Notes under the pieces: model-generated
Seen by the model: only the letters and a program-made list of their open reading frames with translations
Database searches by the model: none
What the model was told of the DNA's origin: nothing
Shown here: piece after piece, positions 1 to 58,536 of the stretch
Layout of the letters: each line of letters begins with the position of its first letter
How positions within the stretch are numbered: the first letter of the stretch is position 1
NCBI GenBank assembly: GCA_019096195.1
Contig: JAGTXK010000154.1
Location: 1 to 58,536, forward strand
Direction: 5' to 3'
Source of the DNA: Boletus sp. NGJ
Lineage: Eukaryota; Basidiomycota; Agaricomycetes; Boletales; Boletaceae
DNA length: 58,536 bases
Translations under genes and position numbers: made by a program

Positions 1-876
1 TTATAGGGCATATATGTTAATACTTGAATGATATGATTTTTTTTTTTCACACAATATATATATGGCTAGACTCCTCCCATCAAGGGGATTTGAACCATCC
101 AACATTTATGAAAAACGGCGGCTCCAATATTGAGATATGTGCTGAACAAGATCCTTTGCATTCAAGCTCTGAGTTGCCTAATATGGATGTCAGTCTTAGG
201 GTTAGGTGTTAGAAGTTACCAATTGTAGTAAGTCCCTTAGGGTTAGGGCTACTCACATGGACCCACATGGACCCACACAAGCAGCGTGAATTACCCAACA
301 AGGCAAGTGTAGTTATGCTTCTTTTGGACAACATTTCTCATGCACTTCCAGTAATGCCTTCGGGTGCATGCTTTTCATTCATGTCTCCAGATGACACAAT
401 TTGATTATCATACTCCACCTCCTGTATTCTTCTCTCTGTTATTTACATGTTAATTTCCATTATCATGCACATCAGTCAGCACCATAGCATATTAGTGCTG
501 GAAGTTTTGCAAGCATAGGACACTCCGGAAGCATCGGAAGCACTAGGGCCAAATCTAGTTCTTGATACCATCTATCCAACTCATTGCATTTACACACAAT
601 ACCTAGTACTAATGATAGTATCTACATTCAATTTCTTGTTTCTCCAGATTGTATGCAGGTCAAAGAAGCATGACTAGTTTGCTACCTTTTGTTTTCTAGA
701 AACTTATGTATCCACTCCAATTTAGATCCACTTTCCAGAAAGGCAGGAAAGCTTGAAAGTCAACACTGCAATGGGTTCAGAAATCCCAAAAAACACTGGC
801 CTCCAACTCTACCACAACTGAACACAGACCCTGGAGCCTATCAGAAATACCGCCAACCAGAACCTGTAATTGGATA
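1..876. other. Intergenic, no gene recognised
   Basis: I see no coding region with family resemblance or coherent splicing here. Two short telomere-type motifs (TTAGGGTTAGG at 196-206 and TTAGGGTTAGGG at 237-248) lie in otherwise unremarkable AT-rich DNA. Confidence 0.5.
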
Positions 877-1260
877 TTACAAAAAATATGAATGGGCAGG
901 GATTGCCCAGAACTCAGCTGTTCCTAGGAGGGCGAAAACAACTGAGGTGTGTGTCAGTGACCAAAACTATATATGGGCAGAGGTATACTCGTATTATATT
1001 ATGTGTGATATAGTGTAAACGGATCCAAAGAAGATATGTAACATTTACTTTGAGTGTGAAGAAAGCTCATTCCAAGTTCGGAATGAGCGCAGAAAAATGT
1101 CAGGAGTGCTAGTTTCGGAACCTGCGGAAGGGCGTGGGAAAATATCCAGAAGTACCTTCGGAACCACTGGTTCCGGGATGTGGTTTCGGGAGGACACTTC
1201 CGGGCTCGGAAGGGCTAAATCCGGAATGGTTCAGGACTTGATTATGAATGAATATCGTAA
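877..1260 (-). repeat. CCGGAA-rich TGACA repeat, intronless form
   Basis: Reverse-orientation copy of the dispersed repeat of this window. In element orientation it carries the CCGGAA-rich left half, the AATGAGCTTT block, a block resembling CCGCCCATATATAG, and the right end with GGCAATCCCTGCCC. The 47-bp intron-like segment is absent: CCCAGAA joins CTCAGC directly at 912/913. The terminal TGACA motifs are mutated (TTAC at both outer ends), and no target duplication is evident. Confidence 0.85.
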
Positions 1261-1414
1261 GGATACCTCAATACCGTTTATATTAGAAGACACAAAGTGG
1301 TAAATGGACTGAGAATTTGAATTACAAGACTAGCGGAATACATTGGTATTACTGACTACTTCATAATTCCTGGATGGTACAATGTAATATACACCGGAAC
1401 GAGAAGGCATAAAG

Positions 1415-1459
1415 AATGGAGATGGAGATGGAGATGGAGCTGAGCTGAGCTGAGCTGAG
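1415..1459. repeat. Microsatellites (GGAGAT)n and (TGAGC)n
   Basis: Four near-perfect GGAGAT units are followed directly by four TGAGC units. This is simple-sequence DNA; the serine/proline-rich reading frame across it is an artefact of the repeat. Confidence 0.9.
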
Positions 1460-1853
1460 GTGAAGGGCGACAGAACTCTGAAAGCAGTTCTGAGAATTCC
1501 AAGGCTCGGAAGAGTGGGAAAGTTCCAGAAATGGTTCGAGAATTGTGGTCTAGTAAGTACATAGAACTCGGACATATAGGAACATCAAGTAAATAATGTT
1601 TGAATGTTCTAACAAAAACATTCATTTTTTTTACCCGGCCTTCTACACTAGTGCTCATCTAAACTGTACCAACAACTTGAACTTGGCTAATATTTATATT
1701 TCATGTCCCGCTGATTTCAAGTCTGGACACTTAATATTAGTTCATTCTGCTCGGTAGGTTCTGTTCAGATCAGTCAAGTGTAGCTTTCGTTCTATAATAT
1801 GTATACATGTGACTGGTTCCCCAGTCTTGATATACCTATTTTAATCCTGGTCT

Positions 1854-1875
1854 CTAACCTAACCTAACCTAAACC
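1854..1875. repeat. Short interstitial telomere-like array (CCTAA type)
   Basis: The tract reads CTAACCTAACCTAACC followed by TAAACC, the C-rich strand of a degenerate TTAGG(G) array. It directly abuts the left end of the next dispersed repeat at about 1880. Confidence 0.7.
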
Positions 1876-1879
1876 TATT

Positions 1880-2221
1880 CATCGATAATCAGGTCCCAAG
1901 GCATTCTGGTTGCACATCCCGGAACCTCACATTCTGGAGTTACTTCTGAAGATTTCCCGCGCTCTTCCGGACTCGGAAAGACTGGAAACATGGGAAAAAA
2001 CGCCAGTCACCCTTAGACATTTAAGTTCCTTTTTACAAATGACACTTTGCACTTATGTATATAGCATTTTCAGTCTTTTTACACAACATTATGAGTGTCA
2101 TAATATGAGCATATCTCTGCCTACAGTATATATATTTCTTCATTCACCAACACCGTCTTAGGCAGCCACTGAGGTGAGTATTTTTACCTTTAAATTTTCA
2201 CTTGTAGCTAATTTAGTATAG
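1880..2221 (+). repeat. Degenerate CCGGAA-rich repeat with intron-like segment
   Basis: Diverged forward copy. The left end is recognisable (ATAATCAGGTCCC, then CCCGGAACC), and the copy ends in an intron-like piece at 2174-2221 that starts GTGAGTA, contains GCTAAT and ends TATAG. It is 48 bp against 47 bp in other copies. The usual right end (CTGGGCAATCCCTG) is missing. Confidence 0.65.
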
Positions 2222-2660
2222 CTTGATAAATTACAGCCCGCTTATAAATTCTGTTAGTCTCCTTGCCTGGTCATGATCATAGTCCAAGAGCAGTATCTTG
2301 GGTTGTTGGGTTAGCAAGGTCCTAAAAAACTTCGACATGACATGATATCATATACATATATAATGTATATACTATACATTTACATTCATCAGCACTTATG
2401 ACATCTTTTTCTCATTTCATTGTGTCGAATCAAACTTATGCATACATCCAGAAATGGGATCCATCACAATTAAGCAGTGGGATGGAAGGGGAGAGGGATG
2501 GCTGGGACTGAGTCTCAAACTTGGAGACATCACTATCTGAAATGGGCATTTTCACAAGTTTCAGTTTTTACTACTTTGTGCAAATACCTAATCCGTCTCA
2601 TTCAGACTCTACCATTTTACACATCATCCCACCTTGCTCTGGCTCTTTCTTTTCTTTACC
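2222..2660. other. Intergenic upstream region of the Ulp1-type gene
   Basis: No gene is recognised. The stretch is AT-rich with pyrimidine-rich runs just before the ATG at 2661, as expected for a fungal promoter, but no defined element could be identified. Confidence 0.4.
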
Positions 2661-5600
2661 ATGAATGTTTCCTCAGACAACCACAACTCTACATCTGACA
2701 AGCTCACTGAGGCATACAAAGCCTTTCTGGCACGAAAACCACGGCTTCCAGAAAGTCTTGAATCCATCAAACCTACATATCCAACACTTCCACCTCAGAT
2801 ACAGAAAAAAGTCAGTTTTATTCAGATTTATCACCCTTAGTGACCAGACCTTACTTCCCCCACTTTAGACAGGACAGTCCTTCCAGAAAGACGTAGTGTT
2901 GCCATCTGAGTGCTCGCAGGCTTTTGTCAACCCACAGTCTAGTATGGAACAAGAAAAGCATAAAAGGAAGAATGTAGAGCAGACAGTCAGAGATACTAAC
3001 AGCTCGTCTGCGGCTGTAAGAGAGTTTCTGGCACGGAATCCTCGTCTTCCAAAGAATTTTGGTGCCTCTTCAGCACAATCCAGAAGATGTTCAGGAGAGA
3101 TATCTAGTGTGCAAAAACTGAAACCTGTTAGTATTTATTTATTTTTCTTGTTTAGAGATCTGTTTAGCTATCTACAGTTACCAGAAGGGTTTGATGTGTC
3201 CAAGAAACCGGAATCATCGGAACAACCGGATGTATGGCATCTTCCTTTGAAACTTGTTTTGGATGTGTCTAATATCCTCTTATGGACAGGGATCTGATCC
3301 AATTATTGCTTTTAAAGATCATAGTGATTCTAGAGTAGAGAGAATGATGGATCCACTGGTTATACCACAAAATGCATTGGAAGCACCGGAACTATTGGAA
3401 GCACGACAAGTATGGGAGTCATTAAACATTAAACATTTCAAGGTTTCTAATGTTGGAATACTGATAGGAATCCAATTCATCTGTTTTTTCAGAATCAATA
3501 GGGGTCTCTTCTTCCAGCATGAATGACACCATGCAAGTACCGGAAGCACTTTCTTTGCCATGTTCAACACTGGATGCATCCTTATATGAATGCTCTCAGT
3601 CCATCCTTCCTACTTTGGAATCAATTGTGCATGCTTTCCAAGGAATTGCAGTTGATGATGGTGTTGGAGAGTTACAAGAAGCATTTGCACACCTGAGGTT
3701 CAAGGAAGAGGAAGAGGAAGAGGAAGAGGAAGAGGAAGAAATGAAAGACATTTTGGTTTTGAATCCATGGATGGAAGAGGAGGAGGAAAGTGAAGAGGAT
3801 CCACAGGATATATATGGTGAGCTCATTTTGTTACTGTTATAACCGGCATTTCTAACTCATGTTATAGCTACGGTGGATCCACAATGGTATTTCAATTATG
3901 ATGATAATGGTGAGCTCTCCATCCCCTCTATTTTATTCAGCACTTCCAAATCATCATAGAAGATTTGCAAGTAGAGAATGCATACAAGGAAGAGGAAGGG
4001 GAAGGGGAAGAAATGAAAGGCGACATGACCCAGAATAGGGGGATGGAAGAGGAAGAGGAAGAGGAAGAGGAAGAGGAAGAAATGAAGGACACCTTGATCC
4101 TGAATAGACGGATGGAGGAGGAGGAAAGCGAGGAGGAGCCACAGGATATATATAGTGAGCATATTTTTCCGCTCTTTGAATTGGTATTGCTAATTCTAAT
4201 TCATGTCATAGCTGCAATGGAACCACCATGGTATTCCAATGACAGTGGTGAAGTCACAGCTTTTCCTCTATTTTCATCAGTGCTTCTAATTCTAATTCAT
4301 CATAGATGAGTTGCAGATACAGGATCCGTATACAGGTTCACCTAGGCACCCAGCCACAAGGGCTGAACTCGAATCTATCAGTGCATATTTTACACTGAAG
4401 CGTCAAAGAGAGCAGCATCACCCGTCATCAACATCGGCACAGGAAATTTCTTCACACTCCAGTTATGTCTCTGCAGCCAAAGGTTAGCTTTCTGAGATTT
4501 CTTATGTCTTTCTTATTCATCAGTCTACAGGATCAATGAAGCCTGAGGTCCTGACCAGGACCTTAAGAAGACAGCGAGTGACTAGGATATCCTTCCTGTC
4601 TACCTCCATGACCGGTAAGCTTTCCTTTCCAGCTCAAGTAAGATCGTAAATTCATTCAGTAATATACCCAAGGATCTTCACCTGAACAGGCATCTCCACT
4701 GGAATCATCACAACCTCCTTTGGACAAATTGTCGAGCTCTATTCCGGTTCCACTTAGACGTCAATACTCAACTGTAATATCTTTCCTCTCTGGGGGTAAC
4801 TCTGGTGTGTACTGGTGTGGTTCTCCTTGAACATCTATCAATAACATTTCGACTTTCAAGATGCATCTGGACCGTTATCAGAAACTGCATCAATGATACA
4901 ACCCCCGGATCTCCCGGTACCTTGCATCCCACTCAGGCGACAAAACTTGACTGCAGTGTCTCTCCTATCTAATGATATCCATCATGGTATGCATTCACTT
5001 TCATCATTTCTGAACGAAACCTCAGCCAATTGTTGTTTTATTATAGATGATGACATTCTAGGTGGACGGGTTGAGCATGAAAGTCAGCCTGTGCAACATA
5101 CATCCCAGATCTCCCATAACAATGCTCTGGAAGACTCTATGACTGATGACATCGAAAGCGAAGAGTACCAGCCATCAGATGGGGGATTGATTCACCCTCC
5201 GAATTCAAGTATGGATGACTTGAATGAGAATGATGAACCAGTGGATGTATATCGGATATGTCCGGTCGAAGCAGAAATGGATGAGGATATGGTGGTAGAT
5301 CCCCATAGAGCAAATTATAGTAAGAACTCCATTCATACACATGGCATGACTCACCCTTTGTTGCTGAACAGAGCGTATGATATCAAACCCGACCATATGG
5401 GCCATTGCCGTCCAAGAGATCAGCACTCTCAAGCCGAATGTCTATGTGTCAGGAAGCATAATGAACCTCTTTCTCTTGACAGAATGGTACAGGTCCATGG
5501 AGGACTCTTATTGTTACTTTGTGGACCTATTCATGACGTCCGTTTCATTGTATCCGGAACCAGAGGAGATCCAGCAATTCCGGTCGCATTCCGGACTCTT

Positions 5601-8600
5601 CCTGAATCCACAAACACGACCTCCTCAGAAACCCGTGGTATTCATCATTTGTAGGCACCAGCATTATTTTACGGTCTGCTTTGATTATGAGCTAAACCAT
5701 GCGTGGACATTCGGCCGGCGTATTGATCCTCCAACGCCTGGTTCTCTACAAATCAACATTGGTTGGGATGAATGGAGCGGTCTCATGTATTGGCGGAGGG
5801 TCGCCGCCTTGTTTGGATGGTCCCTCTCTGAAATTAACCCAATGGTAACTGCTTATGATTTTAAACAGGTATATTTATATTTCTACTGTCCTGTGTTCAT
5901 CCACATCACTCACCTTGTTGACATGCTAACAGAACGGAACGGATTGCGGACCGATCGCTGTCTCAACTACACTATATCTCCTACACAATGGTCCAGATAC
6001 CTACCTAAAGGCGATTGCTGGGACCCAATCCACCCCTGCAGAATGTGCTCATCTTACCAGGAAGAAGCTCTTGGACAGTGTTTCAACGAATCTCTTCAAC
6101 TGTCACCGCTGGTGGAGGACACTGAAGGACACAATGGAGTGGTTGGAAGAGCCTTCTCAAGCAGTCCTGGAGGTTATCAGTAATGGAGGGTTGGACCAAT
6201 CGACTGATTTTACAGTCCTGCAGGTGATGTTGGCTAGAGTTAGTGACAGATGCCCGGTTTGTGCCCAAAGTTCCGAGGACTCCCGAGAACAACTCGTGTC
6301 GGATCCGGACGGTTCCGACGGTTCCGAAGGTCTGGAGCCTAATCTCCCACGACTTCCATCCTACTTGAGACGGTTGAAAATAATGTGCAACGCTAGAAAC
6401 CGTGCTCTGGGAACCTTGAGAGTTCCTAGGAATCGATCACAGGCGATATCTCTTCCCGCCCAGCGTTACTCTCCACTTCCTATGCATGATTCGTTCGATG
6501 ACTACCTCCAGGGTCCCACACTGGAGGATTTGCAGAATGCAATCCAGGAGAACAGGTTATCACGGGGTGGTTTGCGATCCAACTGGGACTATTTCAGGGA
6601 TTATGGCTACCGAATCCTTCCGGATTTTGCAGTCACCTTCAATCAACAAGATCCGATTCATGTCTCAGAGCACCTTCTTCCTATAGGCAAACCGGAAGTG
6701 CAGGACCCATCTTCTTCAGATGAGGAAGTCATTCATCACCTTCCCATTGATCGAATGGGAAACCCTCGACAGGTTCTTGTTACCGATGTCAATGTCATGG
6801 GAATGAAAAAGATGCTGGAACTAGCAGGCAGCAAAAATTCTTCCAGCAGCATAGATGTATTTGTCTGTGGAATGAACCCACTCCAGAGAAATTACATCTG
6901 TCTCCGGCCAGAAAGGGATGCCAGCGACATCACCACCGGTGAGATCCGGATCACTTTGGACATCGACAGCATCATCTGGGTTACCCATCATCTACACGTG
7001 CTCGGCTCTCTTAAAGTGAATGTCTTGCCGTACATCAGAAGCAAACCACCGATTTCCAAAAACAATCATTGTGAAGTAGAGATCCTATGGCCCCAGTCTT
7101 CCAAAGACCAAGCTGAAGGTGAACGCTCCGAGTGGTTCACAAAATCCGTGCCCATTAGCAATATTCCCCACATCCATTTCGCCCAGGCAGGGGACGGTTC
7201 CGGAAGTGTCAACTTCTATGTAGCCTTTCCTCGTATGATGCATAAGAACCCAAACACAGGTCGATCCGCGACTCTCATTCCTTCCCCTGTGCAAATGGTG
7301 TGGTTCACACAAGTCTTGTTTCCTGCGATAAATGCCACATCTCCTCGGGAAATACAAGAGTATTGCAACTTTACCTATGAGGAGTGGAAGTGGAAGGCCA
7401 CAGTAAATAGCCAACTCAAACCTTCCAGGACTCTCACCCTGGATTCAACTACGATCAAAACCTTGGTCCCCCACATGAGATTCCTCATCTCTCAGAGTCC
7501 TGACCATCTGGACATGTTCGGTTCCTTCTTTTTCATTGCTGATGCTAGAGGCATTAAGCTAAACACTGTAACGGTCAGAGGCCGTGCCAAGGACCCTTTT
7601 GTCAACCTCCGTCATGAAATCCCGATCCTGGACTGGGATTTCATGATGCGCCGGGAAAATGGACAGCTGCTTCTGGACTTGGGAATTTCTTATCACCCCT
7701 ACCCAGTGGATGGGGAGCCCCTCATTGGCTTGTGGAAGCTCAATTCCATCCATGCCTCATATGCCAAGGCAGGAATGAACAAGCCTGAGGAATTCAAGAC
7801 CTGCACCATGCCCAGACAAGGTGGATTACAGGCAACCATGGAAAGCAGTCGTAGGAGAGCTGTTCAGCTTCCTTTTAGATCAACGTACAACCTCATCTTT
7901 GAGGCCTTCCGTAGGCCCGGACAAGAAGAGAAGTTTTGTGCCGACTCGGAAGCTTATGCTAATACAGCAGAGTTTCAACAGACCTGTCGTGACTTCATCA
8001 CCCTCTATCGAGGAGCCAAGAATAAGAGCTATGGGGTGCGGGAGGAGATTCGAGGGAGTGGCTATGCGATCATGGAGGCTTTGAGATCCGCTTGGTGCAA
8101 GGTTAGCTTCCCTTCTGATTCGTTCTCATTTCTACATGCTTCTGGCTTATACTCTCACTTCAAGGCTGCAGAATATCTAGACTCGGACCCGATCCTCTGG
8201 GTTTCATCTCCGGTTTATTGTGACTTCATGATCAGGAGAATAGAAGAACTCCAATGTCTTCAGGTACGCTTCTTCCGGAACCCCCAACCAAACCATGGAA
8301 TCATGAGCAGCATCATTGTCCATCTACTTCGGAATGTTGCCTTCGCTGTTCCAGCAAAACATCCCCATCTTACCGAGGCACTGAGTGACCTGTCATATGA
8401 AGCCATCATTCAACGGTTCGGAATCTTTTTCTTGCATGATTTGGACCCAGAAACTGGAGAGCTCGCTTCCATCGCCCAAATAGACAATGCCGATGTGAAA
8501 TTCAGGTTGGCCTCTAGTATGCGGAGAAATAAGAGGTTGAGCAAGAATCCCTCCAAGTCTCATTTGGTACAAAGGATCACTGAGCCCACTGCGGAATACC

Positions 8601-9415
8601 CGCTCGGTGAATGGCCCACATGGAATGAGCTCACTCACTGCCTCGATAAAGATCCTACACGGATTATCCGCTCCTGGTCATGGAATACTCTTCGGACATG
8701 GGATGAATATGCTTCTGATCTCTTCGTTGCATTCACCAACAGCATGTGGTTGGCAATTCACCCTTCCCGTTTCCGGAATCTTGTTCAACCTCCCACTTGC
8801 ACCACGCTCGAGGAGGCCATGAGATCATGGTCTGTTTCTTATGCAGTAGAAACACTCCTGAGCGTCAAATTCTTGTCCAACTCACATCGCCTGACTAAAA
8901 ACAAGAAGCAGTCCTGGGATTTTTCAGATCTTCTCGATGTCTTCTTTCCCGAAGTCAATGCACTCCCATCAAATGCAGTGTGGACTCCCTTTTCCCAAGC
9001 ACATGGCTACCTCCATATGTATTCCGATTATGAAGCATCTCTCTCTGCCGAACAATTTCAAAGTCTACAAAGGAACTTGGCAGAGTTGCTCAGTCATGCA
9101 CAATGTCTGCCCAACAGTACTAAAGCCAGTGATTCAAGTCGTGGAAGACTTTGGACTGGTTCCCATGGAACCTTAGACATGCGTACAAATACCAAAAGCT
9201 ACAAGCTGAAAGGAATAGGTAGTGCAAAACAGACCACAAGGAAGGTCACGCGCATCAACCTGCCTAAAACTCAAATCACTACACTTCTTGATGAAGCTCA
9301 AGGTATCTCTGCCAGGGCATCCAGAACACGACAGAAAAAACAATCGAGATCCGCTAGGTCAAGAAACAAGAGGAATCCACCTCAAGTGAGACATGCAGCT
9401 TGCGAGGGTAATTAG
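2661..9415 (+). CDS. Ulp1-like cysteine protease fused to a very large unknown domain
   Basis: Multi-exon gene with a probable ATG at 2661. Early short exons encode a low-complexity region with two copies of an FLAR-x-PRLP motif and two acidic poly-Glu exons. The recognisable core lies near 5380-6070: a candidate His in HQHYFTV (about 5656), Gln as the last codon before an intron (5866-5868), then NGTDCGP with Cys at 5945-5947. This His...Gln-NGxDCG order is typical of C48 (Ulp1/SENP-type) SUMO proteases. The intron 5869-5932 splits Gln from Asn. The frame then runs uninterrupted from 5933 to the TAG at 9413-9415, giving about 1,160 residues that I cannot assign to a family; the tail is basic and rich in Arg, Lys and Ser. 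Such large Ulp1 fusions are often multicopy or linked to mobile elements in fungi, but no transposase motif is visible. The protease call is good; exon limits before 5 kb are uncertain. Confidence 0.75.
3700..4305 (+). repeat. Intragenic tandem duplication of poly-Glu exon plus introns
   Basis: Two adjacent units, about 3700-3957 and 4050-4305, carry the same order: (GAA/GAG)n, an ATGAAAGAC/ATGAAGGAC core, a Met-Glu-rich segment ending DPQDIY or EPQDIY, an intron, a small exon containing CAATGGT or CCATGGT, and another intron ending CATCATAG. Exons and introns are copied together, so this is a DNA-level tandem duplication inside the gene. Confidence 0.8.
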
Positions 9416-9844
9416 AATATTTCCATGTCCATTTCCTCTTTATTAGTGTGTTTGAATTCCTTCCTGTGTACCTCAATCCCACATGACTTCTGAAAATATA
9501 TATCCCGAAGTTCCGAGGTTTCCCACCGATTCCGTGTCGGAACACCGGAAAGGAGTTCTGGCCGGCTTACACTTTCCCGAAAGTACCTCGTTCCTTGAAT
9601 CCAAAATTTTCCTAATTGCATGTACATACACTGTAGTTCTGGAATAGAAATATAAATCTCACATTTCCATGTATTTATATTGATATTCTTGTTTCCTGCA
9701 GCACAATCAGAATGCAACATATCCATATCATGTCAATCAATAGAAAGGACTGGGTACACACTTCTTTGAGGATACCTCGGAAGCTTTTCTGAGTGTGGAA
9801 GATCATGCTTACCTCATTTGACTGTTTTTTTTGTTTCATCAACC
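9416..9844. other. Intergenic spacer with a CCGGAA-rich fragment
   Basis: At about 9505-9600 there is a small stretch of CCGAAGTTCCGAGG-like sequence resembling the left half of the dispersed repeat, too short and diverged to count as a copy. Otherwise nothing is recognised. Confidence 0.4.
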
Positions 9845-11201
9845 ATGCCACCTAAACGTATGTTGGTTTTATGCCCATCCTTTGCCTTGGAATCAGTCCA
9901 TTCTCCCTGTAGGAACACCAATAGCCAATACAAATATTCCATGCGATGAAATTTTGGGTATGCTATCTCCTTCTCCTTGGCCCTATCATACTCATGCGTC
10001 CAAAGGCCTTCGTGACGTGGGTCATGTTCATATCAATGACAGGCAATACATCATTCTCTTGTTTGAGACATGTGTTCTGTCTTTGCTGATGTATAGCTAT
10101 CCAGCATTCTGGTATGTCATGACACCGATGCTGACCAAAAGGCCCACCATGCCATGTGGAAGGCTAAAGTGGTTAGCATCTACAAGACCTCTGCTTCCAA
10201 GCCCAAGGTTCGTTGCTATCATCATGCCCTCATCTTCCTTCTTGATCAACATTCAACCTTTGCAGTACAAGATAGAGGTAGTTTGGTTCTATGGTGTATC
10301 CGACGTCCTAGACCAGCTTTCCAATAAGAAGGGTGACTCCAAGTCAACAAAAGCCAAGAAAATAGAACTCAGAAATAAGATGTGAGCTCATTTGCTTGTG
10401 AGCATTATTTCTCATTCAAAACAAATATACCAGCAACCCAGAACACTATCATCCCCGCGAACTTATCTTGTCAACTCACAAGCAAGCCCTCGATCCTGCT
10501 TGCATCATTGGTATGCTCTCATACACACACCCCTCACTGCCATTCACCCTTTCACCATCTCTAGCGGTAATAGATATCCTTCACTTCAGGCAGGAATGTC
10601 CAAGGCCACATGTGCTTGATGGCTGCTATTTTTATCGGTATGTTTATATCTATATCACATCGAATTCTACTTGGAATGTCTGACTTACCCATGCCAAAGC
10701 ACCACTTATACCCCGAGTTCCATGCAGCTGAGTGTAAATATCCAAGTTAAATATCACTCTATCCAATGGTTACCTGACTAGGTTCCCTTATAGGAACCAA
10801 AGTCCACCTGTTTCTGTGGGCAGCCCTACCTCCCCCATTGTGAAGTACAAGCCTTGTGCTACGCTTGTAAGACTTGGTTTCATGAAAAGTGCTTGATTTC
10901 GGTTCCAAAGCCTCAAGTTCAGAGACACCTGCAGAAAAGATGGGCACTCTCTGCCTCTGCCCCAACCCTCGTGCGCTTCGCCATGGGTGCAATGAGACGT
11001 GGTCACCCTTACACGGTAGAGGGAGATTATGGAAAAGTCTATCAGGCTCAGTCCATATTGAGTGCCCTTGCAGAAGGGGACAGGGAGAGATATGACAATT
11101 GGATCAGGAAACATGGGCTGGATGGCCTAGACTTGGTGGATCCGGTTTCTGATCCAGTGCACGGATGGTTTTTGTGCCCTAAATGTCAGCATGTAATATA
11201 A
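9845..11201 (+). CDS. BAH-PHD chromatin protein (frame possibly broken)
   Basis: ATG at 9845 begins MPPK and is followed at once by a GTATGT donor. Following exons give a BAH-like region: VHINDRQYI, then HDTDADQKAHHAMWKAKVV, then YKIEVVWFYG, which fits the Trp/Tyr-rich BAH fold. Near 10380 the frame ends in NKM-stop, while the continuation SSFACEHYF (the usual C-terminal BAH strand with its conserved His) lies in another frame, so a lesion or an unrecognised intron is present. At 10800-11201 a PHD finger follows: CFCGQ, CEVQ, CYACKTWFHEKC and a final CPKC, giving the Cys4-His-Cys3 order. BAH and PHD modules bind nucleosomes and histone tails, so a nuclear reader role is likely. No catalytic domain is seen. 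Confidence 0.65.
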
Positions 11202-11471
11202 TTATAATGACATTCTTTCACACTTCCATGCAATGCCATGTGAATATATATATAACATCACTACTTCTGTCAAACAGTGGACTGTATGGCTGATGAAACC
11301 GGATCATAGAATACAAAGTCATCGCTGTCCCGGCGCCTCTGAGTTCCATATACCTGAATCACCATTCCGAGTGCTCCCGCTCGCAAATCAGGAACTTCGG
11401 GCCAGTATCACCCTTTGTACTTTTTTCGTTTCTTGAATGTTTCGCTCTATTCCATTTCCACTTAAAGAATA
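11202..11471. other. Intergenic with CCGGAA-like fragment
   Basis: A short diverged repeat-like stretch (about 11320-11420, with TTCCGAGTGCTCCCGC and CGGGCC) precedes the full repeat copy. No gene is recognised. Confidence 0.35.
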
Positions 11472-11896
11472 TGACAATATTCGTCCATAATCAAGTCCCA
11501 AGCCATTCCGGACTCCGGGCTTCCGATCCCGGAAATGTCATCCCGGAACCACATCCCGGAACCACTGGTTCCGAAGGCACTTCCGGAAATTTCCCGCGCT
11601 CTTCCGCAGGTTCCGAGACTAGTGTTCCAAAACTGTTTCCGACTTTTTCCCGCGCTCATTCCGAACTCGGAATGAGCTTTTATTACACTTAGACTTTCAC
11701 CACTTCCTAGCCGATGCTTACAACACATGTTACATATTTTCTTCAGATCCGTTTGCACTATATCACACATAACATAATACGAGTACACCTCCGCCCATAT
11801 ATAGTCTTCAGTCACTGACACACACCTCAGTCGTTTTCGCCCTCCTAGGCGGCGGCTGAGTTCTGGGCAATCCCTGCCCATTCATAGATTCTGTCA
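11472..11896 (+). mobile_element. CCGGAA-rich TGACA element, full copy with 5-bp target duplication
   Basis: Complete 425-bp copy, starting TGACAATATTC and ending TTCTGTCA. It is flanked by GAATA on both sides (11467-11471 and 11897-11901). TGACA/TGTCA termini with a 5-bp target duplication suggest a non-autonomous DNA transposon. The 47-bp intron-like segment is absent; the junction GGCTGAG/TTCTGGG is at 11860/11861. There is no coding capacity. It forms a head-to-head pair with the next reverse copy. Confidence 0.85.
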
Positions 11897-12160
11897 GAAT
11901 ATATAGAAGGGCAGGAGTTTCCCAAGACTCAGCCGCTTCCTGAGAGGGCGGAAATGGCTGAGGTGTGTCGGTGAGTAGGGCTATATATATGGGTGGAGGT
12001 ATATGTATAAAACGTTCCTAAAGGGTTTGTAATATGTCCTGTAAACGTCGGCTAATAAATGGTAAAAAGTCCAAGTGTAATAAAAGGTCATTCCGAGCTT
12101 GGAATGAGCGTGGGTTAACGTTGGAACCCACCTTCGGAACCATTGGTTCCTGGATAACAA
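11892..12160 (-). mobile_element. Truncated reverse copy of the TGACA element
   Basis: The reverse-orientation copy shares the TGTCAGAATA junction with its neighbour and runs through the CTCAGCCGC, TATATATGGG and AAAAGTCCAAGTGTAATAAAAG blocks. It stops within the CCGGAA-rich half after ACCATTGGTTCC. The intron-like segment is absent. Confidence 0.75.
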
Positions 12161-12233
12161 TCTTTTCACCTAGGTATGCTGCCTTTATGTGTAGTTCCAT
12201 GGGAAATAGAAATAAACATTCATATTCATATAT

Positions 12234-13729
12234 CTATTTGTTATAATCATGGATAGCATGCACACACTCCATCAAGAAACCGATATGCAAACCCAACTCT
12301 CCACGACCTTTCCCCAAAGCCTGTACTCTCCTCAGATGAAACTCTACCACAGCGACACATTCCCTATGCTTCTTCACCATGTCTATGGCTGACTCAAGGA
12401 GACACATGGCTTCCATCAATTCTGAGTCCCCTTGTGCGATGTTGAGAATGTATTGCATGTGAAAGTCGAGCAGTCGACTAGAACATGAAGCATGGTTCTG
12501 TCTTGGTATCCCAAGACCTTGCTTGAACAACTTTTGTATGTCCTCTGTGGGCTGGAAAGGATTATATCAGCCTTGAATTCATGTTATGATTCATTCCACT
12601 CCACCCACCTCATCAAGGACAACCAAGTCAGGATCTGCAAGACTTTTTTGCCTTTTAACCCCTTCATCTTTCAGTGCATTTAGCATGGCATTGGCCACGA
12701 GCTGGCAGTCAGCTTGGACCCATAAATCGAAAGTCGATTCCCATTTCTTTTGTTGTTTGAAGTCAAGGTTGAGATAGATGACACAGGGGGAAGGGTCTGA
12801 AGGCCGTCTGCTTTGCCGAACCTGTCGGGCGAAGTCTCGAATCATTCTTTGAGTTCCTAAGACATGCATGCCCGTTCCGACCACGAGCAAGACATCTATA
12901 ATCGGAGCTCCGGACAGGTCCTGTGTCTGGAATTCGGCGATATGCTGAGCATCAGGATGTTCCTGGCCATACAATATCACATCCGGAACCATCATTGGAA
13001 CTGACTGCACCCGCTTTCCTGCCATGCTGCGGGATTCTTGTTTTCCTATGGCAAGTGCCACAAGAGGGAAATATTCCTTGCATGAGTCCATCTTGGTGGA
13101 CTTTAATACCCTCTACTGCATGACAAGACTGGCAGTAGAGGTACTGAAGAGTTCCATGTAGGGGAATGCATCTGAGGGGTTGCAGAACATTTTGAGGACA
13201 TGTCCGATGATAAGTCGACAGGCCTGCTTTGAGTTCCAGTCCATCGATGTTCTGTGTATATACCCGTACCAATTTTCCACAATCATCCAGAGTTTTAAGA
13301 AGTTTATGGAATAAGGTAGGCTGGCTGTCCTCCGACTTTTGTGCAAGACTGGCATAAAATCGGCCGAACAAAGGTCTCTGAGTCTGATCCTGTATAAAAT
13401 AAGATGAGAGGGTTGGTAGGACCCAGAATCTTAGAACTGTGGTACTTGCAGTGATCATTGAAATTTGGAACATGTCCTTTAGTTTCCTTTGTGCTAGCTC
13501 TGGAAATCCTGGAATCCTTTGTTTGCTTCTAAAATCAGGTATTCCAGCTGCAACAGAAATCCCTGCACCTATACCAGAATTATGATCAGAATAGATACTT
13601 GTAGTTTTACTAAGTTAGGGTTGAATGCTTGCCACATATGACAACAATGCCTTTTGCATTCAATATGACTGACAGCAGAGACTGCATGTGAACAACCTCT
13701 GTTGAGAAAGAGCACTTTGTAATCAGCAT
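12234..13729 (-). CDS. Sirtuin (Sir2 family, Hst3/Hst4-like) with C-terminal helical domain
   Basis: NAD-dependent protein deacylase. In order: GIVVICGAGIS (NAD-binding loop, about residues 27-37), IPDFRSKQ, VYTQNIDGLE, PLHGTLQYLYC with the presumed catalytic His, zinc pairs CQSC and CGTC, VILYGQEHP, and the Rossmann strand VLLVVGTGM. The start is an ATG at 13729. A GC-AG intron (13569-13632) splits the first glycine of the GAG motif. A 57-nt intron (12552-12608) joins the catalytic domain to a helical domain of about 80 residues (RLLDFHMQYILNI to the stop at 12234) shared with three other proteins here. After the zinc pairs the frame shifts by one base at a T4 run (13041-13044). Removing one base gives a continuous 457-residue protein, so this is either a lesion or an assembly error. 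Hst3/4 relatives deacetylate histone H3, a nuclear role. Confidence 0.8.
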
Positions 13730-13953
13730 GGCTCTGGAATAAGAGAAAACAGTATGGTGTTTGTTTGGGGAGAAGGACGGAATGGATAGGAAAAAAGAGG
13801 GTGTAGATGCTAATGTGGCAAAGGGGATTACATAAGAGATGCTTGATTTATTGTGATGGGTGAAAGTAAACATAAAGAAAACTCCTCTCAACTGCCTGAG
13901 ATGGATCAAAATATAGTATGTTTATATGTGTATGCTGTGAGGTTAGGTTAATG
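13730..13953. other. Spacer upstream of the sirtuin gene
   Basis: Upstream of the sirtuin ATG. An additional 5' exon of the sirtuin gene could lie here, since an open frame continues to 13909, but it lacks recognisable domain sequence. GGTTAGGTTA precedes the next repeat. Confidence 0.3.
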
Positions 13954-14374
13954 TGACAATATCCATTCATAACCAGTTCTGAACCTTCCGGGTTCAGCAC
14001 TTCCGATCCCGGAAGTGTCATTCCGAAACCCCAGCCCGGAACCAGTGGTTCCAAAGGTACCTCTGAAATCTTCCCATGCCCTTCCACAGGTTCCAAGGCG
14101 AGAATCTCAGAACTGTTCCCAATATTTTCCCTCACCCATTCCAAACTAGGAATGAGCTTTTATTACACTTAGACTTTTATCATTCCCTAGCTGACACTTA
14201 CAACATATGTTACATATCTCCTTCAGATCCATTTACACTGCCTCACACATAACATAATACAAGTATACCTCCGCCCATATATAGTCTTCGGTCACTGACA
14301 CACCTCTGTCATTTTCTCCCTCCTAGGCAGCGGCTGAGTTCTGGGTAATCTCTGCCCACTTATATTTTTTGTCA
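13954..14374 (+). mobile_element. TGACA element, full copy, TAATG target duplication
   Basis: 421-bp intronless copy starting TGACAATATCC and ending TTTTTTGTCA. It is flanked by TAATG on both sides (13949-13953 and 14375-14379). It is nearly identical, in inverted orientation, to the copy at 22022-22445, and the similarity extends about 60 bp beyond its right end to about 14440. Confidence 0.85.
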
Positions 14375-14431
14375 TAATGTCACCTGTAACATTTTAGGTA
14401 CAGGCCTGAAAATAAGGTTATGAGAGTGTAG

Positions 14432-14760
14432 TGACAGAATCTATAAATGGGCGGAAATTGTTCAGGACTCGAGCTGCTGCCAGAGAAGGCAGAAAAAACT
14501 GAGGTGTGTGTCAGTGAGTGAAGACTACATACTGTGGGCTGAGGTATGTGTATATTATGTTGTGTGATGTTGTGTAAATAAGTTCGAAGGAAGTGGGTAA
14601 ATTCCAGAAACGGTTCCGGAGCTCTTCCGAGATGACATCCCGGAGCCTGTGGAAGGGTGTGGGAATGACATGGAACTACCTGTGGAACCAAGGTTCCAGG
14701 ATGAGTTTCTGAGATCAGGTTTTTGGGATCAGAAGAAGTGCTGGAATGGGAATAAGTCAG
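14432..14760 (-). mobile_element. Reverse TGACA element, diverged
   Basis: Begins TGACAGAATCTATAAATGGGCGG, then CTGAGGTGTGTGTCAGTGAGTG and the CCGGAGC-rich part. The far end (about 14735-14760) is diverged and lacks a clear TGTCA. Intronless. Confidence 0.65.
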
Positions 14761-15575
14761 AAAAAAAACATTATTATGGGTTAATACTTCCAACAACTAC
14801 ACTACCCAAAAATGAGGAACCTTGAAGAGAAGAGTGAGAACCTGAAGTGACAGGATTCAAAATCCCTGATAAGATATGGATATGCTCTTTCACTGATCAT
14901 TTAAATCTTTCATGGTCATCTCCTTGTCAGCAAGGACACATTTGTCATGCAGGTCACAGGAGATGAGTAAAAAGATAAAAAAATAAGTGTCAAAAAAGTG
15001 AAGAAGTAGAGCCATAACACATTGCCTCCTGGGTAGGTGCTTTGGGTCTACTTCATTTTCCTTTCTCACATCCCCTCTGCTGTGAATGACAGATGCCAGT
15101 CACACACCTTAGATGGATACCATAGGTGTTGCAGAATGGAATACACCTGGCTTCAGCTCCTCTCAGCCCTGTCTGAAACAGATGCCTCAGACACCACCTT
15201 TGACAGATGCCACAGATGGTCAGGCAAGAGTAACTAGCAACATGAAAAGAAAAATAATCTCTGAACACTTTGACACATTGCCTCCTGGGTAGGTGTTTCT
15301 GTGTCTGGTCATATTAGTCTTTCATGCTGAACCTAGGTTATAGTTTGCATAGGAAGTAACAAAGATCCCTGAACATATGAGCACATTGCCTCCTGGGTAG
15401 GTGCTCTATGTCCAGTCGGTATTTTTGTCTCCCTTGGTAAACAAGAAAGTGAAAGTGTGGAAGTAAAGGAATTTCGATGGAAATTTTCTTTCAGGCGGAG
15501 CTTGAAACAAGAAACCAAACATGTGCAAGCATGGAGGGATGTGACGGGGCCATGGTACAATGATACTAGCATGAC
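14761..15575. other. Intergenic region with spaced direct repeats
   Basis: No gene is recognised. Three identical 22-bp direct repeats (15019-15040, 15274-15295, 15382-15403) lie here and are listed separately. AT-rich sequence surrounds them. Confidence 0.4.
15019..15403 (+). repeat. Three dispersed identical 22-bp direct repeats
   Basis: The motif begins CACATTGCCTCCTGGG and ends TAGGTG. It occurs identically at 15019-15040, 15274-15295 and 15382-15403. The second and third copies also share a diverged upstream flank (ATCTCTGAACA / ATCCCTGAACA). Function unknown. Confidence 0.85.
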
Positions 15576-16984
15576 ATGAACATGAACAGTCAAGCTGAAT
15601 ATGGTGACATCCCATTCCCTCTTCTGGAATCTGAAGAAAATTTTACAGATGCCTTGGGAATGCAACGTGTGGTGATGAATATGGACAAGAACATAGTCAG
15701 CTGCTGTGTAATGGGAAAGCCCTGGGTCTTTCCTAGAGCATTCTTAGCCTTTTTGAGGTTCCTTGAGGCTGTTAATGATGAAATCACAGAGACCTGGTCC
15801 ATGGAAAACAAGAGGAACAAAGGATATTGGATCTCTCTAAGAGCATATCTCAATCATGTGCTGGAGAACACTGTGAAAGCTCTTGAAAAACACCAGCAGC
15901 CTGTGGCTCTGCAATGCTGGCTCCAGAGAGAGTTTATGCTGTGCTGCCATGACAAAGCAGGAAGGGGAGAGTATAGGAAATTGATGGAAAGAAGTGGAAT
16001 AGCACCATACTCAGTGGATATATTTGAATTGGGTGAAATTTTTCTTTCATCCATTGACTGATGGTAATCACTCATGTAAGTTCATTTTCATTTCTTAGAT
16101 TGGAAGGGGTGGTGGGAGATCCAGACAGAGAATCATTATTATGACTCAGAACAGTTTCGGAAGTTCGGAAGTCAGCTCAAGGCTGATTGGAAGGTAATAG
16201 CAGCAGCTGCATCAACCCAGTTGTGGGACAACATGGAAGAGCAAGAAGGTAACTTCTTTTCTTTACATATACATATATTTATATAATCACCTGATCATCT
16301 TTGTGTGAATCCGATCAGATTCTCAACATCAAAATCCTCCCATACCACCTGAGAATTATCCTACAAGCTCAAGCTCTACGACCCTTGGAGGTCCACTTTC
16401 AGAACCAGAGGCCCAATCCAAGGTAAGTTTAAGTTCCCAGTCTATCCTATTTCATTCCATCTCTCAGCTTCTCTTGCACAAAGATGGTCTTTATCTTCAA
16501 ATCTCTTCCCCATGCACCTCCTGATCCTCCCAACAAGGCTGATGGACAGCTGGATTGGGAGCACATCCTAGAAGATCTTATGTCTTTGACAGAGAAATGG
16601 TCTGCATCAGATCCAGTGAGAATGCACCTCATAGTTCATGTTGAAGGTCCACAGTCTCACCTGTAACCTTCTTGCTGCATCTTTTCATCTGCAGGACATC
16701 CAATATTTCTTTGATAAGTTTGATCAGGTGCGGTTCCTGGATGGAGATTCTCTGCATGAATATCCTGAGGTATGGTTTCTGGCCAATGGAAAAAAAAAAG
16801 AAAAAAACTTCTTGCTAATGCTGAGGGAAATAGCTCAGAACATTCCTCAACTTAACCTGTCAGAACATCAGCAATGTAGTCTGTGCTCATCATCCTGCCC
16901 TGTTGAAATATATGGAAGAGGTACTTTCATTTTCTGACAATGAAGCAGAGAAGGAGATAGACATGATTTTGTCCTGGTTAAAGC
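15576..16984 (+). CDS. Unrecognised multi-exon gene
   Basis: The first exon from the ATG at 15576 encodes about 160 residues (MNMNSQAEYG..., WVFPRAFLAFLRFLEAV, YLNHVLENTVKAL). Short exons follow that begin DWKGWWEIQ (after about 16098), SQHQNPP (about 16322), PPDPPNKADGQLDWEHILEDL (about 16510) and DIQYFFDKFDQVRF (about 16696), then a Lys-rich segment. The intervening sequences have GT/AG ends and consensus-like acceptors. Composition is largely helical and soluble, with no signal peptide or membrane segment. I do not recognise the family. The 3' end may run to about 16984. Exon joins are not certain. Confidence 0.45.
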
Positions 16985-17204
16985 AGTTTACAGAATAATA
17001 GTCCCAAGCCTCTGAGACCTATATAGATGAGATTTTTGTGATTCAATGGAGTGTTCAAAGGTAGTCCCAGATGAGGAAGATGAAAGGGCAGGAATTTCCT
17101 GAGACTACAGTACACTAGTTATAAGTAAGTATGTCACTACATTATTTGCATAATCATAATCCTTTTTTCTAGACACAAGCACAAGGAATAATACTGTGTA
17201 AATA

Positions 17205-17551
17205 CTGTTCCGAGACTGGCAGCTCGGAACTGCTCCGGAACTGTTCTCGACATTTTCCCACGCTTATTCCGAACTCGGAATCAGCTTTTATTACACTTAG
17301 ACTTTTATCATTTCTTAGCCAACACTTATAACATATGTTACATATCTCCTTCAGATCCATTTACACTACATCACACATAACATAATATGAGTGTACCTCC
17401 GCCCATATACAGTCTTCAGTCACTGACATGCACCTCGGTCATTTTCGCCCTCCTAGGCAGCAGCTGAGGTGAGCCTCTTTTTCTTTGTTATTTACCACTA
17501 GCTAATGTACTGTAGTTCTGGGAAATCCCTGCCCATTCATAGTTTCTGTCA
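17205..17551 (+). mobile_element. TGACA element, 5'-truncated, with 47-bp intron-like segment
   Basis: Starts within the CCGGAA-rich half and runs to TTTCTGTCA at 17551. Contains a 47-bp insert (17469-17515) beginning GTGAGC, with GCTAATG and ending CTGTAG, placed exactly between CAGCTGAG and TTCTGGG. Ends in element orientation just upstream of the kinase gene. Confidence 0.8.
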
Positions 17552-17790
17552 CCTGCTGTCATTCAATCTCTCCCCTTTTCAGCCAAATCCCCCTCGCTTC
17601 CCTCTAACCTCCTCCAAGGAGTCGGCGAATGCCGTAAATACGGGTCAAGCTCAGCTAGGCTTACTAATTTGGCATATTAGCTGCGAAAGTCACAAATTTG
17701 CAGTCACAAACTTGCCTTTTTTGTGATGGACTTCACTTCCCACTGGAATTTAGTATCGCGTGGTCCAATGAGACTTCCCCGTTTTGCGAC

Positions 17791-20443
17791 ATGCCACTCC
17801 AGCCCAAGTTCCTTAGTGAAACACCTAGAAAGGTGAAAACATCATCGATCCCTCGCCAAGTCAAGTGCTTCGAGGTCCCAAAGCTAAAGGAGAGTTTTCA
17901 TTCAGAGCTTCTTGACAGCATTTTCGACGAGGGTGCTCTCCCGGATACCTATCATGGAGACATCATCGCTGACTGCTGGTTTCCTGACAGCATTTTACCA
18001 CTAGTCCCTGACGCCAATTTACTTGCTGTGCTAACAGGACCGGATGGACGGCTACTTTATGACTCGTTGACAAAACAGTGGGCCCCTCAGTATTTACCAC
18101 CGATACTGCACAGAGCAAAGTCCTGGGAGCGACAGAGACTTGCTCCAGGACTTGAGGAGAAGGACCTCAGCGCGTTCATGACGATAATCATGGAAGCATT
18201 GGTCCGTCACCGCAATTCTACTCTACGAGAGTCAGCTCCGTCGTCTCTCAGCAACCCCACCTCCGTGTCTTTGAATACGAATACAGATGCCACTGTGTCC
18301 TCCCCCATCGCCACTACTCCCCCTGCCATTTCCATTCTTCGAGAGTCGGCGCCATCGTTTCCCATCAGCCTCCCCTCCATATCTTTGAATCCAGATAGTG
18401 TTGCATCTTCCCCTGCCATTGCTACTTCCCCTGCGAGTTCAATTCTTCGACAGTCGGCGTCTCCAATAAGCCCCCCCTCCGTATCCTTGGATACATATGC
18501 AACTGTGTCCTCCCCTGACACCTCTATTCCACGAGAGTCGGTGCTCTCATCTCCAATCAGCCTCCCTGACACATCTCCTCACCACATACCCGCATCTTCA
18601 TCCATGTCGGGGACTGCTCGCCGACACCCGACAGAAACCTTTCCAAGGCTCTGGTCATCAGCGGCTACACAACCTCTTTTAGGTGCCTTCCATCTCAAAC
18701 CCGATAGCATATTGATACGACAACCTGCCGACGGAACTGCTCAGAAACCGGACTGGACAGATGTCCTCATGACCGCAGAGTTAACCTCTAGACAACAAAC
18801 GCTGAACCTCACCTCTCAAATCGAATGCAGAGCGCTAGCGATGTTTGATGCACAGCCCGATAGGGCGTTTACCTATTCGCTCTCCTTTCACGGTGGGCAA
18901 TACCGCCTCTATATGTATGATCGCGCTGGAGGCGTGTATTCTCGCTCATACGACTTACATGAATCCCCTGTCCCCTTCCTTCGCATCCTTTGTGCGGCCA
19001 CATTCGCCCCCACCTCATACTTGGGGGTGGACGATACATTTGACTGTCGACTCCACCCTGTCATTACCATAGATGGCAAGCAATACTTCATCATCGCTAG
19101 ATGTTTCTCCAGCAGCATCATTCGGGGCCGCGCCACCACTGTCTGGTTCGTGTCTGACTCAGTTCCGCCCCGCAGCAATCCAAAAAACATTTTTGTCATC
19201 AAAGATTCGTGGGTAAATGTTGAGCGCCAATTACAGGAAGAGGATATCCTCAATTTATTGAAAGATGTCGATTGCGTTCCAAAAGTGGAGAAGGCATGGA
19301 CTGTCAAGCGGGACGGTCAGGATGACTCAACCTCGCTTCGCCGCCCTACGGCCTTTATGTCACACTTCAAGCAGAAGTGTGATCACCGTGCCCGTCGACG
19401 CCTCGTTCTCACTCCTGCCGGCCGTCCAATCACGCATGCTGCGAACCCCCTCGAAGTCGTGACTTGTCTACTCGACCTTGTTATCGGTAATGATGTTTAT
19501 CTCGTGACCGGATCGTTCCTGAACAATAAGCAGCACACAGGGATATATGGGCGCGTGGAATCTTGCATCGAGATATCAGTATCAACAATTCGATGATGTA
19601 CGAAGAGGAACTCCCAGATGGTAGTTTCAGGATTCGGGGTTTACTTATCGACTTCGATTATGCAATCAGAGTGGATGAGTTGAACCGCACAGCCGGACCT
19701 GGAGATCGTACAGTGAGTCCGGTCGGCTTGTATGTTCCTTGGGATATTTTTGATGCAGTTTTTAGGGGACACTCCCATTCATGGCTATCGAACACCTCCG
19801 CACCGACGATGATGAACCTCTCCGTCACACTGTGGCTCACGACCTTGAGTCGTTCGTCTACCTCTTGTGTTGGATCGTCACCTTCTACGCTGGCCCGCAT
19901 AGCCAGCTCCGCGATGACTTTCCCAAAAAACTGGCTATGGAAGGGTGGTATGAAGGCAATGATCTGGCCATGTTCGCAAACAACAAAGAGGGTTGTATGT
20001 CTTCTGGCAGTCACCTTCAAGATATTACTGGATACTATGAGAGTCTTCGTGCATGTGTCAAGGTTCTTTCGAGCCTCGTTCACGAACAGCAACAGTATGT
20101 TCAACGCCATTCACACAACGCGTTGACCGCGCAAGCCGATTACCTCACCGGCTCTAAACGCCCCCTTATCGAGGACAGCAAATCAGACCCCCTCAATCAC
20201 AATGCGCTAATCTCTATTCTCTTTCGCACATGCCAACTCCTACACAAGGGAAGAATTCCGGATACAATAGACTACGAACCTCGAGCGTTTTGCTGCACTA
20301 AGGATCACCGCACACCTCTATTAAGTGACTACGTAGGAGCTTCAATTGGTATTTGTCATATTTTGGACTTAGGGGGTGGCCGCTTGTTAAAGAAGAAACG
20401 CATCATGCATCGTAAACGTGGCGTTCTCCAGACTGCATCATAA
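17791..20443 (+). CDS. FunK1-type fungal protein kinase
   Basis: Three exons: 17791-19486, 19534-19712 and 19766-20443, giving 850 residues. An in-frame extension to 17698 exists, but the ATG at 17791 (MPLQPKFLSE) is the first Met. The N-terminal part has DTYHGDIIADCWFP (about 50-64). A Ser/Pro-rich spacer (about 141-275) contains four imperfect repeats with S-x-LRES/SxPRES cores. The kinase core follows, with catalytic loop ILHRDISINN (H577-R-D) and metal-binding IDFDYA (D605-F-D). After the third exon begins comes GTLPFMAIEHL, the FunK1-style P+1/APE region, and DLESFVYLLCW. Introns of 47 and 53 nt have GT/AG ends and restore the frame exactly. FunK1 kinases are expanded in Agaricomycetes; substrates are largely unknown. 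The gene looks intact. It lies between the near-identical inverted repeat copies at 13.95 and 22.02 kb. Confidence 0.9.
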
Positions 20444-20536
20444 TTATATTGCTGCCTTCGTACGGTCTTGATGTCTTACATATCTAACTTTGTGTACTCT
20501 AAGATCTTCAAATTTGTACTTTTCATGAACAAAAAG

Positions 20537-20937
20537 TGATGATATTCTTCCATAATCAAGTCCCGAACCATTCCGGGTTTAGTACTTCCGATCCCGGAAG
20601 CATCATCCCGGAACCAGCGGTTCCAAAGGTGCCTCCAAGCTTTTCCCACGCCATTCCACAGGTTCCGAGACTAGAATTTCTGATATTTTCCCTCGCCCAT
20701 TCCAAGTTCGGAATGAGCTTTTATCATACTTAGACTTTTATCATTTCCTAGCCAGCACTTACATGTTATATATTTCCTTTGGATCTGTTTACACTACATC
20801 ACACATAACAGAATCATAATATGAGTATACCTCCGCCCATATATAGTCTTCAGTCACTGACACACACCTCAGTCATTTTCGACCTCCTAGGGCGGCTTAG
20901 TTCTGGGAAATCCCTGGGCATTCATAGTTTTTTGTCA
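20537..20937 (+). mobile_element. TGACA element, intronless
   Basis: Starts TGATGATATTCTTCC (a mutated left end) and ends TTTTTTGTCA. It carries the usual order of blocks and lacks the 47-bp segment (GGCTTAG/TTCTGGG at 20900/20901). Flanks (AAAAAG and TGTTA) give no target duplication. Confidence 0.75.
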
Positions 20938-21239
20938 TGTTATGAGCCCTGTTTGTGCAAACTGAATGATAACACTCAGTGATGACTCCAATCCACCTCG
21001 CACATTGCTCAGTGCATCTTAGTTCATCACTAACTCAGTTTCATATATCCCACCATGTATCCCCCAGACACCTTTCATCCAGAAGAAACCCTCACTGGAC
21101 CAAACAATTGCAAATGTAAGTCAAAGCTGACAGCTTGGGTTCCATGAGCTGAATCACCCTGCTATTGAGGACGGTGCTGAAGACATAGAATCGCTCATAA
21201 GTATGGAAAAGGTAAGTAAAGCCTGAGAAATGAAAAAAT
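20938..21239. other. Intergenic
   Basis: No gene is recognised in this stretch between two repeat copies. Confidence 0.35.
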
Positions 21240-21430
21240 TCTCATTGTAATGAATGCTCATTCCAACATCAGGAGTTTTGGAGCGGTTCCGAGATGACAG
21301 GTCGGAACCTGCGGAATGGCGTGGGAAGCTTCCTGATGTAGCTTCGGAACCTGCGGTAGCTCCGGGATTGGAGGTGCCAGTGCCGGAATGGTTCGGGACT
21401 TTGTTATGGGTGAGTACTGTCAAATTGTGA
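21240..21430 (-). mobile_element. Fragment of a TGACA element
   Basis: Reverse fragment covering only the CCGGAA-rich half, from the AATGCTCATTCC block to CGGGACTTTGTTATGGGTGAG. The right half is missing. Confidence 0.6.
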
Positions 21431-21774
21431 TGGAGTTGAGGTTGTGTCAAATGGGTGACTATGACAAATTATTCCAGGTACAAGTAAAAGGGGTGATATT
21501 GATATCCCCACAATGGCACCTGTGTAATTTTCAGGTGAGGAAGGAGTCACTTTCTGTTTGATCATCTCTTGACCTATTTGGGCAGTCTATTTTTCATCTT
21601 CCATATTCACCGTTACATACCCCGCTCTCCATATTTCACTCCACAGCACATTTTAGTTTCACATTTTCCACCAACTCCTACAGCACTGACTTGTGCAACA
21701 CAAGGCACATCATGACCGGATTAGGCAGCTGCCATGGGAACTAGCAGGGACGCTCCCAAAGTGCTCCGGGATTC

Positions 21775-21966
21775 CAGTTTGACCAAAACTATGAATGGGC
21801 AGGGATTGCCCAGAACTACAGTACATTAGCTAGTCGTAAATAACAAAGAAAAAGAGACTCACCTCAGCCGCTGCCTAGGAGGGCGAAAACGACTGTGTGT
21901 GTCAGTGAGAGAAGACTATATAGGGGCGGAGGTAAACAATTTCCACCCATTCATATATTCTGTCAC
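21775..21966. mobile_element. Rearranged TGACA element with 47-bp intron-like segment
   Basis: Reads in reverse orientation from TATGAATGGGCAGGG to about 21935, then switches to forward orientation (CCACCCATTCATATATTCTGTCA). It contains the complement of the 47-bp segment at 21816-21862, exactly between CCCAGAA and CTCAGCCGC. It appears to be a fold-back or recombinant derivative. Confidence 0.7.
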
Positions 21967-22021
21967 TACACTCTCATAACCTTATTTCAGGTCTGTACCT
22001 AAAATGTTACAGGTGACATTA

Positions 22022-22445
22022 TGACAAAAAATATAAGTGGGCAGAGATTACCCAGAACTCAGCCGCTGCCTAGGAGGGAGAAAATGACAGAGGTGTGTGT
22101 CAGTGACCGAAGACTATATATGGGCGGAGGTATACTTGTATTATGTTATGTGTGAGGCAGTGTAAATGGATCTGAAGGAGATATGTAACATATGTTGTAA
22201 GTGTCAGCTAGGGAATGATAAAAGTCTAAGTGTAATAAAAGCTCATTCCTAGTTTGGAATGGGTGAGGGAAAATATTGGGAACAGTTCTGAGATTCTCGC
22301 CTTGGAACCTGTGGAAGGGCATGGGAAGATTTCAGAGGTACCTTTGGAACCACTGGTTCCGGGCTGGGGTTTCGGAATGACACTTCCGGGATCGGAAGTG
22401 CTGAACCCGGAATGGTTCGGAACCGATTATGGATGAATATCGTCA
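22022..22445 (-). mobile_element. TGACA element, inverted near-twin of the 13.95-kb copy
   Basis: Reverse copy starting TGACAAAAAATATAAG, preceded by CATTA. It is nearly identical to 13954-14374 including about 60 bp of outside flank (21962-22021). The last 40 bp differ from the twin and end ATCGTCA with no matching target duplication, suggesting that the right end came from another copy by recombination or conversion. Confidence 0.85.
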
Positions 22446-22676
22446 GAGTTAAAGAATAGCATCAGAACACCCAAAGCCCTGGAATGGTTTTTCCAAGATG
22501 GGAACTAAATTGAACATACTGGAACGAGACAGAATGGGTAACTATGGTTGGACTGTAGAAACCTCATTATGGGAACTATTAATTCAGCTTTTGCCTTATG
22601 TGCGGGAAGGAAGCTATCTGGTCTTACATATCATGTGGATTGTGGTGTATACAATAATTATTATATCAAATGTGCT

Positions 22677-25046
22677 CTACATGGTGCCACTCATGTCAGG
22701 AAATACAGGGTCTGGAAGCCCATTGGGCGAGACCGGAATCGTGATCTCTTGGTCACCGCCAGAGTAGTATGGACCCTGACTGCATACAAACTTCCGTGCA
22801 CCGTCTACCGTCATATTCATGAATTTGAGGAGGGCCTTGGCACAGTCAGCTGCAAAGGCCATCTCTCCTCGCTCCTCGTTGGCGAGCTCCGAGGTATCCT
22901 TAGGGTTGGGTCGATGTTTTGTGTGCTTGGCGCGGTCCAATATTATGAGAATTAGGCTGATGAGACTTCTTTTGCGGATAATTCCTGTGATGTGTAATTA
23001 ATTAGGGTTGCTGAGCGAATCGAGGGATGATTTACTTGGTTCGCATCGGTACCTGAGGGCAATGAGCATCCGACACAAGGTGCGGATGAAACCAGGGCGT
23101 TCGTCGTTCGTGAGGCTGTTGGGGTCGTCGAGTGTACTCATGGAGAGCACTGCGCGGGTAAGATGCATAGTTTGGTAGTTATAGAAATAACCACCGCTGA
23201 ATATCGATGGTACCGGGGTATACACACAGTGCATCACCCCAGGAGGTTGAAACCTGTTCGGTTTGTGAGCTGATTGCAACGAAAAAAAAGAGGGTCTCAC
23301 ATGACGTCCCCTTCTTCGAGGCAGATGGTGACTACATCTGAACCCGGGTAAGTTCCGTCCTCGGAAAGGGTCGTTGAGGTTCGCAACACTGAAGATAGCT
23401 CCTCCAAGTCGGCGGGACAACGATCACGCTTTGGGCGCATGATGGCCCATATCTTCGCACCTGCATTTCCGACCACGTAAGTTCCCATTCCGCAACAGTC
23501 GTGGTGCGGAAACGTGACGAATCCGGAGTGGGTGATCAGTCTCCAACCCTGCGAAGTCCAAGTCGACGACCGGATCACATGGGGCCCCCTCTCCTCCACT
23601 TTAAGAATCGGTTCCTTCTTCTTCCTCGGTGCTTTGGTGAACCGGACATGCATAGTATGGTTCCACGCAATGCTTGAGTGCAGGAGAGGCGTAGCCCAAG
23701 TTGGAGTAGACGGGTTCAAGTCTTTCCCGTCCAAGAAATTTCCGCATGTCGTAGTGTCTTGCACAAGATCAATGAACCGTTGCAATGACGTTGTTTTGTG
23801 AATCTCTTGTGATTCCGGGAGATCCTGGTCGGCCGCGTACAAGACCCCGTCCACCCATTGACACCGTTGTCCGAGGTCTCCAAACTGTAAACCCATCGAA
23901 CCCTTGGAAAATCGAAGTCGCATTCCTGATGTACATCCCCTCACCACCACCGTGGTCGATTCTGCCAATTTTTCTTCTATTTCCTTGATCATCTTCTCCC
24001 ATGCTAGTTCAACCCCTTCCGCATCTTCATCCACGCCATTTCTGAGTAATGGATCGAGTTCCATTTCCACTGCCAACTCCCCCTTTCGGAACGAGTCTCC
24101 TTCGGGACCACACCGTTCGGAACCGGAACCCTCTAGGGAACACCGTCTTGCGAGCTCTCGCACTACTCTTCCTTCCCTATCCTTTTCAACATCTTTTAAC
24201 ACTATATAATACATTAAAACTCTTGTACTCACTGTTTTATATCCCTTTCCTGCGAACGGCATGTAAGTCTCAAATCCTGCGTCCCACCTTAGCCTTTCCG
24301 AGCCTTCCGGGAACCCGACAGAAGACTGTATGAAGCGTGACTGACCTTGCATGTAAGCCCTATATCCATTCTTTATCCAAGAGATACATACCATATCCTT
24401 CACCTCTTTTTCCACTATCCCCCTTGGTCCTCCTGCCGTCACTCGTTGCCTTTCTGTCACAAAGATCAGCCCACCATACAGAGCATAGATACATATCCTT
24501 GGAACATACTATATCTTGCGTCCTCATCCCCATATCCATTTCCTGTTTTTCGTTCTGTAATAGCATGAGCTAGGATCAGTTTCAATTTGCCCCGAAAAGA
24601 ATACCTGACATACTTGTCCGATGTGATCCCTCACCATCTGCAGTACAGGAGCTTGGAGCGACCCTCATTACCTTCATCTTTCTCCCGTCGAATGATTCCC
24701 GAAAGCGCAACAGAAGATCCATAGTGTTACTGAAACCGCATGGGTGTCTCCCTTTCTTCCAGAATGGTAGACCCTTCTGGCTAAAGGAGACTGTGCATGA
24801 GTTTGCGTTCGGATGCGAAACCAGGCCCTCCAAGTCTGCCACTTCCACCCTCCTCCACCCGCTCACGTGATAGACCTCGAACGTAGCCCTTGAGTAATCG
24901 TAAAGGAAGTCGCCGGGCTCAGGAGTCGGTGGCCATCTACCGTTGTTCGAAACGTATAGCCTTGCCGGGACGTCGTCCACATCGGGAATGTCAACGAAAT
25001 AGACGATTCCACTGTCTTGAACAATGTCTTTCAAAAAGCATTCCAT
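22677..25046 (-). CDS. JmjC-domain protein, cassette A
   Basis: ATG at 25046 (MECFLKDIV). An N-terminal domain (PDVDDVPARLY, ATFEVYHVSGWRRVEVADLE) is followed by a linker exon, VGFPEGSE, and the JmjC core. The core has GFVTFPHHDCCG (HxD iron ligands), VVGNAGAKIWAIMRP (Lys expected to contact 2-oxoglutarate), EEGDVM, an intron, then FQPPGVMHCVYTPVPS with the distal His and FSGGYFYNY. A helical tail ends PDPVFPDM at 22677. All three metal ligands and the Lys are present, so Fe(II)/2-oxoglutarate hydroxylase or histone demethylase chemistry is plausible; the substrate is unknown. A GT-AG intron near 24350 (GTATGTATCTC...AAGGTCAG) sits at the same place as in the paralog at 43538. Faces the same way as the two genes upstream of it. 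Intact by eye. Confidence 0.85.
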
Positions 25047-25794
25047 GTCCTCTGTTGTGAATGAAAAAAATCAAGAGTTGCGTAAATTGGATGGGTTGTA
25101 AGTGATGCGTGACGGGATTTTCGCGTCGTCACGAGTTTGCACTTCTAGTCACTCTGATTACGTCATCAGTCCCTCACCCCCTTGCTCCATGATCTATCAT
25201 TTTACAAACGATTGCAAGAAGTCTTCCATACCGTATCTTAATCACATGTGATCCCTGAGGTAATTATTCATGTAAGACATTACAACTACAACTACCCCAT
25301 TCTTCACCCAGAAACTTCCTGAGTGCTCCCATCACAAATTCTACCAAACATCAACACAAATGATCCCCTTTCCACTGAAACAGACTTCTTATTTGTTGGT
25401 TTCATTTTTATCAGGCTCAAAATGTCTCTTACAATCTAGTGAGTTATTCCTGTTCAGATCACTCCTGATATCCACTTCCCGGAATTCATTTTCCCAACTC
25501 TATTGGAATCTCGGATTCGTCGGAAGGGTAATAGACGAGTTTCAGTCTTCTCTTAGCTGAACATTTTTGCCTACTACATTTCTATAATCACTTTTAAACA
25601 ATATAAAATATTTTGAATTAGGACATAGACATATGCATATGCTCTTACCTCGCATTCCATATATCAATCAATCTTAATCTCTGTCTGCACTGTCTGCATT
25701 CTTGACAGTATCTAGTAAGGGCTATGTAATGGAAGGAACTGCATAATACTACAGTATATAAGATATAAGTAAATTATAGTTGACAGAGCACTGG
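25047..25794. other. Intergenic upstream of JmjC A
   Basis: No gene is recognised. Sequence is mixed, AT-rich after 25560; the start of a diverged TGACA-type repeat may be at about 25745 (ACTACAGTATATAAG resembles the intron-like 3' end in reverse). Confidence 0.4.
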
Positions 25795-26150
25795 CCTCAG
25801 CTGCTACATAAGAGGGCAGTGAGTAGAGGCTATATACGTATATATACTATGGGCAGAGGCATACATGTATTATGTTGTGTATAAACAGGTCCGAACAAAA
25901 TGTGTAATATATATGTGCTGTAAACATCGTCTAAGGAATAATGGAGTTCAAGTGTAATGAAAGCTCATTCCGACACGGTTCCGGAGGCTTTCCGATATAA
26001 AGGTCTCGGAACCCGCGGAAGCTTGCGGGCAATCCGGAAATGCCTTCGGAACCACTGGTTCCGGGATCAAGGATGATGGAACCGGAATGACTCAGAACCC
26101 CATCACGGCTGAATGCCTTCAATTCTTCATTCGTAATCCCTTGTGAATGC
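25795..26150 (-). mobile_element. TGACA element, diverged reverse copy
   Basis: Recognisable blocks: CTCAGCTGC, TATGGGCAGAGGCATAC, TTATGTTGTGTATAAACAGG, AAGCTCATTCC and the CCGGAA-rich half with AACCACTGGTTCCGGG. Upstream, a diverged form of the intron-like segment may be present but is too degraded to be sure. Confidence 0.65.
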
Positions 26151-26340
26151 ACCTTAAATGGTGCATTAAACCCTACTCAGAAACTATTAAACCGTCTATC
26201 CAACTACATGATTCTTAAACCTTGGTCTTGAAATAACCCGAGTGTCTTTCATTATTAAAAATTCCACTGAAGCTTCATAATATTGCATCACTGCGATCAG
26301 AATAGTATCCTTGTGAAAACTTCCAATGATGATTTCATCT

Positions 26341-27364
26341 CTACCTACGCAAGAAATCTATGCATGCCCTCAAAACCTCCAGTTGCTCCTCCAGCTGTGC
26401 ATCACCAATACTGAAAGTACCTACTCTTTGCATATGGAACTCTACCACTTTCAAACTTGCTCCGCCCCTCATTATTGCCATTGCTGATTCCAGCATATAG
26501 ATGGCATCTTGAAGTTCGGCATTTCCGGTGGCGAGGTTGAACATGTATTTTGTGTGGAACTTGGTAAGGGCATGGCAGTAAACGTCGAGATCAGGAAACG
26601 TCACAGAAACATCTGCTTGCTGATTCTGGATATCGTATGCGGGCTTCAAGAAACAATCCCATGGTCAGCCTAACCCTTTCAATGATACAGTGAGATGACT
26701 ATACCTGATCCGTCCGGGAGCAGGAAATTGGTAAACTATCGCAATGGCTAGGCCCTGACATGGTGGCCTAAATAAAAATTAAACATGAACCGGTTGAGAC
26801 TGAGTGAAGACGTTAATATTGAATTGTTTCACTTACATTTGGACTTGAATGTACCGGTGAAGGAAGCCTGGTCTCTGAATGAACTTCATGTATATCAGGA
26901 AATCTGACTTTGGGCTGAGAAGTCATCGGTGGATCTTCATCGCTGCCCTCATCACCGTCAGACCAGTCGGACTTCGCATCGGGATCGAATTCTGAGCAAA
27001 GATCCCATTCATTCAAGAACGCGTCATATCGCCGTTGTGCACCGTGGTAGTCTGACCACCTTTCGATGTAGTTTTGGTATCCGACCGGGGTGCGAATACG
27101 GAATCCTTCTTGATCTTCCCAACAGAAAACTCGCGCGCCCTTCCGTCCCGGAACCTTTCCCGGCGCGGCGTTCTTAATGCGTTGCTCGCGCGCTCGTCTT
27201 TCACTGGAGGACTCCTTCTGCATGGCCAACCTATTACGTTCCGACCTCCGAGAGAAGAAATCCTTGGTAGTTTCTCCATGAAGCTGGCCACTTCCCTTGA
27301 TGGGTAACGGAGCCTCAGGATGATAGCCAGCCGGAGTGCTGATTGAAGCGGAGGATGAGTTCAT
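26341..27364 (-). CDS. Basic/acidic protein with shared C-terminal helical domain
   Basis: ATG at 27364. Residues about 30-75 are strongly basic (FFSRRSERNRLAMQ, SERRAREQRIKN) and resemble a bZIP-style basic stretch or nuclear localisation signal without a clear leucine zipper. Next come FCWEDQEGF and GYQNYIERWSDYHGAQRR, then an acidic patch (SDWSDGDEGSDEDPP). A GTAAGT intron and a short exon (ATMSGPSHCD) lead to the last exon from about 26645 with the helical domain: KFHTKYMFNLATGNAEL, MLESAMAI, VVEFHMQRV, LRACIDFL. This domain is the same as at the end of the sirtuin and the two small proteins. Function unknown; nuclear location is suggested by the basic region. Same strand as the genes on both sides. 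Confidence 0.7.
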
Positions 27365-27689
27365 GTCTAGAAATTGTCAGTGCATGAACTCGGTGTTGAA
27401 ATGGCTGGCACTAACTGATGAGGAGAGTTATGGGAGGGAGGACAGCAGATGGGAGAAAAGAGACCAATATCAGAGGCTCGTTGGCCATTAGAACCGTGGG
27501 AATGTGTTGTGGATGGTCCACAATGCCGTCACACAACTGAATGCATTGTCATTAACTCTGACAGTACCACTGATGCCAACACATGATTAAATTGGTCCTA
27601 AGTGAGGAAACTGGTTGGAAACTAGGCTAAGAATGTTCATTTTCACTTTTCACACTTTGATTGTAGCAAAGAAGTCCATTCTTGTATTT
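27365..27689. other. Spacer between two cassette-A genes
   Basis: No gene is recognised in this 325-bp stretch, which contains the presumed promoter of the basic/acidic protein gene and the 3' region of the small-protein gene. Confidence 0.4.
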
Positions 27690-28488
27690 CTACAGCTGAT
27701 CTTTGTACTTAATACATTCATGTAGCATCTCGAAAGCTTCCGACACAGCCGCATCCTCAGGAACCATCTCCTTCACGCGTTTCAAATGCCACTGCACGAT
27801 TTTCATGCTTGCGCCAGCGTACGCTATCGTCAGGCTGTCTTGCAGAAAGAGGACTGCATTCGCCACTTCTGGGTGTGTCACGTCGAGGAGGTCCAATAAA
27901 TGCTTGACATGGAAATCAAGCAGGCGATATTGGTAGGGCGATGGCTTGAGCGGTTGCGATCGTTTCGGGCTTGGCTCCTCGACAATGCCCTCTCTAGGGT
28001 GTTTCCGTGTCTGTGGATTTTGCATGAAAAATAATCATAACTGTCTGAAGTGCTATTGAAACATTTTCTTACCGGCGGCACTCTTTCATGCTCCCTGCTT
28101 CCCTGTCCATCCTTGTCTATTACAACTTGCTCAGTGTACATCCAATCGACAAAGGGCGTGGGACTCACCTCTTTCAGAATGCTTCTTCTTCCACTCTTGC
28201 AGCCATTCTATCACCGCCTCTGCTCCCTCGACATAATTTGGCGGGGAATACTTGATGGAGCCCTCTGGAGGCATACGGGGCAGCGTGCGTCTAAGGCCTT
28301 CCCGCATGGTCTGTCCTCATTAGTACCAATATTCCTATACACGATCACAACATACATACCTTGAGATAGTCTCTGCCGACCTTGCTCAGAGCCGGCCCTT
28401 CATCGACCGTGAAGTTGGTGATGTCTGTGTCCAGACATTTCAGTTCTTCAGCGGTCAAGTCCATGGTGAAAGGAGGAGATATCGTCAT
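27690..28488 (-). CDS. Small protein with shared C-terminal helical domain, cassette A
   Basis: About 210 residues, four exons. Exon 1 (28488-28360, 43 residues) gives MTISPPFTMDLT and TNFTVDEGPALSKVGRDYLK. Exon 2 (28310-28169, 142 nt) gives TMREGLRRTLPRMPP and AVIEWLQEWKK. A short linker exon follows, then a final exon with PSPKRSQPLK and the helical domain RLLDFHVKHLLDL, LQDSLTIAYAG, IVQWHLKRVKEM, LHECIKYKD. The paralog at 42407 has the same domain order, the same exon-1 splice position after YLK and an exon 2 of exactly 142 nt. No enzyme motif. The basic PKR patch could be a nuclear signal. Function unknown; I infer a protein-protein interaction role for the helical domain. Confidence 0.8.
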
Positions 28489-28894
28489 GATGAAAGTGTG
28501 AGTGTGGTGGTGAGGAAGAGTTGAGGTGTTGAGCACTCACGCGTGGTCCACTAAATAGTTGGAAAACACAGCCCCTTATGTAACCAACCCTTTTTAGTCC
28601 CTTTGTCAAATTGTCAGGCTCCACTTCCAGCGGCGACCTGTAGACTGGTGACCAGCCACGTCCAAAAGAGGAAATGCTGAGGCGAAGCATTCCGTCGATA
28701 GACGGACTGGTATATTTGGTTGTGGCACAAGGGGGCTGAGCAGGTTTGTACGGAAACGTGACCTTCAGCCAATCAGAGAACTCATAGATTACATCTGAAA
28801 ATTAGTTTTGAAATCAATTTGCAGCATGTGCAAATTAGTAAAGCCCCTGATCAATTAGCACGTATGCTCACTACGACGCGATTCAACGCGAGCC
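28489..28894. promoter_or_regulatory. Divergent promoter region, small protein A / helicase remnant
   Basis: About 400 bp separate the minus-strand ATG at 28488 from the plus-strand ATG at 28895, so the two genes are divergently arranged. No TATA or operator could be assigned with confidence. Confidence 0.4.
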
Positions 28895-29497
28895 ATGGAT
28901 TCTCCGGTCAACGCACTTCTCGATGCAATAAGACGCGCTCCATTCAATACATTGATGGACTCGATCTCAATAGAAATCAAGGATCGCCTCCCGCACGAAT
29001 TCTTAGAAGGTCTGAGTGACGAAGATAAAATCGAAGCCCTTCGAGCATGTCTCATCATCTCAGTCCTCACTTCAAGGTCGCGTCGTCCCACGAGTATTCC
29101 AGCTCGAGGCCTCTCTTGCAATGCTACATCAGCGCGATTGTGTAATCATCGCAGGTACTGGTAGCGGCAAGACGTTGTGCTTATTGATCCCACTTCTCCT
29201 TCGTCCCGAATCAATGTCGATTACAATATCTCCCCTGAAACGGCTCCAGATCACCCAGGTAAGGCAGTTTCTGATACTAATGATCATAGATGAGCCATTG
29301 CACAACAGGTGCTCGAGAGCGAACGATATGGAATCAAGACGATCGCAATAAATGAGGATACACTCAATGACGATGCATTGTGGAAGGTATGTCAAGCATC
29401 TACCTCATAAGATTACATTATTATGTTTATGTACTTAACAGCACATTCAAGCTGGTCATTTTCAGCATCTAATCATCTCTCCGGAACAATTAGGGTT
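28895..29497 (+). pseudogene. Truncated RecQ-like helicase (telomere-linked type?)
   Basis: ATG at 28895 begins MDSPVNALLDAI. After an apparent frame change near 29060 the helicase front end appears: VVPRVFQLEASLAMLHQRD, Walker A AGTGSGKT, and SITISPLKRLQITQ. Two introns of about 50 nt lead to VLESERYGIKTIAINEDT and then HIQAGHFQHLIISPEQLGL. The gene stops at about 29495, where dispersed-repeat sequence takes over, so the DEAH motif and all later helicase motifs are missing. RecQ-like helicases are typical subtelomeric genes in several fungi, which fits the right-hand end of this window. Missing motifs make it non-functional as a helicase. Confidence 0.75.
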
Positions 29498-29504
29498 AGG
29501 TTAG

Positions 29505-29623
29505 AATGGGCGAGGGAAAATGTCCGGAAAGCTAGTCTCGGAACTGTGAGGAATGACATGGGAAGAGTTCGGAAGTGCTGAACCCGGGATGGTTCAGGAC
29601 TTGATTACAGAAGAATATTGTCA
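29505..29623 (-). mobile_element. TGACA element, left-half fragment
   Basis: Reverse fragment from GAATGGGCGAGGG to AATATTGTCA at 29623, covering only the CCGGAA-rich half. It replaces the 3' part of the helicase gene. Confidence 0.7.
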
Positions 29624-29794
29624 AAACACCTTTCATGTTCACACTCGCTCCCTGAGATGCCATATCGTGGTACAACAATGGCTCTGAGCTAATTGAATCC
29701 ATTGAAGCAGATCACAGCCAATTACAATTTTTCTGTTAAAATGGTCCACTCAGGAGCTTCTATATCCAGCAACACTGACAACCTTCACCCATGA

Positions 29795-30035
29795 GGGGAT
29801 TTCGAATCCTTCCAGTGCAATCACTTCCGATCCCGGAAGTGTCGTTCCGGAACCACACTTCCGGACCTTTCCCGATGTTCATTCCTGACTCTGTATGACC
29901 TTCATTACAATTTCAATATTGATAATTTCTAAGCCTATTTATACAACACATATTACACACTTCTTTAAGCCCTATTTATATTTACACATCAATATACCTT
30001 TGTCCATAGCATACCTCCTTAAGGTCCATTAATGC
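29795..30035 (+). mobile_element. TGACA element, degenerate forward copy
   Basis: CCGGAA-rich half (TCCGATCCCGGAAGTGTCG), a mutated AATGAGC block and the TTACACACTTCTTT block are visible. Both termini are lost. Confidence 0.55.
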
Positions 30036-30044
30036 AAAAGACAG

Positions 30045-30395
30045 ACAGACAGAATCTATGAAAGTACTATGAAAGGGCAGGAATTGCCTGAGACTCAGAT
30101 GCTGCCTAAGAGGGCAGAAATCACTGAGGTGTGTGTAAGAGAGTAGGTATTATATACTATGGGCGAGGTATACTCTTATTATGTTGTGTGTAAACTTGTA
30201 CGAAAGATGTGTATCAGCTACGAAATGACGAAAAGTCCAAGTGTAATCAAAGATAATCCTGAAACAGTTCCGACTAGGATCCGAGATGCCCGTCTCGGAA
30301 CATGCGGAAGGGGGTGGGAAAGAATCTGGAACTCGGCGCCAGTAGTTCTGGGATAGTGTTTCAGGGCTCGGAAGTGATGGAACTGGAATGACTTG
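30045..30395 (-). mobile_element. TGACA element, reverse intronless copy
   Basis: Begins near GACAGAATCTATG, then GGGCAGGAATTGCCTGAGACTCAG (no intron-like segment), TATGGGCGAGGTATACTC, GTGTAATCAAAG, and the CCGGAA-rich part ending near TGGAACTGGAATGACTTG. Confidence 0.65.
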
Positions 30396-31510
30396 AAGAC
30401 TTTGGATGCTTTGTTACATGGGATTTTCTGTTTCTACTACTGGTGAGGGACTGCGAGGAAGTCGATACCAACATCAGCATAGTTGCACTGACTGAGACAG
30501 TGGTGGAGTTATATATGCATGATTTGATACAATGGCACACAGCAGGGTTTAAATTGATATGCCAACAACAAATAATATCGGTCAGATAGGGGAAAAAAGT
30601 AGTTGAAGCTAACAATGTTTGTTACTAAACTAGTCCCAAGCCATTCTGGATGTCATTCCGGAATGACAGCATGTCACTGTTACTCAGTATAACTTCTACT
30701 GGTCAATATATATATGTCTTCACCTGCCTATAGACACCTGAATTTCCTTCACAACCTCATAACACACCCACAAGCCTATCTATAGTATAGTATCTACCAT
30801 GTTTCTCTTCCACCTTCCCTTTGCTTCCAGCGTGTCTGACACCCCTCAAGTTCACACAGCTTCTAAGCTTCTTGACAGTGTCAACAACAATTTGGATGAA
30901 CACCTTGCTCAAGACAGGTGCATACTACTTGTGTGGAAAACGTATGAATGTATATATGACTCTTTATGGGCAGAGATATGTAGCCAGTGGAACCAATTGT
31001 AATTCATTAGCAGGTTTCTGACTCAGGTACATTTGGTAGCCAACCCTACCTCCTATAAATTATACATGTACGTTAATTCTGAAAGAATGGGAGAGAAATT
31101 ATCCTTATCTTGAGTTGCAACAGCTGGAAAATGCTATGTGAGTATTAATTGGGTCGTGGTCTCATTTGATCAATTCCTGTTCCCAGTATCTTTATTGGGA
31201 CATGGGATTTCAATTCCAGAAGTGTTCTGTAAGGATGATGAGCTTTGGAGTAGAAGGAGGACAATGTATTGTACTGTTTATGTTCAGTGTGCGTAACTGA
31301 TAGATGTTCTGAAGAATGTGAGATAATTCAGAGTTCGGTCTAAGAAACTGTGAAAAACTGTCATTCCACAGCGTCCAAGTTATGGAAGAGCTATGGAAAA
31401 GTTCCAGAATGGTAATTCAGAGGTAGAATGCCGATGTGCTGGCTGGAACCAGAATGCCTTGAACTTGACTGCTGAACATTTACAAGGAGTCGATGAAGAC
31501 AGATGTTAAC
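30396..31510. other. Region without a supported gene
   Basis: A possible exon chain begins at the ATG at 30799 (MFLFHLPFASS, then VSDTPQVHTASKLLDSVNNN) and may continue in fragments to about 31290, but no family is recognised and the splice joins are weak. I treat it as a possible short gene or relic only. Confidence 0.3.
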
Positions 31511-31914
31511 TGACAATATCCATTCATACCCAGTTCCGAACCATTCCGGGTTCAGCACTTCCGAGCCTTCCGAAACAAATCCCGGAACCAGTAATTCCGA
31601 AGGTAGTTCCGATCTTTTTCCCGCGCTCATTCCGAACTCTGAATGCACTTTTATTACACTCAGACTTTTATCATTTCCTAGCCGACACTTACAACATATG
31701 TTACATATCTCCTTCGGATCCATTTACACTACATCACACATAACATAATACAAGTATACCTCCACCCATATATAGTCTTCAGTCACTGACACACACCTCA
31801 GTCATTTTCGCCCTCCTAGGCCGCAGCTGAGGTGAGTCTTTTTTTCTTTGTTATTTACCACTAGCTAATGTACTGTAGTTCTGGGCAATCCCTGCCCATT
31901 CATAGATTCTGTCA
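31511..31914 (+). mobile_element. TGACA element with 5-bp target duplication and intron-like segment
   Basis: Full 404-bp copy from TGACAATATCC to TTCTGTCA, flanked by TTAAC on both sides (31506-31510 and 31915-31919). It carries the 47-bp segment at 31832-31878 (GTGAGTC...GCTAATG...CTGTAG) between CAGCTGAG and TTCTGGG. This is the clearest copy with both an intact target duplication and the intron-like insert. Confidence 0.9.
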
Positions 31915-31955
31915 TTAACAACATTAACCTTGCTGGCATGGAAATAGAGTGTAAT

Positions 31956-33894
31956 CTACAACCAAACTCGAGGGCCACATCTAGGACAGCAGTAGTAAAC
32001 TAGAGTGACTCCACCAGGCCAGATATGCTTAAATGCTTTAATGTCAGTCCAGTCAGAAGGAAGGTAACCCATCATGATCTCAAATGACCGAATCTCCTGT
32101 ATGATGTTGACAATGCCACCATTTCCAATAAAACCATGTCTACCCCCTCGAGCAGCAGGAATCATGAGAAACTTGCGAAAACGGTAATTGGTAGGAGGGG
32201 GTTGTAGGCTGCGAATGACAGAGGAAGGGCGCTTTCTGATTCCACACCGTTGAAGACAATGGACATGATACCATTGTCTGCAAGACAGACAATGTCGTTC
32301 AGGGTTGGAGGGATTATAAAGAGGGTTTGGACAGTTTTCACAACCACAGCGGGAGCAGTTCTTTGGTGTTTTCTTTTTAGAAACTGACAAAGATGGTGTT
32401 CTGATGGATCAAACTCACCAACACCATGGAAGGATCAATCTCAATGTTCCAGCGACAAATGATTTTGGTTTGAGTTCGGAAAATTGAAGTAGGGAAATCC
32501 AAGGATCTGTCATCCAAACGGTGGACGCGTATTCTAGCTATAGACGAGGTCAATAATTTTAAAAGGGAAGAATATAAGGATGGATACCATGGATACAACG
32601 GAAGTCAAAGAAATAGATTTGGTTGGAGTCCACGATCTCATTTGGAAGCATGCAGTCAGCAACACTGTTGAGATCAGGTTAGTGAGCTGGAAAGGGGTAG
32701 TAGTATGGGAGTATGGAGTACTTTCCTGGAAACCAATAGTCTTGTTTCACTTCGAGTGAAAAAGCGTCTGGCCTTGACCCAGACAAACTTTAGGGAACTG
32801 AATAAGTAACAGATGGACTGCGAGAAAAGAGACCTACTTGCCTCCTTACCATCAGGGAGAGTTTCAATGTAGAATGCAAGCAGGGTAGCATACGATAAAC
32901 TCGTGGTTGAATTTTGTCCATCAGCAGTAGAAGAATGTAGGCTGACACTGCCAGTGATGAGAACAATATATGGGGGATTTTTAAATGATGTATGGAAGAA
33001 GAAAGTGGAAGGACACTTGCATATTACCTGTGTACAGGGTGAGTGATGTTGGACCATCCGGATGCTGAGGATTGGACACGTAAACATCTTTGTGACGACG
33101 AGTGAGTATATGAGCAGCATATGATAGAACAGGCTCACAATGAATAGCTTCAAGCCTCGGGAGTCCGGAAGGTATGTGCATTTGTGTAATTTTCAGAGCC
33201 TCCTGGCTACACTGTTGGTTGGAGTACACTGTCCGAAGTGTGGACATGACGGTTGAGAAAAGGTCAGTCAGCACCCAGAATTAGAAATATTAGTCACCGG
33301 GTACATACCGGAGCCCCAATCACTCTTGTAACTGACAAGTTATATGATCTACCAACCAGGTGAATCATTATGCATCACCAAAGAACACCTCTGCCTGATC
33401 CAGTGAGGAACAGTCACCTGTGTGATTGAAACTAAGAGGTCCGGAAGAATGACTGCATGGCTGACACAGTAGGTTCATATCCAGGCGTTTATGAAGAAAG
33501 GTTTTGAAAATAATTAAAAAGCATTTTACTCAAGGTCTCCAAGTCATGGTCCAGTGCCGAATGTAATCCAGCTCCCTTAGCACCAATTCTAACTTCATTT
33601 GTATCACCATTTCATCTTCCAGGAACCATTGGGCTGAGCCAACTCCCTGCAATGCAAGCTCCATCTGTGCTTCTTCAAACAATCCATGCCGCACTGTGTG
33701 GTAATATTGTAATAAGGCTGTCCCTTGACACATAATAGCGTCAGGAATTTGGATTTTTCAGGCCCATATATCTCAAAGAAAATTTCTGTTAGGATCCAAC
33801 CAGAACATAGACTCAGAACATTCAGAGGAAGGAATAATTTACATTGGAAGTACAGACCTCTTATATATGATTCCTGCATAGGTTTCAGATCCAA
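31956..33894 (-). CDS. BAH/PHD-like zinc-finger gene
   Basis: Multi-exon gene on the minus strand; the 5' limit is uncertain (33894 or about 33733). Exons I can follow: LLQYYHTVRHGLFEEAQMEL (33.7 kb), GLPRLEAIHCEPVLSYAAHI (33.1 kb), TSLSYATLLAFYIETLPDG (32.9 kb), FVWVKARRFFTRSETRL (32.76 kb), and the last exon at 32390-31956. The FVWVKARRFFTRSET stretch looks like the central strands of a BAH domain. The last exon has CSRCGCENCPN, HCLSCRQWYHVHC and a final CCPRCG, a PHD-type Cys4-His-Cys3 arrangement similar to the gene at 9.8-11.2 kb though diverged. A histone- or nucleosome-binding role is inferred. Exon joins were not resolved. Confidence 0.55.
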
Positions 33895-34239
33895 TGTAAT
33901 ATGAGCAGGGTTGAGAGGAATGAAGAATGTAGATGGAGATTAAATGAAATGAATAGAGGTACAGGGTTGCAGAACAAGAAACAGTGTAGGATTTACCCCA
34001 AAAGGATTAAAGTCATTCTAGAGCTTCTGAGCTCTAGAAGGGCACCAGAAAAAATCCTTGGAGTTCCGAGACTTCCTAACTCGGAAGATCGAAAAAAACA
34101 TCCCGGGAAGTAGAGCTCGGAAGTGCCGGAACATATGGTGAGCAAATTTCGGAAGTTCTAACAGCTTGTAGCTGATGACAGGTGACATTTGTAGCAGTGG
34201 TGTCTTTATTTACAATCCCATGTTGGAATACACCTTTGG
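33895..34239. other. Intergenic with CCGGAA-like fragment
   Basis: No gene is recognised. A short repeat-like run (GAGTTCCGAGACTTCCTAAC, CTCGGAAGTGCCGG) at about 34060-34160 suggests another decayed repeat. Confidence 0.35.
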
Positions 34240-34560
34240 GTGTGGGCAGAATGTAGGAGCGCATGCTGCCGGCGTCCGCCCATAATTTTGCTGAAAGGGC
34301 ACTCGGGACAAATATTCATTACCCCATTTCGAGGAAAATCAGCTGCGTCCCAGAATTATCCTCCACAGGATGAGGTTGACCTCAGGCAACTCATCAGTAG
34401 GCTAAGTGACCAAGTTATCGGAATAGAGCATAAGTGAGCTGCGGAAGCTCGGGTGAAAGAGAAGCATGTCATCATAATCAAAGATCCAGTGCATCAGGTC
34501 ATGAAAATGAAAATGAAAATGGAAGAAAAGGTGTCCAAGCAAGCATTGACAGTAAACATA
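34240..34560 (+). pseudogene. Relic of the Zn-cluster/coiled-coil gene family
   Basis: Translation from about 34309 gives ITPFRGKSAASQNYPPQDE and LRQLISRLSDQVIGIEHK, then a TGA and a continuing frame with VKEKHVIIIKDP. This matches the C-terminal coiled coil of the proteins at 40826-42224 (IRPPRGKLASKDEPPQD, LRELICGMSDRIVDLEQK). The zinc cluster and N-terminal domain are not present. It is a third, broken family member. Confidence 0.7.
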
Positions 34561-35208
34561 TGCCATTCCATTCCACTCATCCCCTCATGTGCTTCTGTTA
34601 ATATAAACTTGAATGAAATTGGTTGATCCAGTAAACTCTGACATACAATAGAATATCCCCCGGCTCAAGATAAGCACAAGTGCAAGGGATCAGCGAGGTG
34701 TGCTAACCAACAAAGCTATCTGTGTGGCTAAGCTTCATAAATGTGCAAAACAGAACCAGTATCATGGGTGGGATGGGGGTTAAACACGTACTGAAGAGAA
34801 AGGTCAAAGGCTATGCAAGAGGTTGGACGAGAGGAGGGCGGCGTTTTAATCTGAGCCTTTGGTAACCTTAGAACATCGGAAAGGTCGGAATCTCTAACTT
34901 TGGAACTCGCCTGCCTGCAATTGTCATTTGGTGGCCAGAAGTCAATGGTGATGAGTGGGAACTACCAGGGATAAGGACGGATGGTCTGGACACAGGATTA
35001 GCCTTCCTTCAGATTAAGATTTGATGAGGGTTATTCTTCATCCCTGAAGTCTGGAACACCTCGGTTACGATATTTATATTGCTTCGGAACAATTGAATTG
35101 AAATGCAAGTAACGTATGGGTCCAGATCTTCTTGCACAGTATGTAAAATTTCTTGCTTGAGTCTGAAAACGGGGCCTTACTTTCCACCGGCTTCTATCAT
35201 CCATCCCC
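34561..35208. other. Intergenic
   Basis: No gene is recognised upstream of the gene starting at 35209. AT-rich with a pyrimidine-rich stretch (CTTCTATCATCCATCCCC) directly before its ATG. Confidence 0.4.
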
Positions 35209-37051
35209 ATGTCTCCCAAAATAGTGACCGCTGCAAGTCGAATGCTTGCGCTGGCAAAGACACGTTCCATGGAGCCAGCCAACAGGAGACATAGGCCTAT
35301 AGAGTCTCTTAAAGCGGGACAGTCGAGTTCAACAACAGCGATTCAAAATGAAGAATATGAGTTTGCAAAGCATACACAGATGTCCTTGAAGGCCTCGGAG
35401 TGGCGGAAATGGAATAGGGAGAAGGACGTCAATACAGCGGTAAGCAAAGGATGGATAATACTTGATTGCTTCTATGTTCCATTTAATTTTGATTTCATTT
35501 GTTCATATAATGAGATCAGTCCGCTGAGAGTTGTTCTGCAGAGGTGCAGTGCATGCAATGACGACGGAGACATGGTGTTCTGTGAGGAAGACGGCTGCAA
35601 GTTGGCTTTCTGTTGTGACTGGATGGATGGAGAAGGGACTGTGTTAGGATGCCTGAGTCTACAGGAGGTGAAGAATCTGGAAATGTCGAGGGAAAAATTC
35701 ATTTGCCCATCATGCTCGACCAGAAAAAAAATACCATTCAAGGTGAGAGAAGTTTATTTAGAGCACATGGGCGGGTCTTCATCTTACACGGGACTTCCGC
35801 ATTAGCTAACATACCGTGGAAATCAAAGCCGTCTTTTCCATGCTCAGAGTATGGAACCTTTGGCATGGATATCGATTGTTTTGGAAGACCTGCAGCAGTT
35901 CCCACTCCAAACACAACTGAAGGCCTCACTGGAGAGTATGTATGGAGTACTCTGGGATGAACTAGTAAGAGATAAAGCCTCGTCTTACATCCAGTCTGGT
36001 TTTGATTTTTTTCTTCTTTCGTGTCATTTCTGTCCTTTGAAGGTATGCTTTAATCAGGTCATTCTTGGTACAGGGGGACCGCACACTAAGAGGCAGAAAT
36101 CTCCAAAGGAGAAAGATGTTGCGGTGTTGATCACAATAGAAAGCCATAGCTTGGTGGAGACCGGGGAAGTGATATGTGGAAGAAACATCAGCACTTCGGA
36201 AGTCAAAGGTGAACTGTTATCCAAGGTATGAAATTCCGATGGCTCCGGTGGTTCCGAAATACTGAAGGAAGGTCTCGAGGTGATTGCTCGGTACTTTTCG
36301 GAGGAATTACAGGAATATGTCAAGTTGTCAAGAAGCCCTCTAAAAGGGCTTATAGCATTGATTTGTGGATCGACTCTGAAAACCAAGGAAAGTAGAGAGG
36401 ACATGGAGAGTTTGATGCGAAGGTGATCTATGACACTCAGCTGTCGGAGCTTCTGTACTGACTACTTACTTAGATTGAACTTGACATTCATCATCGGGTT
36501 TCCCGCGACCTTCGTGAATCCAACTATGATTTCAGACACCCTCAATAGCTTTTGTCTGGCATTGTACTGCAAGAACATGTCTTTGAACGAGGCATTTCTA
36601 GAAGTATTTGGAGGGAAGCGGGAGCTCCTCTCGCGTTGTCCTGTGGTTCTCATGGAACGTAATCCAAGCACTGAGGTAAGCAGAATGAGATATATTGATG
36701 AAGTGAATAATCGGGATAAATTTGGAAATGTTATAGGTCATTTCCAGTAAGATGTTGGTGTATGGTGCCATGAGCCACAATCCATGGGGTGTTGCAAAAC
36801 CAGATTGTCCAAAGTGTAAGACGAACATGAGCGTGCAAGCAAGAATAAGGGGGGGTACGGGAGTCAAGGTTTCTTGGACATGTGTGTGCGGAATGGTTAG
36901 CATTAATTGTTCCAGAATGCCATCCTGCGTGCGGTGCGTACCTGTTAATTGGTTGCGGGACTTTTATTTCGTAGACTATCCAGTTCCGGAATCATTGTAT
37001 GAGGTAACATGGAGAGAGAAGAAGGTTTCTGGGATGAAGGTCGATGGATAA
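35209..37051 (+). CDS. PHD-like zinc-finger protein of unknown family
   Basis: ATG at 35209 (MSPKIVTAASRML), first exon to 35440 with donor GTAAGC. The second exon holds a zinc finger resembling a PHD: RCSACNDDGDMVFC, GCKLAFC, then GC and FICPSCSTRK. Later exons give SMEPLAWISIVLEDL (35.85 kb), PHTKRQKSPKEKDVAVLITIE (36.1 kb), EGLEVIARYFSEELQEYVKL (36.3 kb), LTFIIGFPATFVNP (36.5 kb), and SHNPWGVAKPDCPKC with a following CVCG pair, another likely zinc site. Introns are 45-80 nt with GT/AG ends. The C-terminal part is a domain I do not recognise. Convergent with the dioxygenase gene ending at 37436. A role in reading chromatin is suggested by the finger only. Confidence 0.6.
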
Positions 37052-37224
37052 TAAGGATGTATCAGCGCTCATTCCATAAATTCATGCTTTTCTTATAATG
37101 TCCCAAAGTTCCTACTTCTTGTATTCCTCGTGTGTGACTAAGGGCAGAGTAAGTTCTGTACCATTGTCAGGATCCCGTCACAATTCTGGGAGCAAATCAG
37201 AGGTTCGATGACCAAGTCCGGATT

Positions 37225-37420
37225 CATTTAGTTATATCACTTGCTAGCCCGGAAGTGTCATCCCGCGACCGGAACTAGTGGTTCTGAAGACACTCCCGGA
37301 ACTTTCCCGGAATGTCCCGAGGACATTCCGAAATCGGAATCAGCTTTTATCACACTCGGACTTCTCAACATTTCTTAGCCAATACTTACAACACATATTA
37401 CATACTTCCTTTGGAATAAC
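37225..37420 (+). mobile_element. TGACA element fragment
   Basis: Forward fragment with CCCGGAAGTGTCATCCCG, AACTAGTGGTTC, CGGAATCAGCTTTTATCACAC and the TTACAACACATATTACATAC block. Both ends are missing. It separates the two convergent genes. Confidence 0.65.
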
Positions 37421-37435
37421 AAATGATGCATACTA

Positions 37436-40187
37436 CTATAGCTCTGCACCCCAATGCTCACATAAAGTCTTCCAGCTCCACCGTGCTTGCATATACTTCC
37501 TTGCCATGTCCACGGTCCTGCTCGGAATGGTAATTCCGATACCTTGTGAGAGATGATTTCCTGTTTTCACTGTAGAAGCCCGAGGGGCCACAGTTCCATG
37601 AAGGTGTTCTCCTTTGAACCACCTTGTAGTACATATGAGTATGGATAACATACTCATGACTTGAAAGATGACCACTCACCAGGCACAATTAGCCTTAGTT
37701 TCCAAAACCTTTCCCCAGTGGGACAAACAAAAGTTAAACTCATCCTCATGGCATTTCTCCTTGAACAGTTGATATGATATTGTCCATGCTGCATCCTTGT
37801 CCATGTGCTGAGGTGCTATGTAGTTCCAGCAATGATAACCTGTGACTCCGTATTGGCCGAGCACATTCACCTCCCGTCCGAGGTCCTCCATTTCATGAAT
37901 CACTGATGAAGCATGTGGATGCAGCTTTGACAGGATACACTCAATGTCCTGTCATATCATGGTGATCATGAGGAGTGAATCACATAAATAAATTTTATTA
38001 AAATTGTCCCCCAACACGAGTGATAATCGAGACTGACCAATGCATGATTGAAAAGGGTGTGGACATCCTCCTGTGTTATGACTGTTGTCGCAGGATAAGG
38101 GGAATATCCATCTCCAGCTCGTCCCCCAGAAGGCTGGCGTGACCCTATGGGGCGCATCTCACCGTGATTCCAGTCCAAGAAGGCTTTCCGCCGCTTCAAC
38201 TTGGTGGTCAAATTCTTTAGCTTTTTTTGGTTTATCGCCAGTCGCTCAATTTCCTCGCCATCGAGCAACCTGAAAACCACCCCAGATACCTGCAGGAATT
38301 CTTAACCCTTGTGGGAGCATACTCAGAGTAAGGCTCAGCACTCACCTCCTCTCCGGTACGGGGGTCGACCAAGTGTACAGCGAACTGTCCACAGAGATCA
38401 TATATCTCCTTGTTGAACTTTATGGGTTCCATGTCTAAGTATGTCAATGGAACACTCTTTTCTCTCCTTCCCTCCATTTCATTTGCAGACATCTTGTCGG
38501 AGATACATCAGACTTTCCAACCTGCTGAGATAACATGAACCAACCGACATACCTTAGGGTTCATAGCATCTCCCTCTTCAGGGATTATCATATGGTTCTT
38601 GAGAACATAATCTAATCCACTCTCTTGGACTTGCAGGTACTGGATGCATTTATGGGAGTCGTCCAAATGCATGCAAGTCTTACACTCCCCATTGGAAGGA
38701 TCCCGGTTCCGGTTCCGGTTCCGATGAGCTTTGACCTTCCAGTTCTTCCGCGCGTTTCTCAGCATTTTGCTTAAGCTCAGAATATCCTTAATTGTGGGTG
38801 ATAGGTTCCACGTTGACCACACATTTTCATCCAGCCTACATATCGCACTATACATTCTCTTGACATCCCCTGGTTCAAACTTTGAAGAACTTTTTTCTGC
38901 ATCAGACGGAGGAGAAGAGAATGAAATGCTCACATCCATATCCTTTGTCTGTTCAACAGACCATATAAGCCAGTCGAAACATGCCGCGATGAAATTGTCC
39001 TCTGAGGACAGGAAAAATATCGAGTGTGGCTTAACTGCCATCGGAATCATGTTCCGGTCGGAAATCAGTTCCAGCAGCTTTCGTGGGTTGATCCTCATCT
39101 GGCTTGTCCTGGTGGTCTGGTTTATCAGCTCTTCTATCTCTTTCAATATCGTTTTGGTATCCTTCATAGAAAACCCCTGGCTCAAATTAGCCAAAGAAAG
39201 CAACAACGATTCCCTCCACTGGTACTTCCTGAAGCTACTTTGCATAAACTCCGAGTGGTGATTGAAGTCCATTGACTGCTTGGAGACCCAGAGGATCATC
39301 TTTGCCAGGCCTGAAGTCTGAACAGAAATAGCAGCTTATCAGCGATGAAATACAGGAAATTGACAAAAAGAAATAATGACAAGTGAAATCGGCCTTTGAC
39401 CCACATGAATGAATGGTTGTAAAACCTCAATATATCCCTTCCGCTTTCCTACTTCTCTCATTTGACGTAGGATCTGAATGGCAGCCTTTTCTGTATCCTA
39501 TATGCAGGATCATATTACCATATAAATTCAGTTTGACACCTAACCCACCTCCCATGGTTGCTGTAGGAAGAACCGCTCCAAGCCCTTCATCCATCCTGAG
39601 ACCAGTCCTTCCGGATCTTTAGACATTCTTGCAAACCATTCATGCCCATTTCTTGAACTTAGATTCTCCTCCTCTTGTTCACTGTCAGACATATGATCAC
39701 TGGAACCCATCTCATATGCGCTCTCCTTTGCTGTGTGCTATCATCAACCACATTTGTTATTCACTTCAACTCTGATCAAGCAAGACCAGCCACTTACACC
39801 CAATTCCATCTGAAACTGCTCCAGATCGAGCTTGCCATCTCTATCTGTCTCCGGTGCAAGGTTCAACATCTCCAGCCAGAGGGTCTGGCATATGAGCAGG
39901 GCCCGCTCATCTATGCTAATAGCCTGCCACACCACACCATGATCTTCCAGGAATTTCTCAGCCAAGGTGACCTATAATTCTGGTAAACCAATCTATTCAC
40001 AATTCCTGCCACATCTTCCCTGATATCTTACCGCGGCAATGTCGAGACTGAACAGGTGTGAAACCTTATTCTCCCACTCCCTGACTGCCTCTGGTGCTTC
40101 CGACGGAAAGAGTGTGCGCATCCTTATAGCTATGTACCAATCATTGAAACAGAAATCGTCGAATGTCATGAGTGCAGATTTCTTCAT
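37436..40187 (-). CDS. Probable Fe(II)/2-oxoglutarate dioxygenase
   Basis: Probable ATG at 40187 (MKKSALMTFDDF). Exons follow with LICQTLWLEMLNLAPE, RFFLQQPWE, a long exon at about 39260-38550 (SLANLSQGFSMKDTKTIL, NRNRNRDPSNGECKTCMHLD), PIKFNKEIYDLCGQFAVHLVD, and RPIGSRQPSGG. The final exons carry the best clue: GYHCWNYIAPQHMDKDAAW (a candidate HxD pair), EFNFCLSHWGKVLETKANCAW, an intron, then WFKGEHLHGTVAPR with a distal His, and GITIPSRT with a possible 2-oxoglutarate-binding Arg. The HxD...HGT order fits a double-stranded beta-helix hydroxylase. Whether it belongs to the TET/JBP nucleic-acid oxidases known in mushrooms or to another branch cannot be decided by eye. It lies next to the Zn-cluster gene and on the same strand. 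Confidence 0.55.
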
Positions 40188-40825
40188 GTTCACAAGTGAA
40201 ATGAGGTCAATCGGATAAGAATTTGGCGGACCTCAAAAGTTTTTCATCGATTTCACAAGATCTACACTCCGCCGGGATTGACCCTTCCGTTTCCGTTGTT
40301 TCTGTTTCTATCAACCTCGTTTCCTCGCGCCGAAGATCTTCTGGTTCCGCACCCAGAGTCGATCGGAACAATGGTTGCTGCTACATAATATGATAGTTTT
40401 CTGCGTCAATCACTCCATTCTACTCGTACGCTATGGCTAACTGTATCTCGATCGTAACCACTCACGAATTATACGTACCCCCGACATCATACCGTCCTCA
40501 CCCCATGGGTAGGCACTGGCTCAAGATAGGGCCTCTTATCTTCCACGAGGTATAGGTAGTCAAGTTCCATGTTTGTGTTGAGAGTATCATGTCACAAATT
40601 TTGTGAAGAATCCGGGCGGAACGTCGGAACATCTCGGGAAGCAAGATTCCTGAATCAGAGGGCCCCGACAAAATCTTCACCTTCTGAAAATGAATGGTGT
40701 AAAAACACATCAAAGTTCCCAACAGCTGGGATACCCAATCACCTCATTCTTACATAACAGACAAACTCGAACTCAAATGCATCAGATCCATTTCAAGTGC
40801 AAGGACATGAGGATAAGGGGAAGTG
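40188..40825. other. Intergenic spacer
   Basis: No gene is recognised in this 638-bp stretch. It contains TTCCGTTTCCGTTGTTTC-type pyrimidine runs near the dioxygenase 5' end. Confidence 0.4.
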
Positions 40826-42224
40826 CTACAATTGAGGCTTGGCCACCTTTGCTTTCAAAGCTCTCACCTGAAGCTCCAGATTGGCAATTCTTGTGACAAG
40901 GTGCTTCTTCTCCTCGTTGTCCACAGTGCTCTTCTGTTCCAGGTCCACAATGCGGTCACTCATCCCACAGATTAGCTCCCTCAGTTCGTTGAGTTTGTCC
41001 TGCGGAGGTTCATCTTTGGATGCCAATTTTCCTCGTGGAGGGCGGATGGAAAACTTGCCTGTGTTCTTTATCAGTGAATGAAAAACAAAGCAGAATCGTG
41101 GCAAAACTCACCGGCGATTATGCAGCGGATTTTGGCAGAAGCGCACGGGTCACATGCCCGTTTCTCAACCACCGTACCTGAGGCTTCAGATGTCATGGGC
41201 CACACACATTTGATGCGGCGAGCATTGCATGAATCACATGTCTGTGAGTAATACTTCCATTTCAAGGCTCACGCGCTAACGGAACTCATCTCATGACACA
41301 CCTTGGGGGCTTCCGACACTTCCGGTCGGACCGGTGCTTCTGCCTTGGCTTTGCCTTTCATGCTCGAGCCCACAGAGGGGCCAGCCTCATTTTCATCTTC
41401 GTTGTCGCTCTTGACGAACTCGGTCGACTTTACTTTCCTTTTTTTCTTTGCTGGCGGCGCCTTGTCCTCCTGTCTTGCCACCTCTCTCTTGCGCGCCGTA
41501 CGTCGGACCATTCTAGTGCTTGACACATTGGAAATGTTGGCGGATACTTCAGAATTGGGCCCTGTTATAGATTACTCTTGATTTAAGTGCCTGGAATCTT
41601 CCCTTAATGCAGGCTCACCACTTTTGTTGCCTGCAGCAAATTCTCCAGGTGCAGATAACAGCTGGTTTGATGACCCTTTTTTGACCTCAGAAGGTGTTGG
41701 AGATATTATCCTAATATTCACTACATTCAAGTTGTCAATTCCAAGTGAGATTTAGATTGTTTCTGAGGCTGAGAGGACCAACTCACCAGATGGTGGTGGC
41801 ACTTTCCACCAAACATCAACTCCCTTGAGCTCAGGAAGTGCATCTGCTGGTACATCCTCATACTGTGGTCCCATGATGGAGGGATCGTCTGCATGCACCT
41901 CATTAAAGCAGAGAGTCTTTATATTCATGCCACCACTGTAGTGGCGGAGCAACATGGCATCCAGACTTCCCAGAAGCCTTGGGTGCGGAGAGCTTACACT
42001 GGCTTTGGGAAGGTGGGCCTAAAACAAAAGGACATAGAAATATAATACTTTCGGAACAAAAAGATTGGGTTGCTTACCACTTCGGCCTCTAGATTGTCCC
42101 GCATCCAGACGACCCAGGCTTCCTTCGGCCCAACGATATGAGGGATGAACTCGAGGGCAGCATGTACTCGGGCCGTAGCAAGGATCACGCTTTTGTCGAC
42201 CTTCGAGTTGTGGAACGGATTCAT
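40826..42224 (-). CDS. Zn2Cys6-like cluster and coiled-coil protein, copy A
   Basis: ATG at 42224 (MNPFHNSKVDK). An N-terminal conserved region (VHAALEFIPHIVGPKEAWVVWMRDN) continues in exon 2 with HPRLLGSLDAMLLRHYSGGM and LPELKGVDVWWKVPPPS. A linker rich in Lys, Glu and Ser (PPAKKKRKVKS, a likely nuclear signal) follows. The zinc exon has CDSCNARRIKCVWP and ACDPCASAKIRC, spacing C-x2-C-x6-C-(about 17)-C-x2-C-x6-C. The last exon has PPRGKLASKDEPPQD and a leucine-rich coiled coil (ELRELICGMSDRIVDLEQK, HLVTRIANLELQVRALKAK). The cluster resembles fungal binuclear Zn2Cys6 DNA-binding domains but has a longer middle linker and sits near the C-terminus. Likely a DNA-binding or dimerising regulator. 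Divergent from the small-protein gene at 42407; paralog at 46525 with the same order. Confidence 0.75.
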
Positions 42225-42406
42225 GCCGACGAGTGAGTGCGAGCTTTAGCCTGAGAGAAGCGCAAGTGCAAGGTTGAATGGGACTTTACGAAATGCATTA
42301 CAAACGCGGCCAGTCACGGTCACGAATGTCACGCGTCACTTTGCGCAAAAGCTCAACAGTCAACTCCGAGTCTGACATCCTTCAACCGCATCCAGATCTG
42401 TTCAAA
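42225..42406. promoter_or_regulatory. Short bidirectional promoter, Zn-cluster A / small protein B
   Basis: Only 182 bp separate the two divergent start codons (42224 minus, 42407 plus), so control elements are probably shared. No specific motif was identified. Confidence 0.5.
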
Positions 42407-43155
42407 ATGTCTCCCTTTTCGAGGAACCTGAGCTCCGATGCCCTGAAAGCTCTTGAATGCGATATTATGGAATTCACTGTTGAGGAAGGTGGGACACTGA
42501 GCAAGCCGTCATCAGAATATCTCAAGGTATGCTGAATTTCTATAGCCGCATCATGCTCAATTTCCACAGATTACCCGGGAAGCAATTAAGCGCACTTTGA
42601 CGCGAATGCCTGTTGGCGGTTCTGTCAGCTTTGTTTTTCCAGAAAGTGGTAAAGGTATGGAGTCAGCATTGCAGTGGCTCGAAGGCTGGAAGGACCGAAC
42701 CGGAAGAAATGGTGAGTAATCATTTAGTTTCTCTGTTCTAACTTTGCTGACTGCATTACAACCTCCAGCCAACCAGCAGGAGGTAAGGAGAGTATGATAA
42801 AAGGCACGATAAATATTGATTGATTTTTATCTAGGACTCGCTGCCACGCAAACGTGCCCGAGATGGAACGCTCCCGGAACCAGTGGCCAAACGCTCCAAA
42901 GCTGCGACAGACCTTCGGCTTCTTCATTTTCATGTCACTTTATTGCTTGACTTGCTGCAGGGGAATTCCAACGTCGAGGATGCTGTCCTCCTCCTGCAGG
43001 ACAGTTTGACTATTGTAAACGCCGGAGCAAAATCAAGAATAGCTCTATGGCATCTTAATCGTGTGAAGTGTATGGTCCCGGTCCCGGACAATGAGGAGAT
43101 ATCGGACGCGGTGGATATGCTCTCGGAATGTATTTCTTACATGGATAAGCTGTAG
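42407..43155 (+). CDS. Small protein with shared C-terminal helical domain, cassette B
   Basis: Paralog of the gene at 27690-28488. ATG at 42407; exon 1 (42407-42526, 40 residues) ends GGTLSKPSSEYLK, exon 2 (42570-42711, 142 nt) gives ITREAIKRTLTRMPVGG and ALQWLEGWKD. Further exons lead to PRKRARDGTLPEPVAKRSK, a basic patch, and the helical domain LRLLHFHVTLLLDL, LLQDSLTIVNAG, IALWHLNRVKCM, LSECISYMDKL ending at 43155. Exon sizes and splice points match its paralog, but the protein has diverged strongly, so the duplication is old and both copies have stayed open. An in-frame stretch upstream (from 42278) is probably untranslated leader. Followed on the same strand by JmjC B, as in cassette A. 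Confidence 0.8.
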
Positions 43156-43537
43156 AAATTTACCGGGTTTTGTGTGTTCCTCATCACAAAGTTAGATGTG
43201 CACGCAGGGTTTAGTGAAGGTCAAGCTTACAAGATACCGGCCAGAATTCGGAGTTGTTCATGTCAAGAGTGTACCATATCGTGTATTAACAACAAATCAC
43301 AGGGCACCCTGATTCTGAGAACCTCGGGACCTCGAAAGCATGCCTCCAGTAACCTAAGCAAGCCAAGGGAATTATTTACTTATTTGAATTCCTTCGAGGT
43401 TATCACATCGGCCGCGGAGTAGGTGCATGAAATGAAATTGAAGTACGTGAGACATGATGTAAGCAAAAGGTGTGAGTGGACCTGCCTGTACTACTGCACC
43501 TTACTCGCCCTCGATTCACTGCCACCAGTGTTGATCC
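43156..43537. other. Spacer between small protein B and JmjC B
   Basis: No gene is recognised in this 382-bp stretch. In cassette A the equivalent position holds the basic/acidic gene; no relic of it is visible here. Confidence 0.4.
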
Positions 43538-45966
43538 ATGGATCAAATCCTCGAAGAATTGTTTGAAGACAACGGAAAGGTGTTAACATTGGACATCCCA
43601 GATGTTGACGCCATGGCGGCGACGCTCTACATCTTGAACGGTGGCACACCACCACCAGCGCCCGTCGTCGGTGATTTCGCGTATGACTTCGCGCATGCAA
43701 AGTTCGAGGTATATCATCCAAACGGTTGGAGGAGCTTCACTGTTGCCGACATCGAATCTCTGCTTCGCCATCCCAATGGCGACCCATTGATCGTCACATT
43801 CACGGCAAGCGGCGCAATACCATTCTGGAAGCAGACAAAGCAGGGCCAAGTGACCGAACGGTGTAACTTTGGTAGCATCGATGCTATGCTTTCCCACTTT
43901 CGACGGACGTTTGACAGTAGAAAACTGAAAGTCATCTCCGTGCCTTCTACCCCCTCCCTCGCAAACCCTGAGCAGCGAACCGACAGTTACAGTGAGTCTT
44001 TCGCTGGTAGACTAGACGTCCATTCTTGTTGACTAATTATTTCGACATAGAACGAAACATAGAAGAGTGCGTTCAAGGTGACTCAAATGAGGGTGCAAGA
44101 CAAAGTGGGTGTTTGTGTATCCAGTGTGTACCGCTGACTGACGGTTCCAACAGAACGCCAACGGCTCGCTGCGGTGCCTTCGAAGGGGCAACTAAAATCC
44201 AAAGATGCGGTACGGAAATGTGTAATATGGTTATCCATACCTCAATTTCGGGTTTAGTCGCGATTCGTAAGGACTTCAGTCGGGTTCCCGGAAGGCTCGG
44301 AAAAAGTTGTGTGGGATGGAGGATTTGAGACCTACCTTCCGTTCGCCGGGAAGCATTGTTCGAAGGTCAGTGGATGCACATTAATAATATTTTCGTGTGT
44401 CACAGCCTCTTTCAAAGGACATGGAAGGGACAGTGGTGAGGGAACTCGCAAGGTGCATGTCGGTAGAGCGTTCCGGATCGGGTTCTTGTGGTCCCGATCC
44501 CGACGCATTCCGCGTTCGAGACTTGATATACGAGCTCCAACTGGATCCCGCCCTACAGGCTCCCGGGGAGTATGACGTAGAAGAGACGGAACGGGCATGG
44601 AAGGATACGCTGGAAAAAATCGCATTCCACATGGCGCGATCGACGTCAGTTGTTGTACGAGGGTGTACACCGCAACTAAGGCTCAGGTTTTCGAAGACAT
44701 CAATGGCGTTACAATTTGGGAACCTTGGGCAACGGTGTCAGTGGGTCGAGGGAACTCTGTTGGCGGCCAACGAAGACGACTCAGAATCTAGCATTCCGTT
44801 CCACATGACAACGACGATGGAACAATTCATCAATATGGTCGAAGACACGAGTTCGTGTGGAAATTTCCTTGACATCAAAGACTTGAACTCATCCCCCCCT
44901 TTGTGGGTGACGCCTTTGCTCGACTCCACAAATGCTTGGAACCACACCATGCACATTCGGTTCAGTCAACAAGCGAAGAAGAAGAAGGAGAAGCCCCTGG
45001 AAATAGCAGTTGGAGGTCCCAGTATGATCCGGTCACCAACATGGACCTCGCAGGGATGGAGAATTGTAACACACCCTGGGTTTGTGACATTCCCACACCA
45101 TGATTGCTGTGGAATGTGCACATACGTGGTGGGGAACGCGGGGGCGAAGGTATGGGCAGTAATGCGACCCAAAAAAGAAAATTGCCCGAGTTCCTTGGAG
45201 GACCTCTCAAAAGTGTTTCAGAGTGCCACGAGACTCTCCAAAGAAGGTATGTATTCCGACGCAGACGTAGCCACGGTATGCCTCGAAGAAGGGGATGTGA
45301 TGTAAGTGCATGCAATCTTTATTTCTCTTCTTTTCCTCAACCCTCGGCATACTTGTACTGAAATATGCATACTACACTCCACCCGTATACAGGTTTCAAC
45401 CCCCGGGGATTTTGCACTGCGTGTATACCCCAGTGCCCTCGATATTCAGTGGTGGTTACTTTTACCACTATGAAACTATGCACTTAACCCGGGCAGTCCT
45501 TTCTATGATCCCAGTGGACAACGATGACACCCTCACCAATGATGATAGTCCTGGTTTCTTCCGTACGGTATGTCGCATGTTGATCGCGCTACGGTACCGG
45601 TCGGAACAACGTAAGTCCATGTTGGATATTAATATTCCCGAGCTAATATATATCATAGGAATTATGCGAAAACGAAGTCTTATAAGCCTTGCGCTGATCA
45701 TACTGGACCAGGCAAAGCACGGAAAGGACCGACCGAACCCTACGGATAGCTCCGGCCTTGCTGAAGAGGAGCGTGGAGAACTAGCCTTTGCGGTCAAGTG
45801 TGCAAAGGCACTGCTCAAATTCATGATGCTTACTGTCGCAGATGCAGAGCAGTTTGTAAACAATCAGGGACCATACTACTCCTGTGGTGAGGAAGAAGTC
45901 GAGATCCCTGCCTCTTTGGACGGCATTCCAGACCCTATATTTCCTGATATGAACAATGTGTTCTAG
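43538..45966 (+). CDS. JmjC-domain protein, cassette B
   Basis: Paralog of the minus-strand gene at 22677-25046. ATG at 43538 (MDQILEELFEDN). The N-terminal domain (DIPDVDAMAATLY, AKFEVYHPNGWRSFTVADIE) is followed by a linker and an exon with TSVGFPEGSEKVVWDGG; a 48-nt intron (GTACGG...GGTTTAG near 44213) removes an in-frame TAG. The JmjC core has GFVTFPHHDCCG (HxD), VVGNAGAKVWAVMRP, EEGDVM, an intron (45305-45392), FQPPGILHCVYTPVPS (distal His) and FSGGYFYHYETMHL. The tail (RKRSLISLALIILDQAKHG, CAKALLKFM) ends PDPIFPDMNNVF. All catalytic positions are present. Downstream, on the same strand, lies Zn-cluster copy B. Function: presumed Fe(II)/2-oxoglutarate-dependent hydroxylase or demethylase; substrate unknown. 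Confidence 0.87.
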
Positions 45967-46524
45967 TGTATATCTTTATTTTCCTTGCAATATACAATTT
46001 ATGATGTACCTTTTGTACGAGAGTGTTTTCATTAATCTATTTTAAAGGTTCTGGATTCAACCTATGGCATTTTTGAAGTTCCATGCATTCCGAGGTTCCA
46101 GATTCGGAATGCCCAGGCGGGGAACCTACTTGCCGCCTTTCTGGAACTGGGAATTTACACATACAATGAAGCAAGTTCCTTTGTGTCCATCTTCGTTATC
46201 TCAGATACTAAGAACATAATATGAGAATCTCTTTTCCCATAGTAAACTTATAAGTATATCAGCCTTTTCTGCACATCCCACACTGTAGTTGAGGTGATTT
46301 TTTATGTATCGTTATCCAATTTATTTGTATCATGGCCTTAGAAAGCTCCTGTCCTTTTATAGATCTTGGTGGACAGTGGATGATGTCCACTCAGGCCAAG
46401 GGACCGTGTGACGTAATCATTTACATAAGGTGGTTGCTTGTGGACATCGTACTCATTCTCGAGTGGCTTCAACATCATCGTACCATTTTCAACCACTATC
46501 TCCAACTACCGCTCCAAAGTCTCT
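45967..46524. other. Intergenic upstream of Zn-cluster copy B
   Basis: No gene is recognised in this 558-bp stretch. A decayed CCGGAA-type piece (TTCCGAGGTTCCAGATTCGG) lies near 46088-46110. Confidence 0.4.
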
Positions 46525-47846
46525 ATGAATCCGCAACGGGGAACAAATTCAGACGTCAACTTCGAGACACTACTGACCACGGTCCGTGTACAAGCTGCGC
46601 TGGACGTCATCCCTCGTCTCCTCGGGCCGAAGGAAGTCTGGGCACCATGGATGCGGGATAACTTGGACGACGAGCTAGTAAGTGACGGCTGTTTCTCATT
46701 CCATGTATGTATTGTTTACCTTTTCAGTCCAAACTCCCTCCGCCGAGTCCAGGTTCGCCACAACCTCGATTGCTGGGCAGCCTTAGCCGCATGCTGCTCC
46801 AACATTTTAGCAGCGGCATGAGAATAGATACTCTGTGCTTCCACGAGGTTAATGCTGACGATGTGATGGTCACACAGCCAGGTTACGTCGATCTACGTGT
46901 CGATAAGTTGCCTGAGTTAAACGGATCAGATGTCTGGTGGGAGACACTGCCGCCATCGAGTGAGTACTCATTCCATAATAATTTTTTTCTGAGAGCTGGG
47001 AATTTCATCCGGTTGTTCCAGTCATCTTTAACACTCCCAACGCATCGAGTCCCATTAGCACAATCGACCTCAATAACTCCAACCCTATGACTCCGCCACC
47101 ACCAGATTCCACCATCCGTGATGAATCAAATCCCGTTGGCACCAACAACATCAACACTCTAACCCCGCCCCCGCCAACTTCCACCCACCCCGGTACCCCC
47201 GGGAGTCCCTCAGAACCGCAGCCGAAAAGAAGAGCCCTGGAGGATCATTCGGAACAACGCCCCCTGAAAAAGAATAGAATGGATTACGTTCAAATCCCAT
47301 CCATCTCGAAAGACAGAACGGAAGGTCAGGCTGGCCCTTCCAAAGGGAAGGGGAGAGCTCAGGCAGATGTGCCTGTCGAGGATTCCCCAGTGGGTAATAT
47401 GCAAACAAAGAGCGTTTCTGCCTCATAACCTTACTCAGGTTTGTGATGCGTGCCGATCCCGTGAAGTGTCTTGCGAGTGGCCGAAAGGTGCCGATCCTTC
47501 CCGCCCCGGGAAGCACAAACGGGCATGTAACTCATGTGCCTCGCAAAAAATCAGATGCGAGATGGAAGGTGAGTGAAGGGAATGCGTTATTATTCTTTGC
47601 TGGCTTAATATGAACGCAGGCATCTTTTCAATTCGCCGCCCACGCGGAAAGTTGGCGGCATCCCGTCACTCGACACAGCGTCAAGAAAATGATCTCAGGC
47701 AGCGCGTCGTCGAGTTAAGCGAGCGCGTCGTGGCCATGGAGAAGGTCCACGCTTCTCATCAAGAAGAGAAGGACCAACTTGTCACCAGAATCGCACGGCT
47801 GGAGCTTCAGGTTAACCGGCTGAAGAAAGCCCCGCGGCAGCCATAG
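46525..47846 (+). CDS. Zn2Cys6-like cluster and coiled-coil protein, copy B
   Basis: ATG at 46525; exon 1 (46525-46677, 51 residues) ends MRDNLDDEL, and exon 2 starts at 46728 with SKLPPPSPGSPQPRLLGSL and contains LPELNGSDVWWETLPPS. A Pro/Ser-rich linker (TPPPPDST, TPPPPTSTHPGTPG) and a basic patch (PKRRALED, RPLKKNRM) follow. The zinc exon has CDACRSREVSCEWP and ACNSCASQKIRCEME; the final exon has RRPRGKLAASRHS and a long coiled coil (LRQRVVELSERVVAMEK, QLVTRIARLELQVNRLKK). Same order and splice pattern as the copy at 40826-42224, with a longer proline-rich linker. Probably a dimeric nuclear DNA-binding protein. Located just downstream of JmjC B. Confidence 0.77.
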
Positions 47847-48084
47847 CTACATATCCGTGTCCTGTTTACGTTGTGATGTACTTGGTGAATACATTGTATT
47901 TTATTTCACAACTTCGCATATAAACCGAGGTCCAAACAAAAAGGCTAACAGTCCTTTCATTACTTCGGCTTTTTGGGACCACACCAGAAAATCCCGGAAC
48001 TGATTCCGGCATGGCGCTGCCGGGATGTAGAGCTTACTCAAAAGTAACAGTCCCATCTTGGTTTCGAAGTATTGTGACAGAGAA
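47847..48084. other. Intergenic
   Basis: Downstream of Zn-cluster copy B. AT-rich start followed by a CCGGAA-like run (CCCGGAACTGATTCCGG) near 47992. Confidence 0.35.
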
Positions 48085-48265
48085 TATATCAATGGGCAGG
48101 GATTTCCCAGAAGTACAGTACATTAGCTAGTGGTAAATGACAATATTCGTTCATAATGAAGTTCGGAGGCATTCCGGGTTCAGCACTTCTGAACCTGGAA
48201 GTGGAACCACATGTTCCGAAGGTGCTTCCGGGATGTTCCCACGCCCTTCACTCAGTAGTTGTAGT
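48085..48265. mobile_element. Chimera of two TGACA element halves
   Basis: 48085-48137 is a reverse right end (GGGCAGGGATTTCCCAGAA) that runs into the complement of the intron-like segment and stops inside it. At 48138 a forward left end starts (TGACAATATTCG) and continues through the CCGGAA-rich half to about 48265. The junction lies inside the intron-like segment. Confidence 0.7.
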
Positions 48266-48589
48266 AAGTATATATATATTTCTACTGAAAATGTTTACTT
48301 GGTATCCATGGGGAGCGCAGTGATTATTACTTAGAGGCTCCAGAATTTTCCCGTTATCTCTGTTGTTGCTCTAGTAATACAATCATTCTCATGTAGTACA
48401 AAAGGGAAGGGATATAGTATACATTCACAGCATGATAGTAGAAAGGGTTTTGACACTGGGCAGCTCCCATTATAAGGGCAGGTAGAGATCTCATCAGCAA
48501 ACCACATATTTTACCACAGTCGTCACACATGTTACAGAATTATTACAGAAACTTACAGTATTACACTCACCACAGTCTCAAAGTGGCTG
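48266..48589. other. Intergenic
   Basis: No gene is recognised between the two repeat copies. Confidence 0.4.
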
Positions 48590-48775
48590 TGACAATATTC
48601 ATCCATAATCAGTTCCGAGCCATTCCGGGTCAGCACTTCCGAGCCCGGAAGTCTCATTCCGAAACAACATCCCGGAACCAGTGGTTCCGAGGGTACTTCC
48701 GGTACTTTCCCACGCACTTCCGCAGGTTCCGAGACTAGCATCTCGGAACTGCTCTGGAACTGTTCCCTATCCATC
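48590..48775 (+). mobile_element. TGACA element, left-half fragment
   Basis: Starts TGACAATATTCATCC and covers the CCGGAA-rich half to TGGAACTGTTCCC; the right half is missing. Confidence 0.7.
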
Positions 48776-49196
48776 TTACCCACGTTTGATGATCATCAAA
48801 TGGCTGAAGAAAATAAAAATGGAAGGCATGAAGCGAGTTGATTTCGTTCGTGGAAAGCAAGAATGGATGGGTTTGACTTCAGGTAAGGATGGGATGCGGC
48901 GCTTGAGAACGGGATAAGTGGTTTTGATATATATACCTTCTTCACGCCTGAGTTATTTCATCAGCTATCTTGATTTCCCCTTTCTTTCCTCCCTCGTCTC
49001 ATGGATACGTTATGAAATCACGATCTCTATTCTCACGTACAAGATTTGGAGCACAACTTTCCAACGTCCGTGCCCGTGAAGGCATTGTTCTCCGAACTAC
49101 GAACGTTTTCATATCATCTAGGCAATATGTTGCAACACAATGTAAGCATCTCCTTAACAACCCCCTTCTGCCCGGTCACCTTCTGCAAGCTATGCA
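48776..49196. other. Intergenic
   Basis: No gene is recognised downstream of the LRR-like gene on the minus strand. Confidence 0.4.
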
Positions 49197-50108
49197 TCAG
49201 CGTTGTCGATCCCTGTCAGGTGTACACCAGCCAGGCCACTTTATATCCGCAGTGAATCCACACAACCTTGGCACGTCCTCCAACCACAATTCAACTACCG
49301 GCACCCGCGCCTCCTCTGAGGTGCTGTGAGCGACGAACATTTTCGACCTTCGAGCCAGCATAAACTCACTCGCCACATCTCCGCCGATCCTCAGTTCTCG
49401 CAAACTAGGCATCTTGTCCACCACGACATCCAGCGCCCTCTCTGTACGTCCGATGACGAGGTTGCCCCATTGTGGAAATGGTGCCAATGCGACGTCCTGA
49501 ACGGTCGAGTACACCACGTTCTGAGAAATAGAGAGCAGGAAGACGAGAAGCCCAACGTTGGTAATGCCCTCGATCCTATGCAGCACCACCCGTTCGAGCG
49601 TCCTCGCAGATGACGCAAAGAGATGCACGAGGTCCTTGTCGTTCACGTGTGACTGGCTGATCGTGAGTTGTGTCAGCCTGCATGCCGGCGGTCGCAGCGC
49701 AAATCGCCATATGCAGGTGGTCCTGGAGTAGAGGTGATGCAACTTGAGGGATTTCAGTGCTGGCCATCGTGCCATGCAACGTGCCAGCTGGACGACGCTG
49801 AGCATGCGCGTCGTGTCGTCTATCCAATGACGCTTGAGAAACCTCCCGATCGGTCTTTCCTCTGCCTGCCCGATGGATGACGTGTGCACGTCACGGAGTG
49901 CATGGAGCGCTGTGAACAGCGCGTGTGCTTGAGTTGGATCCAGCTGTCCGAGGTGTATACACTCCAGGTTCTTTGTGGTGCGAAGGATCGCTATCAGAGT
50001 GGCCGTGAACCGAGTTGGGTTCTTGCGTCGGGGAAAGCTGAAGATGTCCTGCCAATCATCCGACGATCCAAAGTTGTTCGTAGTGAGGTGTCGGAAGGTG
50101 TAGCCCAT
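49197..50108 (-). CDS. Leucine-rich-repeat-like protein (F-box/LRR type?)
   Basis: Intronless frame from the ATG at 50108 (MGYTFRHLTTNNF) to 49197, 303 residues. Several spaced hydrophobic segments have the LRR rhythm: LECIHLGQL, LKSLKLHHLYS, LTQLTISQSHVND, LERVVLHRIEGITN, LRELRIGGDV. No F-box is visible at the N-terminus, so this is either an LRR-only relative or a gene truncated at its 5' end. LRR surfaces bind proteins; in basidiomycetes many such genes are orphan F-box/LRR relatives. Moderate confidence in the fold, none in the partner. Confidence 0.6.
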   Translation of the reverse strand: MGYTFRHLTTNNFGSSDDWQDIFSFPRRKNPTRFTATLIAILRTTKNLECIHLGQLDPTQAHALFTALHALRDVHTSSIGQAEERPIGRFLKRHWIDDTTRMLSVVQLARCMARWPALKSLKLHHLYSRTTCIWRFALRPPACRLTQLTISQSHVNDKDLVHLFASSARTLERVVLHRIEGITNVGLLVFLLSISQNVVYSTVQDVALAPFPQWGNLVIGRTERALDVVVDKMPSLRELRIGGDVASEFMLARRSKMFVAHSTSEEARVPVVELWLEDVPRLCGFTADIKWPGWCTPDRDRQR

Positions 50109-50176
50109 TCAAACCTCTGCCAATGATGCACTATTTATGCTTTGTCGTCACCCCTTACATTGTTTTACGACTGATC

Positions 50177-50793
50177 ATGCAGGACCTCAATATATCCTCG
50201 TTCGTCAGCGCGTACAACACCATGGTTGCAAGTAGCGATGTCGGCGATTCGATCCACATGAACGAAGATGACGACGATGAGGCCGATTTAATCAACCACA
50301 AGACCACCCTCTCCTTCAGGGGGCTTGCAATGCACGAGCAAGAGAGTATAGAAGTGGCCGCGAGAGTGCTCGCTTCCTTCCAGAATTATAAACAGCCCGA
50401 ACCTGGAAGTGAGGTACGTAATGCCAGTGTATTCAGGTTGGCTAATAGCTCATAAGTCCGCAGGGGCCACGTCCTAGGCCTCAACTCGCCATCAAGGGTC
50501 CGTGTGTTAGTGTGTTAGTGTTGTATTCTCATCGCAGAGCTGATACATGATTCTATGCCTAGCCTCAGACTAATGGTAGTGCAAGTGGAAGCTCGAAGAA
50601 CAGCGGCGCAAGTGGGAGCTCGACCAGTGTCCCAAACGAGAAGAGTCTTGGCAATACGGGTGCCAGTACTTCAAGGGCCCCGACAAAGAAGACAGGTCAT
50701 TCCAAGAGGAAGTCAGTCAGTGGAGCCAAAGAGTCGACCTATAGGCCGGAAGATCGATATCCATTCGATCGAAATCTCATGCAAGATAATTAA
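50177..50793 (+). CDS. Small protein with acidic N-terminus and Ser/Gly/Lys-rich tail
   Basis: The probable ATG is at 50177 (MQDLNISSFVSAYN), although an in-frame ATG at 50123 would add a hydrophobic leader. Exon 1 contains an acidic run (EDDDDEADL) and TTLSFRGLAMHEQESIEVAARVL. After two short GT-AG introns, the last exon encodes NGSASGSSKNSGASGSSTS, then TKKTGHSKRKSVSGAK, ending RNLMQDN before TAA near 50793. Low-complexity, probably disordered tail with a basic patch. Family not recognised. Confidence 0.5.
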
Positions 50794-51518
50794 GCGCGTT
50801 GGCCCCTGCAAGCTAATTGTTTCTGTCTCACAACGCAAACCCACGATGCATCTGCGATCAACGGTGTTTTTTGGTAACATATTTGTGCTATTTCTTGTAG
50901 CCTGCTCGCCAATGTACGTGTCTAAGTTGGAATGTATACGTATCGTTTTGTGCTGCATACATCCTATCGGTGTGAATTAAGTGCAGTGCTGAAGGATCAG
51001 AAAGTGATAAGGGGGGGTAATAAATAGATGCCGGGACACTGTCCAGACGTGGATGGAGCGCTATTGTACAGCTCAGAGGACGCGCCTGAATAATGTTGAC
51101 GACATTGCAGTAGGAGTGTCTGTGATGTTAGATCACAGTGTCGAAAATGTCCATATCAGCGTCAGAGGGGACACTAGTTCGCATTGGTGGACGCTGGGCT
51201 ACAATAACCATGACAATAGTGCGAAGCGTTACAGACGCTCTCGATTATTGAGTTTACTCTTTGCTGCGTTTGCCTCATTTGGACGGACTGGTCACCAGTC
51301 TAACACGCAGGTGCGCGCAGGCGAGAGCGACGGTCGACGGTGCCCAAAACGGGTGAGGAATCCCAAGTCACGCGCGATCGCGAGCGATGTGGACCAATCC
51401 GAGCGCGTAAGAAGTATCTAAATGTTTTGAATCTTGATCTGGCTGTAGCCGGATCCCACGATCTCCACTTCCACTGTCGCGATGTAACGCAGTCTAGACT
51501 CCAACCATTTATCTGCGC
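50794..51518. other. Intergenic, no supported gene
   Basis: An open frame from 51053 (MERYCTAQRT) exists but shows no family resemblance and no splice-linked exons. Confidence 0.35.
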
Positions 51519-52427
51519 AATGCCCCCTTGTGAACACACTCATTTGTTGTATAGGTCGCTAACTCCGATTGGTTGTCGAGCTATGCTGGGGAAGGCAGTC
51601 ACGGTACGTTTCTTCTCGCAGGGTCGACTCGACGGTCCGCTGAGCACTTAAGTTTACAGGTCGCGTACTAATTGCAACAGACTGCCACACTGGCGAAGCA
51701 GTGGCATTGAAAACAGAGTGCGGGGTCAAGCGCACTCGCATTGAATATCGAGTATACCGCAAGCTAGGATCTACTCCCGGAATTCCTCGGTGTTACGGGG
51801 CCTATACGCTTCAAGGCCACGGCGTCATCGTACTGGAATGTCTCGGCACTACCCTCCAAACTCTCATGCGTGACGGATGCGGAGTTGTTCCTATTGAAAA
51901 GGTCCATGAAATTGGTCGAGCAATGGTATTGATCGCCTCTGCATCACGCCATTACTAGTAACAAACTTAGCTCCATTCCTTTAGGTCCAAACTTTACAGG
52001 CTGTCCACGACAAAGGCTTCGTCCACAGGGACGTGAAACCGGATAACGTAATGCTTCTGCCGAATGGTGAATTGCGACCGCATCTAGTTGACTTTGGATG
52101 TGCAAAATACTTCCGAGAGTCGGAGGAAGGACACAGATCCTTCAGTGCTGTTGGGATGCGTGAGTTGATCGCCCTAAAGCCACACATTGCTCACTTTTGA
52201 TTGCTCTCTTAGGTTACGCCCGACGGGATGACATGCTGTCCCTCGCATACATGCTAATCTACCTTGCATATGGAACTCTTCTGTGGTATCACTGCAAAGA
52301 TGCCAAGGAATGTTTGAAACGAAAGCAAGGTTTCCAACTTTCGCAGCTCAGCCCGCCGTTGCCCTCGGCGTTGGAGTCATTCTTTATCTGTGCCCAGAGT
52401 CTCAAGTGCGTCTCCCTATGTGGATAG
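51519..52427 (+). CDS. CK1-like protein kinase, shortened activation region
   Basis: Multi-exon gene; the 5' end is unresolved. The exon ending at 51603 supplies AGEGSHG, which splices to RVLIATDCHTGEAVALKTE to give a perfect GxGxxGxV loop and the ATP-binding Lys. Next are IEYRVYRKLG, GIPRCYGAY and IVLECLGTTLQTLM, typical casein kinase 1 features. After an intron come VQTLQAVHDKGFVHRDVKPDNVML (HRD) and HLVDFGCAKYF (DFG). The next junction gives AVGMRYARRDDMLSLAYMLIYL, where CK1 kinases normally have about 20 more residues, so the P+1 region is shortened. The C-terminal part ends early. Either a small divergent kinase or a decaying copy. Confidence 0.6.
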
Positions 52428-52747
52428 AGGGGTAGGGAGTGGTTAAGTGAGGTGACTTTGGTGAATGGTTACCAAACATTTGCTATTTATGGGAGATCAT
52501 CCCCAGGTAGCTGAGTTTACCACTCGATTAGCCGAAATTATGTACAAGCATGTTTTCAGCATGCCCTGCCTGATTTAGATGTTTGCTGATCCATGGTAAT
52601 ATCGGAATGTCGTTATGGTGTCCTTCGTGGGAATTTAGACACTAATACCCCTTGCTATTGGACAGGGACTTGTGATCTATTGTGAAAGTACAAGAGGTGT
52701 AATCTACTCGTGTTTCATCCAATTGTGAATGGTGTGACAATGTGTAT
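52428..52747. other. Spacer between kinase and copia remnant
   Basis: No gene is recognised. It may contain decayed copia pol sequence, but no motif is readable. Confidence 0.35.
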
Positions 52748-53100
52748 AGGTGGCTATGTGACAGGCAGTGGCTCGCACTCATCTATTGTCCTACGAGCGA
52801 AATGACCGCCGATATTCTCACTAAAGCCCTACCTCGTCAGCCGCACCTTCTCCACACCAAAGGACTCGGCCTCCACTCGGCTTGAGGGGGAGTGTTGGAG
52901 GATAACGACCGCCCATTAGGGTAAACATGCACAAGCCAAGCTCGGCCTTGGGCGGCATTAGATTCGGCTTATACATCTGAGTCGTCCATTTGCAATAGCG
53001 CGATAGTATATAGGTCGGCCTGTACTGAGGGGATTAAATAATTGAAGTCATCGTCCCCGGCCCTCACAAGGGGCTCTGTTTGTCTGTTCTAAGTCACCTC
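52748..53100 (+). mobile_element. Ty1/copia remnant: pol end, polypurine tract and 3' LTR start
   Basis: 52748-52885 encodes the end of a copia polyprotein (LALIYCPTSEMTADILTKALP, then HTKGLGLHSA and a stop). It is followed directly by the purine tract GAGGGGGAG and, from 52893, TGTTGGAGGATAAC, which looks like the start of a 3' LTR. No upstream gag or pol and no 5' LTR is visible, so this is a truncated relic. The LTR's end was not located; it may extend past 53100. Confidence 0.75.
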
Positions 53101-53365
53101 ACGCATTTCTCGTCTTACGAGAATCTTCACTAAGAAGGAAACAGAACGGGCGGTGGAGAGGTTGCGGTTTGAGGCAAGGCGGCTACTAGTCGCGGTTGAA
53201 CACAGATCCGCAAATGCGGCCATCGGCCCTTGTAAGTAACTTAGCCGGTTCCGGAGTGTGATATAGTAGTCACCTAATAGTTCCGGTTACTACTTGCACC
53301 AACCAACCCCATACGCGAGGCAACTTGGACGCTAACTCCATAACTTCACTCCGCAGTAAAGGTTT

Positions 53366-53735
53366 TGACAATATTCATCCATGATCACATTCCGAACCAT
53401 TCCGGTTCCGTCACTTCTGAACCCGGAAGTGCCATCCCGGAACCACATCCCGGAACCACAGATTCCGAAGGTGCTTCCGACATTTTCCCATGCCCTTCCG
53501 CAGGTTCCGAGACTATTTATTACGGTTAGACTTTCATTATTTCTTAGCCAATACTTACATATATTACATGCTTCTTTCGGACCCATTCACACAACGTTAC
53601 ACATAACATAATACGAGTATACCTTCACCCATAGTATATATAGTCTTCACTCACTGACACACACCTCAGTCGTTTCCGCCCTCTTAGGCAGCGGCTGAGT
53701 CTTGGGCATTCCTGCCCTTTTCATTTGGGTCGGTG
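53366..53735 (+). mobile_element. TGACA element, intronless
   Basis: Starts TGACAATATTCATCC; order of blocks as usual; intronless junction GGCTGAG/TCTTGGG at 53699/53700. The right end after CCTGCCCTTTTCAT is not intact. Confidence 0.7.
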
Positions 53736-53930
53736 GAGAATGCAACGAGTGGTGAGGGCGAGTGGGATGAGGACAAGCGATAGGTGGTGGCACGAAGGAA
53801 AGAAAAGTGCCGCTTAGTGTCACTTGTCTGAAGACCTCACGCTGTGGCTTTGCTCGTGCCTTGCTGTGTCACAATGTGACAATTAAGGTCATAGTCTATC
53901 AAAAAAGCGTAGTGAATTAGTGAAAGTGTA

Positions 53931-54287
53931 TGACGGTATTCACCCATAATCAAGTTCGGAGTTATTCCGGACTCTTCACTTCCGAGCTTGTAAAACAATC
54001 CCGGAACCACGGGTTCCTTTCCTGCGCCAGTTCCGAACTCGGAATGGGCTTTATTTCACTTGGACTTTTCATCGTTCCTTAGCTGATACTTGCCACACAC
54101 GTTACACGCTTCGTTCCGACCTGTTCACACATAACATAACATAAATATATAGTCTACTCACCGACACACCTCAGCCGTTTCTGCTCTCTTAGGCAGTGGC
54201 TGAAGTGGGTCTCTTTTTACCTATCATTCACTTGTAGCTAATGTACTGTAGTCCTGGGCAATTCCTGCCTGTTCATAGATTCTGTCA
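53931..54287 (+). mobile_element. TGACA element with intron-like segment
   Basis: Starts TGACGGTATTC and ends TTCTGTCA at 54287. The 47-bp segment is at 54205-54251 (GTGGGTC...GCTAATG...CTGTAG). The left flank GTGTA and right flank CATTG do not match. Confidence 0.75.
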
Positions 54288-54960
54288 CATTGAGGGTAAT
54301 CTAGTTAACCCAGGGTTATCAAATCCACTAAAAATCATAGGATAGGTAATGTGAGTGCCAGGAATGGGCGTGGCATCAAGAGAGATGGTTCAAAGGTGGT
54401 CTGGAGGTGGAGGTGATGGCGGTGGCGGAATTGATAGGGTAGGTTGTGTGAGTGCCAGGAACCAGCGCGGCATCGAAATGCGCTCGCTATGTCGTGATGG
54501 ATGATCGGGATGTAATTTTGGGAGGTTGGAGGGTTGGAAGTCATCGAGGGCGGTCTGGTCCACCCAATGCTTATCTAAGGTGCCGAAAAGGATAGGATAG
54601 GTTTTGTGAGGGCCAGGAACAGATGCGGCGTCGAAACAACCGCGCTACGTTGAGATAAAAGGTCCCGAGGTGATTTGGAGGAAAAGGAGGGTGGGCGGGG
54701 AAAACAATAGGATAGGTGCTGTGAGTGCCAGTAGTGAGCGCAGCGTCGGTAACCGACAGAAAGAGGAAGGTTCATGAACATCGACTTGACTGGATGGAAG
54801 ATACAGGCCGTGTGCAATACACACTGTATGCAAATAAAACCAACATACAGAGGCCAGAAGATGCCTGAGACGTGAAGCAACAGCGTACAAACATCTATGG
54901 CCGCCAGACCCTCTTGAAATACAATATGGAACCATTCCTGCATCGTGCAGAAGTGAGTCA
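54288..54960 (+). repeat. Four degenerate tandem units (GTGAGTGCCAGG type)
   Basis: Units begin at about 54341, 54433, 54591 and 54711 with GATAGGT followed by TGTGAGTGCC, then GCG-rich sequence ending GGCATC or GGCGTCG. Spacing is irregular (92, 158 and 120 bp). No gene is recognised over this stretch. Confidence 0.65.
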
Positions 54961-55039
54961 GAACACTATCCCCGCTTGCTCACACTCTATAGACACAGAG
55001 TAGACAGATTTGATTCAGGTTCGTACAGCAGTGCACATA

Positions 55040-55669
55040 CTACTCCATATCCATCCCGACTGTCCCATCCGTGCGAGTCACCTGAACCCGAATTTTCCTC
55101 GCATGGCAGGCCTCCTCAATTACCTGCACATGCACTTCTTCCTCCTTTATACTCCTCTCCAATAGCTCCTTCCAGGGATACTTCATATACCTGCCAGCGA
55201 AGTGTACCTCAACAACCTGCAGCCTCGGAAGATGGTTGATGAGGCGGGCGATGTCGATGGAGATGGGGAATGGCTCTGCTGTTTGCATATTGGAGAACCA
55301 GCCATGGGTGTATCGCATCACGTCAATGCGGAGGTGGCGCACACTTGTGAGGTGTGCGAGTGGGGGACACCGTGTCATATACATTGCGAGGTCCTGGATG
55401 CTTCTCCAGTACACGATAAAGCGATGGTGATCGCAGGGGCAGTTTTCAATAGGGATGGGAGTGTAGTCAGGGCATTCGTCCTCGGATGTTGTGAACATGA
55501 AAGACTTTTTCTCTTGGCGGGCCTCACATATAACATCCTTGACCTGTCGGTTTACTCCATACAAGTTTCCAACACTCTTGATGTCCAGGAAGTCTGCAAT
55601 AAATACAAGAATTTCGTTTGGGAGGCTGAGAAGGCCAGAGTGGAAGGGGAACACGGTGGAAGGGCTCAT
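55040..55669 (-). CDS. F-box protein
   Basis: Likely ATG at 55669 (MSPSTVFPFHSGLL); an open stretch continues upstream without a Met in good context. LSLPNEILVFIADFL then DIKSVGNLYGVNRQVKDV is a clear F-box, the Skp1-binding part of SCF ubiquitin ligases. Downstream it has scattered LRR-like or fold-uncertain segments (LTSVRHLRIDVMRY, LPRLQVVEVHFAG) and a charged tail. Uninterrupted to the stop at 55040. F-box genes with variable C-termini are abundant in Agaricomycetes, and the target cannot be told. No partner gene is adjacent. Confidence 0.75.
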   Translation of the reverse strand: MSPSTVFPFHSGLLSLPNEILVFIADFLDIKSVGNLYGVNRQVKDVICEARQEKKSFMFTTSEDECPDYTPIPIENCPCDHHRFIVYWRSIQDLAMYMTRCPPLAHLTSVRHLRIDVMRYTHGWFSNMQTAEPFPISIDIARLINHLPRLQVVEVHFAGRYMKYPWKELLERSIKEEEVHVQVIEEACHARKIRVQVTRTDGTVGMDME

Positions 55670-56882
55670 GATGGGAGCACTAACGTCAGGAGGGATAGGT
55701 GGATTGAATGAAGGAATGGAAATACCTAGTGCAGCCTTTATATAGTGTGGAGGGAAATGTGGATGAAATAGCAAATGTGGAGCAATGGGAGAATACAATG
55801 GTGGGAACAGCTTTCTGGAATGGTAGTTCTGGGGTCCAAAACTCAGAATGGTATCTTATGGACGAATAAAGCTGACACGTCAGACTGCTTCACACTTTAC
55901 CTGCTCTGTAATAACCATCAATTCTCCTGGGCCATGAAATAGTATCATTTGTCTTTACTTTGTCTATCGTGCTCTCCTGCCTCTCCCCTCTTCCTATTTC
56001 TACAATGTTTCCCCCCGTGCCGCCATGATCAACGCGCATGCAGAACTGAGGATTATTGGGGCTCACTACGGGTTGCAGGGGAAGCTGACACCCTGATTCT
56101 CTTCATATTGAATGTCATCCTGAAGTGGTTCAGAAGGTCTCTCATCGTACCAAATTTGCTTGCACGTATGCCTTCGTCTTCGTCATTGTTCGCTGGCATC
56201 CAATAAGGTAGCCCGCCGGCGGTGAACGATACGATTGATCAGTTTCCACTTGGATGCCATGCGGAGGATTTCACGTCATCGCTTGTCGTATTCTTTCAAC
56301 CGTTCGCGTGATAGATTAGTTGCCCAGATCGTAGGAAAAATCACCAACGCCAGGCGTCCACGGCCACGCACCATCATTCAACATGTACAATGTGGCTGCT
56401 CCGCCACCAACATCTGGGGTGTCGACTGACAACACAGGGCGGTGGTCTCGAGAAGAACTGGCGAATAGTGATTCCACGTTAGGGTGGATAGATACGTCTG
56501 TTGAATTGTAGTGGTGGTGGATGTGGACTTGTGGATGTGGATGCAGTAATCGCAGCGCGACGCGATCGCGTGACTTATGTCAGGCATGCGTGTGATCGGG
56601 TCCTAAGTGCACAAACATAAACAGAACTGCCTGGCCATTACGAACAAATCAACCAATCAATTGATTTTATGTATAAATGAATGAAAGTCGGGAACAGCGC
56701 TATATTACTCCCTTTATGGATGTGTTCATTGTCTACTGGACATCTCTCCTAGCCTGATATCGTTCAATACCAATACCAGTTCACTCAGAACCTACGGCAC
56801 TATCACCGGAACCACCAGAGCCACCTTTCTGCCATACTTTCGCTTATATTTACGCAATATCCTGATAAATTGAAGCAGTGGG
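55670..56882. other. Intergenic
   Basis: No gene could be supported here. Open frames of 60-85 codons are present on both strands but lack family resemblance. Confidence 0.4.
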
Positions 56883-57055
56883 TGACAATATTCATCCATG
56901 ATCAGATTCCGAACCCGGAAGTGGCATCCCGGAACCACAGGTTCCGAAGGTGCTTCCGACGTTTTCCCACGCCCTTCCGCAGGTTCCGAGACTATCATCC
57001 CGAAGCAGTTCCGGAACTGCTTCCGGAATTTTCCCGCGCTCTTTCCGAGTTAGGG
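56883..57055 (+). mobile_element. TGACA element, right-truncated, ending in TTAGGGTT
   Basis: Starts TGACAATATTCATCC and covers the CCGGAA-rich half up to TTCCCGCGCTCTTTCCGAG, then continues directly as TTAGGGTTATG. The AATGAGC block and everything after it are missing. Confidence 0.7.
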
Positions 57056-57355
57056 TTATGAGACATCCTATTTGTGTGCTGTCAGGCGAACGCTGCATTT
57101 GCCAATTCCCACGCCACAATTTCACCCGGTCCTCCTCAACCACTCCCCTTCCGCCATTTTTCTACACCGTTCAACGTTTGAAACATGCCTCAAAAATTGC
57201 CTAGGGGATGTTTCACAACCCCTATGCATGATATGCAGCAATAATTACGAAGATCGGCCCACAGCTTGCCTCTCTGCAGGCAATTCTTTCTGAATGCTCC
57301 CACTGGCATGCTTCGATGGCTGCAGAATTTTGCAGTCATGTTCTGGCACATTGGA
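57056..57355. other. Intergenic transition to subtelomeric repeats
   Basis: No gene is recognised. Mixed sequence leading to the first telomere-type tract at about 57357. Confidence 0.35.
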
Positions 57356-58536
57356 TTTAGGGTTAGGGTTAGGGGGGCCGAGCACAGCGAGCGAAGCGAG
57401 CTGTGCGAGGGGGATAGGAGTGGGATGGTGCCAGAGGTTAGGGTTAGGGGGGCCGAGCTGCGGTTTAGGGTTAGGGAGCCGAGCCGAGCCGCGAAGCGGC
57501 GAGGCGAGGCGTTACCGGCGGTAAGGCGATAACGCTGTTGCCTCGGCAAGGGATTACCTTATTGGGTCGCACTAGAGATATTGTCTACCGGTCGAGTAAC
57601 CAATACGCCGGCGGTGTCTAGCCTTAGCTAGCACCCTAGTGTTTATCTTAGGGTTAGGTTTAGGGTTAGGGGGGCCGAGCACAGCGAGCGAAGCGAGCTG
57701 TGCGAGGGGGATAGGAGTGGGATGGTGCCAGATAGGTAATAGGCGATGGGGCGACCGCTTCCATTGCCACCTATTTCGTCCGGGGACTCATCAGACCTCT
57801 GGCGAATAGAGAAAAGTATTTCATAACTCTTACCTGTATTTATACAAGAAAGAGTCGCGCACGGACCATTAATATAACGTGGGAGAGCGGAGATAGACGC
57901 AGCGGAAATTAAAGCCGGATCTTGCCGGTAACACTCGGATCTTTCCGGTTGCGCTTCTGCGTGAGAATTCTCTCACGGCTAGACGGTAATTAAATTGCCG
58001 AGCCGGGTGTCGCAGTAACCGAGTCGGGCCGTTCGGGTCTTCGGTCCGATGCTTCTTTCGGCTATCTCCGGGATCAGTCTAGACCACTTACGTAATATTA
58101 TCTCACCCCTTGCCGGGGGTGTGCCACCGTTAGGTTCTCTAAGTTTAACCGGTTAGGGAGCCGAGCCGAGCCGCGAAGCGGCGAGGCGAGGCGTTACCGG
58201 CGGTAATTCGATAACGCTGTTGCCTCGGCAAGGGATTACCTTATGGGTCGGGAGCGGGCCGAGCTGCGAGCGGAGCGAGCAGTGCGAGCGGGGATATGTG
58301 TGGGATGGGGGGCCAGATAGGTAATAGGCGTGGGGCGACCGCTTCCAACCCACCTATTTCGTCCGGGGACTCATCAGACCTCTGGCGAACTAGTGAAAAG
58401 AATTTCTTGTTCCTTACCTGTATTTATACGGGAAAGAATCGCGCACGGGCCATTAATAAGAACGTGAGAAGGTTAGGGTTAGCCGTTTAGCCGTTAGCTG
58501 CGATAGGGTTAGGGGGGCGAGGGGTTAGGGGGGCGA
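57356..58536 (+). repeat. Subtelomeric repeat array with TTAGGG tracts
   Basis: Modules recur in partly shuffled order: TTAGGG tracts (57357-57380, 57438-57452, 57464-57477, 57650-57675 and at the far end 58470-58536); a GAGCACAGCGAGCGAAGCG palindromic block (57380 and 57673); a GAGCCGAGCCGCGAAGCG block with TTACCGGCGGTAA (about 57477 and 58156); and a longer block ATAGGTAATAGGCG... to CGCGCACGGRCCATTAATA (57732-57880 and 58313-58462). The window ends in TTAGGGGGGCGA. No coding sequence is supported here. Confidence 0.85.

Follow-up and report, generated by a model that had tools for sequence, protein, structure and literature searches.

The window, by which we mean the whole 58,536-nt stretch of Boletus sp. 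NGJ DNA that was analyzed, lies on a contig here called C30 and contains four genes whose predicted products end in a similar domain, the tail (Table 1). By our gene models, a single terminal exon, preceded by a phase-0 intron, encodes the tail, which is carried by three different fronts: a sirtuin (SirA), a small protein with basic stretches resembling nuclear localisation signals (S1 and S2), and a basic/acidic protein (B1). The S1 gene includes a 14-nt exon, and its intron phases are common to S1, S2 and their paralogue S3 on contig C98; the last intron of B2, on the same contig, was likewise read from the sequence as phase 0. Many dispersed repeats are found in the region.

Table 1. Features of the tail gene cluster in the window.
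Feature	Position	Strand	Remarks
SirA last exon: linker and shared C-terminal domain	12234..12551	-	gene model
Last intron of SirA (57 nt, GTGGGT..CAG; local-frame phase 0)	12552..12608	-	sequence read
SirA sirtuin part	12609..13729	-	exons 13729-13633, 13568-13450, 13389-12609; model by eye
JmjC-like gene adjoining B1 and S2	22683..25070	-	approximate ends
B1 gene: basic, then acidic front	26341..27364	-	domain in last exon 26625-26341; model by eye
S2: four-exon gene for a small protein, phases 0,1,0	27690..28464	-	domain in last exon 28010-27690; model by eye
Gene of unknown function	37439..40232	-	C98 counterpart at about 41.0-43.8 kb
Zinc-cluster-like gene	40829..42285	-	Zn_clus E 0.021, 15.4 bits, under the 21-bit cut-off
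S1: four-exon gene for a small protein, phases 0,1,0	42407..43155	+	domain in last exon 42835-43155; model by eye
JmjC-like gene adjoining S1	43535..45966	+	approximate ends

The initial annotation had described one pattern at the ends of four proteins with differing front parts, and both observations stood. When the sequences were read, all four window tails contained FH, LESA or LQDS, and a final CV or CI, with VEFHLRRV, VEFHMQRV, VQWHLKRV or ALWHLNRV as variants of the segment between; ten columns are invariant in alignment A1 of the domain. The intervals given earlier marked the right regions, except that two of them extend 24 and 15 nt into introns according to our models. The paralogues on C98 follow a looser signature, with WH in place of FH in S3 and no final C-(I/V) in SirB, the second tailed sirtuin. 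In pairwise local alignments among seven domain copies, 20 of the 21 pairs outscored all 1000 shuffles, and for the remaining pair, B2–SirB, 4 of the 1000 shuffles did as well. When the S1 domain by itself served as query against the genome, the other three window copies were recovered, with E-values of 2.3e-18, 3.2e-6 and 0.0016. The shuffles and these E-values rule out chance similarity, and the four C-termini are homologous copies of a single domain.

We then asked what is catalogued for such a domain. None of the four window tails scored above a curated cut-off in Pfam, where the top match was RsbU_N in S2 (15.5 versus 25.5 bits), or in NCBIfam (0 of 4), and within these two collections the earlier statement that the signature has no named family was upheld. 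A WD40 model matched one of the 13 members of alignment A3 (Pfam, E 3.1e-4), and neither sequence nor fold searches of the PDB produced a match specific to the tail. On these searches, a known family was rejected. Tail relatives were found in Boletus reticuloceps (P0001), Boletus edulis (P0003) and Gyrodon lividus (P0009), and further among the short proteins P0004, P0005, P0006 and P0008, using alignment A2, in which the S2 row is seven residues shorter than in the later model. The tail is a real domain: it occupies about 80 residues at the C-terminus of Boletales proteins and is as yet uncatalogued.

The helical nature proposed earlier was borne out by AlphaFold, which gave four tail helices at modest confidence (pLDDT 79.2 and 82.2, pTM 0.67 in both models). 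The predicted domain folds into a pair of like hairpins, each about 38 residues long. In five of seven copies the two halves are similar, with a half-to-half score reached by 0 to 6 of 1000 shuffles; S2, where 72 shuffles reached the score, and S3, where 359 did, do not show this similarity. Such paired hairpins recall TPR-like repeats, and the tail profile weakly matched the designed TPR-like protein 4y6w (E 0.021 / 0.05). TPR membership was not borne out in Pfam: no TPR family appeared among the matches of 8 or 13 tail members at E up to 10, a search in which the HMMER filters discard most matches above 0.1. The closest structural matches were generic and designed helical bundles. Those to the four-helix MIT and PAH adaptors fell within the range common for helical bundles and had no sequence counterpart. 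A small helical domain with best matches of this kind, kept in several diverged copies side by side, could also be a self-association module, the tails pairing so that the sirtuin and small proteins form homo- or hetero-oligomers without an outside partner. Generic bundle matches, however, carry no information on oligomers, and we consider this reading unlikely.

The sirtuin part of SirA passed the Pfam Sir2 cut-off (PF02146) at window:12952-13614:- with 75.1 versus 24 bits (E 8.5e-21); the downstream piece 12591-13112, taken on its own, scored 14.4 bits and stayed under it. SirA contains GAGIS, PDFRS, TQNID and paired cysteines, which we take to be the sirtuin motifs, and the sirtuin relative P0010 matched PDB chains of sirtuins (best 4.3e-8). 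The sirtuin part has two GC-AG introns. A frameshift is present near 13040, within exon 3, and SirB is shifted at a different place, near C98:52374; the frame is open at both sites in the relatives P0010 and P0012. The shifts, as they stand in this assembly, bear on whether the gene copies are intact and not on their family identity. Seven Sir2 loci were found in the genome by grouping 13 matches, and two of these are SirA and SirB. The closest other sirtuin, on C58, is only 33% identical, and single-protein genome searches found no tail at the other five loci. SirA thus shares the Sir2 match with the basidiomycete sirtuins of the Sir2/Hst family, and the helical tail sets it and SirB apart. 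A passage in Arras et al. (2017; PMC5399365) states that, except for Sir2/Hst1, the homology that yeast and Cryptococcus sirtuins share is almost confined to the sirtuin domain. Our literature searches found no publication on such a tailed architecture.

The last exon of SirA aligned with C98:51655-51957 at 46.5% amino acid identity over 101 codons, with a dN/dS of 0.345. Of 5000 simulations of neutral evolution, 169 kept an open frame, 20 had a pN/pS this low and 1 showed both. Judged by these comparisons, the tail exon has changed between SirA and SirB in the manner of coding sequence read in that frame. Its first in-frame ATG is residue 32 in SirA and residue 30 in SirB, within helix 1 of the domain; therefore, splicing would be needed to produce a whole tail. 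The initial annotation had joined sirtuin and domain by the 57-nt intron; frame and splice signals fit, but the frameshift near 13040 had been omitted. The tail is probably spliced onto the sirtuin in vivo. Alternatively, the domain exon could belong to a separate transcript, with the sirtuin ending as annotated in Butyriboletus roseoflavus, where P0012 terminates in ...ETEQVL, ahead of the domain exon. The tail was indeed found in 0 of the 6 sirtuin relatives P0010–P0015, five of which, from lgn or ena sources, have no annotation name and might be cut off where an exon ends. The position of the ATG in both copies, the fit of frame and splice site in SirA and SirB, the coding selection in the tail frame and the mere 57 nt between the SirA sirtuin frame and the tail exon all speak against separate transcripts, which we regard as highly improbable.

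When the genome was searched with the tails, the four window copies grouped together rather than falling into unrelated families. Eight genes carry the domain, all on C30, C98 and C10, a count given by five single-protein searches at their sensitivity. A profile built from rows including seven of the eight known copies found no further copy in the window, C98 or 61 kb of C10. The JmjC-like gene family also occurs on these three contigs; a weaker relative lies on C97 (35% over 85 residues), where the single-protein searches found no tail. On C98, S, B, sirtuin and JmjC-like genes are still together although the JmjC-like dS is 1.9–2.7, and this contig is an old, diverged counterpart of the window cluster. 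As to whether C98 is a plain allele of C30, the matches, mostly at about 45–75% amino acid identity and in shuffled gene order, would suit old paralogues or very old haplotypes. C10 holds a segment 93–96% identical to the cluster with broken genes, including a tail interrupted by TAG and a JmjC-like gene with a transposase-like ORF inside it. Since the long matches span just about 17 kb of the 61 kb examined, C10 was read as a segmental copy rather than an allele, a recent and partly broken one. Because C98 is an old copy and C10 a recent one, the clustering does not amount to three independent events.

On C98, the B2 tail grouped in the tree with that of its neighbor S3, not with that of its orthologue B1. 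A clade of B1 with B2 was rejected (p-AU 0.00012), as a post hoc hypothesis named after the pairwise scores had been seen, and a clade of the five S tails without B2 gave p-AU 0.032. The tree is unrooted, with B1 placed between two tail types. The B2 row was joined from the first helix and the last three helices, and B2 was placed alike when its first hairpins were entered as an additional row. S3 and B2 have probably exchanged terminal exons. This exchange, the repeats, the C10 segment with its broken genes and the fact that both sirtuin frames are broken in the assembly would also suit a terminal exon that duplication and gene conversion have spread through an unstable, repeat-rich region, its fusions tolerated without a shared role. 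The tails, however, are under coding selection (dN/dS 0.193 for S1/S2, besides the SirA/SirB value) and are retained in other Boletales, and we think spreading of this kind quite unlikely.

Three of the four tail genes had been said to adjoin JmjC genes. This holds for S1, B1 and S2 as neighbors of JmjC-like genes; S1 lies about 380 bp from one, and SirA is about 9 kb from the one next to B1 and S2. The label "JmjC-like" is used because Pfam JmjC_2, tested on two joined ORF pieces rather than the whole gene, stayed under its 22-bit cut-off (20.8 bits, E 2.9e-4), and the HHD..H residue set was read by eye. The neighbor genes weakly matched chains of KDM7/PHF8-type JmjC demethylases (best E 0.0012, to a KDM7 homologue), but they are neighbors of the tail genes, and genome searches and the profile scan did not find the tail in them. 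Relatives of the zinc-cluster-like gene lie at about 46.5–47.8 kb (+) in the window and, in two copies, on C98.

Our preferred reading, to which we give an even chance, is that this uncatalogued Boletales domain is a docking module of the cluster, carried on three fronts. The shared tails would bind one another or a partner common to them, and the contact would bring the sirtuin and small proteins to one place, where the JmjC-like and zinc-cluster-like proteins of the cluster would probably join them. We infer that the tailed proteins are nuclear, that the tail binds and that the cluster functions at chromatin. The same gene set, a tailed sirtuin among it, recurs on C98, which strengthens the docking idea.

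More tentatively, and with considerable doubt on our part, the docking module may be a heritable Boletales system in which a swappable terminal exon docks the sirtuin and small nuclear proteins, an NAD-dependent deacetylase and the adjacent iron/2-oxoglutarate JmjC-like oxygenase form one chromatin complex, and exchange of tails between neighbors rewires its membership. If this is true, boletes would possess a lineage-specific adaptor domain and a tailed sirtuin architecture, and would exemplify tail exchange between neighboring genes in mushrooms. The tails offer a ready bait for learning the role of the cluster in boletes.

The initial annotation had described one pattern shared by the C-termini of four window proteins, and when the sequences were read and aligned, the pattern was present in all four: the sirtuin (SirA), two small proteins (S1 and S2) and a protein with a basic/acidic front (B1). 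This predicted four-helix domain of about 80 residues, encoded by one terminal exon, is referred to in the following as the tail. Five single-protein searches of the genome (32.8 Mb in 141 contigs, the window being contig C30 complete) at E up to 10, including one with the tail relative P0006 as query, gave tail matches confined to C30, C98 and C10. The eight copies are pooled over queries, each of which alone misses some, and the search counts are lower bounds. ORFs of at least 25 aa from the window, the complete C98 and 61 kb of C10 were also scanned with a profile, which returned the same eight copies; seven of them are rows in that profile itself. With seven copies scored against one another, and 1000 shuffles as the control for each pair, 20 of the 21 pairs exceeded every shuffle; the B2–SirB score was equalled by 4 of 1000, the sole pair reached by any.

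Locations of the tail copies and other features (window coordinates unless a contig is named)
Feature	Location	Strand	Remark
SirA	13729-12234	-	tail; last exon 12551-12234
B1	27364-26341	-	tail
S2	28464-27690	-	tail
S1	42407-43155	+	tail
SirB, S3, B2	C98		tails; counterparts of SirA, the small proteins and B1
S1 copy	C10		tail; interrupted by an internal TAG stop
Duplicated segment	C10:247650-264882		copy of 36278-48203 plus pieces of 19-23 kb
Transposase ORF	C10:259395-260237		Tc1/mariner-like (family by eye); in JmjC-like copy
JmjC-like fragment	56065-56486	-	like first exon of these genes
1161-residue ORF	5930-9415	+	
Pkinase_fungal	17668-20443	+	split over several frames
Cysteine-rich PHD-like ORFs	10794-11201, 31956-32408, 35167-35805		by eye
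Dispersed repeats	876-1264, 11450-11890, 13953-14375, 20527-20959, 22058-22445, 48092-48789, 53344-53608 and others		
Repeats with GGTTAGGG	57367-58466		near contig end

In our own gene models, made without transcripts, S1, S2 and S3 are each split into four exons (intron phases 0,1,0) and B1 into three (phases 0,0). All four genes have a phase-0 last intron; the last introns of SirA, SirB and B2 were read as phase 0 too. The 57-nt intron claimed to join the tail to SirA was found at 12608-12552. In frame, the tail exon offers its earliest ATG at residue 32 in SirA and 30 in SirB, within helix 1, so the sirtuin tail needs the upstream splice. Between SirA and SirB the exon differs by 110 changes at 303 sites, with a dN/dS of 0.345; 169 of 5000 neutral simulations kept an open frame, 20 gave an equally low ratio, and one did both.

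The sirtuin frames are lost at different places, near 13040 in SirA and near C98:52374 in SirB, by gene decay or else assembly error. Two relatives, P0010 and P0012, read through both sites, showing that open copies exist. P0012, an annotated Butyriboletus roseoflavus (Boletaceae) protein, is 94-99% identical to corresponding pieces of the C98 sirtuin locus, which makes B. roseoflavus or a close relative the probable source of the genome; its annotated C-terminus, ETEQVL, is on C98 the start of the intron preceding the tail exon. The tail was absent from all six sirtuin relatives found by protein search, five of which were drawn from lgn or ena and may end at exon boundaries. Within the genome, 13 Sir2 matches were grouped by us into seven loci, and tail searches found the tail at SirA and SirB only; their closest further relative lies on C58 and has 33% identity.

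A tree of 14 tails (84 columns kept; the short sequences restrict its resolution) placed S1, S2, S3, P0001, P0003 and B2 on one side, SirA, SirB, P0004, P0005, P0006, P0008 and P0009 on the other, and B1 in between. The S3 and B2 tails paired with support of 99/98. Grouping the B1 and B2 tails was rejected in a post hoc test (p-AU 0.00012), in contrast to their fronts, which match at 54%. Since S3 and B2 adjoin on one strand, as do S2 and B1, the arrangement fits replacement of one terminal exon by the neighbour's copy. At C98:50355-50732 and C98:49606-50028, the B2 tail has three helical hairpins, versus two in the others, and groups with the tail of S3.

In searches for relatives elsewhere, S1 as query (E up to 10) found a single protein. 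The tail profile found nine, among them that match again, SirA's tail from the window itself and a near-identical copy of the B1 tail. Named relatives came from Boletus reticuloceps, Boletus edulis and Gyrodon lividus; taxonomy look-up places B. reticuloceps and G. lividus in the Boletales. The search detects only proteins with common exact words and within a length range, so absence elsewhere does not follow.

JmjC-like ORFs lie on the contigs that carry tail genes: two on C30, one on C10 (in two pieces) and one on C98. A weaker match is on C97. The B front matched C30 and C98 only. The zinc-cluster-like genes and the gene at 37.4-40.2 kb of the window are kept on C98 too, in changed order. 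The JmjC-like copies differ by dS of 1.9-2.7, near saturation, which argues that the gene set has long been together. The C10 segment is 93-96% identical to the window over long stretches.

Among the other features, Pfam gave no family for the 1161-residue ORF; QNGTDCGP at its start is reminiscent of Ulp1-type cysteine proteases. Of the three cysteine-rich ORFs, only that at 10794-11201 had a PHD match, a weak one (E 0.024). The dispersed repeats, up to about 400 bases and in both orientations, have copies on C10 and partly on C98. The GGTTAGGG repeats are 85-98% identical to pieces of C98:93571-94254 and may be of subtelomeric origin.

A literature search, with subscription journals thinly covered, found no paper on such a domain. 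Basic stretches ahead of the tail in S1, S2 and S3 resemble nuclear localisation signals by eye. Given the sirtuin front and the JmjC-like neighbours, the simplest reading is that the tail would have a nuclear docking role.
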